Below, piece by piece: positions 1 to 64,000 of a DNA stretch of 64,000 nucleotides. Position 1 is the stretch's first letter. Each line of letters starts with the position of its first letter. The DNA comes from Hymenobacter yonginensis (GTDB lineage Bacteria > Bacteroidota > Bacteroidia > Cytophagales > Hymenobacteraceae), in the NCBI RefSeq assembly GCF_027625995.1, contig NZ_CP115396.1, positions 1,612,001 to 1,676,000 on the forward strand, read 5' to 3'. Made by a program: the position numbers and the translations under genes. A model generated the notes under the pieces. The model was not told where the DNA came from and did not search any database. It saw nothing but the letters and a program-made list of their open reading frames with translations.

Positions 1-138
1 GTGAACAAAAAAGACTTCTCGACCCGTCTGGGTCTGCTGAAGCTTGTTGGTAAGCGTCGTCGCATGCTGGACTACCTCCAGCACCGCGAAATCAACCGCT
101 ACCGCGCCATCATCAAGGAACTGGGCATTCGTAAGTAA
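1..138 (+). CDS. rpsO: 30S ribosomal protein S15, C-terminal part
   Basis: The open frame enters from the left edge and ends at the TAA at 136-138. The 45 visible residues include KDFSTRLGLLKLVGKRRRML and LGIRK, the typical C-terminal half of S15, which binds 16S rRNA in the small subunit. The true start lies outside the window; the GTG at base 1 is only an internal valine codon. A terminator follows, then pnp, reproducing the widespread rpsO-pnp order. Confidence 0.95.
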   Translation: MNKKDFSTRLGLLKLVGKRRRMLDYLQHREINRYRAIIKELGIRK

Positions 139-150
139 GCCCAATGCCTG

Positions 151-195
151 GAGCAGGGAGCCTTCCACCCCGGAAGGTTCCCTGCTCTTTTTTTG
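151..195 (+). terminator. Rho-independent terminator of rpsO
   Basis: A long stem (GAGCAGGGAGCCTTCC pairing with GGAAGGTTCCCTGCTC) is followed by seven or more T. It starts 12 nt after the rpsO stop codon. Confidence 0.9.
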
Positions 196-266
196 TCCGA
201 AACCAAGTGCACCATTTGCTAGGTTCGGACGTTGATTTCTCAGAATATGATTTTTTAGAGCAAAAT

Positions 267-290
267 GGGGCCGCTGCCGGCCCCGTTTTT
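267..290 (+). terminator. Second hairpin plus T-run in the pnp leader (possible attenuator)
   Basis: GGGGCC-GCTGCC-GGCCCC followed by GTTTTT forms a compact intrinsic-terminator shape that ends about 45 nt before the pnp start. rpsO already has its own terminator upstream, so this may be a backup terminator or a control element in the pnp leader. I saw no clear TAnnTTTG promoter between the two hairpins. Confidence 0.55.
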
Positions 291-334
291 ACGGCTGCTC
301 GCCCGCTGCACGCTTTCCACAAGCACCCTCTCAG

Positions 335-2494
335 ATGCCCAATTACACCGCGGTTACCAAACACATTACGCTGCCCGACGGGCGGCAGATTTCCATCGAA
401 ACCGGCAAGCTGGCCAAATTCGCCGACGGTGCCGTAGTGGTGCGCCTCGGCGACGCCATGCTGCTGGCAACGGTCGTGTCGCAGCCCAGCTCGCGCGGCG
501 ACGTGGACTTCCTGCCCCTGTCGGTTGACTACCAGGAGAAATTCGGTGGTGCCGGCAACATTCCCGGCTCGTTCCAGCGCCGCGAAGGCCGCCTCTCGGA
601 TTACGAAATCCTGGTGTGCCGTATCGTAGACCGTATCCTGCGCCCGATGTTCCCCAAGGACTATCACTACGAGGTGCAGGTGATGATTACCCTGATTTCG
701 GCCGATAAAACCGTGCAGCCCGACGCCCTGGCCGCGCTGGCCGCCTCGGCTGCCCTCTCGATTTCGGATATTCCCTTCGCTGGCCCCATCTCGGAGGTTC
801 GCGTAGCCCGCATCGACGGCAAGCTGCAAATCAACCCCCTCACCGCCGACATTGCCCGCGCCGACATCGACCTGATTGTAGGGGCCACGGCTGATTCGGT
901 AGCCATGGTGGAAGGCGAAATGAACGAAGTGAGCGAAGAGGAAATGGTAGAAGCCATTGCCTTCGCCCACGAAGCCATCAAGGAGCAGGTGCGCGTGCAG
1001 CTGGAGCTGGCCGCCGAAGTGGAGAAATCCCACGTGAAGCGCGAGTACCCCAAGTACGAGGAAAACGACGACCTGAAAAAGCGCATCCACGAAGGTGTAT
1101 ATGAGCACGCCTACAAAGTGGCGCACTCGGGCAACCCCAGCAAGGCCGGCCGCAAGGAAGGCTTTAGCGCTATCAAAAAGTCGTTGACCGAGAAACTGCT
1201 GGAAGAGCAGCCCGAGCTGGACATGAAGATGTTCGGCCGCTACTACTCGTCGGCTGAGAAAAAGGCCATCCGCGACATGATGATCAAGGAGCGTACCCGC
1301 CTCGACGGCCGCGCCCTGACAGAAATCCGTCCGATCTGGAGCGAAGTGAACTACCTGCCCGGTGCCCACGGCTCGGCCCTGTTCACCCGCGGCGAAACCC
1401 AGTCGCTGACCACCGTAGCCCTCGGCACCAAGCTCGATGAGCAGATCATCGACACGGCCATGACCTCGGGCTACAGCAAGTTCATGCTGCACTACAACTT
1501 CCCGGCCTTCTCGACCGGTGAGGTGAAGCCTAACCGCGGCCCCGGCCGCCGCGAAATCGGCCACGGCAACCTGGCGCAACGCTCGCTGAAGAAGGTAATG
1601 CCTTCCGACGACGAGAACCCCTACACCGTACGCATCGTGTCGGACATCCTGGAGTCAAACGGCTCATCGTCGATGGCCACGGTGTGCGCTGGTTCGATGG
1701 CCTTGATGGACGCGGGCATTCCGGTGCGCGCTGCTGTTTCGGGCATTGCCATGGGCCTCGTGCAGGACAAGGAAACCGGCGAATACGCCGTGCTTTCGGA
1801 CATCCTGGGCGATGAGGACCACCTCGGCGACATGGACTTCAAAGTAACCGGCACCGAGAAAGGTATCGTAGCTTGCCAGATGGACATCAAAATCCAGGGC
1901 TTGAGCGCCGAAATCATGACGGCTGCCCTGCACCAGGCCCGCGAAGGCCGTCTGCACATCCTGCGTGAGATGGCTAAGACCATTGCTGCGCCGGCTGCTG
2001 AGCTGAAGCCGCATACGCCTCGCTCGCACAAAATGCTGATCGACAAGGAGTACATCGGTGCCGTTATCGGACCCGGTGGCAAAGTCATTCAGCAGATCCA
2101 GAAGGACACCAACGCCACGGTTATCATCGAGGAGAAGGACGAGAAAGGCCACGTGAGCATCTACGCTTCCAATCAGGAAGACATGCAAGCCGCCATCGAC
2201 CGGATCCGGGCCATTGCGGCCACGCCGGAAGTGGGCGAAACCTACAAAGGCAAGGTGCGCAGCATCCAGCCCTACGGTGCCTTCGTGGAAATCATGCCGG
2301 GCAAAGATGGCCTGCTGCACATTTCGGAAGTATCGCACGAGCGCCTCGCCGCGCTGGAAGGCGTGCTGGAAGTAGGGCAGGAGATTGACGTGAAACTGCT
2401 CGACATCGACAAGAAAACGGGCAAATACCGCTTGTCGCGCAAGGTGCTGCTGCCGAAGCCGGAGCGCGCTGCTGATTCCAACGGCGCAGCGTAA
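335..2494 (+). CDS. pnp: Polyribonucleotide nucleotidyltransferase (PNPase)
   Basis: This is the phosphorolytic 3'-5' exoribonuclease of RNA turnover. At 719 residues it is the usual length for the family. It carries two RNase PH-like domains (the second has the RGETQSL and [15 protein letters not shown] motifs), a KH domain with the GPGG loop near residue 575, and a C-terminal S1 domain starting near residue 633 ([17 protein letters not shown]). The ATG at 335 gives the standard N-terminus. It follows rpsO and precedes rpoD, and a T-run hairpin in its leader may control it. Confidence 0.98.
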
Positions 2495-2512
2495 GCGCTG
2501 CCGCCGAACTTT

Positions 2513-2555
2513 CGCGGGTACCGGGGTGTTGCTTTCAACTGACCCGGTACCCGCG
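2513..2555 (+). terminator. Hairpin after pnp
   Basis: CGCGGGTACCGGG pairs with CCCGGTACCCGCG across a loop of about 16 nt, starting 19 nt after the pnp stop codon. Only TTT follows, so termination may be partial. The stem could also protect the 3' end of the pnp mRNA. Confidence 0.5.
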
Positions 2556-2627
2556 TTTGGGTATCCCTCGTATACCGGACCAACACGACCTTACTAGCAT
2601 CAACAACTCAACTCTCTCGCGCCCGCA

Positions 2628-3491
2628 ATGAGACAGCTAAAAATCAGCAAGCAGATCACCAACCGCGAAAGCCAGTCGCTGGATAAATACCTCCAGGAGA
2701 TTGGCAAGGTGGATCTGTTAACCCCCGACGAGGAGGTAACGCTGGCGCAACGCATCAAAGAAGGTGACCAGCAAGCGCTGGAAAAACTCACCAAGGCTAA
2801 CCTACGCTTCGTGGTGTCGGTGGCCAAGCAGTACCAGAACCAGGGCCTGAGCCTGGGCGACTTGATCAACGAGGGCAACCTCGGCCTGATCAAAGCCGCC
2901 AAGCGATTCGACGAAACCCGGGGCTTCAAATTCATTTCCTACGCCGTATGGTGGATTCGCCAGTCGATTCTGCAGGCTCTGGCCGAGCAGAGCCGCATCG
3001 TGCGTCTGCCCCTGAACCGGGTTGGCTCGCTGAACAAAATCAGCAAGTCGTTCTCGGAACTGGAGCAGAAGTTTGAGCGCGAGCCCTCGCCCGAGGAAAT
3101 TGCCGAAGTACTGGAGTTGACTACCTCGGAAGTGGTGGATACGCTCAAGATTTCGGGCCGTCACGTATCGGTGGATGCGCCGTTCGTGCAGGGTGAAGAA
3201 AACCGCCTGCTCGACGTGCTCGAAAACGAGGACGAAGAATCGCCCGACACCGGCCTGATGAACGACTCGCTCCGCAAGGAAGTGCAGCGCGCCCTGAGCA
3301 CGCTCACCAAGCGCGAAGCCGACGTCATCACGCTTTACTTCGGCCTGAACGGGGAACACTCGCTCACGCTGGAAGAAATCGGGGAGAAGTTCAACCTGAC
3401 CCGCGAACGGGTGCGCCAGATCAAAGAGAAGGCCATCCGCCGCCTGCGCCACACCTCGCGCAGCAAGGCCCTGAAGCCGTACCTGGGGTAA
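2628..3491 (+). CDS. rpoD: Primary sigma factor, RpoD/SigA family (short Bacteroidetes form)
   Basis: This sigma-70 factor directs RNA polymerase to housekeeping promoters. At 287 residues it lacks the long region 1.1 and the spacer of proteobacterial RpoD, as is normal in Bacteroidetes. Visible are region 1.2 ([20 protein letters not shown]), region 2.3-2.4 ([17 protein letters not shown]) and region 4.2 ([20 protein letters not shown]). It matches the TAnnTTTG-type promoters seen elsewhere in the window. Confidence 0.96.
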
Positions 3492-3511
3492 GTAGTTCTA
3501 CCCCGCAGCAG

Positions 3512-3541
3512 AAAACCCTGGCCTTTGGTTGGGGTTTTTTG
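3512..3541 (+). terminator. Probable terminator of rpoD
   Basis: AAAACCC pairs with GGGTTTT and runs into a six-T tract 20-50 nt after the stop codon. The stem is short and its loop rather long. Confidence 0.5.
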
Positions 3542-3669
3542 TTGAATACGTGTCGGCGGCCTCCGTATTATCCTGCTTTCCCGGCGTTTCGGACAAAGTG
3601 GCCGATGTGCGGAGTTGGCGCAATTTTCGGCAATACGGAGTCGCACCGGATGAAAACCCGGGACGCGTG

Positions 3670-3677
3670 TACTTTTG
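3670..3677 (+). promoter_or_regulatory. Bacteroidetes -7 element upstream of trxB
   Basis: TACTTTTG matches TAnnTTTG exactly. It lies about 57 nt before the preferred trxB start, so the transcript would have a leader of roughly 50 nt. No convincing -33 TTTG was found at the usual distance. Confidence 0.45.
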
Positions 3678-3733
3678 CATCCCAATCTTAACCCTTCATG
3701 GCGCTGGCGCAAGCTGCCGCCACCTTCACTTGT

Positions 3734-4681
3734 ATGGCGACTACCACCCCGGAACACATTAAGTGTCTGATTATCGGCTCCGGCCCGGCCGGCTACACGG
3801 CGGCTATTTACGCGGCCCGCGCCAACCTGAAACCCGTGATGTACCAGGGCCTGCAGCCCGGCGGCCAGCTCACGATTACCAACGACGTCGAGAACTTCCC
3901 CGGTTACCCCGACGGCATCATGGGTCCCGAAATGATGGAGGACCTCAAGAAGCAGGCCGCCCGCTTCGGCACCGATATCCGCTACGGCATTGCCACCTCG
4001 GTGGACTTCTCGGGCCACCCGCACCGCGTGACAGTGGATGAGAAGGTGGAGCTGACGGCCGATACCATCATTATTGCCACCGGGGCCTCGGCTAAGTGGC
4101 TGGGGCTGCCCTCGGAGCAGCGTCTGAACGGCTCGGGTGTATCGGCCTGCGCCGTGTGCGACGGGTTCTTCTACCGCGGCAAGGACGTGGCCATTGTAGG
4201 TGCCGGCGACACGGCAGCCGAAGAGGCTACCTATCTGGCCAACCTGTGCAACAAGGTGTACATGATTGTGCGCAAAGGCGAGATGCGCGCCTCGAAAATC
4301 ATGCAGAAGCGCGTGACCGACAACCCCAAAATTGAGGTGCTCTGGAACACGGTAACCGATGAAATCCTGGGCGAGCACGCCGTAGAGGGCGCCCGCGTGA
4401 AAAACGTGCTGGACGGCACCACCCGCGACCTAGCCATCGAGGGCTTCTTCGTAGCCATCGGCCATGACCCGAACTCCAAGATCTTCCAGCCCTACCTGCA
4501 CCACGATGAGCAGGGCTACCTGAAAACCATTCCTGGCACGGCTAAAACCAACGTGGACGGTGTATTCGCCTGCGGCGATGTGCAGGACTACACCTACCGC
4601 CAGGCCGTAACGGCCGCCGGTTCCGGCTGCATGGCCGCCCTCGACGCCGAGCGCTACCTGGCCGCGCTGGGGGACCACTAA
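3734..4681 (+). CDS. trxB: Thioredoxin-disulfide reductase
   Basis: This flavoprotein passes electrons from NADPH to thioredoxin. It has the N-terminal FAD motif GSGPAGYTAA, the redox-active CAVC motif, the NADPH-binding GAGDTAAEEA and a C-terminal FAD motif (VFACGDV). The start at 3734 (MATTTPEHIKCLIIGSG) is preferred over the in-frame ATG at 3698 because it gives the usual length (315 residues) and places a 50-60 nt leader after the TACTTTTG element. Confidence 0.96.
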   Translation: MATTTPEHIKCLIIGSGPAGYTAAIYAARANLKPVMYQGLQPGGQLTITNDVENFPGYPDGIMGPEMMEDLKKQAARFGTDIRYGIATSVDFSGHPHRVTVDEKVELTADTIIIATGASAKWLGLPSEQRLNGSGVSACAVCDGFFYRGKDVAIVGAGDTAAEEATYLANLCNKVYMIVRKGEMRASKIMQKRVTDNPKIEVLWNTVTDEILGEHAVEGARVKNVLDGTTRDLAIEGFFVAIGHDPNSKIFQPYLHHDEQGYLKTIPGTAKTNVDGVFACGDVQDYTYRQAVTAAGSGCMAALDAERYLAALGDH

Positions 4682-4682
4682 A

Positions 4683-4801
4683 AGTGAATGAGCGAGTGAG
4701 TGAATGCGTGAGTTAAGCGGGCGTCACACTATCCTCCGGGATGGGACGTTGAGCTTACTTGCTCATTCACTCACTTGCCCAATCACTCTTTCACTCATTA
4801 A
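4683..4801. repeat. Facing short-unit repeat element, period 8 (trxB / M23 gap)
   Basis: The left arm starts 1 nt after the trxB stop codon and reads as 8-nt units: AGTGAATG, AGCGAGTG, AGTGAATG, CGTGAGTT. The right arm is roughly its reverse complement in 8-nt units: GCTCATTC, ACTCACTT, GCCCAATC, ACTCTTTC, ACTCATTA. A unique spacer of about 40 nt separates them. Together they fill the gap between the two genes. Confidence 0.75.
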
Positions 4802-4823
4802 TTTTTTGCCCTTGCTCCATTTT

Positions 4824-5960
4824 GTGAAACATTGGCTGCTGCCGCTACTACTGATCGGGCTGTTTTTAGGCTTGCCCGGCCAGCTGCTGGCCCAGCGACG
4901 CAAAGCGCCAGAGCCGAAGGCAAAAGCCGGCTCTGCGGGCAAGCGGAGTGATTTCTTCCGCATCAAATCTCCCACCATCCGCTACGTGCGGCCCGATACC
5001 ACTATTCTGATCCAAACGGAGGAGCTGCCTGAGGAGGGCTCCGACGCCGCGAAGTCCATCTTCTTCAACCCCGCCAAAAAGCTGTCCATTGTGAGCGAGG
5101 ACACTACCACGCTCAACGAAGGCGGGCAGGAGATTGTGGAGATGTCGGAAGAGGTGAAAATCGACTCTTCCTGGATTAAGGTGGCCGGCTACTATGCCAT
5201 CTGGGACACCCACAACATCAACCCGTACCGCGTAGACGGCCGCCGGTTGCGCGACACGCTGAACCTGCGCCTGACCGAGCCGGAGCGTCAGCGCTTCGCC
5301 AAAATGCCGTTGGTAAAAACCCCGCTGACCTCGGATTTCGGGTTCCGGGGCTACCGCTGGCACTACGGCGTGGATCTGGACCTGGAAACCGGAGACTCCG
5401 TGAAAGCCGCCTTCGACGGGGTGGTGCGCATTGTGAAGTGGGACGGCTCGGGCTACGGCAACTACGTGCTCATCCGCCACTACAACGGCATCGAAACGCT
5501 GTACGGCCACATGCAGAAGTCGCTCGTGACGCCGGGCACATTTGTGAAGGCCGGCCAGCTGATCGGCCGGGGCGGCAGCACCGGGCGCAGCAGCGGCTCG
5601 CACCTGCACTTTGAGGTGCGCTACGAAGGCAACCCCATCGACCCGGAGCAGATGTACGACTTCCCCGACTACCGGTTGGTGAAGGACAATTTCCAGATTA
5701 CTTCCGGCCTGTTTGCGTACTACAGCAAGTCGCTGAAGTACCGGGGCGGCAGCGTGCCGGGCGCGGCCAGCGGCAGTAGCCGCAGCAGCGCCAGTAGTGG
5801 CAAACCCACCCAGGCGCGCCGCATTGTGTCGCACAAAATCCGCAGCGGCGATACACTGTCGGAAATTGCCGATAAATACGGCGTGTCGCAGGCCCAGATC
5901 CGGCGCCTGAACGGTGGCACCGCCGTGCTGCGCGTGGGCCGGACGCTGCGGATCAAGTAA
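4824..5960 (+). CDS. Secreted M23 metallopeptidase with C-terminal LysM domain
   Basis: This is a probable peptidoglycan endopeptidase acting in the periplasm or envelope. Starting at GTG 4824 gives a good signal peptide (short basic n-region, LLPLLLIGLFLGLPG, then LLAQ); TTG 4806 is the alternative, while the ATG at 4704 would place the signal deep inside. The M23 domain shows HYGVD and HLHFEV, the zinc and catalytic residues, at about residues 175-270, so it looks active. A serine-rich linker leads to a C-terminal LysM (RSGDTLSEIADKYGVS). The length is 378 residues. Confidence 0.9.
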   Translation: MKHWLLPLLLIGLFLGLPGQLLAQRRKAPEPKAKAGSAGKRSDFFRIKSPTIRYVRPDTTILIQTEELPEEGSDAAKSIFFNPAKKLSIVSEDTTTLNEGGQEIVEMSEEVKIDSSWIKVAGYYAIWDTHNINPYRVDGRRLRDTLNLRLTEPERQRFAKMPLVKTPLTSDFGFRGYRWHYGVDLDLETGDSVKAAFDGVVRIVKWDGSGYGNYVLIRHYNGIETLYGHMQKSLVTPGTFVKAGQLIGRGGSTGRSSGSHLHFEVRYEGNPIDPEQMYDFPDYRLVKDNFQITSGLFAYYSKSLKYRGGSVPGAASGSSRSSASSGKPTQARRIVSHKIRSGDTLSEIADKYGVSQAQIRRLNGGTAVLRVGRTLRIK

Positions 5961-5970
5961 ATAGCGTAAG

Positions 5971-6053
5971 AGCTGAATGGTTAAATGGCTGGTCGTTCAA
6001 CGAATCGTCGGAACAGCCAGCCATTTAACCATTCAGTTTTTCAACCATTCAAG
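5971..6053. repeat. Facing short-unit repeat element, period 8 (M23 / bshB1 gap)
   Basis: CTGAATGGTTAAATGGCTGG at 5973-5992 is perfectly complementary to 6017-6036 (20 bp). The units are 8 nt (CTGAATGG, TTAAATGG; on the right CAGCCATT, TAACCATT and CAACCATT). The central palindrome TCGTTCAACGA at 5993-6003 recurs at 26621. The right arm ends 3 nt before the bshB1 ATG. Confidence 0.8.
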
Positions 6054-6056
6054 TAA

Positions 6057-6776
6057 ATGAAACTAGACATCCTGGCTTTTGGGGCGCACCCCGATGATGT
6101 AGAAATGTCAGCAGCTGGTACGCTGCTGGCCGCAGCAGCGGCGGGCAAGAAAATTGGCATCGTCGACTTTACGCGGGGTGAGCTGGGCACGCGTGGCACG
6201 CCCGTTACCCGCGCCGAGGAAGCCGCCAATGCCAGCCGCATTCTGGGCCTGCACGCTCGTGAAAATCTGGGGCTGGCCGACGGCTTTTTCCGCAACGACC
6301 GGGAGCACCAGCTGCCGCTGATTGCGGCCCTGCGGCGCTACCAGCCCGATGTGGTGCTCTGCAACGCCATTACGGACCGCCACCCCGACCACGGCCGCGG
6401 CGCCCAGCTTGCCTCGGATGCCTGCTTTCTGAGCGGCTTACGCATGATTGAGACGCTGGGCGAAGACGGCCAGCCGCAACTGCCCTGGCGCCCCCGCGTG
6501 GTGTACCACTACATCCAGGACCGCCAACTGCCATCTGATTTCGTGGTGGATATTACGCCGCACTGGGTGAAGAAGTGGGAGTCTATTCAGGCCTATCAGA
6601 CCCAGTTTTTCAACCCTAGCCTCGACCAGCCACAGACCTACCTTTCCAGCCAGGAGTTTGGCAAGTTTATGGAAGCCCGCGCCCGCGAGTTTGGCCACCT
6701 GATCGGGGTGGAGTTCGGCGAAGGCTTCACGCGGCAGCGGCCCGTAGGCGTGCGGGAAATTTCGGACTTGATATAG
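6057..6776 (+). CDS. bshB1: N-acetylglucosaminyl-L-malate deacetylase, bacillithiol pathway (BshB1)
   Basis: This zinc-dependent deacetylase of the LmbE/PIG-L family makes GlcN-malate, the second step of bacillithiol synthesis. It has the N-terminal zinc motif AHPDDVE, the TRGELGTRGT stretch typical of BshB1, and RHPDHGRGAQL. The length of 239 residues is normal. It implies that the cell uses bacillithiol as its low-molecular-weight thiol. bshA and bshC are not in the window. Confidence 0.93.
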   Translation: MKLDILAFGAHPDDVEMSAAGTLLAAAAAGKKIGIVDFTRGELGTRGTPVTRAEEAANASRILGLHARENLGLADGFFRNDREHQLPLIAALRRYQPDVVLCNAITDRHPDHGRGAQLASDACFLSGLRMIETLGEDGQPQLPWRPRVVYHYIQDRQLPSDFVVDITPHWVKKWESIQAYQTQFFNPSLDQPQTYLSSQEFGKFMEARAREFGHLIGVEFGEGFTRQRPVGVREISDLI

Positions 6777-6795
6777 CGTAACGCCTTTTACCACC

Positions 6796-6859
6796 AAAAC
6801 GATACCGCCCCGGTCGTCCGACAGCCCTTGCTGCCCGACGACCGGGGCGGTATCGTTTT
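6796..6859. terminator. Bidirectional terminator between bshB1 and the USP gene
   Basis: A perfect 23-bp stem (AAAACGATACCGCCCCGG... with its complement) surrounds an 18-nt loop. The stem carries AAAA on its left and TTTT on its right, so it can serve both converging genes. Confidence 0.85.
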
Positions 6860-6874
6860 GATTGCCGCCAGCCG

Positions 6875-7804
6875 CTAAGCCGGCCGGGCAGATTGGAGGA
6901 GAAGATTGGCTTGCATTTGTTCACGTGTCAGGCGCTCGGCGCACTTGCCGCAGCATACCGTGTAGGCTGGCGTGCCGGCGCTCCGCAGCACCAGCACCGG
7001 AATACGTGTGTGGTAAGCCTGCGTGGTGGTGTAGCAGGCATCGAAGTAGCGCAGTAGCTCGGCGCGGCTGGCGGGCGCTATGATGAGCAGCTGCGCCTGC
7101 TGGCGCGCGCAAAAATCACTCACGCCTTCCAGCGCCGACTCGTCTTCGAGCAGGTGGGTGTGCGCGTGGGGCCAGGTTAGCTGACGCAGGGCACGGGTCT
7201 GGGCCTGCTTGAGAGCAAGGCGCCGGCTGCGCTCGGTGGGGGCGTAGAACTGCACCAGATCCAGGGTACCGGGGAAAGCCTCCGCCAGGGCCGACAGCCG
7301 CGGGAGCGTGTGGAGCGGGAGCGTGCTGAAATCGGCGCTGAACACCAGCCGGCTGGGCAACGGGCGGCGGCCGGGCGGCACCACCAGCACGGGGCAGGCA
7401 ATGAGGTCGGCAATGGCGGCGGCGTGGTTGCCGGGCGCTTCCTGGCGGCCGCAGTCCACGTGCTCCAGGCTCATCACCACCAGTTGGGCGGCGCAGCGCG
7501 CTGCTTCGGCGGCAATGTGGTCGTGGAGGCAGCCACGGAGCACGCGGTAGTGGTAGCGGATGCGGCGGCCGTCGTGGCGGGTAAGCTGCTGGTAGCGCAG
7601 GCGCTCCACGAGGCTGCGCAGGCGCTGTTCTTCCGCGGCCAAGTCGGCACCAGACGGGCTGGTAGGCGCGGCAGCATCGGCCGCGGGCGGCTGGCAGTAG
7701 AGCAGCACAATTTCGGCCGGCCAGCGCACGGCCAGCTTGTTGGCATAGGCGAGCAGGTGTTCGGCCGAAGCCGTGTGGTCGAGGGGAACGAGGAGCGTGT
7801 TCAT
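6875..7804 (-). CDS. Tandem-domain universal stress protein with C-terminal cysteine cluster
   Basis: Starting at ATG 7804 gives 309 residues beginning MNTLLVPLDHTASAEHLLAY. There are two UspA-like domains; the first ends in PVLVVPPG and the second in PVLVLR. A C-terminal tail carries CCGKCAERL, a CxxC that could bind metal or form a disulfide and is absent from the other three USPs here. Such proteins support survival under stress, often by binding nucleotide; the G-2x-G-9x-G motif is not intact. Crp/Fnr-type palindromes lie about 400 nt upstream. Confidence 0.85.
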   Translation of the reverse strand: MNTLLVPLDHTASAEHLLAYANKLAVRWPAEIVLLYCQPPAADAAAPTSPSGADLAAEEQRLRSLVERLRYQQLTRHDGRRIRYHYRVLRGCLHDHIAAEAARCAAQLVVMSLEHVDCGRQEAPGNHAAAIADLIACPVLVVPPGRRPLPSRLVFSADFSTLPLHTLPRLSALAEAFPGTLDLVQFYAPTERSRRLALKQAQTRALRQLTWPHAHTHLLEDESALEGVSDFCARQQAQLLIIAPASRAELLRYFDACYTTTQAYHTRIPVLVLRSAGTPAYTVCCGKCAERLTREQMQANLLLQSARPA

Positions 7805-7846
7805 AAAGCAAGCGTCAGGCAATCGGAAGGAAGCAGGTAGAAGTGA

Positions 7847-8149
7847 CTAGTGGCTACATTGAACGGCCGGTGGTGCAGCCGGCCGGGCTACTTTTGCCGC
7901 AGAGGCGGCGCTCAGATGCGCAATGCCCAGCTTCCGCCGGATAGACGAAAGCTGCTTCCAGCCGGCCTTTGTGGAGATATAGCAGGTGCGCAACCGGTTA
8001 TTTGCCGTAAATACAAACGCTGTTTTGCGTCTGATGCGGTAACTGTGCAATTCCGGGCTTTCGGTCAGCCGGACGCGGGCACCGGGGCAGAAGCTGCCGC
8101 CGTGGACGCAGGCCAGAGAGGTGAGGGGAGTGGCAGGAGCAGTAGGCAT
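7847..8149 (-). CDS. Possible small basic protein (doubtful)
   Basis: A 100-residue frame (ATG 8149; ATG 8176 would add 9 residues) fills the gap between the USP gene and a Crp/Fnr-type palindrome about 55-65 nt upstream of its start, the right place for an activated promoter. The product is rich in Ala, Arg and Ser, has four cysteines and resembles no family I know. The stretch is less GC-rich than its neighbours and could equally be a long USP leader. Confidence 0.25.
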   Translation of the reverse strand: MPTAPATPLTSLACVHGGSFCPGARVRLTESPELHSYRIRRKTAFVFTANNRLRTCYISTKAGWKQLSSIRRKLGIAHLSAASAAKVARPAAPPAVQCSH

Positions 8150-8204
8150 GGGCAAAGGAGCTGATGTCAGCCTCAAAGCTCCTCCGCTTCATGCGCCCAT
8201 CACC

Positions 8205-8240
8205 TGACGAATGTCATGCCCATACCTGATTGATTTCAGG
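8205..8240. promoter_or_regulatory. Two Crp/Fnr-type palindromes
   Basis: TGACGAATGTCA (8205-8216) and CCTGATTGATTTCAGG (8225-8240) both have the TGA-N6-TCA spacing of Crp/Fnr-family operators. They lie upstream of the leftward small frame and USP gene, and downstream of the regulator gene that ends at 8388. The first resembles the sites at 11108, 16401 and 17551. Confidence 0.6.
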
Positions 8241-8387
8241 CGCAGGATATTGCGCAAAAGGGGGCATTCTTTCCCGTGCGGGGTATTATATCCAAAAGCC
8301 GGGTGGACATGGCCTGGTAGCTTGCCGCCGATATTGCCGCAACAGATCAGGGGCAGCACATTGCGGCTGCGGGCTGGGTGGTGCCAG

Positions 8388-9443
8388 CTACCAGTGGCCG
8401 TTGCGCAACCGGGCGGGCTGCAGCACCCGGATGTTTTTGGGCGTCAGCTCGATCAGGCCATCGTGCCGGAATTCGCTCAGCGTACGAATCAGCGACTCGG
8501 GTGCCGTGCCCACCATAGCTGCCAGGTCGTCGCGGGAGAGTTGGATGGCGGCTTCCGGGGTGCTGCCGAACTGCTCGTGCAGGTGCAGCAGCGTGTCGGC
8601 CACTCGACGCCGGATGGAGTTGTAGGCCATATCCAGCAACTGCTGCTCCCGCTCTCGCACCCGGCCCGCCAGCAGCCGAATAAACTGCTGGCCCACCTCG
8701 GCGTTGTGCATCACGAGCTGCAGAAAATCACTCTTCGGAATGTGTACCAAGTCGGCATCGTCCACGGCCACGGCTGAGTCGTCGTAGGGCGTGCGCTGCA
8801 GCACCGACAGGTACCCGAAAAACTCGCCGGGGCCGTAGAGGCCCGTAATCAGCTCCTTGCCGCCGCCGGTGGTTTTCACGGTTTTCACCCGGCCACTCTG
8901 CACAAAGTACACCCGCGCCGGTTCGTCGCCTTCACGGTAGATGTCTTGTTTTCTGCGCACGGCGTGAGGCTTGCGGTCCACGGACAGGCGCTGCAGGCCG
9001 TCCACGGCGCGGGCATCGTCCAGAAACTCGTGCAGGCCGCCTTCGCCGCGCAGGTCGTAGTCGGGCTGCAGGCGGCGGAAGCGGTTGAGGCGGCCCGTGA
9101 TGGCGCTCAGCAGTTCGGCCTCATCGAAAGGCTTGGTGAGGTAGTCGTCGGCGCCCAGCTCCATGCCGCGGCGCTGGTCGGTGCGCTCGGTTTTGGCGGT
9201 CAGGAAGATGAACGGAATGCCGGCCAGCCGGGGGTTCTGGTTGAAGATATGCAGCACGCCGTAGCCATCGAGCACGGGCATCATGATGTCGCAGATCACC
9301 AGGTCGGGGCGTACGGCCAGGGCCTGCTCCACACCCAGCCTGCCGTTTTCGGCGGTATGCACGGTGTAGCCGGCCAGCTCCAGAATCTCGGCGGTGTTTT
9401 CGCGAATCGGGGCGTGGTCTTCAATCAGCAGAATGGTTTTCAT
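8388..9443 (-). CDS. Response regulator: receiver domain fused to a Crp/Fnr DNA-binding protein
   Basis: Starting at ATG 9443 gives 351 residues. The N-terminal receiver (1-120) has acidic ED at 8-9, the phospho-acceptor Asp52 in ICDIMMP and the KPF signature. A cyclic-nucleotide-binding-like domain (YREGDEPARVYFVQSGRV ... GEFFGYLSVL) and a Crp winged helix follow. The recognition helix PESLIRTLSEFR keeps the Glu and Arg that in Crp/Fnr contact a TGA half-site. No N-terminal Cys cluster of a 4Fe-4S Fnr is present. The gene overlaps the kinase by 23 nt, so the two form a pair, and it probably acts on the TGA-N6-TCA palindromes of this island. Confidence 0.92.
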   Translation of the reverse strand: MKTILLIEDHAPIRENTAEILELAGYTVHTAENGRLGVEQALAVRPDLVICDIMMPVLDGYGVLHIFNQNPRLAGIPFIFLTAKTERTDQRRGMELGADDYLTKPFDEAELLSAITGRLNRFRRLQPDYDLRGEGGLHEFLDDARAVDGLQRLSVDRKPHAVRRKQDIYREGDEPARVYFVQSGRVKTVKTTGGGKELITGLYGPGEFFGYLSVLQRTPYDDSAVAVDDADLVHIPKSDFLQLVMHNAEVGQQFIRLLAGRVREREQQLLDMAYNSIRRRVADTLLHLHEQFGSTPEAAIQLSRDDLAAMVGTAPESLIRTLSEFRHDGLIELTPKNIRVLQPARLRNGHW

Positions 9444-11037
9444 AGGGGAGGGAGATAGTGACGGTGGTGCCGACCCCCAGCTGGCTGTGCAGGGCAATGG
9501 TGCCGCCCATCAGCTCCAGGTACTTGCCAACGATGTAAAGCCCCAGGCCGGTGCCGGGGATGTTAGTGACGTTGCGGGCCCGGAAAAACCGCTCGAACAG
9601 GTGCTGCTGGTCTTCCTTGGAAATGCCCACGCCTTCATCCTGCACCACCAGCGTGAGGCGGCCAGCCTGGCAGGCCGCGCGCACCTGCACCGTGGTGTTT
9701 TCGGCGGCGTACTTGAGGGCGTTGGAAAGCAGGTTGACCAGGATTTTGCGCAGCAGCGACGTGTCCAGCCAGGCGGGCTCGGTGCCCAGCAGCTCCGGCA
9801 CAATGCGCTGGCCCGGCCGCAGTAGTCCCTGCACGTCGGCCACGGTTTCCTGCAGCAGCTCCGGCAGATCCAGCTGGGTGGGGCGGGCCTGCACCCGGCC
9901 TTCCTCAATCTTGCCCACCGACAGAAACTCTTCCAGAATGTCGCTCAGGTGCTTGACCGAGGTGCGGATACGGTCCAGGTGCCGCAGGCGCTTGTCCTGC
10001 TGGTCGGCGCCGGGGTACTTTTCGATGAGGGCGGCCGAGGTGAGCACTGTGGTCAGGGGCGTGCGGAACTCGTGGGAGGCCATGCTCACAAAGCGCGACT
10101 TCAGTTCGCCCAGCTCCTGCTCGGCGGCCAGGGCCTGGGTTAGCTCGCGGGTGCGCTGCTCCAGCTGGCCCAGTGTGGTCATCAGGGCGTGGGTGCGGTC
10201 GGCTACCTTGCGTTCCAGGTCGGCGTTGAGGCGCTCCACGCGCTGACGCTGAGCAATCAGCTCCCGCTCAGCTTCCTTTTTGAAGGTGATGTCGATGATG
10301 TAGGACACCACGAACAGCTCGTCGTCGAGGTGGAAGTAACTGAGGCTGATTTCCACCGGAAACACGCTGCCATCCTGGCGCAGAGCTTCCAGCGCGCCAC
10401 GGTGGGCACCCATCACGCGGGCGGTGGGGTGGGCGTTGAAGCCGGCCCGCAACTGTTCGTGGCGGCGGCCGGCGGCATCGGGCACCAGCTCCTCGATGCG
10501 GCGGCCCGTGAGGCCCGTCGGGCCGGGGTAGCCGAACAGCTCCTGGGCCTTGGCATTGGCTAGCTCGATTTGGCCCTGGCGGTTGCAGACGATGATGCCG
10601 ATGGTGGCGTGCGAAAACACGGCTTCAAACCGACCCAGGCTCTGCGCCAGCTGCTGCTCGGCCTGGTGCAGCGGCTGGGTGTTGGTGAGCCGCACCAGCA
10701 GATAGGGCCGCCCCTCCAGCTGCAACGGCGAAGCCTCTACCTGGGCCCAGAACGTGTGGCCGGCCTGGTGGCGCACCTCCAGCTCCTGCTCGTAGCGGCC
10801 TTCCTGCCGGATTTTTTCACGCAGCACGGCTTGGTCGGCGGGCAGGAGCGGCGCGGCCCGCAACGACCGGACCGGGTCCTGGTAGAGGGCCTGGGCCGAG
10901 GGGTAGCCCAGCAGCTGGTAGCCGGCCGCATTCACCCGCGAAAACCAGCCCAGCGTTACGTCGTAGAGGCCCACAAAGTCCTTGGCCTGCTCAAACAGAA
11001 TGTCGGTTAGCGGATTCTGGTATAGCTGGGTGGGCAT
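9421..11037 (-). CDS. PAS-containing sensor histidine kinase
   Basis: Starting at ATG 11037 gives 538 residues. No transmembrane segment is seen, so it is probably cytoplasmic. There are two PAS domains (about 15-130 and 145-270), a coiled coil, a HisKA domain with the phospho-acceptor His in SMASHEFRTPLTT, and a HATPase domain with N box (LLSNALKYA), G1 (DEGVGIS) and G2 (GTGLGLYIVGKY). Its stop overlaps the start of the receiver-Crp gene, which marks that protein as its partner. The signal sensed is unknown; PAS domains often sense redox, oxygen or energy state. A TGA-N6-TCA site lies 71 nt upstream. Confidence 0.92.
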   Translation of the reverse strand: MPTQLYQNPLTDILFEQAKDFVGLYDVTLGWFSRVNAAGYQLLGYPSAQALYQDPVRSLRAAPLLPADQAVLREKIRQEGRYEQELEVRHQAGHTFWAQVEASPLQLEGRPYLLVRLTNTQPLHQAEQQLAQSLGRFEAVFSHATIGIIVCNRQGQIELANAKAQELFGYPGPTGLTGRRIEELVPDAAGRRHEQLRAGFNAHPTARVMGAHRGALEALRQDGSVFPVEISLSYFHLDDELFVVSYIIDITFKKEAERELIAQRQRVERLNADLERKVADRTHALMTTLGQLEQRTRELTQALAAEQELGELKSRFVSMASHEFRTPLTTVLTSAALIEKYPGADQQDKRLRHLDRIRTSVKHLSDILEEFLSVGKIEEGRVQARPTQLDLPELLQETVADVQGLLRPGQRIVPELLGTEPAWLDTSLLRKILVNLLSNALKYAAENTTVQVRAACQAGRLTLVVQDEGVGISKEDQQHLFERFFRARNVTNIPGTGLGLYIVGKYLELMGGTIALHSQLGVGTTVTISLPYENHSAD

Positions 11038-11107
11038 GGGCGGCAAGAAACAGAGAAGGGCGCAACTTGCGCAAAAAACCACAGATGACCTCTCTCAGCT
11101 GCCTGCC

Positions 11108-11119
11108 TGACGTTCGTCA
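11108..11119. promoter_or_regulatory. Crp/Fnr-type palindrome between kinase and thioredoxin-like gene
   Basis: TGACGTTCGTCA has TGA-N6-TCA spacing and lies between two divergent genes, about 70 nt from each start codon. It could control either or both, including autoregulation of the two-component pair. Confidence 0.6.
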
Positions 11120-11181
11120 TGTGGGCGGGGGAGCCTGAATGGTAGTTTTGGCCTCGTCCTTCCCCATTTTCACCGCCGCCC

Positions 11182-11517
11182 ATGCCAGGCTATCCTTCAC
11201 CGGCGGCGCCAGAACTGCCGGCTGCTGCCGTGCTGCTGGTGCTGCTGCCCGCGTCGTCGTTTTCGGTCCCGGCAGCCGGGCCCGGCTTTTCGGCCCTCGA
11301 TCTGGCGGCACTCCAGCGCCTGTTGGGCGCGGCCGTGCAGGTGATGCAAGTCAATGAGGCAGCTTTTCCGGCGGTGGTACACAGCTTTGCGCCCGAGCAG
11401 CTGCCCACCTGCGTGCTGCTGCACCAGGGCGTGGAGCTGTGGCGCCAGCCCGGCGTGCCCACCCCGGACGGCGTGGCCGCCCTCTACCGGGTGCTGCTGC
11501 AGGCCGGCATCAGTTGA
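11182..11517 (+). CDS. Thioredoxin-like protein lacking the CxxC
   Basis: The 111-residue product reads as a worn thioredoxin fold: a hydrophobic strand (AAAVLLVLLP), a helix, a VQVMQVNE strand, then LPTCVLLHQG resembling the cis-proline loop of thioredoxins, and a closing helix. The redox CxxC is absent (SSFSVPAAG stands in its place) and a single Cys follows LPT. It probably has a structural or sensing role rather than disulfide exchange. It sits in the stress island behind a TGA-N6-TCA palindrome. The fold assignment is by eye. Confidence 0.65.
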   Translation: MPGYPSPAAPELPAAAVLLVLLPASSFSVPAAGPGFSALDLAALQRLLGAAVQVMQVNEAAFPAVVHSFAPEQLPTCVLLHQGVELWRQPGVPTPDGVAALYRVLLQAGIS

Positions 11518-11551
11518 TAGGAACTGGTTGAATTGAGCTGGCCCATCAACG

Positions 11552-11602
11552 AAACGCAGTAGCAGAAACGCGGGTTATGGCGTTTCTGCTACTGCGTTTT
11601 TG
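11552..11602. terminator. Bidirectional terminator
   Basis: A 20-bp stem (AAACGCAGTAGCAGAAACGC and complement) with a short loop is followed by TTTTT rightward and preceded by AAA. It separates the converging thioredoxin-like and ATPase genes. Confidence 0.85.
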
Positions 11603-11615
11603 CCTTAGTCGCTCG

Positions 11616-14162
11616 TCAGGCTTTGGCCCGCCGCACGGCTTTGTAGATTTCGACCCAGCCCGTGCCGGCCAGCGCCGCCAGCGTGCACCAACCCAGCGCG
11701 GCCGGTGGCACCAGCACAAACCCGAACAGCTGCCGGGCCGCGGGCACCAGTAGCGTGCCCAGTAGCAGCGCCAGCGTAAGGCCCAGCATCAGCCACAGTA
11801 TCGGGTTGGGCACCCGCAGCATCCGCCCCACCGACTGCGTAAATGACCGGCTGCTGAGCGTGAGAAAGATGTTGCTGAGCACCAGCGTGGCAAACACCAG
11901 CGTGCGTACCGCCGCTTCGGGCTGGCCCTGGCGCATGGCCACGTAGTAGACGCCCAGCACCGCCGCCGAAATGCCCAGGCCCTGCACCAGGCTGCGGCTT
12001 AGCTCGGCCCCGGCTAGGAGGGTGGCCGTGAGGGGGCGCGGGGGCTGCAGCATCTGGCCGGCTTCGGCGGGTTCGTTTTCGAAGGCAATAGAGCAAGTAG
12101 GGCCCATCACCAGCTCCAGGAAGATGATGTGTACGGGCGTGAGCAGGTTGGCCAGCGGCCAGCCCGCCAGCAGCGGCACGGCCACCGTCAGCACAATGGG
12201 CAGATGGATGGACACCACGTAGAACACAGCCTTCTTGAAGTTCTGGTAGATGCGGCGGCCCTGCGCAATGGCCGTCACCATGCTGCCCAGGTCGTCATCC
12301 ACGAGCACCAGCGAGGCCGCCTGCCGGGCTACCTCAGTGCCGCGCCGGCCCATCGCCACGCCGATGTGGGCGGCCTTGAGGGCCGGGCCGTCGTTGACGC
12401 CGTCGCCGGTCATGGCCACCACGGCGCCGTTCTTTTTCAGGGCTTCCACCACGCGCAGCTTGGCTTCCGGAAACATGCGGGCAAATACGGCAGTGGCCGC
12501 GGCCTGCCGCTGCAGCTCGGGCTCGGGCAGGTCCATCACCTGCTGGCCAGTGAGCAGCGTATTGGCGTCGGGCAGCTGAATCTGGCGGGCAATGGCCTGG
12601 GCGGTTTCGGGGAAATCGCCGGTAATCATCTTCACCTGAATGCCGGCCTGCGTGAAGGCCCGGACCACCTCAGCAGCGTTGGCTTTGGGCGGGTTTTCCA
12701 GCGCCACCAGCCCCAGAAGCGTCCACCGGAAATCGTCCTGCTCCGCCGGGAAGCCGCCCGATGCGGGCTGGCCCTGCGCCACGCCCAGCACCCGGTAGCC
12801 CTGCGTAGACAGCTGCCGGGCCATTTCGCGCACCCGGCTGGCATCGGTCGGGGCCAGGCGGCATACGGCCAGAATGTGCTCTACTGCTCCCTTGGCCGCC
12901 ACCACCTGCGCGCCGCCGATTTGCCGTACGTGGGTCATCATGGGGGGCGTGCCGGCCAGCGGGTACTCGTGCACCATGGGGCAGGGGGCCTGGGCCTCGG
13001 CGGCGCTGGCCGTGGCGAAGGCCGCCATCAGGGCCTGTTCCATGGGGTCGAACGGGGTGGTTTCGCTGGCCCAGCGGGCGTAGGCCAGCACCTGCGTGGC
13101 CGGCGCGGGCAGCGCGCCCGGCACCGGCAGCAGCGCCTGGGTGGCTTCGGCGTACACCTGGGCCAGGCGCATGCCGTCCTGGGTGAGGGTGCCGGTTTTG
13201 TCGGTGCAGATGATGGTGGCCGAGCCCAGGCTTTCCACGGTTTGAGGCTGTTTGGTGAGCACGCCCAGCCGGCTCAGGCGGGCGGCGCCCAAGGCCATAA
13301 AGCTGCTGAAGGCCATCGGAATTTCCTCGGGCAGAACGGACATGGCCAGCGTGAGCCCAAACAGCAGCGCCGTCACCCAGTTGCCGGAGTGGGCATAGTT
13401 CACGCCCCACACCAGCGCAAAGGCACCCGCGCCCACCCAGGCCATGCGCAGCACAAACTGGTGCACCTGCCGCTGCAGCGGCGTTTTTTCGGTGACGATG
13501 CTTTCCATGCTGTGGCCGATGACGCCCAGCCGGGAGCTGTTGCCGACGGCCGTGAGCTGCAGCCAGGCGCTGCCCGCCACGGCGCTGGTGCCGCCAAACA
13601 CGGCGTCGCCGGGGGCCTTGGCTACTGGCACGGCCTCGCCGGTCAGGATGGCCTCATCCACCGAGAAGTCGTTGGGCTCGGTCACGGTGCCGTCGGCGGG
13701 CAGGCGGCTGCCCTCGGCTACCAGCACGGCATCGCCCACCACCAGCTCCTCAACCGGTACCGTAACCACCGCCCCGTTGCGCCGCACCTGGGCCTGGGGC
13801 TGGGTAAGCTCGCGCAGGGCGCTTAGGGCTTGGTTGCTGCGTATATTCTGGTAGAGGGAAATGCCCGCTACCAGCAGCAGGGCCAGCAGCAGCGTAATGG
13901 CTTCCTGGGCTTGGCCCAGCACCACGTACAAGCCGCCGGCCGTCAGGAGCAGCAAAAACATGGGCTCCAGCACCACTTCCTTCAGGGTACTCAGCCAGCC
14001 GGCCCCGGCGGGTGCCGCCAGGGTGTTGCGGCCATGCGCCCGGCGGGCTTCGGCTACGGCCGCATCAGTGAGGCCCGGGCCGCCGGCAGTTTCGCTGGCC
14101 ACGGAGGCAGCGGCTGAGGAGGCTGGTTTCGGCGGGGCGGGAGCGGGGAGTGCAGCGTGCAT
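11616..14162 (-). CDS. P-type cation-transporting ATPase
   Basis: Starting at ATG 14162 gives 848 residues. An N-terminal cation-ATPase domain precedes two membrane pairs. The actuator loop carries LTGEAVP (about 173-179), M4 has PEEIP (278-282), the phosphorylated Asp321 lies in DKTGTLT, the hinge region has TGDGVNDGPALKAAHIG, and C-terminal membrane helices follow. It resembles Ca2+/H+ type ATPases, but M4 PEEIPMAF and M6 LELVMGPTCSIAFENEP differ from classical SERCA motifs, so the ion is uncertain. It is last in a leftward row after two USP genes. Comparable ATPases belong to anaerobic (Anr) regulons in Pseudomonas. Confidence 0.92.
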   Translation of the reverse strand: MHAALPAPAPPKPASSAAASVASETAGGPGLTDAAVAEARRAHGRNTLAAPAGAGWLSTLKEVVLEPMFLLLLTAGGLYVVLGQAQEAITLLLALLLVAGISLYQNIRSNQALSALRELTQPQAQVRRNGAVVTVPVEELVVGDAVLVAEGSRLPADGTVTEPNDFSVDEAILTGEAVPVAKAPGDAVFGGTSAVAGSAWLQLTAVGNSSRLGVIGHSMESIVTEKTPLQRQVHQFVLRMAWVGAGAFALVWGVNYAHSGNWVTALLFGLTLAMSVLPEEIPMAFSSFMALGAARLSRLGVLTKQPQTVESLGSATIICTDKTGTLTQDGMRLAQVYAEATQALLPVPGALPAPATQVLAYARWASETTPFDPMEQALMAAFATASAAEAQAPCPMVHEYPLAGTPPMMTHVRQIGGAQVVAAKGAVEHILAVCRLAPTDASRVREMARQLSTQGYRVLGVAQGQPASGGFPAEQDDFRWTLLGLVALENPPKANAAEVVRAFTQAGIQVKMITGDFPETAQAIARQIQLPDANTLLTGQQVMDLPEPELQRQAAATAVFARMFPEAKLRVVEALKKNGAVVAMTGDGVNDGPALKAAHIGVAMGRRGTEVARQAASLVLVDDDLGSMVTAIAQGRRIYQNFKKAVFYVVSIHLPIVLTVAVPLLAGWPLANLLTPVHIIFLELVMGPTCSIAFENEPAEAGQMLQPPRPLTATLLAGAELSRSLVQGLGISAAVLGVYYVAMRQGQPEAAVRTLVFATLVLSNIFLTLSSRSFTQSVGRMLRVPNPILWLMLGLTLALLLGTLLVPAARQLFGFVLVPPAALGWCTLAALAGTGWVEIYKAVRRAKA

Positions 14163-14212
14163 GGCGGCGGTTAATGATATACGAAACCCGGTGCCCCGTG
14201 CGTAGGGCAACA

Positions 14213-14260
14213 GCCAGCGGGGCGGGTACCGGGCCCATGCCCGATGCCCGCCCCGCCTGG
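14213..14260 (-). other. Strong hairpin between USP and ATPase genes
   Basis: GCGGGGCGGG and CCCGCCCCGC pair with a further inner stem (CCGGGC/GCCCG). There is no T-run in the leftward direction, so it is more likely an mRNA-stabilising or processing hairpin inside the operon than a terminator. A smaller hairpin (AGCCGG/CCGGCT) sits at the USP stop codon. Confidence 0.35.
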
Positions 14261-14322
14261 GTTCAGGAGTGGAAGGATACCGCTGACCGGTGGCACGCTG
14301 CCAGCCGGCCGGAAAAACCGGC

Positions 14323-15171
14323 TCAGGGCAATAGCGGCTCGGGGGCGGTGGGCAGCAGCAGCACCGGTAGCGGCGTGTGGCACAGCACATGGTCGATGAC
14401 GCTGCCGTGGAAGAGCTTGTGCACCCAGCCGTGGCCCTGGTCGAGCAAACCCACCATATCCGCCGACAGTTCTGCCGCAGCCTGCAGAATGCCTGGCCCC
14501 AGTGCGTCGCCGGTGGCTTTGTGCAGCCCGCAGCCACTTATGGCGGCGCTCAGGCCGGAGTGCTGCAGGGCCCGCAGCCCGGTCCAGCCCTCGGCGTGCT
14601 GGTCGGCGGGCAGCACGCACACTGCTACTACCTCGGTGTCCAGCGCATCGAGCAGAGGCGCTACGGCGGTGGCGGCCGGCGCCAGCCGAAACGCCCGGTC
14701 CTCGACGGCCAGGGCCAGGCGGCGCGGCGCGTGCAGGGCCGAGTCGGGGAGGTGCTCCGGCACCAGTAGCAGCGGGTAGCCGGTTTCATGGGCCAGGGGC
14801 AGGGCACGGTTGCTGAGCCACTCATCCAGCAGGCCCTCGGTAGCCGTGAGGCCGGCCACCAGCAGCAGCGGATGGTAGTGGTTGAGGGTGTACACCACCG
14901 CCCCGTACCAGTCGGTTTCCAGCAGCTCGGCCGTGGCCGGCACCGACAGGCTGGCCGCCACCTGCTCCAGCGCCTGCCGGGTTTCCTGCGCGTAGCGGGT
15001 GTCAATGGGCGGCATAATCACCCCGAACTCGGTGGCCGTGAGCGGCATCGGCGAGTAGGCGTGCACGAGATGCAGCTCAGCGCCCAGCGCCACCGCCAGC
15101 GCAGCGGCATAGGCCTGGGCCCGCTCGGCGGCGGCCGAAAAATCGGTGAGAACAACCAGGTTGGGTTTCAT
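14323..15171 (-). CDS. Tandem-domain universal stress protein
   Basis: Starting at ATG 15171 gives 282 residues (MKPNLVVLTDFSAAAERA). It has two UspA-like domains; the first ends in YPLLLVPEH and the second in LPVLLLPTA. The second domain keeps HKLFHGSV where ATP-binding USPs have G-9x-G-S, so nucleotide binding may persist in altered form. It is the middle gene of the leftward USP-USP-ATPase row. Confidence 0.88.
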   Translation of the reverse strand: MKPNLVVLTDFSAAAERAQAYAAALAVALGAELHLVHAYSPMPLTATEFGVIMPPIDTRYAQETRQALEQVAASLSVPATAELLETDWYGAVVYTLNHYHPLLLVAGLTATEGLLDEWLSNRALPLAHETGYPLLLVPEHLPDSALHAPRRLALAVEDRAFRLAPAATAVAPLLDALDTEVVAVCVLPADQHAEGWTGLRALQHSGLSAAISGCGLHKATGDALGPGILQAAAELSADMVGLLDQGHGWVHKLFHGSVIDHVLCHTPLPVLLLPTAPEPLLP

Positions 15172-15239
15172 GGTGCAAGAGGAAAAAGTAGCAGAGTGCA
15201 TCGTGCCAAGGTATCAGCGAAGCGCGTGCCGCGTGCCGC

Positions 15240-16103
15240 TTAGCACATCGGGGGCATCCAGCCGGGCTGTTCGGGCGCTTCAACCGGCAGCAGCAGCACC
15301 GGCACGCGGCTGCCGCGCAGCACCTGGGCCGTCACGCTGCGGTGAAACCGCCCCACGAAGCTCCGGGGACGGGCCATCAGCACCAGCAAATCGGCCTGCA
15401 TGTCGTCCAGGGCCTGCAGAATCCCGGTAGCCGGGGGCATGAGCTTGGACTCGTAGAGCACGGGCGCGGTGGCGGCCGGCAGCAGCCCGCTCAGGCGCAC
15501 GGCCCCGAGGGCCCGCTGGCCCGCAAAGGCCTCCCGCTCGGCTGTTGGCGCTACGTGTACCACCGTGAAATCGGCGCCCCAGCGGGCCAGCAGCGGGGCT
15601 ACGGCCCGGGTGGCGGCGTTTGGCGTGAATTCTTCGGCATCGACAGCCAGCACGACGCGGCGCGGGGGGACCTCTGCGGAGGCCGCGGCTGGCACCAGCA
15701 GTAGCGGGCGGTGCGTGGCCCGCAGCACGGGTAGCGCCTGGTTGTGCAGCAGGTGGTCGAGCGTATCCTGCTCCGCGCTCAGGCCCATGGCCAATAGCAG
15801 CGGCTGGTGCCGCCGCACGGCTTCATCCACGGCCTCGGGCGCCGACCATACCGACACTTCCACGCTGGCCGGGGCGCTCAGGCGGTCGGCCAGCTGGTGC
15901 AGCGCCACCGAGGTTTCGGCCTGGCTGCGGTAGGCCTGCGTGGTGGTCACGGTCACTAGCTCGGGGTCCAGCACCGGATTGTGGTAGAGGTGCAGCAGCA
16001 CCAGCCGGGCGTGCAGCGGCGCTCCGAGCAGGCCCGCATAGCGCGCGGCCTGCTCAGCGGGGGCGGCCAGATTGGTCAGGACGAGAAGGGAAGGAGGAGG
16101 CAT
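15240..16103 (-). CDS. Tandem-domain universal stress protein
   Basis: The 287-residue product starts MPPPSLLVLTNLAAPAEQAARY and has two UspA-like domains, the second ending RSFVGRFHRSVTAQVL then VPVLLLP. It is closely similar in layout to the rightward USP at 17651 (both have LDPE near residue 45 and the FHRSVTAQVL block), which points to local duplication. Two TGA-N6-TCA palindromes lie about 290 nt upstream, beyond the 32-residue frame. Confidence 0.9.
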   Translation of the reverse strand: MPPPSLLVLTNLAAPAEQAARYAGLLGAPLHARLVLLHLYHNPVLDPELVTVTTTQAYRSQAETSVALHQLADRLSAPASVEVSVWSAPEAVDEAVRRHQPLLLAMGLSAEQDTLDHLLHNQALPVLRATHRPLLLVPAAASAEVPPRRVVLAVDAEEFTPNAATRAVAPLLARWGADFTVVHVAPTAEREAFAGQRALGAVRLSGLLPAATAPVLYESKLMPPATGILQALDDMQADLLVLMARPRSFVGRFHRSVTAQVLRGSRVPVLLLPVEAPEQPGWMPPMC

Positions 16104-16196
16104 AACGCAGCGCTGGAAAGAGGGAAATTGGCATCGGGCCGTCTGCCGCCGCCCGGCCCCGGCCTGCGGCGGCGGCGTCCCGCAACGGGTGCCGCG

Positions 16197-16295
16197 TCAG
16201 GCGGCGGGCCACTGCTGCGTGCCGCGCCGGTAGGCACTGGTGAGGGCCAGGGCGGCCAGCAGCAACATTGTAAGCAGGAGCGTGGGAGTAACCAT
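16197..16295 (-). CDS. Predicted 32-residue single-span membrane peptide
   Basis: A short frame from ATG 16295 to the stop at 16197 encodes a peptide starting MVTPTLLLTMLLLAALALTS and ending YRRGTQQWPAA. This is one hydrophobic segment followed by a basic cytoplasmic-type tail, the shape of small accessory subunits such as KdpF- or CydX-like peptides. It is the first reading frame downstream of two Crp/Fnr-type palindromes and would be the leader gene of the USP-USP-ATPase row. Function is unknown; coding status rests on shape and position only. Confidence 0.45.
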   Translation of the reverse strand: MVTPTLLLTMLLLAALALTSAYRRGTQQWPAA

Positions 16296-16374
16296 GGTGT
16301 TTGGGTATTGGGGGCTGAAGGGCCCACGTTAGACAAGAAAATTTACTGCAAATTCGAAGTTTTATCCTGCTAAT

Positions 16375-16413
16375 AAACTGACCTGCATCAGTTTGCGCTA
16401 TGACATTCGTCAT
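16375..16413. promoter_or_regulatory. Paired Crp/Fnr-type palindromes upstream of the USP-ATPase row
   Basis: AAACTGA-CCTGCA-TCAGTTT (16375-16394) and ATGA-CATTCG-TCAT (16400-16413) are two complete palindromes with TGA-N6-TCA cores. Their centres lie 22 nt apart, about two helical turns, on an AT-rich stretch 85-115 nt before the first leftward frame. The D-lactate dehydrogenase gene ends just to their right, so the leftward row is the likely target. Confidence 0.7.
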
Positions 16414-16430
16414 GCCCTGCGGGGTGAGCC

Positions 16431-17456
16431 TCAGCCAGGGCTGCCGGCGGCCAGGGCCCGCACCATTGGCTGAAGCTCGTGTGCCGGGGCTTCGCCCCGG
16501 TCCCAGGCCGTGAGGCTGGCCACGGTGGCTTCGGCAATGTTGGTGAGGGCCTCGCGGGTCAGGTAAGCCTGGTGGCCGGTGACGAGCACGTTTTTGAAGG
16601 TCAGCAGGCGGGCAAACGTGTCGTCGAGTAGCAGGTCGCGGGTGTGGTCCGTAAAAAACAGGCCCTTCTCGGCCTCGTATACATCCAGCCCCAGAAAGCC
16701 CAACTGGCCCGATTTAAGGGCCCGCAGCGCGGCGGCCGTGTCCAGCACGCCCCCGCGGCCGGTGTTAATGAGCATCACGCCGGGCTTCATGCTTTTCAGC
16801 AGCCGCTCATTGATCAGGTGGCGGGTTTGGGGTGTGAGCGGCGTGTGCACGCTGATGATGTCCGATTGGGCGCAGAGCTGGTTGAGCGGCACGTACTCCA
16901 GGCCGTAGCGCTCGGTCAGCTCGGGGTTGGGCTGCACGTCGGTGCCCAGTAGCCGGCAGCCAAAGCCGTGCAGAATGCGCGCCACCACGGCCCCAATGCG
17001 CCCCACGCCCAGAATTCCCACCGTTTTGCCGTGCAGCTCAAACCCGATCAGCTGGTCGAGGCGGAAGTCGTTGGCGCGCAGCTGCTGGTCGGCCTGGCGC
17101 AGGTGGCGGCACAGCGTCAGCATGAGCGTCACGGCGTGCTCGGCAATGGCGTGGGGCGAGTAGTCGGGCACGTTGGCCACCCGGATGCCCAGCTGCCGGG
17201 CCGCCACCAGGTCTACGTTGTCGTAGCCGGCGGCGCGCACGGCTACGTAGCGCACGCCGTAGCCGCCCAGCTGCTCCAGCACCGGCCCCGACACGTCATC
17301 GGGGCTGAACACGCTGATGGCCGCCGCGCCCTGGGCCAGATGGGCGGTGTCGGCGCACAGGCGCGTGTCAAGCAGCTGCAGCTGGTGGTGGCGGGTGTTG
17401 GCGTGCTGCAGAAAGCTGCGCTCAAACGATTGAACACTGAACAGGGTGGCGCGCAT
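16431..17456 (-). CDS. ldhA: D-2-hydroxyacid dehydrogenase, D-lactate dehydrogenase type
   Basis: Starting at ATG 17456 gives 341 residues (MRATLFSVQSFERSF), the usual LdhA length. The Rossmann motif is GILGVGRIGAVVA. The catalytic Arg lies near SVHTPLTPQTRHLI/NTGRGGVLD, Glu in DVYEAEKG and His in GHQAYLT. It would reduce pyruvate to D-lactate and regenerate NAD+ when respiration is limited. A TGA-N6-TCA palindrome lies about 100 nt upstream. Other 2-hydroxyacid substrates are possible. Confidence 0.88.
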   Translation of the reverse strand: MRATLFSVQSFERSFLQHANTRHHQLQLLDTRLCADTAHLAQGAAAISVFSPDDVSGPVLEQLGGYGVRYVAVRAAGYDNVDLVAARQLGIRVANVPDYSPHAIAEHAVTLMLTLCRHLRQADQQLRANDFRLDQLIGFELHGKTVGILGVGRIGAVVARILHGFGCRLLGTDVQPNPELTERYGLEYVPLNQLCAQSDIISVHTPLTPQTRHLINERLLKSMKPGVMLINTGRGGVLDTAAALRALKSGQLGFLGLDVYEAEKGLFFTDHTRDLLLDDTFARLLTFKNVLVTGHQAYLTREALTNIAEATVASLTAWDRGEAPAHELQPMVRALAAGSPG

Positions 17457-17550
17457 AGGGCAGGGCGAAACGCAACCCGGCCACCCACCGAAAACCGGCA
17501 GGCCGGGCAGGCTGCAGCACAAGGTTACGGCCTAGCCCGGTCGGTTTCCA

Positions 17551-17562
17551 TGACGAACGTCA
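17551..17562. promoter_or_regulatory. Crp/Fnr-type palindrome between ldhA and USP
   Basis: TGACGAACGTCA, in the flanks CATGACGAACGTCATG, is the most symmetrical copy of the shared island motif. It lies between divergent ldhA and USP genes, with its centre about 95-100 nt from each start codon. Confidence 0.65.
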
Positions 17563-17650
17563 TGCCCGCCGCTAAGCTTTGGCATAGGACGGGCGGCGGC
17601 GGCACCGGTGCTTTGCAACCTACTTTCTCTTCCCGCTACGCCCCCTGCTC

Positions 17651-18472
17651 ATGGCCACTTCGCTGCTGATTCTCACCGACTTCTTCCAGGCCGCCAACCG
17701 CGCCCTCGACTACGCCACCAATCTGGCTGGCCCGCTGGGTGCGCGCCTGGTGCTGCTGCACGTACGCCGCGACTCCGTCCTCGACCCCGAAATGTTCACC
17801 GGCGAGCTGTCCAACCTGAGCCAGGAAGCCGTTGGCCTGGCCCTCAGTAGCCTGGCCGGCAACCTGGCCGTGCCCGTAGTGGCCGAAGTGGCGCACGGCC
17901 GCGTGGCGTTTGCCGTGGCCGATGCCGTCAGCCGCCACCATCCGGCCCTCATCATCCTGGGCCGCCCCGACCACACCGGCACGCCTGATGAGCTGGTGCA
18001 AACCACCGCCCTCGACATCCTGCGCACGGCTCCGTACCCCATGCTGGTGGTGCCCCACAGCCAGCAGTCCACCGCCCCACCCCGGCGCGTGCTCCTGGCC
18101 GTCGATGGCGAGCCGTTCACGCTCGGCGAGTACGCTGGTTCCGCCCGCCACCTGCTCACGACGCTGCAGGCCCAGCTCACGGTGCTGCACGTCGCCCCCG
18201 ACGGCGGTTCGTCGGCCGCCACCGAAACCCAGGCCCTGGACTCCGTGCTGCGCACCGGCCTCACCATCGATTTGCCGCCGGTGCAGACCCGCACGGTCGG
18301 GCACGCTCCGCCCGCCGCCGCCATCCTGCACGCCGCCAACCCCGCCGACTATGATCTGGTGGTGCTGATTGCCCGGCACCGCAGCTTCTTCGGGCAGCTC
18401 TTTCACCGAAGCGTAACGGCCCAGGTGCTGCTGCACAGCCGGCTGCCGGTGCTGGTGCTGCCTGCGGCGTAG
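17651..18472 (+). CDS. Tandem-domain universal stress protein
   Basis: The 273-residue product starts MATSLLILTDFFQAANRALDYA. It has two UspA-like domains, ending YPMLVVPHS and LPVLVLPAA. The second domain has RSFFGQLFHRSVTAQVLL, almost the same as in the USP at 15240. It is divergent from ldhA behind a shared palindrome and is followed by a strong terminator. Confidence 0.9.
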   Translation: MATSLLILTDFFQAANRALDYATNLAGPLGARLVLLHVRRDSVLDPEMFTGELSNLSQEAVGLALSSLAGNLAVPVVAEVAHGRVAFAVADAVSRHHPALIILGRPDHTGTPDELVQTTALDILRTAPYPMLVVPHSQQSTAPPRRVLLAVDGEPFTLGEYAGSARHLLTTLQAQLTVLHVAPDGGSSAATETQALDSVLRTGLTIDLPPVQTRTVGHAPPAAAILHAANPADYDLVVLIARHRSFFGQLFHRSVTAQVLLHSRLPVLVLPAA

Positions 18473-18543
18473 TATGGGCGCCGAACAAGGGAAGCTGGAG
18501 CCGAAATAGAGAGCTGTACTAGCCCTCTAATAAGTTTATACAA

Positions 18544-18581
18544 AGCAAAACGCCCGACCAGATGGTCGGGCGTTTTGCTTC
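18544..18581. terminator. Bidirectional terminator between USP and accC
   Basis: AGCAAAACGCCCGACCA, a 2-nt loop, and the exact complement TGGTCGGGCGTTTTGCT form an almost perfect stem with A and T tracts on either side. Confidence 0.9.
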
Positions 18582-18598
18582 ACAGTAGCCTGCTTATT

Positions 18599-20110
<1,512 letters not shown>

Positions 20111-20142
20111 CAGGAGAGAGGTGGAGCGGGTGGGAGTGGCAG

Positions 20143-20244
20143 CTGTCATCCTGAGCGGAGCGAAGGATCTTATCACGGGTAGACTACAATAGAACAGTTG
20201 CCGTTCCAGCGTGATGAGGTCCTTCGCTCCGCTCAGGATGACAG
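20143..20244. repeat. REP-like inverted repeat, GTCATCCTGA family
   Basis: Arms CTGTCATCCTGAGCGGAGCG... at 20143-20176 and their near-exact complement at 20211-20244 enclose a 34-nt spacer. The same family appears at 60681-60765 and 61441-61528. It sits upstream of leftward accC. Confidence 0.85.
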
Positions 20245-20322
20245 GGAATTTTCTGATTCTGACACCCAAAGAAACGCCATTCCGGCCGGACCGTAAAACC
20301 GTGCGCGCCAATTCGTGGATGG

Positions 20323-20353
20323 TTGGAAGCCTGCCTGCTGAGGGTTACCTTTG
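20323..20353 (+). promoter_or_regulatory. Bacteroidetes-type promoter for the oxoamine synthase gene
   Basis: TTG at 20323-20325, a 20-nt spacer, then TACCTTTG at 20346-20353 fit the TTTG-N19/21-TAnnTTTG consensus. A second -7-like TAACTTTG lies at 20364-20371. The start codon is 85 nt downstream. Confidence 0.6.
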
Positions 20354-20438
20354 CGGATTGCCATAACTTTGTACATTCCCCGGTGGTTAGTTCTTCGCGG
20401 ACAGCCGCTCGTTTCCTTTCACATTAACCCGTCCCCTC

Positions 20439-21689
20439 GTGGATCTATTTGAGAAGATTGCCGCCAACCGCGGCCCGCTGGGCAGCCACTCGCACTACGC
20501 GCACGGCTATTTCACGTTCCCTAAGCTGGAAGGCGAAATCAAGCCCCGCATGATTTTCCGCGGCAAGGAGGTGCTCACCTGGAGCCTGAACAACTACCTG
20601 GGCCTGGCCAACCACCCCGAGGTGCGCAAGGCCGACGCCGACGCCGCTGCCGAGTTCGGCATGGCCCTGCCCATGGGCGCCCGCATGATGTCCGGCAACT
20701 CCAACCTGCACGAGCAGCTGGAAAATGAGCTGGCCGAATTCGTGATGAAGCCCGACTGCATGCTGCTCAACTTCGGCTACCAGGGCGTGGTGTCTATCAT
20801 CGACGCCATGGTGAACCGCCACGACGTGATTGTGTACGACGCCGAGTCGCACGCCTGCATCATCGACGGGGTACGCCTGCACGCCGGCAAGCGCTTCGTG
20901 TATACCCACAACGACATGGGTAGCCTGGAGAAGCAGCTGGAGCGCGCCAAGCGCCTCACCGACGAAACCGGCGGCGGCATCCTCGTGATTACCGAGGGCG
21001 TGTTCGGCATGTCGGGCAACCAGGGCGACCTGCGCGGCGTGATTGCGCTGAAGGAGAAATTCCAGTTCCGGCTGTTTGTGGATGATGCGCACGGCTTCGG
21101 CACGATGGGCACTACCGGCGCCGGAACGGGCGAAGAACAGGGCGTACAGGACGGCATCGATCTTTATTTTTCGACGTTTGCGAAGAGCATGGCCAGCATT
21201 GGCGCCTTCGTAGCCGGCCCCGAGAACGTAATTGAATATTTGCGCTACAACATGCGCAGCCAGATTTTCGCCAAAAGCCTGCCCATGCCGCTTGTAGTGG
21301 GCGCTTTGAAGCGGTTGGAGCTGCTGCGCACCCGTCCCGAGCTGAAGGAAAACCTTTGGACCATTGTGCGGGCCCTGCAGAGCGGCCTGCGCGAAAAAGG
21401 CTTCAATATCGGCACCACCACCTCGCCCGTAACGCCGGTGCTGCTGGAGGGCCAGATTCCCGACGCCACCCAGGTAACCTTCGATCTGCGTGAGAATCAC
21501 GGCATTTTCTGCTCTATCGTGGTGTATCCGGTAGTGCCGAAGGGCGTCATCATGCTGCGTATTATCCCTACCGCGGTTCATACCCTCGAGGACGTGGATA
21601 CGACCATCAAGGCGTTCGAAGTGGTGCAGGAAAAGCTGTCGAAAGGGCTTTATTCCAAAGCCGAAGTACCTGCCGGCCTGCAGAACTAG
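20439..21689 (+). CDS. spt: PLP-dependent alpha-oxoamine synthase, serine palmitoyltransferase type
   Basis: The 416-residue product starts at GTG 20439 (MDLFEKIAANRGPLG). It has the fold-type I oxoamine synthase signatures: NNYLGLANHPEV, GARMMSGNSNLHEQLE, the Asp and His of FVDDAHGFGTMG, and the PLP lysine in STFAKSMAS. Serine palmitoyltransferase condenses serine with palmitoyl-CoA to start sphingolipid synthesis, a hallmark of many Bacteroidetes. Related enzymes (8-amino-7-oxononanoate synthase, glycine C-acetyltransferase) share the motifs, but no biotin or threonine gene lies nearby. Confidence 0.82.
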   Translation: MDLFEKIAANRGPLGSHSHYAHGYFTFPKLEGEIKPRMIFRGKEVLTWSLNNYLGLANHPEVRKADADAAAEFGMALPMGARMMSGNSNLHEQLENELAEFVMKPDCMLLNFGYQGVVSIIDAMVNRHDVIVYDAESHACIIDGVRLHAGKRFVYTHNDMGSLEKQLERAKRLTDETGGGILVITEGVFGMSGNQGDLRGVIALKEKFQFRLFVDDAHGFGTMGTTGAGTGEEQGVQDGIDLYFSTFAKSMASIGAFVAGPENVIEYLRYNMRSQIFAKSLPMPLVVGALKRLELLRTRPELKENLWTIVRALQSGLREKGFNIGTTTSPVTPVLLEGQIPDATQVTFDLRENHGIFCSIVVYPVVPKGVIMLRIIPTAVHTLEDVDTTIKAFEVVQEKLSKGLYSKAEVPAGLQN

Positions 21690-21702
21690 GTTCGGCTTCG
21701 CT

Positions 21703-21747
21703 AAATACAAAAGCCAGTCCCTGAGAGGGGGCTGGCTTTTGTATTTG
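21703..21747 (+). terminator. Terminator of the oxoamine synthase gene
   Basis: AAATACAAAAGCCAGTCCC and the complementary GGGCTGGCTTTTGTATTT form a long A/T-flanked stem 14 nt after the stop codon. Confidence 0.88.
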
Positions 21748-21856
21748 GTACTATTCTGTGATGCGGGTGGCCGAGGGTAAAACCTTAAATCAACTTTTTT
21801 TCAAAAAAAGTGGCCCTGAGAGCCGTGAAACGCGTTTAGGAAAAAAAGTGGGCCAC

Positions 21857-21886
21857 TTGCTTGTATTTGAAATCCCTGTATATTAG
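21857..21886 (+). promoter_or_regulatory. Promoter for the histone-like gene
   Basis: TTG (21857-21859), a 19-nt spacer and TATATTAG (21879-21886, one mismatch to TAnnTTTG) precede the ATG by 44 nt, in an AT-rich stretch. The remaining upstream bases (21748-21856) hold an A/T-rich run with no frame of note. Confidence 0.45.
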
Positions 21887-21929
21887 GCCCGGTCAAACTA
21901 TTTTTTCCACTCCACACAACCCCTCACAC

Positions 21930-22202
21930 ATGAGCAATTTCAGCCAACTCAAGGACCTCGTTATGGGCCTGGAAAGCGACTTCGAGAAGTTCTACGACAA
22001 GAACAACTCGGCCGCTGGCACCCGCGTGCGCAAAGGCATGCAGGAACTGAAGAACATGGCCCAGAGCATCCGCACGGAGGTTCAGAACGCCAAAAACAGC
22101 GCTGCTCCAGCTGCTGGTGCTGCTAAAGCTGCTCCGGCTGCCAAGAAGGCTGCTCCCGCTGCCGCCAAGAAAGCTGCTCCGGCTGCTCCCAAAAAGAAGT
22201 AA
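21930..22202 (+). CDS. Histone H1-like DNA-binding protein (Hc1 type)
   Basis: Starting at ATG 21930 gives 90 residues; the longer frame from 21861 would begin before the promoter. A helical N-terminal part (MSNFSQLKDLVMGLESDFEK) is followed by a tail of Ala-Pro-Lys repeats (AAPAAKKAAPAAAKKAAPAA) ending KKK. Such tails resemble eukaryotic H1 and chlamydial Hc1 and bind DNA non-specifically, acting in nucleoid compaction. The repeat-rich tail may vary in length between strains. Confidence 0.85.
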   Translation: MSNFSQLKDLVMGLESDFEKFYDKNNSAAGTRVRKGMQELKNMAQSIRTEVQNAKNSAAPAAGAAKAAPAAKKAAPAAAKKAAPAAPKKK

Positions 22203-22240
22203 TCACGGATGAACACGGATTCGACAGATTAGTCGGATGC
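22203..22240. repeat. Single-arm CACGGAT repeat
   Basis: Immediately after the histone stop codon, TCACGGATG, AACACGGATT and GACAGATTA repeat with a period of 9-10 nt. This is the complement-type relative of the ATCCGTG element before hisC (57677-57716). Confidence 0.5.
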
Positions 22241-22263
22241 TGTTCGCCTGGATTATGCAAAAG

Positions 22264-22297
22264 AAAAGGCCTCACCTATCCGGTGAGGCCTTTTTTT
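22264..22297. terminator. Bidirectional terminator between histone gene and tyrS
   Basis: AAAAGGCCTCACC, a short loop and GGTGAGGCCTTTTTTT serve the two converging genes. Confidence 0.9.
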
Positions 22298-22318
22298 ATG
22301 GCTCGCAGCCATCGTGGC

Positions 22319-23827
22319 TTACACTACCTTAATGAGGTAGTAGTTTTTCTTGCCCTTCTGCGCCACCACGTACTTGTCGTGCAGCAGCGGCAGCTCGGCG
22401 GCCTGCTGCTCCAGCGTAGCCTTGGCGCGGTTCAAACTCACGCCGCCGGCCTGAATCATCTTCTTAGCCTCGCCTTTGGAGGGGAAGATGACGGCGTTGG
22501 TGGCCTCGCTCAGCAGGCTGATGACGTTGTGCTCCGAGAGGCTGGCGCGGGGCACCTCCACGTGGGGCACGCCGGCAAATACGTCGAGTAGCGTGGCTTC
22601 GTCGAGCGAAGCCAGCTCCCCGCCGCCGAACAGCACCTGCGAGGCCGCCACGGCCGCCTCGTAGGCCGCCTGGCCGTGCACGCGGATGGTCACGTCCTGG
22701 GCCAGGGCTTTCTGCAGGGTGCGCAGGTGCGGGGCCTGGGCGTGCTCAGCTTCCAGCGCTTCGATTTCCGGCTGGCTCAGCAGCGTGAACACGCGGATGA
22801 GGCGGGGCACGTCGGCGTCGGCGGCGTTGAGGAAGAACTGGTAGAACTGGTACGGGCTCGTCATGGCGCCATCGAGCCACACGGTGCCGGTTTCGCTCTT
22901 GCCGTACTTGGTGCCGTCGGACTTAGTGATGAGCTGGCCGGTGAGGGCGTAGGCCTTGCCCTCGCCGCCCGACATGCGCCGGATCAGCTCGGTGCCGGTG
23001 GTGATGTTGCCCCACTGGTCACTGGCGCCCATCTGCAGGGTGGTGCCCAACTCTTTGTAGAGGTGGAAGAAGTCGTAGCCCTGCAGCAGTTGGTAGCTAA
23101 ACTCGGTGTAGCTGATGCCAGTCTCTTCTAAATTCTCCCAAATACTTCCCTTGAAAGCCTCTCCAAATTTCTCGCTTTTCGCTTCAAAATCAGGATCAGA
23201 GAGCTGCTGTACAAGTGAAAGAATACCTAACGTAAACTGAATTTCTTTCACTGCCTCGTCTACTTTCCCTTCATTGATAAGCTCAACAGCAGAGTTAAGG
23301 TTGGAAGAAGCAGTGTCAATTGTGTTGTGAATTCTTCCAACGGTTTTGTTGATGCCTATTCGTTTCTGCACAGAATCTTTAGACATCATGTAGTTCACGG
23401 TAAGGTGCTTGCCCACTTCGCGCAGAAACTGCAGGAAGTTGAAGTCCTTGAACCAGTCGTAGTTGTTCACCACCCGCGCGCCGGTGGGCGAGTCGTCGAA
23501 CACCAGGAACTTCTCTAGCTGGGCCTGAATACCGGCCTGGTTGCGGCGCAGGGCTTCTTCATCGAGCAGGTTGCGCTCGGCCGATTTGCCCGATGGGTCG
23601 CCAATCATGCCAGTGGCACCGCCCACCAGGGCCAGGGGCCGGTGCCCGGCCCGCTGCAGGTGCACCAGCAGCATGATGGTGGCCAGGTTGCCGATGTGCA
23701 AAGAAGGCGCGGTGGGGTCGAAGCCGATGTAGCCGGTGATGGGCGCGTTCTTCAGCAGGTGCTCCTCGGTGCCGGGCATCATGTCGTGAAACATGCCCCG
23801 CCAGCGCAGTTCGTCTATTAAGTTCAA
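22319..23827 (-). CDS. tyrS: Tyrosyl-tRNA synthetase with an extra internal domain
   Basis: This class I synthetase charges tRNA-Tyr. The frame starts at TTG 23827 ([15 protein letters not shown]), the normal family N-terminus, with the HIGH-type HIGN, the KMSKS-type KYGKS and a C-terminal S4 domain (ending [10 protein letters not shown]). At 502 residues it is about 70-80 longer than the usual 420-430. The excess lies between KDSVQKRI and [13 protein letters not shown], residues about 157-236, where related enzymes have only a few residues. That block is much more AT-rich than the rest of the gene. Both active-site motifs are intact, so the enzyme is probably functional. Confidence 0.95.
23116..23386 (-). 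other. AT-rich block encoding the extra TyrS segment
   Basis: Three counted 60-nt lines (23161-23340) have 25, 22 and 25 G+C, about 40%, against 41 of 60 at 22921-22980 in the same gene. Atypical AT-rich codons begin at the conserved MSKDSV (ATGTCTAAAGATTCTGTG), before the extra residues, and end at ENLEET just before GISYTEF. The frame stays open throughout. The encoded segment ([20 protein letters not shown] ... [20 protein letters not shown]) looks helical and is of no family I recognise. Confidence 0.85.
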
Positions 23828-24025
23828 GGGTGAAGTTGTGAAGTGGTGAAGTTGTGAATTAGGCGGTGGTTGTAGGATAAAGACACGACAGACACGGCCA
23901 ACTCACGCAAGTAAGAGGCGCAAAGGTAAAAAGGCCTGTGGTACATTTGCAGTCCAAGTGAAAGCCGCGGCGGGATTGCGCCGTGGGGCCTTCACAACTT
24001 CATCACTTCACAACTTCACCCTTGA
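23824..24025. repeat. Facing short-unit repeat element, period 8, spanning both divergent start codons
   Basis: The right arm (23991-24025) reads TTCACAAC, TTCATCAC, TTCACAAC, TTCACCCT, TGA. The left arm (23824-23858) is its complement with one mismatch over 35 nt. Each arm runs into a start codon: both tyrS and holA begin at the TTG of CCCTTGA. Each mRNA therefore carries the same 5' sequence up to its start. Confidence 0.85.
23922..23949. promoter_or_regulatory. Back-to-back -7 elements for tyrS and holA
   Basis: TACATTTG (23942-23949, rightward) and TACCTTTG read on the minus strand (23922-23929) both match TAnnTTTG exactly. They lie 12 nt apart between the two repeat arms, giving overlapping divergent promoters. 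Confidence 0.6.
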
Positions 24026-25098
24026 CCGCCTCGCCCGACGAAATCCTGAAGCAGCTCCAGCAGCGGCAGTTTGCGCCCGTGTACTTTCTGCAGGGGGAGG
24101 AGCCGTACTATATCGATCTGCTGGCCGATCTGCTGGAAAAGCACGTGCTGCCCGAGCATGAGAAAGGCTTCAACCAGGTGGTCATGTACGGCAAGGACAC
24201 CGACGTGGCCGGCATTCTGGGCCAGGCCAAGCGCTTCCCCATGATGGCGGAACGCTCGGTAGTTATTGTGAAGGAGGCCCAGGCCGTGGCCGATCTGGAG
24301 GCCGAGAAGTCGTGGCCGTTTCTGGAGGCCTACCTACGCAACCCGCTGCAAAGCACGGTGCTGGTGTTCTGCTACAAGCACAAGACGCTGGATGCGCGCA
24401 AAAAGCTGGGCAAGCTGCTGGCCGGCGACAAAAAGGACCCCGCCCCGGCCGGTACCGTGCTCATGACCAGCAAGAAGCTCTACGATAACCAGGTGGCACC
24501 CTGGCTGAGCAACTACGTGCGCTCGAAAAACCAGCAGATTACGCCCCAGGCCACGGCCATGCTGGCCGAGTACATCGGCGGAGAGCTGGGCCGCCTCACC
24601 AACGAGGTGGACAAGATGCTCATCAACCTGCTGCCCGGCCATAGCATCGACGAGGACCTAGTGCAGCGCATGGTGGGCATCAGCAAGGAGTACAACATCT
24701 TCGAGCTGCAGAGCGCCCTGGTGCGCCGCGACGTGCTCAAAGCCAACCGCATCCTGCTCTACTTCGAGGCCAACCCCAAGAACAACCCGCTCATCCCGAA
24801 CCTAACGCTGCTGTTCAATTACTTTTCCCGCCTGCTGGCTCTGCACCAGAATCCCAACCCCTCCGAAGCCGACTGGCTGAAAATGGGCCTGCGCTTCCCC
24901 ATCCAGCGCAAAGACTACCAGACCGGCCTGAAGGTGTTCGACTTCCACCGCACCCGCGACATCGTGCACCTCATCCGCCGCGCCGACGCCCAGAGCAAAG
25001 GCATCGACTCGGGCTCTATGACCGACGGTGAAATCCTGCGCGAGCTGATCTGGCTGATCATCCACCCGGTGCCACTGCACGCGGTAGTAGGGCAGTAG
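24022..25098 (+). CDS. holA: DNA polymerase III subunit delta
   Basis: This clamp-loader subunit opens the beta sliding clamp. Starting at TTG 24022 (LTASPDEILKQLQQRQFAPV) gives 358 residues, the usual family length; the ATG at 23983 would translate the repeat arm. The N-terminal YFLQGEEPYYIDLLAD matches the HolA domain I start, and the C-terminal helical domain contains KANRILLYFEAN and IHLIRR-like helices. It is divergent from tyrS. Confidence 0.9.
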   Translation: MTASPDEILKQLQQRQFAPVYFLQGEEPYYIDLLADLLEKHVLPEHEKGFNQVVMYGKDTDVAGILGQAKRFPMMAERSVVIVKEAQAVADLEAEKSWPFLEAYLRNPLQSTVLVFCYKHKTLDARKKLGKLLAGDKKDPAPAGTVLMTSKKLYDNQVAPWLSNYVRSKNQQITPQATAMLAEYIGGELGRLTNEVDKMLINLLPGHSIDEDLVQRMVGISKEYNIFELQSALVRRDVLKANRILLYFEANPKNNPLIPNLTLLFNYFSRLLALHQNPNPSEADWLKMGLRFPIQRKDYQTGLKVFDFHRTRDIVHLIRRADAQSKGIDSGSMTDGEILRELIWLIIHPVPLHAVVGQ

Positions 25099-25167
25099 AG
25101 GACGAGTTAAGGTTACCTTGAAGAGTAGGTGACGGCAGGGGGCGTGAGTAGTGTATACTTAGTTAAT

Positions 25168-25371
25168 ATGATGGAGCGTAGTCGTAAACTGAAGTGGTAT
25201 TGGCTGCTTGCGACGCTGTTCATAATGGGAGGGTTATGGATGACATACCCGCTCGACCATAGTCTGCTGCCAGCTCTGTTAGGTGCCGGATTTGCCTCCT
25301 TTTTCCTGTACGCCGTAATCTGGCTGCTGCGCCGCATCCTGAAACCCCGCCCCAAACGAAATGTGCCCTGA
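25168..25371 (+). CDS. Small hypothetical membrane protein
   Basis: ATG 25168 (or 25171) gives 67 residues with two hydrophobic spans (WYWLLATLFIMGGLWM and ALLGAGFASFFLYAVIWLL) and a basic C-terminus RRILKPRPKR. Its stop overlaps the next start by 11 nt, so the two are translationally coupled. I do not recognise the family. Confidence 0.6.
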   Translation: MMERSRKLKWYWLLATLFIMGGLWMTYPLDHSLLPALLGAGFASFFLYAVIWLLRRILKPRPKRNVP

Positions 25372-25810
25372 CTGCTTCCCGGCCGGGTTGTACGGTTTTC
25401 CCTCGTGGTGGGAATATGAGGCGTTTGAGCAGCACCTGCTCCGCAAGCCGCTGATGATGCTGCCGGCTGAGGAGGCACCATCGGCGGAGCCGGTGGTGCG
25501 TTTTGCGTGCCCGACGTGCCGGGAAGTATGGGTGCTGTCGGAGCCGGAGGGAGCGTGGCGGGGCTATTTCCTGCCGGTGGCCGCTGCCGCCGCTTATGGC
25601 CGCTGGCTGGCCCTGCGCGAGAAGCTGCGCCGGCTCGGCGGCTTCGGGCTGTTGCTGGCGGCGACACTGCATTGCGGGTGGCGGTGGTGGGGAGCGTTCG
25701 GGGTGTGGGGAGTAGTTGTCGGTGCCGGGTTGGATGGTGGGAAGTACTTGGTAGAGCAAAATAGAAAGAGGTTTGAAACTATGTCGGTACAATTAATGTA
25801 TAGACATTGA
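25361..25810 (+). CDS. Hypothetical protein with two CxxC pairs
   Basis: The 149-residue product begins MCPDCFPAGLYGFPSWWEYE and has a second pair CPTC at about residue 50, so the N-terminal 60 residues probably form a zinc ribbon. The middle has a hydrophobic stretch (FGLLLAATLHCGW). It overlaps the upstream membrane-protein gene, ATG within its last codons. The C-terminal 40 residues are compositionally less regular. Function unknown. Confidence 0.6.
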   Translation: MCPDCFPAGLYGFPSWWEYEAFEQHLLRKPLMMLPAEEAPSAEPVVRFACPTCREVWVLSEPEGAWRGYFLPVAAAAAYGRWLALREKLRRLGGFGLLLAATLHCGWRWWGAFGVWGVVVGAGLDGGKYLVEQNRKRFETMSVQLMYRH

Positions 25811-25921
25811 TTTTCATTTTCGCGGACCGCATATCTGGCCGAAGCATCGCACCTACGGGACGGGGTCGGCACGATTTCGCGGTGCAGCGGGGAGACGCCT
25901 ACTTCTTTCTATTACACTAGC

Positions 25922-26542
25922 ATGAACATTCTGAACGTCATTTCCAGCCCCCGCGGCGGCGCTTCCTTCAGCATCAAACTGGCCAACGGCATCATCGAAA
26001 AGCTGCAAGCCGCTTATCCCGACAGCACCGTAACCACCCGCGACCTGGCCACGCATCCGTTCCCGCAGCTGGAAGAAGCCAAGCTGCAGTCTTTCTTCAC
26101 GCCGCCCGCCAACCGCACGCCCGAGCAGCAAGAAGCCGCCCGCCACTCCGACGACGCCATTGCCGAGCTGCAAGCCGCCGACATCATCGTTATCGGCGCA
26201 CCACTCTACAACTTCGGCATCCCGTCCACGCTCAAAGCCTGGATTGACCACATTGCCCGCGCCGGCATCACGTTCAAGTACGTCGATAACGCACCTCTGG
26301 GCCTGGTAACCGGCAAGAAAGTGTACGTGGCCATGTCCAGCGGCGGCATCTACTCAGAAGGCCCTGCTGCCGGCTTCGACTTCGTGGCTCCGTACCTGCA
26401 GGCCGTCCTCGGCTTCCTGGGCATGACCGACGTAACGGTAGTGCGCGTGGAAGGCGTTGCCATCCCTGGCGTACAGGATACGGCCTTGGAAAATGCCCTG
26501 AACAGCGTGAGTATCCCAGAGCCGGCCGAACTTACCGCGTAG
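25922..26542 (+). CDS. azoR: FMN-dependent NADH-azoreductase
   Basis: This flavodoxin-fold quinone and azo reductase of 206 residues uses NADH and FMN and usually protects against quinone or thiol stress. It has the FMN phosphate loop SSPRGGASFS, the PLYNFGIPSTLKAWIDHI motif, and SSGGIYSEGPAAGFDF near the flavin. It stands alone, flanked by intergenic repeats. Confidence 0.93.
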   Translation: MNILNVISSPRGGASFSIKLANGIIEKLQAAYPDSTVTTRDLATHPFPQLEEAKLQSFFTPPANRTPEQQEAARHSDDAIAELQAADIIVIGAPLYNFGIPSTLKAWIDHIARAGITFKYVDNAPLGLVTGKKVYVAMSSGGIYSEGPAAGFDFVAPYLQAVLGFLGMTDVTVVRVEGVAIPGVQDTALENALNSVSIPEPAELTA

Positions 26543-26544
26543 CC

Positions 26545-26657
26545 AGCAGCAACGGCGTAGAGACGCAAGACCTTGCGTCACTACGCCGTTGCTGATGTTG
26601 TTAAAAATTCACGCTTCGAGTCGTTCAACGACGAGACGCAACATGTTGTGTCTTTAC
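26545..26657. repeat. REP-like hairpin, GTAGAGACGCAA family, plus partial copy
   Basis: CAGCAACGGCGTAGAGACGC (26545 on) pairs with GCGTCACTACGCCGTTGCTG (ending 26594). A second, shorter unit GAGACGCAACATGTTGTGTC lies at 26633-26652. Between them is TCGTTCAACGA (26621-26631), the same 11-mer found in the loop of the element at 5971. Elements of this look are widespread in Hymenobacter and in cyanobacteria. Confidence 0.7.
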
Positions 26658-26715
26658 ATCGGCTGCTTCCAGCTTAACCCGCTAGTGAAGATCCATAGCT
26701 GGTTCCCTCATTACC

Positions 26716-26764
26716 AGAAAAGCCCGTCCGGCTTCCCATTGGGGAAATCGGGCGGGCTTTTCTG
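26716..26764 (+). terminator. Probable terminator in the azoR / antitoxin gap
   Basis: AGAAAAGCCCGTCCG and CGGGCGGGCTTTTCT pair around an 18-nt loop, with A and T tracts on either side. It can end azoR transcription and insulate the toxin-antitoxin operon. The stretch 26765-26895 shows nothing else recognisable. Confidence 0.7.
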
Positions 26765-26895
26765 CTTGGCGGGGGGCCTGTTGAGATGCGCGGGTGTCCC
26801 TGAAGCCCCGGTCTATTTAGGAGCCTACGATACCCGCTGATAAGCCCAAGGTACCCGCCTTGGAACGCCCGCGCTGACAGCTCCGGAGAACCAAA

Positions 26896-26956
26896 GGAAA
26901 TTTTTCCTCGTTAATCAGAAAAAATTCCATAAGTTCGATTCGCTAACCGGAAATTT
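26896..26956. promoter_or_regulatory. Candidate operator of the toxin-antitoxin operon
   Basis: Three related motifs precede the antitoxin ATG: the palindrome GGAAATTTTTCC (26896-26907), AAAAATTCC on the opposite face (26920-26928) and GGAAATTT (26949-26956). Repeated sites next to the start fit autorepression by the antitoxin's Xre-like domain. Confidence 0.45.
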
Positions 26957-26959
26957 ACC

Positions 26960-27421
26960 ATGGCCACACCTGCTCATCAACCCAAGATTACGGCCCCCAT
27001 GCCGGCGGCTTTGCGCAAAAAATGGGCCGCCTGGGGCCGGGCCGGGCAGGACGCCTACGCCTTGGTGATGGAGGCCCGCAAAGGTGTGCCGGCGGCCACG
27101 GTGTTTGAGGTGGCCGAGGCCTACCAGCTGCAGGCCCAGGAGCTGGAGGCCATCTACGAGCTATCCACCAAAACCCTGCGCACCTACTCCCAGGAAAAGA
27201 AAAACCTGAGCGCAGCCAGCAGCGAGAAAACGCTTAAAATCATCAGCCTCTACAACCTGGGGCTGGAGGTGTTCGGCAACGCGGCCGCATACCTGCGCTG
27301 GCTCGACAAGCCCGCCCACGGCCTCGACGGCGAGATTCCGCTGCGGCTGCTGGAAACCAGCGGCGGCATTGATCTGGTGGCCGAGGAACTCACGCGCATC
27401 GCCTACGGCGACTTGTCGTAA
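26960..27421 (+). CDS. Antitoxin, Xre/MbcA/ParS family
   Basis: The 153-residue product has an N-terminal Xre-like helical region and a C-terminal MbcA/ParS toxin-binding domain (EVFGNAAAYLRWLDKPAHGL, then PLRLLETSGGIDLVAEELTR), the standard DUF2384 signature. It neutralises the RES toxin encoded 14 nt downstream and probably represses the operon with it. It begins at ATG 26960 right after the candidate operator. Confidence 0.92.
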   Translation: MATPAHQPKITAPMPAALRKKWAAWGRAGQDAYALVMEARKGVPAATVFEVAEAYQLQAQELEAIYELSTKTLRTYSQEKKNLSAASSEKTLKIISLYNLGLEVFGNAAAYLRWLDKPAHGLDGEIPLRLLETSGGIDLVAEELTRIAYGDLS

Positions 27422-27435
27422 CCGGGAGAATCTGC

Positions 27436-27897
27436 ATGCTGGTATACCGCATCTGCTTGGCCAAGTACGCCGACGACCTGTTCGCCTCGGGCTACCGGGC
27501 GCGCTGGAATTTCAAGGACCAGTTCGTGATTTACACGGCCGCTACCCGCGCCCTGGCCTGCCTCGAAAACGTGGTGCACCGCAGCGGCGAGGGCCTCACC
27601 GACCAGTTCCGGGTGCTGGTAATTGAAGTGCCCGACGACGTGCTGATCGAAGAAATCAGCCCCGCCCAGCTCCCCGCCGACTGGGAAAAAGCCAGCCGCT
27701 ACGCCGTGTGCCAGCCCCTCGGCGACGCCTGGTACCGCCGCCGCAGCTCGGCTGTGCTGCGCGTGCCCTCGTCCATCGTACCCCAAGAATTCAACTACAT
27801 CCTGCACAGCCGCCACCCCGATTTCAAGCGCATCCGCATCGTGGCCCGGGAGGAGTTTCGGTTCGACTCGCGCATCAAGGCGCAGGATGTGGGTTGA
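27436..27897 (+). CDS. RES-domain toxin (NAD+-consuming)
   Basis: The 153-residue product is a standalone RES domain. Family toxins degrade NAD+ by phosphorolysis or modify targets with ADP-ribose. The conserved Arg5 (MLVYRICLAKYA), Tyr33 (FVIYTAATRA), Glu44 (ACLENV) and the Ser of VPSSIVP are all present, so it looks active. The WNFKDQFVIYTA segment is typical. It is paired with the preceding antitoxin. Confidence 0.92.
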   Translation: MLVYRICLAKYADDLFASGYRARWNFKDQFVIYTAATRALACLENVVHRSGEGLTDQFRVLVIEVPDDVLIEEISPAQLPADWEKASRYAVCQPLGDAWYRRRSSAVLRVPSSIVPQEFNYILHSRHPDFKRIRIVAREEFRFDSRIKAQDVG

Positions 27898-27909
27898 GTG
27901 CAGACCAGG

Positions 27910-28362
27910 ATGGATAAGAAGATTTTGACGCTGCTACTTGGGCTGACGTGCCGCTATAGTATAGCGCAACAGCCGCAGAAAGTTACTCGTCTGAGAATAT
28001 CGGTTTCAGAGATGTTTGCCCACCGGGAGTACGTACTTACCGATAGCACAATTCAGGTTGAGCTACATGGGTTAGGCATCCGGGATGCATTGTTTACCAG
28101 AGTAATAACACCAGCGGAACGGAGTGCGCTGTTTGCCCCACTGGACCAAGTGTATTTGTCCACGCTAAAAAGCCACTACCGAAACGGCGGCACCGACTCC
28201 CACCAGCCCAGCTACACGTTCACAGTGGTGAAGGAAAGTTTCATCAAGCAAATCAGACTGGATGACTACCGACTCAGCTGTCTGATAGGCGTTTCGGAGA
28301 AGCTGGATAGGCTTCTTCCTGAGGCCTTCCGGCTACGCTACGCCACTGAAGTGACCAAGTGA
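27910..28362 (+). CDS. Hypothetical secreted protein
   Basis: ATG 27910 gives 150 residues starting MDKKILTLLLGLTCRYSIAQQ, a signal peptide ending near AQQ. The rest (VTRLRISVSEMFAHREYVLT ...) is a small mixed alpha/beta domain I do not recognise. It starts 12 nt after the toxin gene and has lower GC than its neighbours, so it may belong to the same acquired segment. Confidence 0.6.
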   Translation: MDKKILTLLLGLTCRYSIAQQPQKVTRLRISVSEMFAHREYVLTDSTIQVELHGLGIRDALFTRVITPAERSALFAPLDQVYLSTLKSHYRNGGTDSHQPSYTFTVVKESFIKQIRLDDYRLSCLIGVSEKLDRLLPEAFRLRYATEVTK

Positions 28363-28391
28363 TTTTTTCTACTATCTCCGCTGCCTTTCCT

Positions 28392-28652
28392 ATGCAAGTC
28401 CTCGACATCATCCCCGTATCCCCCAAAGAAACCTTCCTCATCGGCCACCTGACGGGGCCGGTGCAGCCGGGCAAGTGGGCGCTGCGCCTGAACGGCGAAA
28501 CCGTGGCCGTGCTCGATATTGTGGGCGAGGCCCAGGTCCAGACCGGGCCTAAGGGCAAGCTGCTGCCGCCCCGCGTGCTGGAATGCCGCGGCCCGGTAGA
28601 CCGCCGCGCCATCGACTTCACCCGCGACGAGGTGACGCTGGAGCGGCAGTAG
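28392..28652 (+). CDS. Conserved-looking small beta-rich protein
   Basis: ATG 28392 gives 86 residues (MQVLDIIPVSPKETFLIGHL). The sequence alternates strands and turns (GKWALRLNGETVAVLDIVGE, RAIDFTRDEVTLE), suggesting a small barrel like those of translation-factor domain II, but this is only an impression. Function unknown. It ends abutting the convergent lipoprotein gene. Confidence 0.6.
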   Translation: MQVLDIIPVSPKETFLIGHLTGPVQPGKWALRLNGETVAVLDIVGEAQVQTGPKGKLLPPRVLECRGPVDRRAIDFTRDEVTLERQ

Positions 28653-29486
28653 CTAATACCGCTCCTCGCCGCGGGCCGAGCTGAGGTCCAGCAGATACTC
28701 GCAGGCTTTATGGAAACCGTCCGTTTCATCAGGGCTACGGCGTGCCACCATATTATAGCCGCTGGCCTGATGGGCTTCGAGCAGCCAGTAGGCACCATCT
28801 AGCATAAGAACGGGCTGGCAGGCAGATGTACGTTGGAACTGGTATTGTGCCAATAGCTGCCGAAAATGCTGCAGCTGTTGATGCGTGACCGGCAAGACAG
28901 TATCAGCCGAGTCTATGAGTTGTGCCCGGCGTTTTCCTTCAGCTACGCTCCTAATAAATTCAGGATCGGCCATCGTCTGAGTATAATATTTCTGTGCACG
29001 AGTCCGCTCGCCGGCGGTTACGGTGGGTGATAGGCTATCCGGATGCTGGACAGTTAGCATATGAAAGCCCGGCTTCTTGTCGAGAACCTGAGTACGCAGC
29101 GAAGCCCCTTCTTCATTGGCACTGAGCGTCAGAAGTACTGGTAAGTGAAAGGAGCGAAGCCAAAGAAATCGATACGTATCCGTGCCTAGGTAATAATTGG
29201 ACAGGACTGGTGCTTTGAAATACGTCAGCGCATAGGAGGCATATTTCATTTCGTCAGTACAGTTCATCACACTTTCGTCGATGACGTACGAAGTCGGGCG
29301 CTTGCTCTTAGAAACATAAGTGGCAGGCAGTGAATCCGCCGCCGGAAAATAGAACGTGGTGGAGTCCCGTGGATGGCCCTGGGCATCGGAAATGGCCGGG
29401 TTTTGCGGGTAGCTGCCCGCAGAATCAGTGGGAGCGGAGCAGCCGGCCAGCAGCAGGAGCGGGAGCAGCAAACAGGAGCGTTGCAT
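28653..29486 (-). CDS. Hypothetical lipoprotein
   Basis: Starting at ATG 29486 gives 277 residues with a clear lipoprotein signal (MQRSCLLLPLLLLAGCSAPT; lipobox LAGC). No domain is recognised. The mature part has few cysteines and an even polar composition. It is convergent with the preceding small gene and its GC content is lower than that of its neighbours. Confidence 0.7.
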   Translation of the reverse strand: MQRSCLLLPLLLLAGCSAPTDSAGSYPQNPAISDAQGHPRDSTTFYFPAADSLPATYVSKSKRPTSYVIDESVMNCTDEMKYASYALTYFKAPVLSNYYLGTDTYRFLWLRSFHLPVLLTLSANEEGASLRTQVLDKKPGFHMLTVQHPDSLSPTVTAGERTRAQKYYTQTMADPEFIRSVAEGKRRAQLIDSADTVLPVTHQQLQHFRQLLAQYQFQRTSACQPVLMLDGAYWLLEAHQASGYNMVARRSPDETDGFHKACEYLLDLSSARGEERY

Positions 29487-29615
29487 GGGGGAGAGGCTGG
29501 CGGATAAACAGCGGACCGAAGGTAACTGCCGCCTTTCGGCTACACCAAACCCACCTAATCCCTCGTTACCACTAGCTAAAAGGCGATTCTGCCGCAACCC
29601 AAGCGCGTTTTTCGC

Positions 29616-29623
29616 TACTTTTG
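29616..29623 (+). promoter_or_regulatory. -7 element for the TPR/envelope operon
   Basis: TACTTTTG matches TAnnTTTG exactly, 44 nt before the ATG of the TPR gene. Confidence 0.5.
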
Positions 29624-29667
29624 GCCAACTCCGGCCCTGGTGGGGCCGCTTCCCGTAACGCCGAGCA

Positions 29668-32600
29668 ATGAAGTTATTCCCCCGGATTGCGCTGGCCGCT
29701 TCCCTCAGCGCCGCGGCGCCGCTGGCCGCCCAAGCCCAGCAAACCCAGGTGTTCGCCTCCGACGAGCGCCATTTCCAGGAAGGCCTGGAGCTGTTCGACC
29801 GTGGCAAGTATGGCGCCGCCCAGCAGGCGTTCCAGCGCTACCTCGACCTGACCCAGCGCCGCACCGGCGAGCTAGCCGAGGGCCGCACCATCGACGCCGA
29901 GTACTACTACGCCGTGGCCGGCCTCTACCTGTTCCACCCCGACGCCGAGGACCGGATTCTGGCCTTTGCGCGCCAAAACCCGGCCCACCCCAAGGCCGCC
30001 GTGGCGTTTTTCGAGCTGGGCAAGTTCTACTTCGACAAGAAGGACTACGTCAAGGCCATCGACTACCTGCAGCGCGTGGGCACCGACAACCTGAGCACCG
30101 AGCAACGTGCCGAGTCGGAGTTCAAGCTGGGCTACAGCTACTTCGCGCAGAAGGAGTTCGACAAGGCCAAGCTGCAGTTCGACCGCAACAAGCAGGGCAC
30201 CCACGAGTACCGCTACGCCAGCTCCTACTACGCCGGCTACTTGGCCTACCGCGCCGGCGACTACGCCGGAGCCCGCCAGGACCTGGCCGTGGCCGAGCAG
30301 AACGACGCCTACCGCCCCGTGGTGCCGGCCGTGATGAGCCAGATCTACTACAAGGAAGGCAACTTCGACGGCCTGATCGACTACGGCACCAAGGCCCTGG
30401 CCCAGACGCCGCCGCCGCAGTCAGCCGACGAGATTCAGCTGCTGGTGGGCGACGCCTACTATCAGAAGCAGGACTTCAAGCAGGCCGCCGAATATTTCGA
30501 CAAGTATGCCGCCGGCCGCAAGAAGATCGAGCCCGAGGTGCAGTACAAAATCGGGTATGCCAACTACAAGCAGGGCGACTTCAAGGGTGCTATCGGCTCG
30601 TTTAAGGGCGTGGCCGCCCGCCGCGACTCGCTGGGGCAGAATGCCGCCTACCACCTGGGGCTGAGCTACCTGCAAACCAGCCAGAAGCAGCTGGCCCTAA
30701 ACTCGTTTGACGCGGCCCGCAAAGCCAGCTTCGACCGGAACATCACCGAAAACGCCACCCTCAAGTACGCGCAGATCAACTACGAGCTGGGCAACACGCC
30801 GGAGGTAATTGCGGCCCTCAAGGACTTCGGCAAGAAGTACCCGCGCTCCAAAAACCGCGAAGCCGCCGACGACATCCTGAGCGAGAGTTTCCTGAATTCC
30901 TCCGACTACGCCCAGGCTCTCAACTACCTCGACAACCTCGACGACCGTAGCGCCAAGCTCGACGCTACCTACCAGCGCGTATCCTACCTGCAGGCCGCTA
31001 CGCTCTACAACAACGCCCGCTACACCGAGGCTCTGCCGCTGCTCGACAAGAGCCTGAAGTACCCCCAGGACGACGCGCTGCGCGCCGCTGCCCAGGTGCT
31101 GAAAGGCGAAATCTACAGCGTGGGCCAGCAGTACCAGCCCGCCATTACGGCCTACACCGCCGCGGCCCGCACCGCCCGCTCTGGCGGCGTCACGCCCGAC
31201 GAGAAGGTGTTCGAGCAGAAGGCCCGCTACGGCCTCGGCTATGCCTACTACAACACCCAGCAGTACGACCGCGCCCGGCCGCAGTTCCAGGCCTGGCTGC
31301 AGGACCCGGTGGCCAAGCCCGTCGACCCCAACTACTATGACGTGAGTCTGCGCCTGGCCGACACCTACTACGTAGCCAAAAACTACACCCAGGCGCTGGA
31401 ACTCTACAACAAAGTCATTGCGGCCAATGCTGCCGACAAAGACTACGCCTACTACCAGAAAAGCGTGGTGCTGGGTTTGCTGGGCCGCCGCGACGAAGCG
31501 GCCAGCACACTCGGCACGCTGTTGCGCACCTCGCCCACCTCGCGCTACGCCGACGACGCCGTGTACCAGCAGGCCCAGCTGGATTTCGAGGCGGGCTCGT
31601 TTCAGCAGGCCGTGGATGGCTTCTCGCGCCTGATTACCAACCGCCCCAACTCGGCCCTCATCCCGCAGGCGCTGCACAAGCGCGGTGTGGCCTACGCCAA
31701 CCTGGAGCAGCACGATAAGGCCGCCGCCGACTTCAAACAGGTGCTGAGCCAGTATCCGCGCACCAAAGCGGCTAGCAGCGCCATCTACTCGCTGCAGGAA
31801 AGTTTGTCGGCGCAGGGCAAGACCGAGGAATTCGACCAGTATCTGGCCCAGTTCAAGCAGCAGAACCCCGACAGCAAAGCCACCGAAAGCGTGGAGTTTG
31901 AGGCCGCCAAGTCGCTGTACCTGGCCGAGAAGTACGCCCAGGCCATTCCGCGCCTGGAGTCGTACCTGAAGCAGTATCCCGATAACGCCCTGGCGGCTGA
32001 TGGCCGCTACTTCCTGGCCGACGCGCTGCTGCGCACTGGCAAGAAGGCCGAGGCGCTGCCGAAGCTGAAAGCTGTGGTACAGGAAGGTAAGTCGGAGTTT
32101 GTGAACCGCGCCGTGGGCCGGGTGGCCGAATTGGAGTTCGAGAACAAGAACTACCCCGAGGCCATCAGTTACTACACGCGACTGCGCACGTCGTCGCAGA
32201 ACAAGCGCGAAATTGCCAATGCCGGGCTGGGGCTGATGCGCAGCTACTACGAAAGCGGCGACCTGGAAAACACGCGCCGCGTGGCCCAGGAGCTGCAGAC
32301 GCAGGCCGCTTCGCCCACCGCTACCAACGCCGCGCTGCTCTACCTGGGCAAGGCCAGCTTCAAGGCCGGCAACTTCGACCAGGCCATTACGGAGCTGAAC
32401 ACAGCCGCCACGGCGGCGGCGGCCGATGAAAACGGCGCTGAAGCCCAGTACCTGGTGGCCGATGCGCTGTATCAGCAGAAGAAGTACCCAGAAGCCCTCG
32501 ACGCCGCCTACAAAACCAACACCTCCAACTACGAGCTGTGGCAGGGCCGGGGCTTCCTGCTCATCTCCGACATCTACGCCGCGCAGGGTGAAAACTTCCA

Positions 32601-32880
32601 GGCCCGCGCCACCCTCAACTCTATCATCGACAACAAATTTCCAGTGGCCGAGGTGATTGACGGGGCCAAGAAGCGCCTCGCCGCGCTGCCTTCCGACAGC
32701 CCGGCCGGCGGCACCAAACCCGCCCCGACCAAGCCCACGACCACCAAGCCCGGCACCAGCAAAGCCCCGGCCACGCCCAAGGGCAAAACCGCCGGCCGCA
32801 GCTCCCTGCTGCCCAGCACTGCCCAGCCCACCGACACCATCAGCAACCGCACCGATGGGCCGGTAGGCGAGGAGGAATAG
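29668..32880 (+). CDS. Large secreted tetratricopeptide-repeat protein
   Basis: This 1070-residue protein has a signal peptide (MKLFPRIALAASLSAAAPLA ... AQAQQ). About 20 or more TPR or TPR-like helical pairs follow (for example GLELFDRGKYGAAQQAFQRY, KFYFDKKDYVKAIDYLQRV and ALYQQKKYPEALDAAYKT), and a Pro/Lys/Thr-rich C-terminal tail closes it. It is probably a periplasmic scaffold. It opens a row ending with ExbB-ExbD-TonB, so by analogy with CpoB (YbgF) of the Tol system it may link the energised complex to cell-wall synthesis. That role is inference. Confidence 0.85.
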   Translation: MKLFPRIALAASLSAAAPLAAQAQQTQVFASDERHFQEGLELFDRGKYGAAQQAFQRYLDLTQRRTGELAEGRTIDAEYYYAVAGLYLFHPDAEDRILAFARQNPAHPKAAVAFFELGKFYFDKKDYVKAIDYLQRVGTDNLSTEQRAESEFKLGYSYFAQKEFDKAKLQFDRNKQGTHEYRYASSYYAGYLAYRAGDYAGARQDLAVAEQNDAYRPVVPAVMSQIYYKEGNFDGLIDYGTKALAQTPPPQSADEIQLLVGDAYYQKQDFKQAAEYFDKYAAGRKKIEPEVQYKIGYANYKQGDFKGAIGSFKGVAARRDSLGQNAAYHLGLSYLQTSQKQLALNSFDAARKASFDRNITENATLKYAQINYELGNTPEVIAALKDFGKKYPRSKNREAADDILSESFLNSSDYAQALNYLDNLDDRSAKLDATYQRVSYLQAATLYNNARYTEALPLLDKSLKYPQDDALRAAAQVLKGEIYSVGQQYQPAITAYTAAARTARSGGVTPDEKVFEQKARYGLGYAYYNTQQYDRARPQFQAWLQDPVAKPVDPNYYDVSLRLADTYYVAKNYTQALELYNKVIAANAADKDYAYYQKSVVLGLLGRRDEAASTLGTLLRTSPTSRYADDAVYQQAQLDFEAGSFQQAVDGFSRLITNRPNSALIPQALHKRGVAYANLEQHDKAAADFKQVLSQYPRTKAASSAIYSLQESLSAQGKTEEFDQYLAQFKQQNPDSKATESVEFEAAKSLYLAEKYAQAIPRLESYLKQYPDNALAADGRYFLADALLRTGKKAEALPKLKAVVQEGKSEFVNRAVGRVAELEFENKNYPEAISYYTRLRTSSQNKREIANAGLGLMRSYYESGDLENTRRVAQELQTQAASPTATNAALLYLGKASFKAGNFDQAITELNTAATAAAADENGAEAQYLVADALYQQKKYPEALDAAYKTNTSNYELWQGRGFLLISDIYAAQGENFQARATLNSIIDNKFPVAEVIDGAKKRLAALPSDSPAGGTKPAPTKPTTTKPGTSKAPATPKGKTAGRSSLLPSTAQPTDTISNRTDGPVGEEE

Positions 32881-32980
32881 GCGCAAGCTTGCTTGTGTAT
32901 CCTGAAATAGTTGTCTGAATATTAATTGGTTGCTGCAGCGTATCTCAACCGATGCCTGCACTGAATCCACTCCCGAACTT

Positions 32981-34678
32981 ATGACGCTTCATCCGTCGAA
33001 AATGCTGGCGCTGGCCGGCCTGCTGGCCGCCGTGCCCGCCGTGGCCCAGGCCCAGACTACGCGCCCCAACCCTCGCGGCAAGATTGAGGAGGCCGAAATC
33101 GAAATCGTAAAAGAGCGGGTCAACCAGCTGCCCGAAGCCACCCGCAACTTCGAGAAAATCACCATCGCGCCGCCCACCAAAACCGCGGCCCAGGTGCCGT
33201 ATACTTACCCCGACTACAAGCTGCCGTCGGACCTGCTCAACCCCTCGGTGCGGGTGCTCACCATCCGGCAAGAGGAGCTGACCCCGCAGACCGGCAACTA
33301 CCTCAAGGCCGGCATCGGCAACTACGGCACCTTCCTGGGGCGCGCCCACCTGCACAACACTCGCAGTAACTCGGCCTCCTACGGGCTCGATTTGAACCAC
33401 CTGTCGTCGAGCCGCGGCCCGATTGACAAGCAGAACTCCGGCCAAAGCCGCACCAGCCTGGGCGTGCACGGTGAAACCTACAGCGGCAGCACGGCGCTGG
33501 GCGCTAAGGTGGACATCGGGCGGGAGCGGTACAACTTCTACGGCTACAACCGCGACCGGCCCGTGCTGCCCGAAGCCGACAGCCTCAAGCAAACCTTCTT
33601 CCGGGCCGATGCCAAGGTGTACGCCCGTAACCGCGCCACCGACGCCGCCTTCCAGTACGACGTGGCCCTGGGCTTCCGGCACTGGAACGACCGGTTTGAG
33701 GCCAAGGAAAACAACATCTACGCCGAGCTGCGCTCCAGCTACGCCCTCACGGAAACCAGCCGCGTGACCGTCAACGGCGACCTGTCGTTTATCTCCTTCA
33801 AGGATTCGCTGAGCTACCGCCGGCCCTTCGTGCAGGTGACGCCCGCCTACAACCTCACCCTGAACCGCCTGGCCCTGACCGTGGGCGCCACCCTGGGCTA
33901 CACCGGCGACACCATCCGCGACGTGTCGCAGTTCAAGGTGTACCCGGCCGTGCGGGTGGGCTACACCGTTACGGAAGACAAGTTCGTGGTCTTTGCCGGT
34001 TTGGGCGGCGGTCTGCAGCGCGTGAGCATGTACGACCTGACCACCGAAAACCCCTGGCTGGCCCCCAACCAGCGCGTAGCCGACACCCACCGCGGGCCCA
34101 CGCTGTACTTCGGCTTCCAGGCCGCGCCGGCCCGGGCGCTGGAAGTGAATGCCAAGGTGACGCTCAGCAACGACCGGAACCTGTACTTCTACAACAACTC
34201 CCGCCGCGACTCCACCAAGTTTGACCTGGTCTACGACAAGAAAGCCACCCAGCTGCTCAACATCCACGGCGAAATCATCTACAACGCGGCCGAGAAAACC
34301 CGCATCGGCCTCAAGGCCGACTACAACGGCTACAACGTGAAGACGCTGGCCGAGGCCTTCCACCGGCCGGCCTTCCAGTCGGTGCTGTTTGCCTCGCACA
34401 ACGTGTATGAAAAGCTGCTGCTGGGCGCTGAGCTCTACACCTATAGCTCCAGCTTCGGCTCGGGCTACCGCTACGGCGCCAATGCCCTGCAGCCCCGCGA
34501 ATTCGTGCGCCCCACCGACTCCGTAATCGACCTGAATCTGCGCGCCGATTACCGCATTATGGAAAATCTAAGCATCTTTGCTCAAGGCAATAACCTGCTT
34601 AACCGGCAATATGAGCGGTTCCTCAACTACCCAGTGAAGGGAATCAACGTATTGGCCGGTGTCACCTACGACTTCTAA
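32981..34678 (+). CDS. Outer-membrane beta-barrel protein, TonB-receptor-like
   Basis: ATG 32981 gives 565 residues with a signal peptide (MLALAGLLAAVPAVAQAQT). Many amphipathic strands follow, ending ...ENLSIFAQGNNLLNRQYERF ... GVTYDF, the usual C-terminus of TonB-dependent barrels with terminal Phe. The N-terminal region is short and no full plug domain is evident. It follows the TPR gene and is likely its outer-membrane partner. Confidence 0.8.
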   Translation: MTLHPSKMLALAGLLAAVPAVAQAQTTRPNPRGKIEEAEIEIVKERVNQLPEATRNFEKITIAPPTKTAAQVPYTYPDYKLPSDLLNPSVRVLTIRQEELTPQTGNYLKAGIGNYGTFLGRAHLHNTRSNSASYGLDLNHLSSSRGPIDKQNSGQSRTSLGVHGETYSGSTALGAKVDIGRERYNFYGYNRDRPVLPEADSLKQTFFRADAKVYARNRATDAAFQYDVALGFRHWNDRFEAKENNIYAELRSSYALTETSRVTVNGDLSFISFKDSLSYRRPFVQVTPAYNLTLNRLALTVGATLGYTGDTIRDVSQFKVYPAVRVGYTVTEDKFVVFAGLGGGLQRVSMYDLTTENPWLAPNQRVADTHRGPTLYFGFQAAPARALEVNAKVTLSNDRNLYFYNNSRRDSTKFDLVYDKKATQLLNIHGEIIYNAAEKTRIGLKADYNGYNVKTLAEAFHRPAFQSVLFASHNVYEKLLLGAELYTYSSSFGSGYRYGANALQPREFVRPTDSVIDLNLRADYRIMENLSIFAQGNNLLNRQYERFLNYPVKGINVLAGVTYDF

Positions 34679-34680
34679 AA

Positions 34681-34763
34681 TTAGTGCTTGGTGCCTGGTG
34701 CTTAGTGCATAGGTCGTGCAACGACCAGTTACTAAGCACCAAGCACCAGGCACTACGCACTAA
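34681..34763. repeat. Facing short-unit repeat element, period 7
   Basis: Left units are TTAGTGC, TTGGTGC, CTGGTGC, TTAGTGC; right units are CTAAGCA, CCAAGCA, CCAGGCA, CTACGCA. The loop is itself a hairpin, GGTCGT-GCA-ACGACC. The element fills the space between the barrel stop codon and the next ATG. Confidence 0.85.
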
Positions 34764-34769
34764 AAATAT

Positions 34770-36005
34770 ATGCCGCTCTCCGACCATATCCGCACCCTGC
34801 TCCGGGACCATGACTGCGTCATCATCCCCGACTTTGGCGGCCTGATTGCCGACTACGCGCCTGCCCGCATTCATCCGGTGCGGCACACGCTGGCCCCGCC
34901 GGCCAAGCGCGTAGCCTTCAACCAGTCGCTGACCCGCAACGACGGGCTGCTGGTGGATGCGCTGAGCGCACGCCTGAACCTGAGCACGGCGCAGGCCCGC
35001 CAGCTGGTGCGCGAGGCCGTGGCCCGCATGCAGGAAGAACTGGACACCACCCAGCGCGCCGAATTGAGCGGTATTGGCACGTTCCGCCGCTCCGCCGGCC
35101 GCGGCCTGGAGTTTGAGTACACCGGCACCGACAACCTGCTGTCGGCCAGCTTTGGGCTGCCGGAGCTGGTGTCGCGCCCGGTGCGCGCTACCGATGCGCT
35201 GAACTCGCGCGAGCGGCAGCCGGCCGTGCCGCAGCTGGCCACCGTGCGCCGCCGCGCCGCGCGGCTGGTCTACAACGCGCTTACCGCCGTGGTAGTAGGC
35301 CTGATGTTCTCGGCCAGCTATATGTTCGCCGATCAGCAGGGCTATCTGCCCCAGAGTCTGCGCCTGCCGGCTTTCCGGGAGGTAAGCGCTAACACGCCGC
35401 AAATCCAGCCAGTAGTAACCGCGCCAGCCATCAGCCGCCAGCAGGCGGCCCTCACGCCCGCCGATAACTACGTGGCTCCGGCGCCAGCCGCCGCTACCCC
35501 GGCCGCTGAAGTAGCTGTAGCTACGCCCGCCGTGGCCACCAAGCCCGCCGCTGCTCCGGTGGCGGCCGTGGTGCGGAAAGCGCCGGTAGCCGCGCCGGTG
35601 GTGAAAGCCGCGCCGGCCGCTGCCGCCAAGGCCGTAGCCGTGAAGCCCGTGAGCAAGGACGTGCAGGGTCCGGCTGCCAAATCGGCCAAAGCCGCCGTGA
35701 AAGCGCCGGGTTGGGAAAAAGCCCGGGCCGGTAATGCAACCCCGGTAGCCAGCACCGCGACAATTAACAGCCGCACCAACCGTTACTACGTGGTGGCCGG
35801 TTCCTACACCAGCCTCGCCAATGCCGAGAAAGGCCGTCAGGCCCTGATTCGGTTGGGCCACCCGGCCCGCGTGATTCTGCCGCAGGCCGGCAGCCGGCAG
35901 TTCAAGCTCTCCGTTGCCGATTACGCCGACCGCACCTCGGCCGACCGGCAGGCCACCATCCTGCGCAAGCGGATGGGTTCCTCTCTCTGGGTACTCAATT
36001 ACTAG
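34770..36005 (+). CDS. HU-CCDC81 and SPOR domain protein
   Basis: The 411-residue product has an N-terminal tandem HU-CCDC81-like domain (MPLSDHIRTLLRDHDCVIIP, DFGGLIADYAPARIHP ... GIGTFRR). One transmembrane span follows (ALTAVVVGLMFSASYMF, near residue 175), then a long Ala/Pro/Val/Lys-rich linker and a C-terminal SPOR domain (YYVVAGSYTSLANAEKGRQA). SPOR binds denuded peptidoglycan at division sites, so this protein probably ties the division zone to a cytoplasmic HU-like part. It precedes exbB. Confidence 0.88.
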   Translation: MPLSDHIRTLLRDHDCVIIPDFGGLIADYAPARIHPVRHTLAPPAKRVAFNQSLTRNDGLLVDALSARLNLSTAQARQLVREAVARMQEELDTTQRAELSGIGTFRRSAGRGLEFEYTGTDNLLSASFGLPELVSRPVRATDALNSRERQPAVPQLATVRRRAARLVYNALTAVVVGLMFSASYMFADQQGYLPQSLRLPAFREVSANTPQIQPVVTAPAISRQQAALTPADNYVAPAPAAATPAAEVAVATPAVATKPAAAPVAAVVRKAPVAAPVVKAAPAAAAKAVAVKPVSKDVQGPAAKSAKAAVKAPGWEKARAGNATPVASTATINSRTNRYYVVAGSYTSLANAEKGRQALIRLGHPARVILPQAGSRQFKLSVADYADRTSADRQATILRKRMGSSLWVLNY

Positions 36006-36006
36006 C

Positions 36007-36738
36007 ATGACCGTATTGCTTTCCCTGCTGCTTCAGATGCAAGTCGGCAGCGCGCCCGCCGCCGGCGCGGCCACCGCCGACTCCACCGCCACGGCCGCCA
36101 ACGCGGCTGCCAACGCCGCCGCCGCCGACCTCTCGCTGGTGGATTTGATTGTGAAGGGCGGGGGCATCATGATTCCGCTGTTTCTGCTCTCGTTTGTGTC
36201 GCTCTACATCATCATTGAGCGCTACATCACCATCCGCAAAGCCGCGGCCGTGCCCGAGTCGTTCATGCCCGGCATCCGCAACCTGATGGTGAAAGGCGAC
36301 CTGCAGGGGGCCAAAATGCTGTGCGCCCAGACGGCCACGCCGCTGGCCCGCATGATTGAAAAGGGCATTCGCCGCATCGGGCTGCCGCTGAAAGACATCG
36401 AAACCAGCGTGGAGAACGTCGGCAAGGTGGAAATTGCCCGCCTCGAAAAGAACATCAGTATCCTAGGCATCATTGCCGGCATTGCGCCGATGCTGGGCTT
36501 CGTGGGTACCATCATCGGGGTTATCAAGATCTTCTATGCCATCAGCGCCACCGGCGACTTCGGCATTGCCCAGATTTCGGGCGGTCTGTACACCAAGATG
36601 GTTACCTCGGCCACCGGCCTGATTGTGGGTATCATTGCCCACATCGGCTACCACTGGCTCAGCATCATGGTCGAGCGCCTGGTGTTCCGCATGGAAAACT
36701 CGGCCATCGAGTTCATGGACATCCTGCAGGACAACTAA
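36007..36738 (+). CDS. exbB: MotA/TolQ/ExbB proton channel protein
   Basis: ATG 36007 gives 243 residues; it starts 1 nt after the preceding stop codon. Three membrane spans are visible (FLLSFVSLYIIIERYI; ISILGIIAGIAPMLGFVGTI; GLIVGIIAHIGYHWL) with the conserved small-residue and Thr pattern of proton-conducting helices. It forms the motor with ExbD and drives a TonB- or TolA-like protein. An Ala-rich N-terminal extension precedes the first span. Confidence 0.93.
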   Translation: MTVLLSLLLQMQVGSAPAAGAATADSTATAANAAANAAAADLSLVDLIVKGGGIMIPLFLLSFVSLYIIIERYITIRKAAAVPESFMPGIRNLMVKGDLQGAKMLCAQTATPLARMIEKGIRRIGLPLKDIETSVENVGKVEIARLEKNISILGIIAGIAPMLGFVGTIIGVIKIFYAISATGDFGIAQISGGLYTKMVTSATGLIVGIIAHIGYHWLSIMVERLVFRMENSAIEFMDILQDN

Positions 36739-36740
36739 GT

Positions 36741-36829
36741 GAGCAACTGAGTAGCGGAGTAACTGAGTAGGTTTTCCTTCTGCTCAGTTGTCTGCACATC
36801 CACTCAGTTACTCCGCTACTCAGTTACTC
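36741..36829. repeat. Facing short-unit repeat element, period 8
   Basis: A 27-bp stem with one mismatch (36741-36767 against 36803-36829) is built of the units CTGAGTAG, CGGAGTAA, CTGAGTAG. It begins 2 nt after the exbB stop codon and ends 1 nt before the exbD ATG. Its sequence is closely related to the element at 46531. Confidence 0.88.
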
Positions 36830-36830
36830 T

Positions 36831-37241
36831 ATGAACCTCAGCCGCCGCCGTAAGCTTTCCTCGCACGTCGAAACCAGCTCGATGAACGACATCATGTTCT
36901 TTTTGATGCTGTTCTTCCTGATTGTGTCGACGATGGTGAACCCCAACATCATCAAACTGATGCTGCCCAATGCCAAAAGCAGCAAGCAGATGATGAAGCA
37001 GCCCATTACGATTTCCGTGGACGCGGCCGGCGGTTATTTCATCGACCGGCAGCCGACCAGCGCCGCGCAGTTGGAAGGCGAGCTGCAGCGCCGCGTGCAG
37101 GGCCTTGACAGCCCTATCGCCGTGCTGCGCGTAGATGCCTCCCTGAATGTGCAGAAGCTCGTAGACATCCTGGAAATCGGCAACCGCCTCAAGATTAAAA
37201 TGGTGATGGCCACCCAGGCCCAGCAGGCCGCTGGGAAATAA
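36831..37241 (+). CDS. exbD: Biopolymer transport protein ExbD/TolR
   Basis: The 136-residue product has one N-terminal span (MNDIMFFLMLFFLIVSTMVN) carrying the conserved Asp of the proton path and a periplasmic ExbD domain ending VDILEIGNRLKIKMVMATQ. It forms the energising complex with ExbB. The gap on either side is filled by facing repeat elements. Confidence 0.93.
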   Translation: MNLSRRRKLSSHVETSSMNDIMFFLMLFFLIVSTMVNPNIIKLMLPNAKSSKQMMKQPITISVDAAGGYFIDRQPTSAAQLEGELQRRVQGLDSPIAVLRVDASLNVQKLVDILEIGNRLKIKMVMATQAQQAAGK

Positions 37242-37244
37242 GTT

Positions 37245-37375
37245 GGGTGATGAGGTATATGAAGTGAAGACGTGAAGAGGAAGCGGGCGAGGAAGTTCAT
37301 CTGGCCTCTTGTTCTGAACCATTAGTACTTTACCTCCCTTACCTAGTCACCTGATTTCTTCATCACCTCATCACC
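37245..37375. repeat. Facing short-unit repeat element, period about 8
   Basis: The left arm GGTGATGAGGTATATGAAG (37245 on) faces CTTCATCACCTCATCACC (ending 37375). The right side reads CCTTACCT, AGTCACCT, GATTTCTT, CATCACCT, CATCACCG. It fills the exbD-tonB gap and contains no frame. Confidence 0.75.
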
Positions 37376-37378
37376 GCA

Positions 37379-38263
37379 ATGGAATACCGCGAAGAACATC
37401 GGAAAGAAGCCCTGGTTGGCACCGTGCTGCTGCACGCGGCCCTGGCTGCCGTGTTCTTCTTCACCGTGTTCAAAGGCCCTGATCCGCCCCTCGACGCGCT
37501 GGGTGGCGACGGCGTGGAGCTGAACTATGGCGTGGACGAAGCCGGCTCCGGCGACATCCAGAGCCTGGCCACCGCCAACGACTCGCGCAACCGCGAGGAC
37601 AGCCGCCCGCCCGCCTCCAACCCCGACCCGCAGCCCACGCCGCCGCAGCCCCAGACGGCGCCGCCCGTACCGCAGCAGGCCGCCGAGGCCCGCACCGTCA
37701 CGAGTGAGGCCGAGGAAAGCCCCGTAACGGCCCCGCCCGTGGAAAAGCCGTCGCCGGCCCCGCGTGAGGAGGTAAAGGAAGCCCCCCGGCCCGTGGAGCG
37801 CCCGCGCACGCTCTACACGCCCAAAGGCAGCGCCAATGGAGGCGGCAACGGCGTAAACGGCAGCAGCAACGCACCCACCGGCAACAACAACGGCGACCGG
37901 CCCGGCTCCGTCGGCGACCAGGGCGACCCGAATGGCTCGCTGGATGCCAAGGCCCTCTACGGGCAGCCCGGCAGCGGCGGCAGCGGCAGCAGCCCCGGCT
38001 CCGGCGGCCTCGAAATGAGCGGCTGGGCCTTCGTGAACCGACCCACGGCTCCGGCTATCGACAACAACTCCGGCTTCGTGCGCTTCAAGATTAAAGTGAG
38101 TGCCGACGGCGAAGTGGAGGCCGTGACCAAGGTATCCGGCAACGTATCGGCGGCGCAGGAGCGGGCCTGCCGCGACGCGCTGGAAAACGCCGAGTTCCGC
38201 CGCACCAACTCCGCCAACGGCGGCGGCACCGGCTTCTACACGTTCCGCTTCACGGTGCGCTAG
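37379..38263 (+). CDS. TonB/TolA-like energy transducer
   Basis: The 294-residue product has a cytoplasmic start, one span (ALVGTVLLHAALAAVFFFTVF), a Pro/Glu-rich then Gly/Asn/Ser-rich periplasmic linker, and a C-terminal TonB-type domain (FVRFKIKVSADGEVEAVTKV). It completes the ExbB-ExbD-TonB trio. The company of a TPR and a SPOR protein suggests a Tol-like envelope role rather than, or beyond, nutrient import. Confidence 0.88.
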   Translation: MEYREEHRKEALVGTVLLHAALAAVFFFTVFKGPDPPLDALGGDGVELNYGVDEAGSGDIQSLATANDSRNREDSRPPASNPDPQPTPPQPQTAPPVPQQAAEARTVTSEAEESPVTAPPVEKPSPAPREEVKEAPRPVERPRTLYTPKGSANGGGNGVNGSSNAPTGNNNGDRPGSVGDQGDPNGSLDAKALYGQPGSGGSGSSPGSGGLEMSGWAFVNRPTAPAIDNNSGFVRFKIKVSADGEVEAVTKVSGNVSAAQERACRDALENAEFRRTNSANGGGTGFYTFRFTVR

Positions 38264-38288
38264 ACTTTCAAACGCTTAAAATCATACC

Positions 38289-38327
38289 GGGCCGCCGGCT
38301 GGAGAAATCCGGCCGGCGGCTTTGTTT
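38289..38327 (+). terminator. Terminator of the envelope operon
   Basis: GCCGCCGGC pairs with GCCGGCGGC around a 12-nt loop and is followed by TTTGTTTT, 26 nt after the tonB stop codon. Confidence 0.8.
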
Positions 38328-38335
38328 TGCGGGCC

Positions 38336-38420
38336 GTAGCGCGAACTTTGTAGTTCGCGCCTTCGCGCCGTTGCAGTTATCTGAACGGTGCGGGGGCGCG
38401 CACTACAAAGTGCGCGCTAC
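38336..38420. repeat. REP-like inverted repeat, GTAGCGCGAACTTTG type
   Basis: GTAGCGCGAACTTTGTAG... (38336-38360) and the facing GCGCGCACTACAAAGTGCG... (38396-38420) form an imperfect 25-bp stem just before folC. Each arm also holds its own small palindrome (GCGAACTTTGTAGTTCGC). Confidence 0.75.
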
Positions 38421-38435
38421 TGCTTTCCTGCCTCC

Positions 38436-39737
38436 ATGACCTACCAGCAAACCCTCGATTACCTCTATAGCCATCTGCCCATGTTTCAGCGGGTGGGCGA
38501 GGCCGGCTACAAGCCGGGGCTGGAACGAACGGAGGCGCTGGCCGCGGCCATGGGGAACCCCGAGCGGCAGCTGCGCTGCGTGCACGTGGCGGGCACCAAC
38601 GGCAAGGGCAGCAGCTCCAACCTGCTGGCGGCGGTGCTGCAGGCAGCCGGCTACAAGGTGGGCCTCTACACCTCGCCCCACCTCAAGGAATTCACGGAGC
38701 GCATCAAAATCAACGGGCAGGACCTGACGCCGGAATATCTGGTGGCGTGGGTGGCCCGCTGGCAGCCGCTGTTTGCCGAGCTGCAGCCCTCGTTTTTTGA
38801 GATGTGCGTGGCCCTGGCCTTCGTCTACTTCGCCGAGGAGCAGGTAGACGTGGCCGTGGTGGAAGTGGGGCTGGGCGGACGCCTGGATTCCACCAACATC
38901 ATCACGCCGCTCGTCTCGCTCATCACCAACATCAGCTACGACCACCAGAACCTGCTCGGCAACACGCTGCCGCTGATTGCGGGCGAGAAGGCCGGCATCA
39001 TCAAGCCCGGCGTGCCGGCCATCATCAGCCAGACCCAGCCCGAAGTGCAGGCGGTGTTCGAGCAGAAAGCTGCTGCCGAACAGGCCCCGTTGCGCTTCGC
39101 CGATCAGCACTACCTGGCCGAGCTGGCCGCGCCCACGGCCCCCGCCGACGACACCCAGCTCCTCACCATCACCCAACCCGACGGCCAGCTGCTGCTCTCC
39201 AAACTAGAGCTGGGCTTGGTGGGCGACTACCAGCGCCTGAACCTGCCCGGCGTGCTGGCCGTGGTGGACGAACTGCGCCGCCAGGGCTTCACGATTCCGG
39301 AGGCCGCCGTGCGCGAAGGGCTGCGCGAGGTGCGCCGCCTCACCGGGTTTCTGGGCCGCTGGACCATCCTGGGCCGCCAGCCGCTGGTTATCTGCGACAC
39401 GGGCCACAACGAGGCGGGCATTCGCTTCATCGTGGGGCAGCTGGCGCGCCTGCCGATGCAGCGGCTGCACTTTGTGCTGGGCGTGGTGAATGACAAGGAT
39501 GTGAGCAAGATGCTGAGTCTACTGCCGCCGCACGCCACCTACTACTTCTGCCAGGCCAACATTCCGCGGGCCCTGCCAGCTGCGGAGCTGGCTGAGCGCG
39601 CCGCGGCCGTAGGCCTGCATGGTAGCGTGTACGGCCCGGTGCCGGTAGCCGTGCAGGCCGCCCGCGCCGCCGCCGGCCCCGATGATGTGGTGTTCATCGG
39701 GGGCAGTACCTTTGTGGTTGCCGAAGTGGACTTTTAG
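38436..39737 (+). CDS. folC: Folylpolyglutamate synthase / dihydrofolate synthase
   Basis: This Mur-ligase-family enzyme adds glutamate to folates. ATG 38436 gives 433 residues. It has the ATP-binding P-loop VAGTNGKGSSSNLL, YTSPHLKEFTERI, LGGRLDSTN and NISYDHQNLLG, and the C-terminal domain with DTGHNEAG. It starts right after a REP-like repeat and is separated from trmB by a facing repeat element. Confidence 0.95.
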   Translation: MTYQQTLDYLYSHLPMFQRVGEAGYKPGLERTEALAAAMGNPERQLRCVHVAGTNGKGSSSNLLAAVLQAAGYKVGLYTSPHLKEFTERIKINGQDLTPEYLVAWVARWQPLFAELQPSFFEMCVALAFVYFAEEQVDVAVVEVGLGGRLDSTNIITPLVSLITNISYDHQNLLGNTLPLIAGEKAGIIKPGVPAIISQTQPEVQAVFEQKAAAEQAPLRFADQHYLAELAAPTAPADDTQLLTITQPDGQLLLSKLELGLVGDYQRLNLPGVLAVVDELRRQGFTIPEAAVREGLREVRRLTGFLGRWTILGRQPLVICDTGHNEAGIRFIVGQLARLPMQRLHFVLGVVNDKDVSKMLSLLPPHATYYFCQANIPRALPAAELAERAAAVGLHGSVYGPVPVAVQAARAAAGPDDVVFIGGSTFVVAEVDF

Positions 39738-39741
39738 GGAA

Positions 39742-39846
39742 GTCGTTATTTGTTGTTCGTCGTTCGTTTTTCGGCGACTCATTGAACAATGAAAAACTAC
39801 CGGCCCATTTGCTTCGAAAAACGAACGACGAACAACAAATAACGAC
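39742..39846. repeat. Facing short-unit repeat element with perfect 32-bp stem, period 7
   Basis: 39742-39773 and 39815-39846 are exact reverse complements over 32 nt. The right arm divides as CGAAAAA, CGAACGA, CGAACAA, CAAATAA, CGAC. It begins 4 nt after the folC stop codon and ends 3 nt before the trmB GTG. The 41-nt loop is unique. Confidence 0.92.
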
Positions 39847-39849
39847 CCA

Positions 39850-40512
39850 GTGCCCCGTATCAAACTCCAACGCTTCGCCGAAAACGCCGAACGGCCCGAC
39901 ATTGTAGAACCCGGCAAAGCCAATTACGAGCAGCTGCGCGGCCGCTGGCACGAAGACTTCTTCGGCACGCCGCACCCCATCACGCTGGAAGTGGGCTGCG
40001 GCAAGGGCGAATACACGGTGGGTCTGGCCGCCCGCTACTCGGAGCGCAGCTTTCTGGGGCTCGACATCAAGGGCGAAAGAATCTGGCGCGGCAGCAAGCG
40101 GGCCGAGGAGCAGGGTTTGCGCAACGTCGGCTTCGTGCGCACCCGGGCTCACGACCTGCTGCAGCATTTCGCGCCCGCCGAGCTAACTGAAATCTGGATA
40201 ACCTTTCCCGACCCGCGCCCCCGCGACCGGGATATAAAGCGCCGCCTGACCTCGCCGCGCTTCCTCGACCTGTACCGGCAGATTCTGCAGCCCGGCGGCC
40301 TCGTGCACCTCAAAACCGACAACGAAGCCCTGTTCGACTACACCCTGGAAGTGCTAGCCGAGCGGCCCGGCGTACAGATCCTGGCCCAGACCAAAGACCT
40401 CTACGCCACGCCCGAGCTGCTCCCGCACGCCGAGGACATCGTCACGAACTTCGAGAGCAAGTACCGCGCCCAGGGCGTGCCCATCAAGTACGTGCAGTTT
40501 CAGCTAAGTTAG
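39850..40512 (+). CDS. trmB: tRNA (guanine-46-N7)-methyltransferase
   Basis: This SAM-dependent enzyme forms m7G46 in tRNA. It starts at GTG 39850 (MPRIKLQRFAENAERPD) and is 220 residues long. The SAM site is LEVGCGKGEYTVGLA, with FLGLDIKGERIWRG, the TrmB signature TFPDPRPRDRDIKRRLTSPRF, and HLKTDNEALFDYTLE. Confidence 0.95.
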   Translation: MPRIKLQRFAENAERPDIVEPGKANYEQLRGRWHEDFFGTPHPITLEVGCGKGEYTVGLAARYSERSFLGLDIKGERIWRGSKRAEEQGLRNVGFVRTRAHDLLQHFAPAELTEIWITFPDPRPRDRDIKRRLTSPRFLDLYRQILQPGGLVHLKTDNEALFDYTLEVLAERPGVQILAQTKDLYATPELLPHAEDIVTNFESKYRAQGVPIKYVQFQLS

Positions 40513-40568
40513 GTTCCCGCAAACAGCCAAGTCGGCTGCGTAGAACGCTCCGCGTCATAGTCGAAAGT

Positions 40569-41408
40569 ATGCAACCGTTGCCCGTTCTGGATACTGCGCA
40601 GCTGTTCCCGGTGGTGGATGCGCACCTGATTGCGCTGCTGCGGACTCTGGCCCCGGCCGACTGGGAGCAACCTACGCTGGCCCCGCAGTGGCGGGTGCGC
40701 GACGTGGCCCTGCACCTGCTCGACGGAAACCTGCGGACCTTGTCCATGCTGCGCGACGGGCATTTTGGGGGCGCCGGGCCCGCCAGCCCGGCCTACGCCG
40801 ACGTGGTGGAGTACCTCAACGGCCTCAACAACGAGTGGGTAGCTGCCGGCCAGCGTCTCAGCCCAGCCATCCTCACGTGGCTGCTGGAGCTGAGCGGGCC
40901 GGCCTACAGTGCCTACATCAGCTCGTTGCCGCCTTTTGAGGTGGCCGCCTTCCCAGTGGCCTGGGCCGGCGAAGAAACGTCCCTCAATTGGTTTCACGTA
41001 GCCCGCGAGTACACCGAAAAGTGGCACCATCAGCAGCAGATCCGGCAGGCGGTAGGGCAGGAGGCGGCGCTTTTCGCGCCTGAGCTGTATCAGCCGTTTC
41101 TGAGTACCTGCCTGCGGGCGCTGCCGCACCACTACCGCAAGGTGCCGGCCCCCGCAGGCGCGGTGGTGGCGCTGGCTATTACGGGCGCGGGGGGCGGCAG
41201 CTGGTATCTGCGGCGGGCCGAAACCAGCTGGGAGCTGGGCACCGGGTATACCGGGCCGGTAGCTACCCAAATCATACTGGACGGGAGCGTGGCGTGGCGA
41301 CTGTTCACGAAAAGCCTGCCGCGCGAGCTGGCGGTACAGCACATGCAAGTGGAGGGCGACAGGGCGTTGGCCGACCCGCTGCTTGGTCTGATAACCGTGA
41401 TGGCCTGA
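40569..41408 (+). CDS. Maleylpyruvate isomerase N-terminal (DinB-like) family protein
   Basis: The 279-residue product has the four-helix MDMPI/DinB-like pattern (VVDAHLIALLRTLAPADWEQPT ... WRVRDVALHLLDGN, with the metal-ligand His, and AREYTEKWHHQQQIRQAVG). Family members are thiol-dependent transferases or isomerases, using mycothiol in actinobacteria. This cell makes bacillithiol (bshB1), so a bacillithiol-dependent role is a fair guess; the substrate is unknown. Confidence 0.75.
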   Translation: MQPLPVLDTAQLFPVVDAHLIALLRTLAPADWEQPTLAPQWRVRDVALHLLDGNLRTLSMLRDGHFGGAGPASPAYADVVEYLNGLNNEWVAAGQRLSPAILTWLLELSGPAYSAYISSLPPFEVAAFPVAWAGEETSLNWFHVAREYTEKWHHQQQIRQAVGQEAALFAPELYQPFLSTCLRALPHHYRKVPAPAGAVVALAITGAGGGSWYLRRAETSWELGTGYTGPVATQIILDGSVAWRLFTKSLPRELAVQHMQVEGDRALADPLLGLITVMA

Positions 41409-41438
41409 CGGCCCGCTAGCGGCCTGAAGCTGGCAGGC

Positions 41439-42068
41439 CTACGCCTCCAGCTCCTCGAACACGGCTTCCAACTCGGTGAAGTCGCGCAGGCCGGGCTTGA
41501 TTTCGTCGCCGCCTTCCAGCACGATGCCGGCGGGGCGCACCGTTTCCACCAGTTTCCGGACGGAGCCGCCGGTGCTGGCCGCAAAGCCGGCCCCCAGCCA
41601 CAGCGGGAACATGCGGGCCTGTTGGATGAGGTGGGTCAGCTGGGTGGCCGAAAGCGGCTGGGCGGGCGGTGTGGCCAGCACGAAGCCGGCCAGATGGTGT
41701 TGCTGGTCGCGGAAACGGGTGTCCACGTCTTCGGGCAGCATATCCGGAATCCAGGAAACCAGCTTCTGGGTCGGCAGCAGCAGCTGGGCCAGGTCGGCGG
41801 GAGTGCGGCGCCGGTGCAGCAGCAGCCCGTGCAGGTTGCAGCGCTGGCCCAGCTCGTTGATGTCTTCAGCAGGCAGCTTCTCAAACTCGCCGACCAGCTC
41901 CACGCCGGCCACCCAGCCGCTGATTTCCTGCACGGCCTCGGGCGTGAGGTAGCCGGGCAGGGCCGGGTCGAGCAGGAAGGAAAGGCGGTCGGCCCCCATG
42001 CCGGCGCAGTAGCGGGCATCGGAGAGGTTGTTGATACCGCGCACCAGCACGGACGTAAGCAAGGCCAT
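41439..42068 (-). CDS. Phosphoribosylanthranilate isomerase-like (TrpF-like) protein
   Basis: The 209-residue product reads as a TIM barrel of the TrpF family (VRGINNLSDARYCAGMGADR, LVGEFEKLPAEDINEL, WLGAGFAASTGGSVRK). No other trp gene is near, and the first-strand KxCG motif of true TrpF is replaced by VRGI, which loses its catalytic Cys. It is probably a paralogue with another role. It is divergent from mnmA. Confidence 0.65.
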   Translation of the reverse strand: MALLTSVLVRGINNLSDARYCAGMGADRLSFLLDPALPGYLTPEAVQEISGWVAGVELVGEFEKLPAEDINELGQRCNLHGLLLHRRRTPADLAQLLLPTQKLVSWIPDMLPEDVDTRFRDQQHHLAGFVLATPPAQPLSATQLTHLIQQARMFPLWLGAGFAASTGGSVRKLVETVRPAGIVLEGGDEIKPGLRDFTELEAVFEELEA

Positions 42069-42212
42069 AGCAAAAACAGAATTAGACGGGCCAGCGGCTT
42101 AAAAGCGGCTGGCCGCAACGAACGGAGCGCGAAAGTACAGATTCCGGCCGGCCCGGCGCGTTTCTGCGGGCGGGTTTCGGCCGGGAAGAAACCACGAGCC
42201 CGCCGCGGTTGT

Positions 42213-42220
42213 TATCTTTG
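42213..42220 (+). promoter_or_regulatory. -7 element for mnmA
   Basis: TATCTTTG is an exact TAnnTTTG match, 42 nt before the preferred mnmA start and downstream of ATG 42209, which argues against that longer start. Confidence 0.5.
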
Positions 42221-42262
42221 CCACTGCGGCCACGGGCCTTGACCCCGCGGGCGCCTCTTTCT

Positions 42263-43435
42263 ATGACGCAATTTGCACCCTCGACGCCTGCCGCTCCGCG
42301 CGGCCGCGTCCTCGTCGCCATGAGCGGCGGCATTGATTCCTCGGTAGCGGCTGTGCTTCTGCACGAGCAAGGCTACGAAGTGGTGGGGATGACCATGAAA
42401 ACCTGGGACTACGCCTCGGCCGGCGGCTCCAAAAAGGAAACCGGCTGCTGCTCCCTCGACAGCATCAACGACGCCCGCCAGATTGCCGTGGACCTCGGCT
42501 TTCCGCACTACATCATCGATATCCGGGATGAGTTCGGCGACTTCGTGATTTCCAACTTCACCGAGGAATACCTGGCTGGCCGCACGCCCAACCCCTGCGT
42601 GCTCTGCAACACCCACATCAAGTGGGACGCGCTGCTGCGCCGCGCCGACCAGCTCGGCTGCGAGTTCATTGCCACCGGCCACTACGCCCAGGTGCGCCAC
42701 GAAGACGGGCGCTACGTCATCAGCAAAGGCCTCGACGAAAACAAAGACCAGAGCTACGCGCTGTGGGGCGTCAGCCAGGAAAGCTTGGCCCGCACATTGT
42801 TTCCGCTGGGCAAGATGCGCAAAACCGAAATCTATGACGAGGCGCGCCGCCGCGGCTTCACCGAGCTGGTGAACAAGCCCGAGAGCTACGAAATCTGCTT
42901 CATTCCCGACAACGACTACCGGGGCTTCCTGCGCCGCCGCGTGCCGGGCCTAGAGGAGCGCGTGGCGGGCGGCAAGTTTGTGTTGCGCGACGGCACCGTG
43001 CTTGGCACCCACGAAGGCTACCCGTTCTACACCATCGGGCAGCGCAAAGGGCTGGGCGTGGCGCTGGGCTACCCGGCCTACGTCACCGAAATCCGGCCCG
43101 ATACCAACGAGGTGGTGCTGGGCAATTTCGATGACCTGGCCAGCTCGCGCACCACGGTGGGCAAGCTGAACATGGGCAAGTTTGCCTCGCTGGAAGGCCG
43201 CGGGCTGGTGCCGAGCCGCACCAAAGTGCGCTACAACCACAACGGCGGCGCGGCCGCCTTCCTGGAGCAGATCGGCGACAAAATCCACGTGTACTTCGAG
43301 GAGCCCGTGCACGCCGTGACGCCCGGCCAGGCCGCCGTGTTCTACGACGGCGACGACGTAATTGGCGGCGGCTGGATTGAGCGTCACACCATCGGCGAAA
43401 CTCCCGTATCTTCGGAAGCCGCGGCCGCCTGTTAG
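42263..43435 (+). CDS. mnmA: tRNA-specific 2-thiouridylase
   Basis: This enzyme thiolates U34 of tRNA-Lys, Glu and Gln. ATG 42263 gives 390 residues. It has the PP-loop VAMSGGIDSSVAA, the catalytic Cys in TPNPCVLCN and the partner Cys in ESYEICFIPD, ATGHYAQ, and DQSYALWG. The length agrees with the family, with a slightly long N-terminus. Confidence 0.95.
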   Translation: MTQFAPSTPAAPRGRVLVAMSGGIDSSVAAVLLHEQGYEVVGMTMKTWDYASAGGSKKETGCCSLDSINDARQIAVDLGFPHYIIDIRDEFGDFVISNFTEEYLAGRTPNPCVLCNTHIKWDALLRRADQLGCEFIATGHYAQVRHEDGRYVISKGLDENKDQSYALWGVSQESLARTLFPLGKMRKTEIYDEARRRGFTELVNKPESYEICFIPDNDYRGFLRRRVPGLEERVAGGKFVLRDGTVLGTHEGYPFYTIGQRKGLGVALGYPAYVTEIRPDTNEVVLGNFDDLASSRTTVGKLNMGKFASLEGRGLVPSRTKVRYNHNGGAAAFLEQIGDKIHVYFEEPVHAVTPGQAAVFYDGDDVIGGGWIERHTIGETPVSSEAAAAC

Positions 43436-43454
43436 GCCGCCCCTATTTACATCT

Positions 43455-44222
43455 ATGACTGTGGGTTCAACTGTTATTTCCGGGCTGCGGGCCCGCCGCT
43501 GGCTGGTGCCGGCTCTGCTGACGCTGGCCGTGGCCGGCTGCCAGAACGAAACCGAAACCGTAGCGCCCACCGACACCAGCTACTACCAGCCGGAAGTCGG
43601 CCAGTTTCGGATTTATGAGGTGACCGATACGCTCTGGAACAACTATGTGCGCCAGCCGCAGCCCCGGTTTCAGTTTCGGGAGCGGGTGGAGGAGAAGTTC
43701 ACCGACGCCAGCGGCCGCACGGCCTACCGCGTGGTGCGCGCCCGCCGCAACTCGCCCACCGACGCCTGGCGCGACGACAGCGTGCTGGTGGTGAGCCCCT
43801 CGGCCACCAATGTGCTGGTGACCCGCAACAACCGCCGCACCGTGGAGCTGGTGTACCCGGTGCGCACCGGCTACTACTGGAACCTGAACGCCTTCAACGA
43901 GCAGAATCCGGTGGATAAGGCCGATGCCCACTACAAGCAGGTGGAAGCGCCGTTCACAACTACCAGCGCCGCCGGCCAGACCACCACGTATCCGAAGACG
44001 GTCATGACCGGGCTGCGCGAAACTGATGCGGAAGATGGCGGCGAGTACATCAACGCCTTCTACTATTTCCGCAACCGCCAGGTGTATGCCGCTGGGGTGG
44101 GGCCGGTGTACCGGAGCCGCCGCCGCTTCATCTACTGCCCGCCCGGCAACTGCGTGCCCGACCCTACGCGGCCCTTCACCGGCTCCACCCGCACCGAAGT
44201 TCTGATAGAGTCTGGCCGCTAG
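43455..44222 (+). CDS. Hypothetical lipoprotein
   Basis: ATG 43455 gives 255 residues with a lipoprotein signal (RRWLVPALLTLAVAGCQNET; Cys in AVAGC). The mature part, rich in Tyr, Arg and Thr, looks beta-rich. No known domain is recognised. It starts 19 nt after mnmA and may be co-transcribed. Confidence 0.75.
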   Translation: MTVGSTVISGLRARRWLVPALLTLAVAGCQNETETVAPTDTSYYQPEVGQFRIYEVTDTLWNNYVRQPQPRFQFRERVEEKFTDASGRTAYRVVRARRNSPTDAWRDDSVLVVSPSATNVLVTRNNRRTVELVYPVRTGYYWNLNAFNEQNPVDKADAHYKQVEAPFTTTSAAGQTTTYPKTVMTGLRETDAEDGGEYINAFYYFRNRQVYAAGVGPVYRSRRRFIYCPPGNCVPDPTRPFTGSTRTEVLIESGR

Positions 44223-44258
44223 CCAGGCTGGTTACCCTTCGTATTGGATGCTGACTGT

Positions 44259-44295
44259 ACAGCCGCCGCCCCGTTATTACGGGCGGCGGCTGTTC
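44259..44295 (+). terminator. Terminator after the lipoprotein gene
   Basis: ACAGCCGCCGCCC and GGGCGGCGGCTGT form a 13-bp stem with a 9-10 nt loop, followed by TCTGTTG, so the T-run is weak. Confidence 0.7.
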
Positions 44296-44383
44296 TGTTG
44301 TAGGCCCGGTTGGCAGGAGCTGGCTTTGTCGGAGTACGAAGCCAAATTCGTATCTTCCGGCACGTCTACCAGCTGAGTTTTCC

Positions 44384-46105
44384 ATGCAACACTCGTATTC
44401 CGCCTTGCTGGCGGGTTTATTTTTGGCGGCCGCCAGTGCCGCGCTGCCCACTGCCACTCAGGCCCAGGCCATACCGGCTTCCGGCCAGGCCAACACCGTG
44501 CGCAAACACCTGGTGTATTTCCGCGACAAAGCCGGCACGCCTTTCACCGTGAGTCAGCCGCAGGCCTACCTGTCGGCGCGGGCCGTGCAGCGCCGTACCC
44601 GCCAGAACATTGCCGTGCAGCCCCGCGACCTGCCCGTAACGCCCGCCTACGTGACGCAGCTGAAGGCCGTGCCGGGCGCCACCGTGTGGTACACCTCGCG
44701 CTGGTTCAACGCCGCGGTGGTTTCCTGCGATTCGGCCACGCTGCGCAACCTGCAGGCGCTGCCGTTTGTGCGCAGCGCCACCACGCTCACCCGCACGGCC
44801 GCCGCTGGCCCGGCCCCGGTGCGGCCCCGCAGCTTCGAGGATGCTGCCGACCCCACCCTGGACCGCACCCAGGCCAATCCGGTGTATGGCACCGCCTACA
44901 AGCAGGCCCAGATGATCGGGGCCGTGTCGCTGCACAACGCCGGCTTCCGGGGCGAGGGCATGCAGATTGCCGTGTTCGACTCCGGTTTTCCGGGCGTCAA
45001 CCAGACCGCGCCGTTTGCCGCCATGCGCACGGAAAACCGCCTGGCCGACGTCTACAACTTTGTGGAGCGCAACGCGGCTGTGTACGGGCGCGACAGCCAC
45101 GGCACGCACTGCCTGTCCACCATGGCCGCCAACCAGACGGGCGCTTTCGTGGGCACCGCGCCCAAGGCCACGTTCCGGCTCTACATCACGGAGAACATCA
45201 TCGGCGAAAACCCCATTGAGGAAGTCAACTGGCTGCTGGCTGCCGAGCGCGCCGACTCGGCCGGGGTGGACGTTATCAGCTCCTCGCTCGGCTACAGCAC
45301 CTTCGACACGCCCTACGGCAACTACACCTACGCCGACCTGAACGGGCGCACCACCATCAGCACCCGCGCCGCCACGCTGGCTGCCCGCGCCGGCATGGTG
45401 GTGGTGAACTCGGCCGGCAACGAGGGCAACAGCGCATGGCAGCGCATTCTGGCCCCCGCCGACGCCGACTCCATTCTGGCCGTGGCCGCCGTCGACTCGT
45501 TTGGCCGGCGGGTGGGCTTCAGTTCCATTGGGCCCAGCGCCGACGGCCGCATCAAGCCCAACCTGGCTGCTATGGGTTCCCAGACCGCCATTGTGAACAC
45601 GGCCGGGCAGCCCACGCGGGGCAGCGGCACGTCGTATGCCTGCCCGGTGCTGGCCGGCATGGTGGCCTGCTTCTGGCAAGCCAACCCCACGCTCACAGCC
45701 CAGCAGGTCATCAGCTTTCTGCAGCGTTCGGCTTCGCAGGCCGCCGCACCCAACAACCTGCTCGGCTATGGGCTGCCCAATGCCGTGGCGGCCTACACGC
45801 TGGCCAACCCCGGCGTGCCGCTTTCTACTGGTAGTCCCAAAGCCGTGACGGGCCAACTGGTGGTATACCCGAATCCGGTGAAAGGCGAGGAGCTGAATTT
45901 GGAAGTAAGTGAGGCGCTGCGCGGCAAGCCGCTGCAGGTGCGCTTCTACGATGCCCGGGGCGCGCTGGTAGCCGAGCAGAAGCTGCCCGCCACCACCGCC
46001 GCCGTGCTACGGCTGCAGCCCGGCCCGCTGGCCAAAGGTGTGTATACCTGTGACGTAACGGCCGGCGACACCATCCGGCGCACGGTGCGGTTTGTGAAGC
46101 AATAA
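44384..46105 (+). CDS. Secreted subtilisin-like (S8) protease with T9SS sorting domain
   Basis: The 573-residue product has a signal peptide (MQHSYSALLAGLFLAAASAA ... QAQA), an inhibitor-like pro-region, and an S8 domain with Asp in AVFDSGFPG, His in RDSHGTHCLST, Asn in NSAGNEGN and Ser in GSGTSYACPVLAG, so the catalytic triad is complete. A C-terminal type A sorting domain follows (VVYPNPVKGE ... GVYTCDV ... RFVKQ), which directs export through the type IX system and cell-surface attachment. It is likely involved in protein degradation outside the cell. Confidence 0.93.
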   Translation: MQHSYSALLAGLFLAAASAALPTATQAQAIPASGQANTVRKHLVYFRDKAGTPFTVSQPQAYLSARAVQRRTRQNIAVQPRDLPVTPAYVTQLKAVPGATVWYTSRWFNAAVVSCDSATLRNLQALPFVRSATTLTRTAAAGPAPVRPRSFEDAADPTLDRTQANPVYGTAYKQAQMIGAVSLHNAGFRGEGMQIAVFDSGFPGVNQTAPFAAMRTENRLADVYNFVERNAAVYGRDSHGTHCLSTMAANQTGAFVGTAPKATFRLYITENIIGENPIEEVNWLLAAERADSAGVDVISSSLGYSTFDTPYGNYTYADLNGRTTISTRAATLAARAGMVVVNSAGNEGNSAWQRILAPADADSILAVAAVDSFGRRVGFSSIGPSADGRIKPNLAAMGSQTAIVNTAGQPTRGSGTSYACPVLAGMVACFWQANPTLTAQQVISFLQRSASQAAAPNNLLGYGLPNAVAAYTLANPGVPLSTGSPKAVTGQLVVYPNPVKGEELNLEVSEALRGKPLQVRFYDARGALVAEQKLPATTAAVLRLQPGPLAKGVYTCDVTAGDTIRRTVRFVKQ

Positions 46106-46151
46106 ATAGCCAGCCATATTAGTAGCGTAAGCGAATAATTTTAGTACCTTG

Positions 46152-46189
46152 GAAAGGAATTCGGACGAACCGGATTCCTTTCTTTTTTT
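46152..46189 (+). terminator. Terminator of the S8 protease gene
   Basis: GAAAGGAAT and ATTCCTTTC pair around CGGACGAACCGG and are followed by seven T, ending 32 nt before the next ATG. It could also act as an attenuator for that gene. Confidence 0.75.
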
Positions 46190-46220
46190 CAGGGGAAAAT
46201 CTCCCACAAGCCGCAATACC

Positions 46221-46541
46221 ATGTTGCAAATGATGATTTCGAAGCGTCTGGGGCGTCGCCAGTTCCACTTCACCGTGCAGGGAGCCAATCTGCACGAAGT
46301 CGTAACCGAGTATGAGCGGCTCAGCTTTCCGGATGTGGCCAAATGCGGCATCTGCGGTTCCGACAACCTCGACCTGACCGCCCGCGTGGCCCAGGACAAG
46401 TTCAAATACACCTCGCTCCGCTGCCTGGACTGCCGCGCCGACGTCACGTTCGGCAAGCGCCAGGAAGACGACCAGACGTATTTCCTGCGTAAAAACGAAG
46501 AAGGCAAGCTCGACTGGCGCGCCTATGACAAGAGTAACTGA
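46221..46541 (+). CDS. Hypothetical zinc-ribbon protein
   Basis: ATG 46221 gives 106 residues. Two pairs, CGICGS and CLDC, about 32 residues apart, form a probable zinc ribbon in the middle, with a charged C-terminus (EEGKLDWRAYDKSN). It may bind nucleic acid, but no family is certain. Its last codons and TGA stop lie inside the left arm of a facing repeat element. Confidence 0.7.
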   Translation: MLQMMISKRLGRRQFHFTVQGANLHEVVTEYERLSFPDVAKCGICGSDNLDLTARVAQDKFKYTSLRCLDCRADVTFGKRQEDDQTYFLRKNEEGKLDWRAYDKSN

Positions 46542-46747
46542 GTAGTGGAGTAACTGAGTGCTGTGTGGTACTCACAGGATAGAAGAGGCGCCGGCGGCAA
46601 CGTCCGGCGCCTTTTTTTGTGGAAACCGGCCGGCGGTAGAATACCAGACGGGGGCAGTTGGTCGTTTGGGTGAGCAGCCTGAAATGCCTGGCATGCCAGC
46701 GGCTAACTTTTATTGTATACTCCGCTACTCCACTACTCAGTTACTCT
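46531..46747. repeat. Facing short-unit repeat element, period 8, overlapping a stop codon
   Basis: 46531-46553 (AGAGTAACTGAGTAGTGGAG...) is complementary to 46725-46747 with one mismatch. The units are CTGAGTAG, TGGAGTAA, CTGAGTGC. The arm supplies the TGA of the zinc-ribbon gene, and a full terminator sits in the spacer. Its sequence closely matches the element at 36741. Confidence 0.85.
46585..46618 (+). terminator. Terminator in the zinc-ribbon / rpe gap
   Basis: AGGCGCCGG, a 9-nt loop and CCGGCGCCT are followed by seven T. Confidence 0.9.
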
Positions 46748-46769
46748 TTACTCTTTCTACCTTCGCGGT

Positions 46770-47474
46770 ATGACTCAAAACCGCCGCCCGATGCCGTTGC
46801 TGGCTCCTTCTTTGCTTGCTGCCGACTTCGGCAACCTCCAGGCCGAAACTGAGCGCCTCGCCGGCAGCGCCGCCGACTGGCTGCACTGCGACGTGATGGA
46901 CGGCCGCTTCGTGCCCAACATCTCCTTCGGCATTCCGGTGCTGCAGGCCATTCACCGCCACGCCAAGCAGCCGCTCGACGTGCACCTGATGATTGAGGAA
47001 CCCCAGCACTACCTGAGCGCCTTCCGCGACGCCGGCGCCCACAACCTCACCGTGCACTACGAAGCCTGTACGCACCTGCACCGTGTTATTCAGCAGATCA
47101 AGCAGCTGGGTTGCAAGGCCGGCGTGGCCCTGAACCCGCACACGCCCGTGGGCGTGCTCGAAGACGTGGCCGCCGACCTGGACCTGGTGTGCATCATGTC
47201 GGTGAACCCCGGCTTTGGCGGGCAGGCCTTCATCCCGAACACGCTGCGGAAAGTAGCCGCCCTGAAAGAGCTGCTGGTGGACTGCGGCTCGTCGGCGCTG
47301 ATTGAGATTGATGGCGGCGTAACCAGCGAAAACGCTTCGGCCTTGGTGGAAGCCGGCGCCGACGTGCTGGTGGCCGGCTCGTTTGTGTTCAACGCCCCCG
47401 ATCCGGTGGCCACCCTGGCCGAGCTGCGCGCCCAGCTGGCCGCTACGGTCGGTGCCGAAGAAGCCCGCCGCTAG
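46770..47474 (+). CDS. rpe: Ribulose-phosphate 3-epimerase
   Basis: This TIM-barrel enzyme of the pentose phosphate pathway interconverts ribulose-5-P and xylulose-5-P. It has APSLLAADFGNL, HCDVMDGRFVPNISFG with the metal ligands, LDVHLMIEEP, MSVNPGFGGQAF and EIDGGVTSENA. ATG 46770 gives 234 residues; ATG 46791 (MPLLAPSLLAAD) gives 227, closer to the family. A -7-like TACCTTCG at 46758-46765 would place the transcript start at about 46771, favouring 46791 or a leaderless mRNA. Confidence 0.95.
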   Translation: MTQNRRPMPLLAPSLLAADFGNLQAETERLAGSAADWLHCDVMDGRFVPNISFGIPVLQAIHRHAKQPLDVHLMIEEPQHYLSAFRDAGAHNLTVHYEACTHLHRVIQQIKQLGCKAGVALNPHTPVGVLEDVAADLDLVCIMSVNPGFGGQAFIPNTLRKVAALKELLVDCGSSALIEIDGGVTSENASALVEAGADVLVAGSFVFNAPDPVATLAELRAQLAATVGAEEARR

Positions 47475-47475
47475 T

Positions 47476-50043
47476 ATGCCGCACCGTTCCTCTGGCTTGC
47501 CCGGTCTGCCGCGGGCTTTGCGCGTGGCGCTACTGCTACTGAGCCCGGCGCCGCTGGCACTGCTGCCGGCCTCGGCCGTATGGGCCCAGACCACGGAGCG
47601 CATTACGCTCAGCGGCACCGTGCGCGACGCCGCCGGCCAGCCGCTGGAGCAGGTGGGCGTGGGCGTGGAAGGCCAGCCCGGCGGCACCGTTACGGACTCG
47701 AAGGGGCGTTTCTCGCTGCAGGTGCCGCGTACGGGCCGGCCGGCAGTGCTGGTGGCGCGCAGCCTGCGCTACCGCGCCCAACGCCTGCCCGTAGTGCTGA
47801 GCGAAGACCGCACCGAGCTGAGCCTGACCCTGCAGACTGATTCCCGCACGCTGGGCAACGTGACCGTGCGCGCCCGCACCGACGAGGCTGACACCCGCGA
47901 GCAGGTGAGCATGATCCGGCTCGACCCGCGCACGGCCAAGGTGCTGCCGTCGCCGTTCGGCGACTTCAACGCCATCCTCAAAACCCTGCCCGGCGTGCAA
48001 TCCACCAACGAACTGACGAGTACGTACTCGGTGCGGGGCGGCAACTACGACGAAAACCTGGTCTACGTCAACGGTATTGAGATTTACCGGCCATTTCTGG
48101 TGACTACGGCGCAGCAGGAAGGCCTGAGCTTCGTGAATCCGGACCTGGTGAACAAGGTGGAATTCTCGACCGGCGGCTGGCAGCCCAAGTACGGCGACAA
48201 GCTGTCGTCGGTGCTGAGCATCGACTACAAGCAGCCCACCAAATTCGCGGCTTCGGCTACCGGCAGCCTGGTGGGCGGGGCCATGCACGTGGAGGCTACC
48301 TCGCCGGGCAAGCGCCTGAGCTACCTGGCCGGTATCCGCTACAAGAATGCCACCTACGTGCTCAGCTCGCTGAACCAGGCGCAGGGCGGCTACAATCCCA
48401 CGTTCTACGACGGCCAGGCCTACCTCAACGCCAACCTGGGGCCCAAGGGCAACGAAGACCGCACCTCGCTGGGCGTGCTGGCCACCTTCGCACACAACGA
48501 CTACCGCTTTACGCCCGAGTCCGGGCAGGCCACGTTCAGCACGGCTACCAACCAGGCCACGCGCCTGTTTATCGTGTACCAGGGCCGGGAGCGGATGCAG
48601 TACGATATGGCCCAGGGCGGCCTGAGCTTGAAGCACAACTTCTCGCCGCGCCTGCAGGGCGAAGTGCTGGGCGGGCTGGTGTATTCGCGCGAGCTGGAAT
48701 ACCGCGACGTGGAAGCCAGCTACAGCCTGGCCGACATCAACCGCGACCCGACCTCGCGCGACTTCGGGCAGGCCGTGCGCCAGCGGGCTGTGGGCAAGCG
48801 CTTCGACCACTCGCGCAACACGCTGCAGGCGGCCATTGCCACGGCCGAAGCCCGCGCCCGCTGGACGCCCGGCAGCCGCAATACCGTGCGCTTCGGGGTG
48901 AAAACCGGCCGCGAGCGAATCGAGGACGTGCTCAACGAGTACAGCTTCGCCGACTCGGCCGACTTCGTGCCCGATGCGCGCCGCACGCGCCTGGTGGCCG
49001 ACCTCGACCTGCAAAGCACCCGTACCCAGGGCTACGCCCAGCATACCATCGAGCTGGACTCGCTGCGCACGCTCACGTACGGCGTGCGGGCACACTGGTG
49101 GTCGGTCAACCAGCAGCTGGTGGTGAGCCCGCGGGTGCAGTATTCGTTTATTCCGCGCAGCCGGCCCAACCACTCCTATAAGGTAGCGGCCGGGGTGTAC
49201 TACCAGCCACCGTTCTACCGCGAGCTGCGCGACCAGCAGGGCAGCCGCCCCACGCCGGGCAGCCCGCTGCTGGTGGAAGCGCGTCTGAACCCCGAGTTGC
49301 GAGCCCAGCGCTCCATGCACTTCATCGTGGGTAATGAAATCCGGTTTCAGCAGTACGGCCGGCCCTTCCGGTTCACGGGCGAGGCCTATTTCAAGTACAT
49401 GACCGACGTGGTGCCCTACGACGTTGACAACGTGCGGCTGCGCTACTTCGCCAAAAACCTGGCCACGGCCTACGCCGCCGGCGCTGACTTCCGGGTGGGC
49501 GGCGAATTTGTGAACGGGGCCGAATCGTGGTTTACGCTGGGCGTGCTCACCACCCGCGAAAACCTGCAGGGCGACTCGCTGAACCTGTTTGAGCCTAACC
49601 GCGTGGGGGCCGACAGCTTGGTGGGGCGGGAAGCCAAAGGCTACATCCGCCGTCCGCAGGATCAGCGCCTCAACTTCGGCATCTTCTTCCAGGACCATCT
49701 GCCCAACAACCCGTCGGTGCGGGGCTACGTGAATTCGGTGTTTGGCACCGGTCTGCCGTTCAGCCCGCCCAACAACGAGCAGGAGCGCGGCACCACCAAG
49801 CTCACCCGTGCCTACTGGCGCGTGGACCTGGGCTTTTCCAAGGTGCTGACCCTGAACACCGAGCCCGACCGGCGCCTGGGCCGCCTGGAAAGTTTGTGGC
49901 TGGGCCTGGAAGTGCTGAACGTGCTGGCCCGCAACAACGTGGCCGGCTACAGCTACGTGCAGGACCTGAACGGCCGCACCTACGCCGTGCCCAACTACCT
50001 CTCGCAGCGCCTTGTGAATCTGCGCGTCATTGCCCGGTTCTAA
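47476..50043 (+). CDS. TonB-dependent receptor with CarboxypepD-reg-like domain
   Basis: ATG 47476 gives 855 residues, starting 1 nt after the rpe stop codon. A signal peptide (ALRVALLLLSPAPLALLPAS) precedes a carboxypeptidase-regulatory-like domain (ITLSGTVRDAAGQPLEQVGV), a plug (PGVQSTNELTSTYSVRGGNY, DENLVYVNGIEI) and a large beta-barrel ending LVNLRVIARF. It imports an unknown large substrate across the outer membrane using ExbB/ExbD/TonB energy. Confidence 0.92.
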   Translation: MPHRSSGLPGLPRALRVALLLLSPAPLALLPASAVWAQTTERITLSGTVRDAAGQPLEQVGVGVEGQPGGTVTDSKGRFSLQVPRTGRPAVLVARSLRYRAQRLPVVLSEDRTELSLTLQTDSRTLGNVTVRARTDEADTREQVSMIRLDPRTAKVLPSPFGDFNAILKTLPGVQSTNELTSTYSVRGGNYDENLVYVNGIEIYRPFLVTTAQQEGLSFVNPDLVNKVEFSTGGWQPKYGDKLSSVLSIDYKQPTKFAASATGSLVGGAMHVEATSPGKRLSYLAGIRYKNATYVLSSLNQAQGGYNPTFYDGQAYLNANLGPKGNEDRTSLGVLATFAHNDYRFTPESGQATFSTATNQATRLFIVYQGRERMQYDMAQGGLSLKHNFSPRLQGEVLGGLVYSRELEYRDVEASYSLADINRDPTSRDFGQAVRQRAVGKRFDHSRNTLQAAIATAEARARWTPGSRNTVRFGVKTGRERIEDVLNEYSFADSADFVPDARRTRLVADLDLQSTRTQGYAQHTIELDSLRTLTYGVRAHWWSVNQQLVVSPRVQYSFIPRSRPNHSYKVAAGVYYQPPFYRELRDQQGSRPTPGSPLLVEARLNPELRAQRSMHFIVGNEIRFQQYGRPFRFTGEAYFKYMTDVVPYDVDNVRLRYFAKNLATAYAAGADFRVGGEFVNGAESWFTLGVLTTRENLQGDSLNLFEPNRVGADSLVGREAKGYIRRPQDQRLNFGIFFQDHLPNNPSVRGYVNSVFGTGLPFSPPNNEQERGTTKLTRAYWRVDLGFSKVLTLNTEPDRRLGRLESLWLGLEVLNVLARNNVAGYSYVQDLNGRTYAVPNYLSQRLVNLRVIARF

Positions 50044-50079
50044 GCCGCTCCCTCCGCGTCAGGATAGAATATTTAGGCC

Positions 50080-50117
50080 CCGGGCCCGGTAGCTGCCAGC
50101 TGCCGGGCCCGTTTTTT
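50080..50117 (+). terminator. Terminator of the receptor gene
   Basis: CGGGCCCGGTAGCT, loop GCC, AGCTGCCGGGCCCG, then seven T. Confidence 0.9.
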
Positions 50118-50146
50118 TATCCACTATTCAGCCAGCATCGGTCCGG

Positions 50147-51199
50147 CTAACGAAACGCCAGCGGTGGCCCTACCACGCGCATGTCGTGGCGGGCAAAGAG
50201 GGCGGCGGCCTGGGCAGGGGTAGGTGGAACTTGGAAGGCGGCCGCGGCCCGGAAAAAGTCTTCCATGTGTCCGGCGGGCTGAAAGCCGTAGAGCAGCCGG
50301 CCCGTGTCGGTGAGCTGGGCGAAGGTATGCGGCACGTTGCGGGGCAGGAAGACAAAGTCGCCGGCCGACAGTGTGTGCTCGGCCTCGCCGACCCGGAACC
50401 GGTACGTGCCGCTCAGCACGTAGAAGGTTTCGTCCTGGTGAGGGTGCACGTGCAGGGGCGGGCCGCCGCGCTCCGCCCCGCGGTACTCAAACAAGCTGAA
50501 CGCGCCGCCGGTATCCTGGGCGGCCACCTTGAGACTGTTGGCGCTGGGCCCCAACTGCGTCTGGCCGTGGGGTGGCCGCGCGGTGCCGGCCCGCACCACG
50601 AAGCCGGCCGCAAACTCCGCACTCAGCTCATAGTGCTCGGTCGGCGACAAGCCCGGCCCCACGTTCTGCAGGCCATGCTCGGCATTGACGCGGGCCAGTG
50701 CATCCGGGGAAAGGGGCGCCTGCTGTCGGCTCATGTACACAAAAAACTCTTCCAGCCGGCCCGCGGGCAGCAGCCAGTACAGCAGCTGGCCCCGGGCAGA
50801 GCGCTGCACCCAGGTGTGCGGCAGCTGGCGCGGCAGAAACACCGTGTCGCCGGCCTGCAGCAGCAGCTTCCGCTCGCCCAACTGAAACAGGTACTCGCCC
50901 TCCGCCACGTAGAATATTTCATCCTGCGCCAGGTGGCGGTGCAGCGACGGGCCGGCTGGTTCAAGCCCCGTGTAGTCGAAGAATGCCAGGGCGCCGCTGG
51001 TGTCGCGGGCAGAAAGCTTGAGGTCGTTGGGATTGATGCCGTGGAAGGGCGTCGGGATGCCGAAGCGGCTTTGTCCCGCCCGCACCACCAGGCCGGCCGG
51101 GGACGGAGCAGTTTGGGCTGCCACCGGCCAGGCCCAGTCCAGCAGGGGAAGGGCACACAAAGAAGGGAGGGCCGAAACCAGGAAATCGCGCCGTTGCAT
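50147..51199 (-). CDS. Exported double-cupin protein
   Basis: ATG 51199 gives 350 residues; the longer open frame upstream is overlap with araC. The start MQRRDFLVSALPSL resembles a twin-arginine signal (RRDFL) with hydrophobic core and AQT cleavage. Two cupin domains follow, each with metal ligands (SLHRHLAQDEIFYV ... LPHTW and LHVHPHQDETFYV ... VPHTF). It may be a metal-dependent dioxygenase of the quercetinase type; the substrate is unknown. It is last in the leftward crp-hydroxylase-araC-cupin group. Confidence 0.85.
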   Translation of the reverse strand: MQRRDFLVSALPSLCALPLLDWAWPVAAQTAPSPAGLVVRAGQSRFGIPTPFHGINPNDLKLSARDTSGALAFFDYTGLEPAGPSLHRHLAQDEIFYVAEGEYLFQLGERKLLLQAGDTVFLPRQLPHTWVQRSARGQLLYWLLPAGRLEEFFVYMSRQQAPLSPDALARVNAEHGLQNVGPGLSPTEHYELSAEFAAGFVVRAGTARPPHGQTQLGPSANSLKVAAQDTGGAFSLFEYRGAERGGPPLHVHPHQDETFYVLSGTYRFRVGEAEHTLSAGDFVFLPRNVPHTFAQLTDTGRLLYGFQPAGHMEDFFRAAAAFQVPPTPAQAAALFARHDMRVVGPPLAFR

Positions 51200-51249
51200 A
51201 GCTCTGAGGATTGGTGAGTATGCGAAAGGTAGCGGCGCAGGCCAGGGAG

Positions 51250-52110
51250 TTAGTGGTAAGAATCGGACGTTTCTGCCTGCCCAAACACGCGCTCCGGCGC
51301 CTGGCCCTCGTGCAACAGAAAGGCGTTGGGCGAGAGGCCCGTGAACTGGCGGAAGTCGCGGGCCAGGTGCTGGTAGTCGTGGTAGCCCACGGCCAGGGCT
51401 ACGCTCAGCCAATCCGTCAGCGGCTGGGTATTTTTCAGACGCATGGCCTGGCCGAAGCGGGCTATGCGCGCAAACAGCTTGGGGCTGATGCCTTGCCGCT
51501 CCACAAACTGCCGGTGAAACTGCCGCCCACTCAGGCAGGCCTGCCCGGCCAGCCAGTCGAGGGAGGTCTGGCCGGGGTGGCACAGCAGGTACTCGGTGGC
51601 CTTGTGAAACGCCGGCCGGTAATCGGGCCGGGCCCGGCCGATCAGCCGGGCCAGAAACGTTTCCACCACCGGAATCATGTCGGGATAGTGGCGGGTGTTG
51701 CGCAGCTGCTCGCTCACCTGCCGGATTTCGCCGGCAAACACGGTTTCGGCGTCCAGTAAGGTGTCGTTGAGCTCGGCCAGCGGCAGGCCCGTGAGGCGGT
51801 GCAGGGCCCCGGGCTGAAACACCACCTGCAGCACCAGGAAGTCGCGCCCCACGTGCCGGCTGGTCAGGAGCGTGGGCTGCCCGGCCAGCCGGCACGCGGG
51901 GCTGGTCTGCAACGGCCCGCTGAGGCCCTGTGCCACTTGCTCCGGGTCGCGTGGGAAAAAGCTCAGGCAGTTTTCAGCCCGTGGCCAGTAGGCTTTCACC
52001 GGTAGCTGCGTCATCTCCGCCGGAAAATGGCAGCCCACTATCTGCAGTTGCCGCACGTAGTCGCGCAGGCCGGGGCTGGGCAGTCGGTAGTCGAACACGG
52101 GCGTCATCAT
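51250..52110 (-). CDS. AraC-family transcriptional regulator
   Basis: ATG 52110 gives 286 residues. An N-terminal domain of about 170 residues (MMTPVFDYRLPSPGLRDYVR) is followed by the double HTH of AraC (LDWLAGQACLSGRQFHRQF and VALAVGYHDYQHLARDFRQF with GLSPNAF). It starts 83 nt after the hydroxylase gene and ends 50 nt before the cupin gene, which it may regulate. Confidence 0.9.
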   Translation of the reverse strand: MMTPVFDYRLPSPGLRDYVRQLQIVGCHFPAEMTQLPVKAYWPRAENCLSFFPRDPEQVAQGLSGPLQTSPACRLAGQPTLLTSRHVGRDFLVLQVVFQPGALHRLTGLPLAELNDTLLDAETVFAGEIRQVSEQLRNTRHYPDMIPVVETFLARLIGRARPDYRPAFHKATEYLLCHPGQTSLDWLAGQACLSGRQFHRQFVERQGISPKLFARIARFGQAMRLKNTQPLTDWLSVALAVGYHDYQHLARDFRQFTGLSPNAFLLHEGQAPERVFGQAETSDSYH

Positions 52111-52192
52111 GGCGGAGGCAGGCCGGAACGTAAGCACGGGGAACAGGCAGAAGATACGCAAACATCCGGCGCGTTGCGCGGCCTTCACATGC

Positions 52193-53017
52193 TTATGTGG
52201 CGGGCGTGCCGGGTGCGGGCGGTTGGGTGGGTTCCTCGTGCACGTCGCGGAAGAGCAGCATAGGCAGCAGGCGTTCCTCCTTGTCGGCGTCGAAGCCGCA
52301 GGTGGCCTGGAACTCACGCGGGTTGTGATAGGTGCCGAATAGGTAGTCCCAGAGCGGCAGGTCACCGTAGTTGTGACTGTGCTTCTGGTATTCGTGGTGG
52401 ATGCGGTGCATTTCGGGCCGCTGAAACACGTAGCCGATCCACTGGGGCGTGCGCACGTTGGTGTGGTAGAAGAACTCGCCCAGCGCGGTGCAAAGTGTAT
52501 ATACGGCCCCCGCCGCCGGACTCAGGCCCAGCAGCGTGAACACCAGCAACCCGCCCAGAATGGAGTTGACCGTCATTTCCAGCGGGTGCTTGTAGAAGGA
52601 GGTAATCACCTCGATGCGCCGGGGGCTGTGATGAATCTGGTGAAAGTGCCGCCACAGAAAATCGACGGTATGCCGCCAGCGGTGCCACCAGTAAAACACG
52701 AACGTGGCCACCACATAGGCCAGCACGCCGCCCGCCACCGGCCCCACGTGCCGCGAAAGGTGAAACACCGAGTATTCCGACAGCCACTTTTCCCAACTCA
52801 CGCCCGCCAGCAGCACCACGCCCAGTTGGGCCCCGTTTATGGCCAGCACGCGCAACGGCCACGACGAAATCCGGGGCAGCGGCCAGCCCGGAATCAGCCG
52901 TTCCAGCACGAAGCAGCCGGCAAAGGCCAGCAGAATATAGCCGAGCGTGGGCGGAAAATCCAGCTGAGGCAGGAGGGAAGAACTGTCGCAAACGGACAGC
53001 AGCGTCGTACTAAACAT
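52193..53017 (-). CDS. Fatty acid hydroxylase / sterol desaturase family membrane protein
   Basis: The 274-residue product has four or more hydrophobic segments and the di-iron histidine boxes HRWRH, HQIHHSPRR, and HRIHHEYQKHSHNYG. Members hydroxylate or desaturate fatty acyl or sterol-like lipids with O2. A role in membrane or sphingolipid modification is plausible. A perfect Fnr-type box (TTGAT-N4-ATCAA) lies 59-72 nt before the start, and a Crp/Fnr gene is immediately upstream, so oxygen- or redox-linked control is likely. Confidence 0.9.
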   Translation of the reverse strand: MFSTTLLSVCDSSSLLPQLDFPPTLGYILLAFAGCFVLERLIPGWPLPRISSWPLRVLAINGAQLGVVLLAGVSWEKWLSEYSVFHLSRHVGPVAGGVLAYVVATFVFYWWHRWRHTVDFLWRHFHQIHHSPRRIEVITSFYKHPLEMTVNSILGGLLVFTLLGLSPAAGAVYTLCTALGEFFYHTNVRTPQWIGYVFQRPEMHRIHHEYQKHSHNYGDLPLWDYLFGTYHNPREFQATCGFDADKEERLLPMLLFRDVHEEPTQPPAPGTPAT

Positions 53018-53075
53018 ACAAATCTGAGCTTGGTGAAACCATGCTCAAAGGTGCCCGGGCTGGCGGCGCTTTCTC

Positions 53076-53089
53076 TTGATCTATATCAA
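53076..53089. promoter_or_regulatory. Perfect Fnr-type box upstream of the hydroxylase gene
   Basis: TTGATCTATATCAA matches TTGAT-N4-ATCAA exactly, within the longer palindrome CTTGATCTATATCAAG. The centre is about 65 nt from the hydroxylase start. The Crp/Fnr gene at 53159 ends just upstream. Confidence 0.75.
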
Positions 53090-53090
53090 G

Positions 53091-53144
53091 TTCGTTGTGT
53101 GTAGTTTGTAGCTAATACACGATTCACAAACTACACACAACGAA
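53091..53144. repeat. Facing short-unit repeat element, period 7
   Basis: TTCGTTGTGTGTAGTTTGT (53091-53109) is perfectly complementary to 53126-53144 (19 bp, 16-nt loop). The period-7 pattern ACACAAC, GAACCAC, GCCCTAC, GTCCTAC continues to 53160, through the first bases of the crp stop codon. Confidence 0.85.
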
Positions 53145-53158
53145 CCACGCCCTACGTC

Positions 53159-53722
53159 CTACGCCCGGGCGCGCAGGCGGCTGAGGGTTTCGGGGGTGAG
53201 GCCGAGGTGAGAGGCAATGTGCTTGAGCGGCACGTGCTGGAAGATGGCCGGGAAGTCGCGCAGCAGCAGCTGATAGCGTTCAGCAGCAGACAGCATCCGC
53301 AGATTCAACGCCCGCTGTTCGCTGAGCACATAGTAGCGCTCCGTAAGCACGCGGCCCACAAAGTTGAACTCGGGAAACTGCCGGTACAGTTGCTGCAGCT
53401 GCTCCCACGACAACGACCACAGCACGCAGTCGGTGAGCAGCTCCACGTACTCGTGCGACGGTTGCCGCGAAAAGAAGCTCAGGATGGACACCACAAAGTC
53501 GCCGTCGCGCATAAACCACGCCGATACGTCCTTGCCTTCGTGCAGCGAGTAGCCGCGCACCACCCCGCGCTCCACAAAATACAGCCGCCCGGCTACCTGG
53601 CCCGGCTGCAGCAGTTGATGCCGCCGCGGCAGCTCCTCGCGCCGCACCAGCTGCGTCAGGGCCAGTTGCAGGCCCTCGGAAAGCGGGCAGATGGCCTGGC
53701 ATACCTGCAGAAAAGGGCCCAT
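53159..53722 (-). CDS. Crp/Fnr-family transcriptional regulator
   Basis: The 187-residue product has an N-terminal cyclic-nucleotide-binding-type barrel (LQPGQVAGRLYFVERGVVRG ... DGDFVVSILSFF) and a C-terminal helix-turn-helix (LKHIASHLGLTPETLSRLRA). The recognition helix PETLSRLR keeps the Glu, Ser and Arg of Fnr, which read a TTGA half-site. There is no N-terminal cysteine cluster, so the signal is not a 4Fe-4S centre. It is first in the leftward group and probably binds the Fnr-type box just downstream. Confidence 0.9.
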   Translation of the reverse strand: MGPFLQVCQAICPLSEGLQLALTQLVRREELPRRHQLLQPGQVAGRLYFVERGVVRGYSLHEGKDVSAWFMRDGDFVVSILSFFSRQPSHEYVELLTDCVLWSLSWEQLQQLYRQFPEFNFVGRVLTERYYVLSEQRALNLRMLSAAERYQLLLRDFPAIFQHVPLKHIASHLGLTPETLSRLRARA

Positions 53723-53728
53723 TTACAG

Positions 53729-53855
53729 GGAGGTGAGGATGTGAATGGAATGGTGGGACTGAAATACTGCAACTACAGTCGGTTCAGACCGCCAAGAAAC
53801 GAAGAAAGCAGGCTCGCGGCCTGCTTTCTTCTAAATTCACCTGTCACCTCACTGC
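53729..53855. repeat. Weak facing short-unit repeat element, period about 8
   Basis: GGAGGTGAGGATGTGAAT (from 53729) faces ATTCACCTGTCACCTCAC (from 53835), with some mismatches. It spans the whole gap between the crp start and the DUF2911 stop codon, with a terminator inside. Confidence 0.6.
53801..53831 (-). terminator. Terminator of the DUF2911 gene
   Basis: GAAGAAAGCAGGC, a short loop and GCCTGCTTTCTTC form a stem that reads into T-rich sequence leftward, 25-55 nt after the DUF2911 stop codon. Confidence 0.7.
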
Positions 53856-54773
53856 CTAATACGCTTTGCCCTGCCACTCAATGAGGGCGGTGCGCATGGT
53901 GGGGAGCTGGGATTTGAAGGCTACATCGTCTTTGTCGCCCATCTTGATGGCCTTGCGGCCGTACACGATGGCCGTGTCGTAATCGAGCTTGGACGCCAGC
54001 AGGCGCGCCTTGATCCAGTTGTTGGTGTACACGTCGCGCAGCCGGATAGACTCGTTGATGAAATACAGGGCCCGTTCGGCCTGCAGGTTGTTTTGCACCA
54101 GATAGTCGGCCGCCTGGGCCAGCAGCTGCCAGTCGCCGGGGCGCTGGGCCACGGCCTTTTCGATGCCGGCCACCACCTTGGCCTGCACATTCGTGTCAAT
54201 GTAGAGGCTGACGGTTTTCTTTTCCCAGCTCAGGTTGAGGTGGGCCGAGCCGGGCTTCACGTCGGAAAACCAGTAAAGCAGCGTTTCGTGGAAGGCCGAA
54301 ACTTCGGGTACCACCGGCACGCGCAGCACGTCGTCCTTCGGGTCGTAGCCCTCGGCGCCCCAATGCGTGGTCACGCGGTTGAACACCATGTCCCAGTCTT
54401 GGTCGGAGCGGGGGAAGACGTAGAACGAGTACTTGCCGGCCGGCAGGGTTTTGCCGTTCACTCGCACGGTATCGGCGAAGGTGATGACCGTGTTTTCGTT
54501 GGCGCCCGCCCGCCAGATTTGGCCGTAGGGCACCAGGCCTTCCCAGATAACGCGGTTACGGACGCTGGGAGCATGGTAGTCCAGGTTCACTTCCGACAGG
54601 CCGATGGTGTGCGAGAGCAGCACATGGGGGCTGGCCTGCGGCAAGGGCAGCAGCGAGGCCGGCGGCATAGCCGGGGCAGGTCCGGTCTGGGCCAGGGCGC
54701 CGGAAATAGCCCCCACGCTCAGCAGCAGGCCGCAGATACCGGGAACGACAAGTTGAACGAAAGAACGACGCAT
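53856..54773 (-). CDS. Secreted DUF2911 protein with C-terminal TPR-like helices
   Basis: The 305-residue product has a signal peptide (RRSFVQLVVPGICGLLLSVG ... ALAQT), a DUF2911 domain (VNLDYHAPSVRNRVIWEGL, WRAGANENTVITF, LPAGKYSFYVFP) and helical repeats (DYLVQNNLQAERALYFINES). DUF2911 proteins are common in Bacteroidetes and have no known biochemical role. It is divergent from the his operon. Confidence 0.88.
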   Translation of the reverse strand: MRRSFVQLVVPGICGLLLSVGAISGALAQTGPAPAMPPASLLPLPQASPHVLLSHTIGLSEVNLDYHAPSVRNRVIWEGLVPYGQIWRAGANENTVITFADTVRVNGKTLPAGKYSFYVFPRSDQDWDMVFNRVTTHWGAEGYDPKDDVLRVPVVPEVSAFHETLLYWFSDVKPGSAHLNLSWEKKTVSLYIDTNVQAKVVAGIEKAVAQRPGDWQLLAQAADYLVQNNLQAERALYFINESIRLRDVYTNNWIKARLLASKLDYDTAIVYGRKAIKMGDKDDVAFKSQLPTMRTALIEWQGKAY

Positions 54774-54937
54774 AGGATAGCAACAGATGGCAGGAGGGAA
54801 GCGGGCCGGGAACTAGGCTGATGTAGGAGCAGCAGAAACAATGATGCCAATAATCAGTTTAAGGCAAACGGGAGGGCAAAGGTCCGGGTTCTACAGAATT
54901 TTTGCCGGATTTAATTTCGTTCTGACCGATTCCCGTG

Positions 54938-54945
54938 TACTTTTG
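54938..54945 (+). promoter_or_regulatory. -7 element of the his operon
   Basis: TACTTTTG matches TAnnTTTG exactly, with TTTC as a poor -33 about 19 nt upstream. The transcript would start near 54950, about 14 nt before the leader peptide ATG. Confidence 0.6.
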
Positions 54946-54963
54946 CCCCGCAACTCTGCTTCT

Positions 54964-55089
54964 ATGCCTGCATCTGCCGCGCTTTTCTTCTGCACCAACA
55001 GCCCCGGGGCTGCGTCCGCTACGAGCGGCGCCCTGGTTGGGCTGCGCGCGGCGCATCATCATCTGCACGGCCACCATTCCTCTTTTTAG
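54964..55089 (+). CDS. hisL: his operon leader peptide
   Basis: A 41-residue frame begins MPASAALFFCTNSPGA and ends GLRAAHHHLHGHHSSF. Six histidines in eight residues (HHHLHGHH, codons CAT/CAC), placed between the promoter and hisG, are the mark of a leader peptide whose translation senses charged tRNA-His. The stop codon lies in the loop of a hairpin. It is not expected to have any function as a protein. Confidence 0.85.
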   Translation: MPASAALFFCTNSPGAASATSGALVGLRAAHHHLHGHHSSF

Positions 55090-55095
55090 AGGAAT
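55076..55095 (+). promoter_or_regulatory. Hairpin at the leader-peptide stop codon
   Basis: ATTCCTC-TTTTTA-GAGGAAT is a perfect 7-bp stem with the TAG stop spanning the loop and the 3' stem. Further pairs downstream (GAACC/GGTTC near 55120, GC-rich blocks to 55175) could form alternative structures, but I found no terminator with a clear T-run, so the attenuation mechanism remains open. 55096-55247 holds nothing else recognisable. Confidence 0.5.
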
Positions 55096-55247
55096 GATAC
55101 ACGCATATTGTCCCGTTGGGCGAACCGCCTCAGGTTCCCCGGCCCCCGGAAGTGGTGGCCCCGGCACCCTATTGCCGCCTGCCAGCCCTTTCGCACCTCC
55201 CCAGTCACTCTTCCCGAATTACAGTTAAGCCTTGGCCACTCGGTCAA

Positions 55248-55278
55248 TTCTTACTTGCTAATTCTTAATTACTAATTC
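55248..55278 (+). repeat. Single-arm short-unit repeat, period 7, before hisG
   Basis: Units TTACTTG, CTAATTC, TTAATTA, CTAATTC end 8 nt before the hisG ATG. It has the unit structure of the right arms seen elsewhere, but no left arm was found. Confidence 0.55.
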
Positions 55279-55286
55279 CCCACGAT

Positions 55287-56138
55287 ATGCTCCGTCTGGC
55301 CATCCAGAAATCGGGCCGCTTAAGCGAAGACTCCCAGAACCTGATTCGGGAGTGCGGCATCAGCTTCCTTGCGGCTTCCAGCAAGCTCAAAACCGAAGCC
55401 ACCAACTTCCCCCTCGAAATCCTCTACCTGCGCGACGACGATATTCCCGGCTACGTGCAGGACGGCGTGGCCGACCTGGGCATCGTGGGCCAGAACGTGC
55501 TGGTGGAAGCCGGCTTCCCCAACCTGGAAGTGGAAGGCCTAGGCTTCAGCAAGTGCCGCCTGAGCCTGGCCGTGCCCCGCGCCGCCACCTACGACTCCAT
55601 TGAGGATTTGCAGGGCGTGAACATTGCTACCTCGTACCCGCGCATCCTGGGCGACTACCTCACGGAGCGCGGCGTGAAGGCCAATCTGCACACCATCAGC
55701 GGCTCGGTGGAAATTGCCCCCAGCATCGGGCTGGCCGAGGCCATCTGTGATATTGTGAGCAGTGGCTCCACGCTGCTGGGCAACGGCCTGCGTGAGGTGG
55801 AAACTGTGTTCCGCTCCGAGGCCGTGCTCATTGCCAACCAGAACCTGAGCGCCGAGAAAAAGGAGCTGCTCGAGCAGCTGCAGTTCCGGATGCAGGCCGT
55901 GCGCCGCGCCCGTCGCAACAAGTACATCATCCTCAACGCCCCCGTGGCGGCCCTGGATGCGGTAAAGCAGCTGCTGCCCGGCATCAAGTCGCCCACCGTT
56001 ACGCCGCTGGCCGAGGAAGGCTGGGTATCGGTGCAGTCGGTGGTAAACGAGGACGACTTCTGGCACATCACCAGCCAGCTCAAAGCCGTCGGCGCCGAAG
56101 GGATTCTGGTTCTCCCGATTGAGAAAATGATTAGTTGA
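55287..56138 (+). CDS. hisG: ATP phosphoribosyltransferase, long form
   Basis: This is the first enzyme of histidine synthesis (ATP + PRPP). At 283 residues it is the long form with its own C-terminal ACT-like regulatory domain (near 210-283), the site of histidine feedback inhibition. Visible are MLRLAIQKSGRLSEDSQNLI, LGIVGQNVL, EVEGLGFSKCRLSLAVP and IVSSGSTLLGNGLREVE. It is the first enzyme gene of the operon behind the leader peptide. Confidence 0.96.
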   Translation: MLRLAIQKSGRLSEDSQNLIRECGISFLAASSKLKTEATNFPLEILYLRDDDIPGYVQDGVADLGIVGQNVLVEAGFPNLEVEGLGFSKCRLSLAVPRAATYDSIEDLQGVNIATSYPRILGDYLTERGVKANLHTISGSVEIAPSIGLAEAICDIVSSGSTLLGNGLREVETVFRSEAVLIANQNLSAEKKELLEQLQFRMQAVRRARRNKYIILNAPVAALDAVKQLLPGIKSPTVTPLAEEGWVSVQSVVNEDDFWHITSQLKAVGAEGILVLPIEKMIS

Positions 56139-56231
56139 ATGGCTTAATGGCTGAATTGTTAAATGGTTGAATTGTGCCAGGACTTCCTGAACGACCAACC
56201 ATTTAACCATACAACAATTCATCAATTCAAC
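56134..56231. repeat. Facing short-unit repeat element, period 8 (hisG/hisD)
   Basis: Left units are TTGAATGG, CTTAATGG, CTGAATTG, TTAAATGG, TTGAATTG; right units are CAACCATT, TAACCATA, CAACAATT, CATCAATT, CAAC. The left arm begins within the last bases of hisG (TTGA contains its TGA stop) and the right arm ends 3 nt before the hisD ATG. Confidence 0.85.
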
Positions 56232-56234
56232 CTC

Positions 56235-57536
56235 ATGAACATCTTCCAATATCCATCCCAGCCGGAGTGGGCGGCGCTGCAGCAGCGGGCGGCCCAGCAG
56301 CAGGCCCAGGACGTGGAGCAGCGCGTGCAGCAGATTTTCGAGGACGTACGCCAGCGCGGCGATGCAGCCCTGCTCGACTACGCCCGGCAGTTCGACGGGG
56401 CCGACCTCTCTAGTGGTCTGCGCGTGGGGCCCGAGGAACTGGCAGCCGCCGCGGCCCAGGTGCCGGCGGAGTTGCAAACGGCTATCCGGCAGGCGCACGC
56501 CAACATTCTGCGGTTCCACAAAGCGCAAATCCCGCAGGAGGAGCGCGTGGAAACCATGCCGGGTGTTACGTGCTGGCGGCGGGCGGTGCCCGTGCAGCGC
56601 GTGGGCCTCTACATTCCGGGCGGATCGGCTCCGCTGTTCAGCACGTTGCTGATGCTGGGCGTACCGGCCAAGCTGGCCGGCTGCCCCGAAATCGTGCTCT
56701 GCACCCCGCCCCAGAAGGACGGGTCGGTGAACCCCATCATCCTGTTCACGGCCCAGTTGCTGGGTATTAGCACCATCGTGAAAGCCGGCGGTGCCCAGGC
56801 CGTGGCCGCGCTGAGCGGCGGTACGGATTCGGTGCCGGCCGTGGACAAGATATTCGGCCCCGGCAACCGCTACGTGACGGCCGCCAAGCAGCTGGCCACC
56901 CGCTACGGCGTGGCCATTGATATGCCGGCTGGCCCATCTGAAGTGCTGGTTATTGCCGATGAATCCGCCACGCCGGCCTTTGTGGCCGCCGACCTGCTCA
57001 GCCAGGCCGAGCACGGCCCCGACTCGCAGGTGATTCTGCTGTCGGACTCCCTGTCGATGCTGGAGCAGACCAAAGCTGAGGTGGAGCGCCAGCTGCGCGA
57101 GCTGCCCCGGGCCGAGGTGGCCGCCCAGGCTCTTACCGAAAGTCGCGCCATTCTGCTGCGCACGCCGGAGGAAATGCTGTACTTCTCGAACCAGTACGCG
57201 CCCGAGCACCTGATTCTGGCCGTAAAAAATCCGGAACAGCTGGCCGAAGGCGTGACCAACGCCGGTTCCGTGTTCCTGGGCCACCTCACCCCAGAAGCCG
57301 TGGGCGACTACGCCTCGGGCACCAACCACACGCTGCCCACCAACGGCTACGCCCGCAACTACAGCGGCGTGTCGCTTGATTCGTTTCTGAAGAAAATTAC
57401 CTTCCAGCGCCTCACCTCCGAAGGCCTGCTGAACGTGGGCCCCGTGGTAGAAACCATGGCCGAAGCCGAAGGCCTCCGCGCCCACGCCCGCGCCGTCACC
57501 CTCCGTCTGGAAGCCCTGGCCGGCGGGGAGGAATAA
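56235..57536 (+). CDS. hisD: Histidinol dehydrogenase
   Basis: This zinc enzyme performs the last two oxidations of the pathway. ATG 56235 gives 433 residues. It has YIPGGSAPLFSTLLMLGVPA, the FGPGNRYVTAAKQ block, DMPAGPSEVLVIAD, the zinc and catalytic region LSQAEHGPDSQV, and YAPEHLIL ... SGTNHTLPT. It is the second gene of the operon. Confidence 0.97.
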   Translation: MNIFQYPSQPEWAALQQRAAQQQAQDVEQRVQQIFEDVRQRGDAALLDYARQFDGADLSSGLRVGPEELAAAAAQVPAELQTAIRQAHANILRFHKAQIPQEERVETMPGVTCWRRAVPVQRVGLYIPGGSAPLFSTLLMLGVPAKLAGCPEIVLCTPPQKDGSVNPIILFTAQLLGISTIVKAGGAQAVAALSGGTDSVPAVDKIFGPGNRYVTAAKQLATRYGVAIDMPAGPSEVLVIADESATPAFVAADLLSQAEHGPDSQVILLSDSLSMLEQTKAEVERQLRELPRAEVAAQALTESRAILLRTPEEMLYFSNQYAPEHLILAVKNPEQLAEGVTNAGSVFLGHLTPEAVGDYASGTNHTLPTNGYARNYSGVSLDSFLKKITFQRLTSEGLLNVGPVVETMAEAEGLRAHARAVTLRLEALAGGEE

Positions 57537-57550
57537 GTATAGGATTAACA

Positions 57551-57676
57551 GTAGAACGTCATGCTTGATCTAGCGTCCGCTTGTCGAAGCATCTCGCTTG
57601 CCGAAGCCAAAACGACAACCGCTCTATAGCCCAGGGTTTGAACCCTGGGCTACTGAACTGCCGCCGGCCGTTCTAC
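57551..57676. repeat. Composite REP-like repeat block (hisD/hisC gap)
   Basis: GTAGAACG (57551) and CGTTCTAC (57669-57676) bound the block. Inside are GTCATGCTTGATC ... GTCGAAGCATCTCGC, a repeat type common in Hymenobacter, and a hairpin TAGCCCAGGGTT/AACCCTGGGCTA (57627-57652). No frame is present. Confidence 0.7.
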
Positions 57677-57716
57677 AAAATCCGTGAAATCCGAATAATC
57701 CGTTTAAATCCGTGAT
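57677..57716 (+). repeat. Single-arm repeat, period 9, before hisC
   Basis: AAATCCGTG, AAATCCGAA, TAATCCGTT, TAAATCCGTG end 2 nt before the hisC ATG. A related inverse copy follows the histone-like gene at 22203. Confidence 0.7.
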
Positions 57717-57718
57717 TC

Positions 57719-58771
57719 ATGTTCAACCTCGATAGCCTCGTACGCCCCAACCTGCGGGATATGAAGCCCTACTCGTCGGCCCGCGACGAATTTCAGGGCG
57801 AGGCCCAGGTCATGCTCGACGCCAACGAGAACAGCCTCGGCAGCGCCGGCCCCGACCAGTTCAACCGCTACCCCGACCCGCTGCAGCGCGCCGTGAAGCA
57901 GGAGCTGGCCCAACTCAAAGCCGTACGTCCCGAGCAGATTTTCCTCGGCAACGGCTCCGATGAAGCCATCGACCTGCTGGTGCGCCTCACCTGCGTCCCC
58001 GGCCACGACAGCCTGCTCATCCTGCCGCCCACTTACGGCATGTACGAGGTGGCCGCCAACCTGAATGATGTGCGCGTGGAGCGCCTGCAGCTGACGCCCG
58101 ACTTCCAGCTCTCGCCCGAAATCGTGGCCGGTGTGCTGGCTTCGGATGCCAAAATTGTGTGGCTCTGCTCGCCCAACAACCCCACCGGCAACCTGCTTCA
58201 CGCCGAAGCCATCGAGGAAATTCTGCGCGGTTTCCGCGGGCTGGTGGTGGTAGATGAGGCCTACGCCGATTTCGCCGCCGCCCCCAGCTGGACCACCCGT
58301 CTGGCTGAATTTCCTAACCTAGTGGTGCTGCAAACCTTCTCGAAGGCTTGGGGTCTGGCCGGTCTGCGCCTGGGCATGGCCTTCGCCTCGCCGGAAATTA
58401 TCGGCTACCTCAACAAAATCAAGCCGCCCTACAACGTGTCGGAAGCTACGCAGCGTTTCGCCCTGCAGGCCCTGCGCGACGCCGACCGGTTCGAGGCGCT
58501 ACGCCAGCAGCTGCTGGTAGGCCGCGACTGGCTGGCCGAGCGCCTGCCCGCGCTGCCCATCGTGGCGGAGGTTTTCCCCTCGGATGCCAACTTCCTCCTG
58601 GTGCGTTTCCGTCCCGATGCCACGGCCGTGTACGATTTCCTGGTCGCCCGGGGCATTATCGTGCGCAACCGCACCACCCAGCCCGGCTGTGTCGGCACGC
58701 TCCGCCTCACCGTAGGCACCCCCGCCGAGAACGAGCTGCTGCTCCAGGCCCTGCGGGAGTTTGCGGGGTAG
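57719..58771 (+). CDS. hisC: Histidinol-phosphate aminotransferase
   Basis: This PLP enzyme converts imidazole acetol-P to histidinol-P. At 350 residues it has LDANENSLG, FLGNGSDEAIDLL, SPNNPTGNLL, VVDEAYADFA and the PLP lysine in FSKAWGLAGLRLGMA, and ends with RLTVGTPAENELLL. It is the third his gene. Confidence 0.96.
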   Translation: MFNLDSLVRPNLRDMKPYSSARDEFQGEAQVMLDANENSLGSAGPDQFNRYPDPLQRAVKQELAQLKAVRPEQIFLGNGSDEAIDLLVRLTCVPGHDSLLILPPTYGMYEVAANLNDVRVERLQLTPDFQLSPEIVAGVLASDAKIVWLCSPNNPTGNLLHAEAIEEILRGFRGLVVVDEAYADFAAAPSWTTRLAEFPNLVVLQTFSKAWGLAGLRLGMAFASPEIIGYLNKIKPPYNVSEATQRFALQALRDADRFEALRQQLLVGRDWLAERLPALPIVAEVFPSDANFLLVRFRPDATAVYDFLVARGIIVRNRTTQPGCVGTLRLTVGTPAENELLLQALREFAG

Positions 58772-58845
58772 TATATATAAGGAGTAAAGCAGTTTCACGG
58801 TTCGTACTCCCGAGCACTTTCGCCACTCCTTCCGAATTACTGACA

Positions 58846-59442
58846 ATGAAAACAGCTTCGCCAGTTCGGTTCAAGGATCAGAACAAAATTCTTCGACACT
58901 TTCAGCAGTGCATTTCGGTGTGCTGTCCTAAGTGTGAAAAGAAGGCGGAGGTTTCCACGGACTTCACATCATACCACAGCCACCTTTATTGCCCGAGCTG
59001 CTTTTATCAGTCGGACAAGCCATTGGTGTGTTTTGATATGGTGGTGAAGGAGTATTGCAAACGGTGCAACTTCAGGATTGTGGTGGAAACGCCAGAGGTC
59101 AGGCACAAGAAGGAAGCCATCAAAGTCCGGTGCCCCGATTGCGGCTGTGAGGAATCATACAAGCCGACGTACATCGAACACGTAGGCTATTCTTACAACT
59201 TTGATGGCGTCGATCCTTTTTTTCAACTGCCGCTCTGGTATCAGGCTCCCTTCAAAGACGAACTGCTTTGGGCCTATGGTCCGGAGCACTTGCTTTATCT
59301 GGAGGAGTACATTGGAGCTAAGCTGCGGGAACGGAATCAACCGCGTTACACGACGATGGTGGAGCGGCTGCCGCAGTTTATCAAATCCGCCAAAAACCGG
59401 GATGCGCTGCTGAAACTGCTGGAACGCATGAAGCTGAAGTAA
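58846..59442 (+). CDS. Multi-zinc-ribbon protein inserted in the his operon
   Basis: ATG 58846 gives 198 residues. At least four cysteine pairs (CCPKC, CPSC, CKRC, CPDC with CGC) in the first 105 residues suggest two zinc ribbons. The remainder is a helical domain (LPLWYQAPFKDELLWAYGPE ... LPQFIKSAKNRDALLKLLER). It is no histidine enzyme. Codon use is less GC-biased than in the his genes. It lies between hisC and hisB in the same direction with no terminator, so it is probably co-transcribed. It may bind nucleic acid. Confidence 0.8.
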   Translation: MKTASPVRFKDQNKILRHFQQCISVCCPKCEKKAEVSTDFTSYHSHLYCPSCFYQSDKPLVCFDMVVKEYCKRCNFRIVVETPEVRHKKEAIKVRCPDCGCEESYKPTYIEHVGYSYNFDGVDPFFQLPLWYQAPFKDELLWAYGPEHLLYLEEYIGAKLRERNQPRYTTMVERLPQFIKSAKNRDALLKLLERMKLK

Positions 59443-59505
59443 TCATCAGCTGACTTACATTTTGTACTGCTAACCCTGTCGTTGGATGACAGGCTTGACC
59501 AACTC

Positions 59506-60618
59506 ATGAAAAAAGTACTCTTCATTGACCGCGACGGGACCATCCTCATCGAGCCGCCGACGGATTTTCAGGTGGACGCGCTGACGCGAGAAAAATTTCA
59601 GTTTGTGCCCGGTGCCATCACCGGCCTCTCGCGCATTGCCCGCGAGCTGGATTACGAGCTGGTGCTGGTGAGCAACCAGGACGGCCTCGGCACCGCCAGC
59701 TACCCGGAGGATACCTTCTGGCCAGCGCACAATATGATGTTCGACGTGCTGCGCTCGGAAGGAGTGGAGTTCGTGCGCGAGCACATCGACCGGAGCTTCC
59801 AGCACGAGAACCTGCCCACCCGCAAGCCCGGCACCGGCATGCTCACCCAGTACCTGGGCGAGGGCAGCGGCTATGACCTCACCAACTCCTTCGTCATCGG
59901 CGACCGGCTGACCGACGTGGAGCTGGCCCAGAACCTGGGCTGCCAGTCCATCCTGCTGAAGCCGGAAGGGGAGGGCGACGACCGCGCCGCGCTGACCACC
60001 ATGAGCTGGGAAAAAATATACCAGTTTCTGCGGCTGCCCGCCCGCACCGCCGTGGTACAACGCGACACCAACGAAACCAAAATCAGCATCGAGCTGAACC
60101 TTGACGGCAACGGCCGCCCCGAGATGCACACCGGCCTGGGCTTCTTCGACCACATGCTCGACCAGCTCAGCAAGCACTCGGGCGTGGATATGAAAATCAC
60201 CGTACAGGGTGACCTGCACATCGACGAGCACCACACCATTGAGGACACGGCCATTGCCCTGGGCGAAGCCTTCACCCAAGCCCTCGGCGACAAGCGCGGC
60301 CTGGCCCGCTACGGCTTCCTGCTGCCCATGGACGACGTGCTGGCCCAGGCCGCCATCGACTTCTCGGGCCGCCCCTGGATTGTGTGGGACGCCGAGTTCA
60401 AGCGCGAGAAAGTAGGGGATATGCCCTGTGAAATGTTTTACCATTTCTTCAAGAGCTTCTCCGACGCCGCCCGCTGCAACCTCAACATCAAAGCCGAGGG
60501 CCAGAACGAGCACCACAAGATTGAAGCCATTTTCAAGGCCGTAGCCAAGTCCATCAAAATGGCCCTGGTGCGCGACGCCGGCCGCATGGAAATCCCCAGC
60601 ACGAAAGGTGTTTTGTAG
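59506..60618 (+). CDS. hisB: Bifunctional histidinol-phosphatase / imidazoleglycerol-phosphate dehydratase
   Basis: ATG 59506 gives 370 residues (TTG 59482 would add 8). The N-terminal HAD phosphatase has [13 protein letters not shown] and a Gly-Asp acidic motif in [12 protein letters not shown]. The C-terminal dehydratase has [12 protein letters not shown], the manganese motif [15 protein letters not shown], and [15 protein letters not shown]. It performs steps 6 and 8 of the pathway. Confidence 0.97.
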
Positions 60619-60812
60619 TTTATCCATTTGTATAAACAAATGGATAAAGAGCTGGTTACGCGTGATTTGCACGCACAACTGTCATCCTGACTGAAGCGAA
60701 GATTCTTACATCTTGCACCGATTCGTGCTACCGTAATAAAGGCTCTCGGTTCCAGTCAGGATGACGATTTATAAGCTAAACACTCTTTAAACATTTGTAT
60801 AAACAAAAGAGT
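60619..60812. repeat. Composite repeat between hisB and hisH
   Basis: Right after the hisB stop codon, TTTATCCATTTG-TATAAA-CAAATGGATAAA is a perfect 12-bp hairpin (60619-60648). A GTCATCCTGA-family inverted repeat follows (60681-60709 and 60748-60765). Then ACTCTTT...AAAGAGT (60782-60812) repeats the 16-mer CATTTGTATAAACAAA, found at both 60625-60640 and 60792-60807. Confidence 0.8.
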
Positions 60813-60841
60813 AAACGACGTCCTTCACTCGATATGTTCAA

Positions 60842-61432
60842 ATGGAAATAGCCATCATTGATTACAAAGGCGGCAACGTGCAGTCGGTGCTGTTTGCGCT
60901 GGAACGACTGGGCGTGCAGGCCACGCTCACGGCCGACCACGACGTGATTCGCCGCGCCGACAAAGTGCTGTTCCCGGGTGAGGGCGAGGCCGCCTCCGCC
61001 ATGCGGGAGCTGCGCGCCCAGGGCCTGCACGAGCTGCTGCCCACGCTCACGCAGCCGTTCCTGGGCATCTGCCTGGGCATGCAGCTGCTGGGCCGCCACA
61101 CCCAGGAGGGCGGCGGTACCGAGCTGCTCGGGATTCTGCCTTTCGACGTGGTGCGGTTCCCGGCCACGCCGGAGTACAAAGTGCCGCACATGGGCTGGAA
61201 CAACCTGCAGGCGCTGCGCGGTCCGCTGTTCGAAGGCCTCAGCGCCGAGGACTACGTGTACTTCGTGCACAGCTACTACGCCCCGGTGGGTGAGTACACC
61301 ATTGCCGAGGCCGCGTACCCCGCGCCGTTCAGCGCCGCCGTGCAGCACGAGAACTTCTACGCCGTGCAGTTCCACACTGAAAAGAGCGGCTCCGTCGGCA
61401 CCCGTATCCTGGAAAACTTTCTCAAGCTGTAA
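60842..61432 (+). CDS. hisH: Imidazole glycerol phosphate synthase, glutaminase subunit
   Basis: The 196-residue class I glutamine amidotransferase supplies ammonia to HisF. It has the oxyanion and Cys region LGICLGMQLLG, VPHMGWNNL, and the His-Glu pair VQFHTEKSG. The start MEIAIIDYKGGNVQSV is standard. Confidence 0.97.
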   Translation: MEIAIIDYKGGNVQSVLFALERLGVQATLTADHDVIRRADKVLFPGEGEAASAMRELRAQGLHELLPTLTQPFLGICLGMQLLGRHTQEGGGTELLGILPFDVVRFPATPEYKVPHMGWNNLQALRGPLFEGLSAEDYVYFVHSYYAPVGEYTIAEAAYPAPFSAAVQHENFYAVQFHTEKSGSVGTRILENFLKL

Positions 61433-61440
61433 GCCCTGTC

Positions 61441-61528
61441 TGTCATCCTGAACGGAGTGAAAGACCTTATCAAACCAGAACGAATTGTTACAACTTGATA
61501 AGGTCCTTCGCTCCGCTCAGGATGATAG
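61441..61528. repeat. REP-like inverted repeat, GTCATCCTGA family
   Basis: TGTCATCCTGAACGGAGTG... (61441-61471) faces ...CTCCGCTCAGGATGATA (61497-61528) around a 25-nt spacer, filling the hisH-hisA gap. Confidence 0.85.
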
Positions 61529-61550
61529 GTGAACTGTTCTTAAATCCAAC

Positions 61551-62267
61551 ATGGAAATCATTCCCGCAATTGACCTCATCAACGGCCAGTGCGTGCGCCT
61601 GACGGAGGGCGACTTTGCTCAGCAAACCACCTACGACGCCGACCCGCTGGCCGTGGCCCAACGCTTCGAGGCCGCCGGCGTGAAGCGTCTGCACCTGGTG
61701 GACCTCGATGGGGCCCGCGCCAAGCGCCCCGTAAACCTGCCCGTGCTGGAGCGCATTGCCCGCCACACCAGCCTGCACATCGACTTCGGGGGGGGGCTGC
61801 AGAGCGAGGACGCCGTACGCCAGGCCTTCGACGCCGGAGCCCGGCAGATTACCGCCGGCAGCATTGCCGTGCGCGAGCCCGAAACCGTGAACGGCTGGCT
61901 CCGCGCCTTTGGGGCCGACCGCATCATCATCGGGGCCGACTACCGCGACAACCACATTTCCATCAACGCCTGGGCCGAGCAGAGCGAGCGGACCCTGCGC
62001 GAGTTCGTGGAGGGCTACCTGGCCAGCGGAGCCACCACCTTCATCTGCACCGATGTGAGCAAGGACGGCAAGCTCCAAGGCCCGTCACTGGCAACCTACA
62101 CCGAACTGCGGGAGCAACTGCCCGCTGCCCGCCTCATTGCCAGCGGCGGCGTGACCACCATTGCTGACGTGGAGGCCCTGGCCGCCGTGGGCATGCACGG
62201 GGCTATCATCGGCAAAGCCATCTACGAAGGCACCATCACGCTGGAGCAGCTGCAGCCCTGGCTATGA
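61551..62267 (+). CDS. hisA: ProFAR isomerase (HisA)
   Basis: This TIM-barrel isomerase acts on the fourth pathway intermediate. At 238 residues it has MEIIPAIDLINGQCVRL with the catalytic Asp, the phosphate-binding DFGGGLQ and SGGVTTIADVEAL, and ICTDVSKDGKLQGP with the second Asp. Confidence 0.97.
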   Translation: MEIIPAIDLINGQCVRLTEGDFAQQTTYDADPLAVAQRFEAAGVKRLHLVDLDGARAKRPVNLPVLERIARHTSLHIDFGGGLQSEDAVRQAFDAGARQITAGSIAVREPETVNGWLRAFGADRIIIGADYRDNHISINAWAEQSERTLREFVEGYLASGATTFICTDVSKDGKLQGPSLATYTELREQLPAARLIASGGVTTIADVEALAAVGMHGAIIGKAIYEGTITLEQLQPWL

Positions 62268-62271
62268 TTTC

Positions 62272-62380
62272 GTTTTTAAGTTGTCAGTTGTTCGTTGCTT
62301 GTCCACTCTCGATGTAGTCAGCCGGCAATAAATCATACAATCACTGACAACTGATAACGAACAACTAACAACTAAAAACC
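62272..62380. repeat. Facing short-unit repeat element, period 7 (hisA/hisF)
   Basis: The right arm reads exactly in sevens: TGACAAC, TGATAAC, GAACAAC, TAACAAC, TAAAAAC. The left arm reads AGTTGTC, AGTTGTT, CGTTGCT. It starts 4 nt after the hisA stop codon and ends 4 nt before the hisF ATG. Confidence 0.85.
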
Positions 62381-62384
62381 AAGC

Positions 62385-63143
62385 ATGCTAACCAAACGAA
62401 TTATACCCTGCCTCGACGTGAAGGATGGGCGCACCGTGAAAGGGGTGCGCTTCGAGGGCCTGCGCGACGCCGGCGACCCGGTGGCCCTGGCCGCCCGCTA
62501 CGCCCGCGAAGGGGCCGACGAGCTGGTGTTCCTCGATATCACCGCCACCAACCAGAAACGCGCCACGCTTGTGGCCCTGGTGCGCGACGTGGCCCGGGAG
62601 CTGGACATTCCGTTCACCGTGGGCGGTGGCATCGGCACCGTATCCGATGTGGAGGCCCTGCTCATGAACGGAGCCGACAAAGTGAGCATTAACTCGGCTG
62701 CTCTGGCCCGCCCTGAGCTGATTGACGAGCTGGCCGCCCGCTTCGGGTCCCAGTGCATTGTGGTGGCCGCCGATGCCCGCTACCACGACGCCGACGGCTG
62801 GCAGATCTACACCCGGGCCGGTACCCACAACACCGGCCGCGACGCGGTGCAGTGGTGCCGGGAAGCCGCCGAGCGGGGCGCGGGTGAAATCCTGCTGACC
62901 TCCATGAGCAACGACGGCACCAAGGACGGCTTTGCGCTTGACATCACCGGGGCCGTAAGCCGGGCCGTAACCATTCCGGTGGTAGCCTCGGGCGGCGCGG
63001 GCTCCAAGCAGGACTTCACCAACGTGTTCCAGCAGGCCCACGCCGATGCCGGCCTCGCCGCCAGCATCTTCCACTTCGGCGAAATCGGTATCCGCGAGCT
63101 GAAAGAACACCTGCGCCAGGACGGCATTGCCGTGCGGCTGTAA
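62385..63143 (+). CDS. hisF: Imidazole glycerol phosphate synthase, cyclase subunit
   Basis: The 252-residue TIM barrel forms IGP and AICAR with HisH. It has [16 protein letters not shown] with the catalytic Asp, [32 protein letters not shown] with the second Asp, and VASGGAGS. Confidence 0.97.
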
Positions 63144-63149
63144 TTTTTG

Positions 63150-63260
63150 AGTGATGAGGTGATGGGGTGAATAGTGATGAGGTAGCTCGTCAATCTGTTT
63201 TACTTCTACATCAATGTCGGAATTCTGACGCCTTACCTCATCACCTCTTCACCTCATTAC
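63150..63260. repeat. Facing short-unit repeat element, period 7 (hisF/hisIE)
   Basis: Right units are TACCTCA, TCACCTC, TTCACCT, CATTACT; the left arm is GTGATGA, GGTGATG, GGGTGAA, TAGTGATGAGG. It fills the gap from 6 nt after the hisF stop codon to 7 nt before the hisIE ATG. Confidence 0.82.
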
Positions 63261-63267
63261 TTAGAAT

Positions 63268-63906
63268 ATGAATTTTGCAAAAATGCCCGATGGGCTGATT
63301 CCGGTGATTGTGCAGGATGCCTACACGGGGCAGGTGCTGATGCTGGGCTACCAGAACGAGGAAGCGCAGCGCGTGACCCGCGAAACGGGTCGCGTGACGT
63401 TCTTCTCCCGCTCCAAGCAGCGCCTCTGGACCAAGGGCGAAACCTCCGGCAACTACCTCACCGTGGTAAGTGAGCACGAGGACTGCGACCAGGACGCCCT
63501 GCTTATCCTGGCCCGCCCCGACGGCCCCACCTGCCACCGGGGCACCACCAGCTGCTTTGAACAGCCCCAGCAGACGCGCTACCCGGCCCCGGCCGTTAGC
63601 TTCGTGGCGGAGCTGGAGCGCCTGGTGCAGCGCCGCCACCAGCACCCCGACGAAGACCCCAAGTCATACACCGCCTCGCTGTTCCGCAAGGGCATGCCCA
63701 AAATTGCCCAGAAAGTGGGAGAGGAGGCCGTAGAAACCGTCATCGACGCCGTGGGCGGCAACGTGGAAGGCCTGAAAGGCGAGGCCGCCGACCTGCTTTA
63801 CCATTTGTTGGTATTGCTGACGGCCTCCGGACTTTCCATGGAAGACGTGGTAGACGTGCTCAAGCAGCGCCACACCACCATTTCCGGCGGGGTGCGCCGG
63901 GAATAG
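63268..63906 (+). CDS. hisIE: Bifunctional phosphoribosyl-AMP cyclohydrolase / phosphoribosyl-ATP pyrophosphatase
   Basis: The 212-residue fusion performs steps 2 and 3. The HisI part (1-110) has TGRVTFFSRSKQRLWTKGET and the zinc cysteines in EDCDQDALL and GPTCHRGTTSCF. The HisE part has SYTASLFRKGMPKIAQKVGE, EEAVETVIDA and EAADLLYHLLVLL. It is the last his gene; no terminator is clear in the 94 nt that follow. Confidence 0.96.
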   Translation: MNFAKMPDGLIPVIVQDAYTGQVLMLGYQNEEAQRVTRETGRVTFFSRSKQRLWTKGETSGNYLTVVSEHEDCDQDALLILARPDGPTCHRGTTSCFEQPQQTRYPAPAVSFVAELERLVQRRHQHPDEDPKSYTASLFRKGMPKIAQKVGEEAVETVIDAVGGNVEGLKGEAADLLYHLLVLLTASGLSMEDVVDVLKQRHTTISGGVRRE

Positions 63907-64000
63907 GCAACGAAAGTTGCGGAAGTGACTCCGGTTTGGCGGTTCTCTCCGCTGTCGAATCGGAACCCCTCCCAACGGCCGCCGCATCGTTCGCAACTTG

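What the first reader, a model, noticed from the sequence alone, without database searches (positions are those of the whole stretch)
4683..63260. A family of gap-filling intergenic elements made of facing 7- or 8-nt degenerate tandem units
At least twelve gaps (4683, 5971, 23824, 34681, 36741, 37245, 39742, 46531, 53091, 56134, 62272, 63150; weaker at 53729) share one design. A left arm begins at the stop codon, a spacer (mostly 15-75 nt) follows, and a right arm ends at the next start codon. Each arm divides into 3-5 units of 7 or 8 nt, with the same period on both sides. Stems reach 32 bp without mismatch, yet sequences differ between most elements, so this is not one dispersed repeat. Stems without a T-run argue against simple terminators. 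The units recall the heptamer STRRs of heterocystous cyanobacteria, here in facing pairs. Possible explanations are a generating process (slippage with template switching, or a mobile unit), mRNA end protection, or a leader signal.
Basis: partly seen in the sequence, partly recalled or inferred. Interest (0 to 1): 0.8.

Follow-up and report, generated by a model that had tools for sequence, protein, structure and literature searches.

The report
Fast-swapping repeat brackets between bacterial genes
In Hymenobacter bacteria many gaps between genes are bracketed by two facing copies of a short stuttering DNA word, and in closely related species the same gap often carries a different word, so something keeps rewriting these gaps and how it does so is unknown.

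Summary
The window is Hymenobacter (ExbB 99% identical to Hymenobacter sp. BT190). All 13 named gaps self-pair beyond shuffles; 12 show a 7/8-nt period. New:
(1) Arms form word families dispersed in each genome; unlinked sites can share an arm exactly (28 nt). Of 25 same-genome unlinked pairs with matching arms (19 elements), one also shares its spacer.
(2) The exbB-exbD gap holds a periodic element in 55 of 80 loci, but word and even period change between close relatives: at least 39 family changes among 66 labelled gaps, shuffled mean 46. Spacers change with the family: recognisable in 0 of 17 different-family and 6 of 8 same-family close pairs.
(3) Coding flanks of swapped gaps are about as diverged as the genome average, though more than flanks of unswapped gaps.
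(4) One apparent gain filled a 1-nt gap with about 93 nt, adding a new stop.
(5) Arms lie flush with genes, their outward strand C-poor and stop-rich.
Nearest precedent: facing GGGAATC heptamers in Xanthomonas. I read this as repeated whole-gap rewriting from a shared word pool; the writer is unknown and allele exchange contributes.

The parts
4680..4790 (.). facing element, GTGAATGA-type 8-nt units; arms 4680-4713 / 4757-4790
   Evidence: by eye another family in G001, same type in G002 and G077
5968..6041 (.). facing element, ATGGTTAA-type 8-nt units; arms 5968-5998 / 6011-6041
   Evidence: kept in G077; changed or decayed in G001
23824..24025 (.). facing element in a divergent gap, GTGAAGTT 8-nt units, 132-nt spacer with promoter-like TAnnTTTG motifs (motif recalled, seen by eye)
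   Evidence: another family in G077, G001 and G002; the window allele recurs in other Hymenobacter genomes
34681..34763 (.). facing element, TAGTGCT 7-nt units
   Evidence: kept in L001 and G077
36741..36829 (.). facing element between exbB and exbD, AGTAACTG 8-nt units
   Evidence: replaced in L001 by an AGTTGTC 7-nt element, kept in G077
37246..37375 (.). facing element between exbD and the next gene, GGTGATGA-type 8-nt units
   Evidence: kept in L001 with an 8-nt indel; replaced in G077 by a TTCGTTT-type 7-nt element
39742..39846 (.). facing element, TTCGTTT-type 7-nt units, 32-nt perfect arms
   Evidence: replaced in L001, kept in G077
46530..46748 (.). facing element, AGTAACTG 8-nt units, 159-nt spacer holding a terminator-like hairpin; arm covers the last codons of the upstream gene
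   Evidence: shared with G077 and G019; not seen in G001 and G002
53090..53145 (.). facing element, GTTCGTTG-like 7-nt units, between minus-strand genes
   Evidence: kept in G077
53723..53856 (.). weak facing element, GGTGA/TCACC units; G077 has a long one-sided unit expansion here
56134..56231 (.). facing element, ATGGCTGA-type 8-nt units; three families at this site among window, G077, G001 and G002
62274..62378 (.). facing element, AGTTGTC 7-nt units
   Evidence: kept in G001, not seen in G077 and G002
63145..63266 (.). facing element, GTGATGAG 8-nt units; arms 63145-63170 / 63241-63266
   Evidence: kept in G077; G001 and G002 carry an AGTTGTC-type element with near-identical flanks

Best explanation
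These are 'brackets': two facing copies of one arm of about 20-40 nt, made of several degenerate 7- or 8-nt words and placed flush on both gene edges around an arbitrary spacer. SHOWN: orthologous gaps often carry brackets of different word families in close relatives, with arms and, at the gap tested across the genus, spacer changed together and coding flanks about as similar as the genome average. Arm sequences, but mostly not spacers, recur at unlinked sites and across species. A bracket apparently was gained in a 1-nt gap. INFERRED: a DNA-writing event at the gap (repair of a break, or insertion followed by loss of the old sequence) puts the same arm on the 3' end of each side, copied from a pool of family sequences, and joins the ends over filler. 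The same extension on both 3' ends would by itself give X...rc(X) with a constant outward strand. Arms survive where they are harmless: outward strands are C-poor and full of stops that rotate through the frames (7 and 8 are not multiples of 3). Any mRNA-hairpin role is secondary and optional.
For: Arms without spacers: 25 same-genome unlinked pairs with matching arms, spacer matching in 1; these are 19 distinct elements, 17 of the pairs within H. psychrotolerans, whose sites were fetched because they resemble the window's element. 10 of the 20 fetched places hold paired AGTAACTG-type arms, with spacers of 6-86 nt. Brackets can enclose REP-like elements (L130, L144, and the L014 group) or a terminator-like hairpin (46530). 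Replacement: 55 of 80 loci periodic at exbB-exbD; 39 family changes among 66 labelled gaps; same-family share 3 of 4 pairs below 0.06 and 6 of 33 at 0.10-0.15; spacer recognisable in 0 of 17 different-family and 6 of 8 same-family pairs below distance 0.12, and in 2 of 37 and 5 of 9 at 0.12-0.20. Local: identity within 100 nt of swapped gaps 0.958 for G077 (overall 0.947) and 0.928 for G001 (overall 0.908). Apparent gain with a new stop in L004 and L006. Word over the gene end at 46530. Polarity: left arm G>C in 135 of 148, 24 of 28 in the set not centred on exbB. Stops per arm 3.3 against 2.2 shuffled; 61 of 126 arms stop all three frames.
Against: No enzyme, template or intermediate was found. 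Flanks of swapped gaps are less alike than flanks of unswapped gaps (within 100 nt 0.928 against 0.975 for G001, 0.958 against 0.970 for G077; few sites), as imported tracts would also give. G077's changed element at 37245 has no close arm donor in its own genome (best other match 87% over 30 nt). Whole-element copying is seen once (L125/L128). Presence at 62274 and the allele at 23824 disagree with the kinship suggested by identity, so allele exchange contributes. Parts of the spacer look retained by eye at 4683, 5971 and 23824 although arms differ. 8 compensatory changes suggest some pairing pressure or arm-to-arm correction. The start-poverty of the facing arm (0.26 against 0.34 shuffled) is mostly base composition.
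Confidence: 0.37

Rival explanations
1. Non-autonomous mobile hairpins (MITE or REPIN-like) that transpose whole; spacers diverge or are swapped after insertion.
For: Many matches of one family per genome; one pair with matching spacers, L125/L128; apparent gain in a 1-nt gap.
Against: 24 of 25 same-genome arm-matching pairs show no common spacer, although spacers change only about 1.4 times faster than arms where the family is kept (88/723 against 83/930). No target duplication evident by eye at the gain. G001 has 15 C-poor periodic elements in 400 kb and no Y1_Tnp match at E <= 0.001; of ten Y1_Tnp loci examined in Hymenobacter genomes none holds a C-poor periodic bracket, though one hairpin in L218 reaches lag 8 at 0.54.
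Confidence: 0.2
2. Gap alleles are exchanged between Hymenobacter lineages by homologous recombination in the flanking genes; each lineage has its own favoured words.
For: The window's allele at 23824 is shared with other genomes and not with G077, G001 or G002; presence at 62274 is incongruent; flanks of swapped gaps are less alike than those of unswapped ones; family abundance differs by genome.
Against: Flanks of swapped gaps lie close to the genome average at 100-600 nt (G077 0.958, 0.939 and 0.944 against 0.947; G001 0.928, 0.911 and 0.914 against 0.908). For L001's exb element, the nine best other matches read carry at most 11 of 28 in local spacer score. G077's 37245 element has no match above 72% over its length among 120 genomes; these searches score only the best few candidates per genome and one search's list is cut.
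Confidence: 0.2
3. A functional intercistronic hairpin (mRNA end protection or translational coupling) kept by selection, with words made locally by slippage and template switching between arms.
For: High occupancy of one operon gap, arms somewhat slower than spacer and 8 compensatory pairs, visible unit expansion.
Against: Matching arms at unlinked genes and in different species. 26 broken pairs; G-U share 15 of 41 is near my own rough neutral expectation of about a third. 8 of 81 exbB-exbD gaps show no inverted repeat of score 9. Elements in convergent gaps.
Confidence: 0.18
4. Concerted evolution: ectopic gene conversion homogenises arms of one family within a genome.
For: Arms of one family are alike within H. 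psychrotolerans.
Against: At sites that keep their family, arms change more slowly than spacers; the same arm recurs in different species.
Confidence: 0.05

Closest known systems
G-rich GGGAATC heptamer repeats of Xanthomonas and GGGGA(C/T)T repeats of Nostoc (PMC4692102; sections 10 and 14 and passages read)
   Same: Degenerate 7-nt words, mostly four units, intergenic, 186 and 183 per genome; 70 and 75 cases of facing pairs; nearer to the 5' neighbouring ORF (28 nt) than to the next (160 nt); [quoted passage not shown]
   Different: One G-tract word studied for its quadruplex potential; here many words, 7 or 8 nt, and the word at a place is often different in close species.
TAACTGA heptamer direct repeats (PMC4679880; abstract, section 10 and passages read)
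   Same: Intergenic 7-nt words, reported in five Bacteroidetes; the AGTAACTG family contains TAACTGA.
   Different: Those are mainly direct repeats before start codons, with one inverted case in the main genome; here the period is 8, arms face each other, and the start-side arm is the reverse complement.
Repeats of the Nostoc PCC 7120 hyp-operon, and LTRR named there (PMC2408588; passages read)
   Same: Word ttgtcagttgtcagttgtca, 44 appearances, is the AGTTGTC family of this report.
   Different: Listed as single conserved sequences; facing arrangement and turnover not described in the passages seen.
REP/REPIN and CGTC/GTAG-tagged palindromes (PMC3733652; passages read)
   Same: Small dispersed intergenic repeats, often dimers, with DNA between partners.
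   Different: Each REP is itself a tagged palindrome; here arms are tandem words, untagged, and no RAYT link was found in the genomes checked.

Membership tests
Facing heptamer arrays (Xanthomonas GGGAATC kind) | Tandem degenerate short words in facing intergenic pairs, G-richer strand outward from the gene | tested here: met
Facing heptamer arrays (Xanthomonas GGGAATC kind) | One G-tract heptamer able to form a quadruplex | tested here: not met
   Many words, by eye mostly without G-tracts, periods 7 and 8; G-tract words GGGACTTGG occur at 56134 in G001 and G002
TAACTGA repeats | Direct 7-nt repeats of TAACTGA in forward orientation before a start | tested here: not met
   8-nt period, start-side arm reads CAGTTACTC
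REP/REPIN with RAYT | Association with a Y1 transposase gene | tested here: not met
   0 Y1_Tnp matches in G001 and G005 of 12 genomes searched; ten Hymenobacter Y1_Tnp loci hold no C-poor periodic bracket (one L218 hairpin has lag 8 at 0.54)
REP/REPIN with RAYT | GTAG or CGTC tag and palindromic unit | tested here: not met
   arms read are tandem words, by eye untagged; no formal tag scan
MITE | Fixed terminal and internal sequence | tested here: not met
   no common spacer in 24 of 25 same-genome pairs
MITE | Target-site duplication | tested here: inconclusive
   one apparent gain (L004, L006), judged by eye
Intrinsic terminator | GC-rich hairpin followed by a T-run | tested here: not met
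   no run of 4 T after the 3' arm on the gene strand at 13 of 13 sites, up to 8 nt looked at
Translational coupler or mRNA stabiliser | Effect on expression or transcript ends | not testable with these tools
   needs experiment

The most novel reading that the evidence does not exclude
A bacterial end-writing activity, telomerase-like in polarity, adds template-copied C-poor repeats to both 3' ends of breaks between genes; Hymenobacter gaps are scars of this, rewritten roughly once per 0.1 substitutions per site.
Probability: 0.12. Interest if true: 0.95.

Novelty: new variant of a known kind. Interest (0 to 1): 0.68.

Why it matters
Heptamer repeats are in print for cyanobacteria, Xanthomonas and Beggiatoaceae; the parts of those papers read here offer no established origin. 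One orthologous gap in 80 related loci now shows many word families in place of each other at measurable rates, with an empty-site comparison, so the origin of such repeats becomes directly testable. If the gaps are rewritten in place, a local DNA-writing process in bacteria is unaccounted for, and intergenic comparison in such genomes needs care.

Tried and rejected
Single dispersed repeat: rejected, several families. Terminators: other inverted repeats differ (41 of 79 in convergent gaps, 36 co-directional; many terminator-like by eye). RAYT mobilisation: no link found. Spacer motif CGTTCT/GTTCTG: weak (11 of 122 spacers against about 2 expected, orthologs not removed). Stop codon as part of the word at the exb gap: weak (23, 18 and 19 of 55 positions match one unit on, expected 0.31). 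The stop codon goes with period (7: TAA 24, TAG 6; 8: TAG 19, TAA 5, TGA 1), kinship not corrected. Spread beyond Hymenobacter: 20 other Bacteroidota stretches (about 398 kb) gave one candidate, with stricter cut-offs than used for Hymenobacter. A plasmid search with L019's gap gave one Pantoea record and a second found nothing; the repeat filter may hide such matches. Literature: (Hymenobacter, inverted repeats, intergenic) found 0 papers; one search listed 10 of 967, none with the word Hymenobacter; some searches gave the papers cited. Absence from print is claimed for nothing wider.

Limits: the 80 loci were picked by ExbB similarity. Gene calls come from a home-made caller. The tree rests on about 930 nt of exbB and exbD. 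In one search, L042/L043 was skipped for low identity, leaving 18 comparisons, three of which share L018. In one search several pairs printed as 'unlinked, different genome' are orthologous sites that I had not labelled; they are not used. Swapped and kept sites were set by eye; its G002 list includes 39738, where I saw no element in G002, so the G002 figures are not used.
Full report
WHAT WAS CHECKED. The window is Hymenobacter: its ExbB is 99% identical to that of Hymenobacter sp. BT190 (L001). No whole genome is held for the window. One search shows inverted repeats at 11 of the 13 named gaps among the 25 it prints of 45. One search finds all 13 self-complementary beyond shuffles (0-4 of 300 reach them) and lag 7/8 beyond shuffles at 12 (0-1 of 300; 53729 gives 6 of 300). 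Over 1049 gaps of the window and 80 loci, 130 hold a period-7/8 inverted repeat of score 14 or more; 3147 shuffles gave none. Among inverted repeats of score 18 or more with arms of at least 20 nt and autocorrelation of at least 0.6, best lags are 7 (47), 8 (29) and all others together 5.

ANATOMY. Median element 91 nt, median spacer 35 nt (126 elements). The strand read outward from a gene is C-poor: left arms average 8.7% C and 31% G, G>C in 135 of 148. An inverted repeat reads the same on both strands, so this is a property of the element and not of transcription. Both edges lie within 25 nt of a gene in 19 of 28, against 3 of 34 REP-like and 17 of 79 other inverted repeats. Elements lie in co-directional, divergent and convergent gaps. 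Seemingly unpaired arms also occur (L129, L139, L140).

FAMILIES. The window's AGTAACTG element has 53 matches in G003 and 25 in G001 (both strands and both arms counted) and one marginal match in G002. L001's AGTTGTC element finds matches in 72 of 120 Hymenobacter genomes at E <= 0.001. L125 and L126 share a 28-nt arm exactly while their spacers differ. Of 25 same-genome unlinked pairs with matching arms, 1 shares its spacer; the pairs involve 19 elements and 17 pairs are within G003. Of 20 G003 places fetched for arm similarity, 10 hold paired AGTAACTG-type arms; others hold one arm or other hairpins.

TURNOVER AT ONE GAP. One search printed the exbB-exbD gap in 80 loci and the window. One search finds a periodic element in 55 of 80 and any inverted repeat of score 12 or more in 61. 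The cut-off misses weaker ones such as L001's. orders them by a tree; families change between close relatives. labels 66 of 81 gaps with nine families and needs 39 changes; shuffled labels need 46.2 on average, minimum 39. The same-family share is 3 of 4 pairs below distance 0.06, 5 of 12 at 0.06-0.10, 6 of 33 at 0.10-0.15, and 0.09-0.23 beyond; the spacer is recognisable (z >= 3) in 6 of 8 same-family and 0 of 17 different-family pairs below 0.12, and in 5 of 9 and 2 of 37 at 0.12-0.20. So arms and spacer mostly change together; some same-family pairs (for example L016/L022) also differ in spacer. 8 of 81 gaps show no inverted repeat of score 9 (L008, L010, L011, L024, L040, L046, L064, L067), L067 having a 17-nt gap, and L017 has 474 nt of other sequence.

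TURNOVER IN THE WINDOW. Against L001/G001 the element is of another family at 4683, 23824, 36741, 39742, 53090, 56134 and 63145, kept at 34681, 37245 and 62274, similar at 53729, changed or decayed at 5971, and not seen at 46530 (judged by eye). Against G077 (about 94% identical) it differs at 23824, 37245 and 56134, is not seen at 62274, and is kept, with some divergence, at the other nine. At 63145 and 56134, G001 and G002 agree with each other against the window; at 63145 G077 agrees with the window. At 37245 the window and L001 agree against G077, so that change lies on G077's side if kinship is as identity suggests. At 56134 three families occur among four relatives. Flank identity within 100 and 600 nt of swapped gaps is 0.958 and 0.944 for G077 (overall 0.947; 3 sites) and 0.928 and 0.914 for G001 (overall 0.908; 7 sites). 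For kept gaps it is 0.970 and 0.952 (6 sites) and 0.975 and 0.933 (3 sites). So there is no distant import tract in view, but swapped flanks are somewhat less alike than kept ones. At 46530 the arm replaces the last codons of the upstream gene and gives a new stop; G077 and G019 share this allele, G001 and G002 do not.

AN APPARENT GAIN. The gap at 36006 is TAG-C-ATG in the window, L001, L002, L003 and L005. In L004 and L006 it holds 94 or 93 nt with AGTTGTT-type facing arms, with CTAAGC or CTAGC before the ATG and a TAA at the left; I see no target duplication. In six relatives (L014, L015, L018, L019, L023, L037) TAGTGC-type words bracket a CGTC-type REP-like hairpin in the same gap.

AGAINST THE IN-PLACE READING. 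The window's allele at 23824 matches three genomes over the full gap at 83-84% and two more at 67-69%. One search aligns 191-211 nt of the gap in seven fetched genomes (75-90% of aligned letters) but only 33 nt in G077, G001 and G002. This points to exchange or retention of old alleles. At 4683, 5971 and 23824 parts of the spacer look alike by eye although arms differ. G077's 37245 element has no close donor in its own genome and no match above 72% over its length in 120 genomes. L001's exb spacer is not carried by the nine best other matches (at most 11 of 28 in local score; three of the nine beat most shuffles, 1, 4 and 10 of 300 reaching them). These genome searches score only the best few candidates per genome.

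FUNCTION. Pair counts over 18 same-family comparisons: 386 unchanged, 26 broken, 15 to G-U, 10 mended, 8 compensatory, 6 other, 14 with gaps; arms change at 0.089 and spacers at 0.122. This is weak evidence for pairing and no sign of a strict need. Outward arms carry 3.3 stops (2.2 shuffled), 61 of 126 stop all frames, and facing arms carry 0.26 start codons (0.34 shuffled), so the words make harmless gene borders. This may be a filter on what survives; orthologous copies were not removed.

KNOWN RELATIVES. The nearest printed case is the Xanthomonas GGGAATC repeats, with 70 and 75 facing cases and 83% shared places (PMC4692102, sections 10 and 14). The AGTTGTC word is listed in Nostoc (PMC2408588, passages). 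TAACTGA repeats (PMC4679880, abstract and section 10) share a word but not the arrangement. REP families (PMC3733652, passages) resemble other hairpins of the window. That such words face each other in cyanobacteria is my recollection and was not tested (searches gave nothing).

VERDICT. Real, striking and quantified: a new variant of facing short-word arrays, whose outstanding property is replacement between word families at the same gap. The writing mechanism is inferred and open.

Noticed in passing
window 20143-20244, 60681-60765, 61443-61525: REP-like inverted repeats GTCATCCTGA..., also seen in the G001 and G002 stretches; similar ones sit inside brackets in L130 and in the L014/L015/L018 group.
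   Followed up: partly
window 26544-26597; L219 and L225: Hairpin with GTAGAGACGCAA; two GTAGAGACGCAATATTTTGCGTCTC hairpins lie in each of the Y1_Tnp loci L219 (G002) and L225 (G077), a possible RAYT-REP pair.
   Followed up: partly
window 38336-38420: Dispersed inverted repeat GTAGCGCGAACTTTGTAGTTCGCG, full in the window, shortened in L001, also in G001, G002 and L133.
   Followed up: no
window 53723-53856 against G077: G077 carries a roughly 85-nt one-sided expansion of TCACCTG/TCATCACC units, a likely slippage event.
   Followed up: no
window 62268-62384 against G077 and G002: G077 and G002 have about 350 nt more here, possibly a small gene, and no bracket seen; the window and G001 have the bracket.
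   Followed up: no
window 28800-29340: Stretch strongly diverged from L001 amid otherwise similar DNA.
   Followed up: no
L158 8170-8302 and L080 exb gap: Facing period-7 repeats outside Hymenobacter: CCATGGTCGATGGTCC type in G218 and a TGAAAGATAAAAGAAGAA arm in Adhaeribacter.
   Followed up: no
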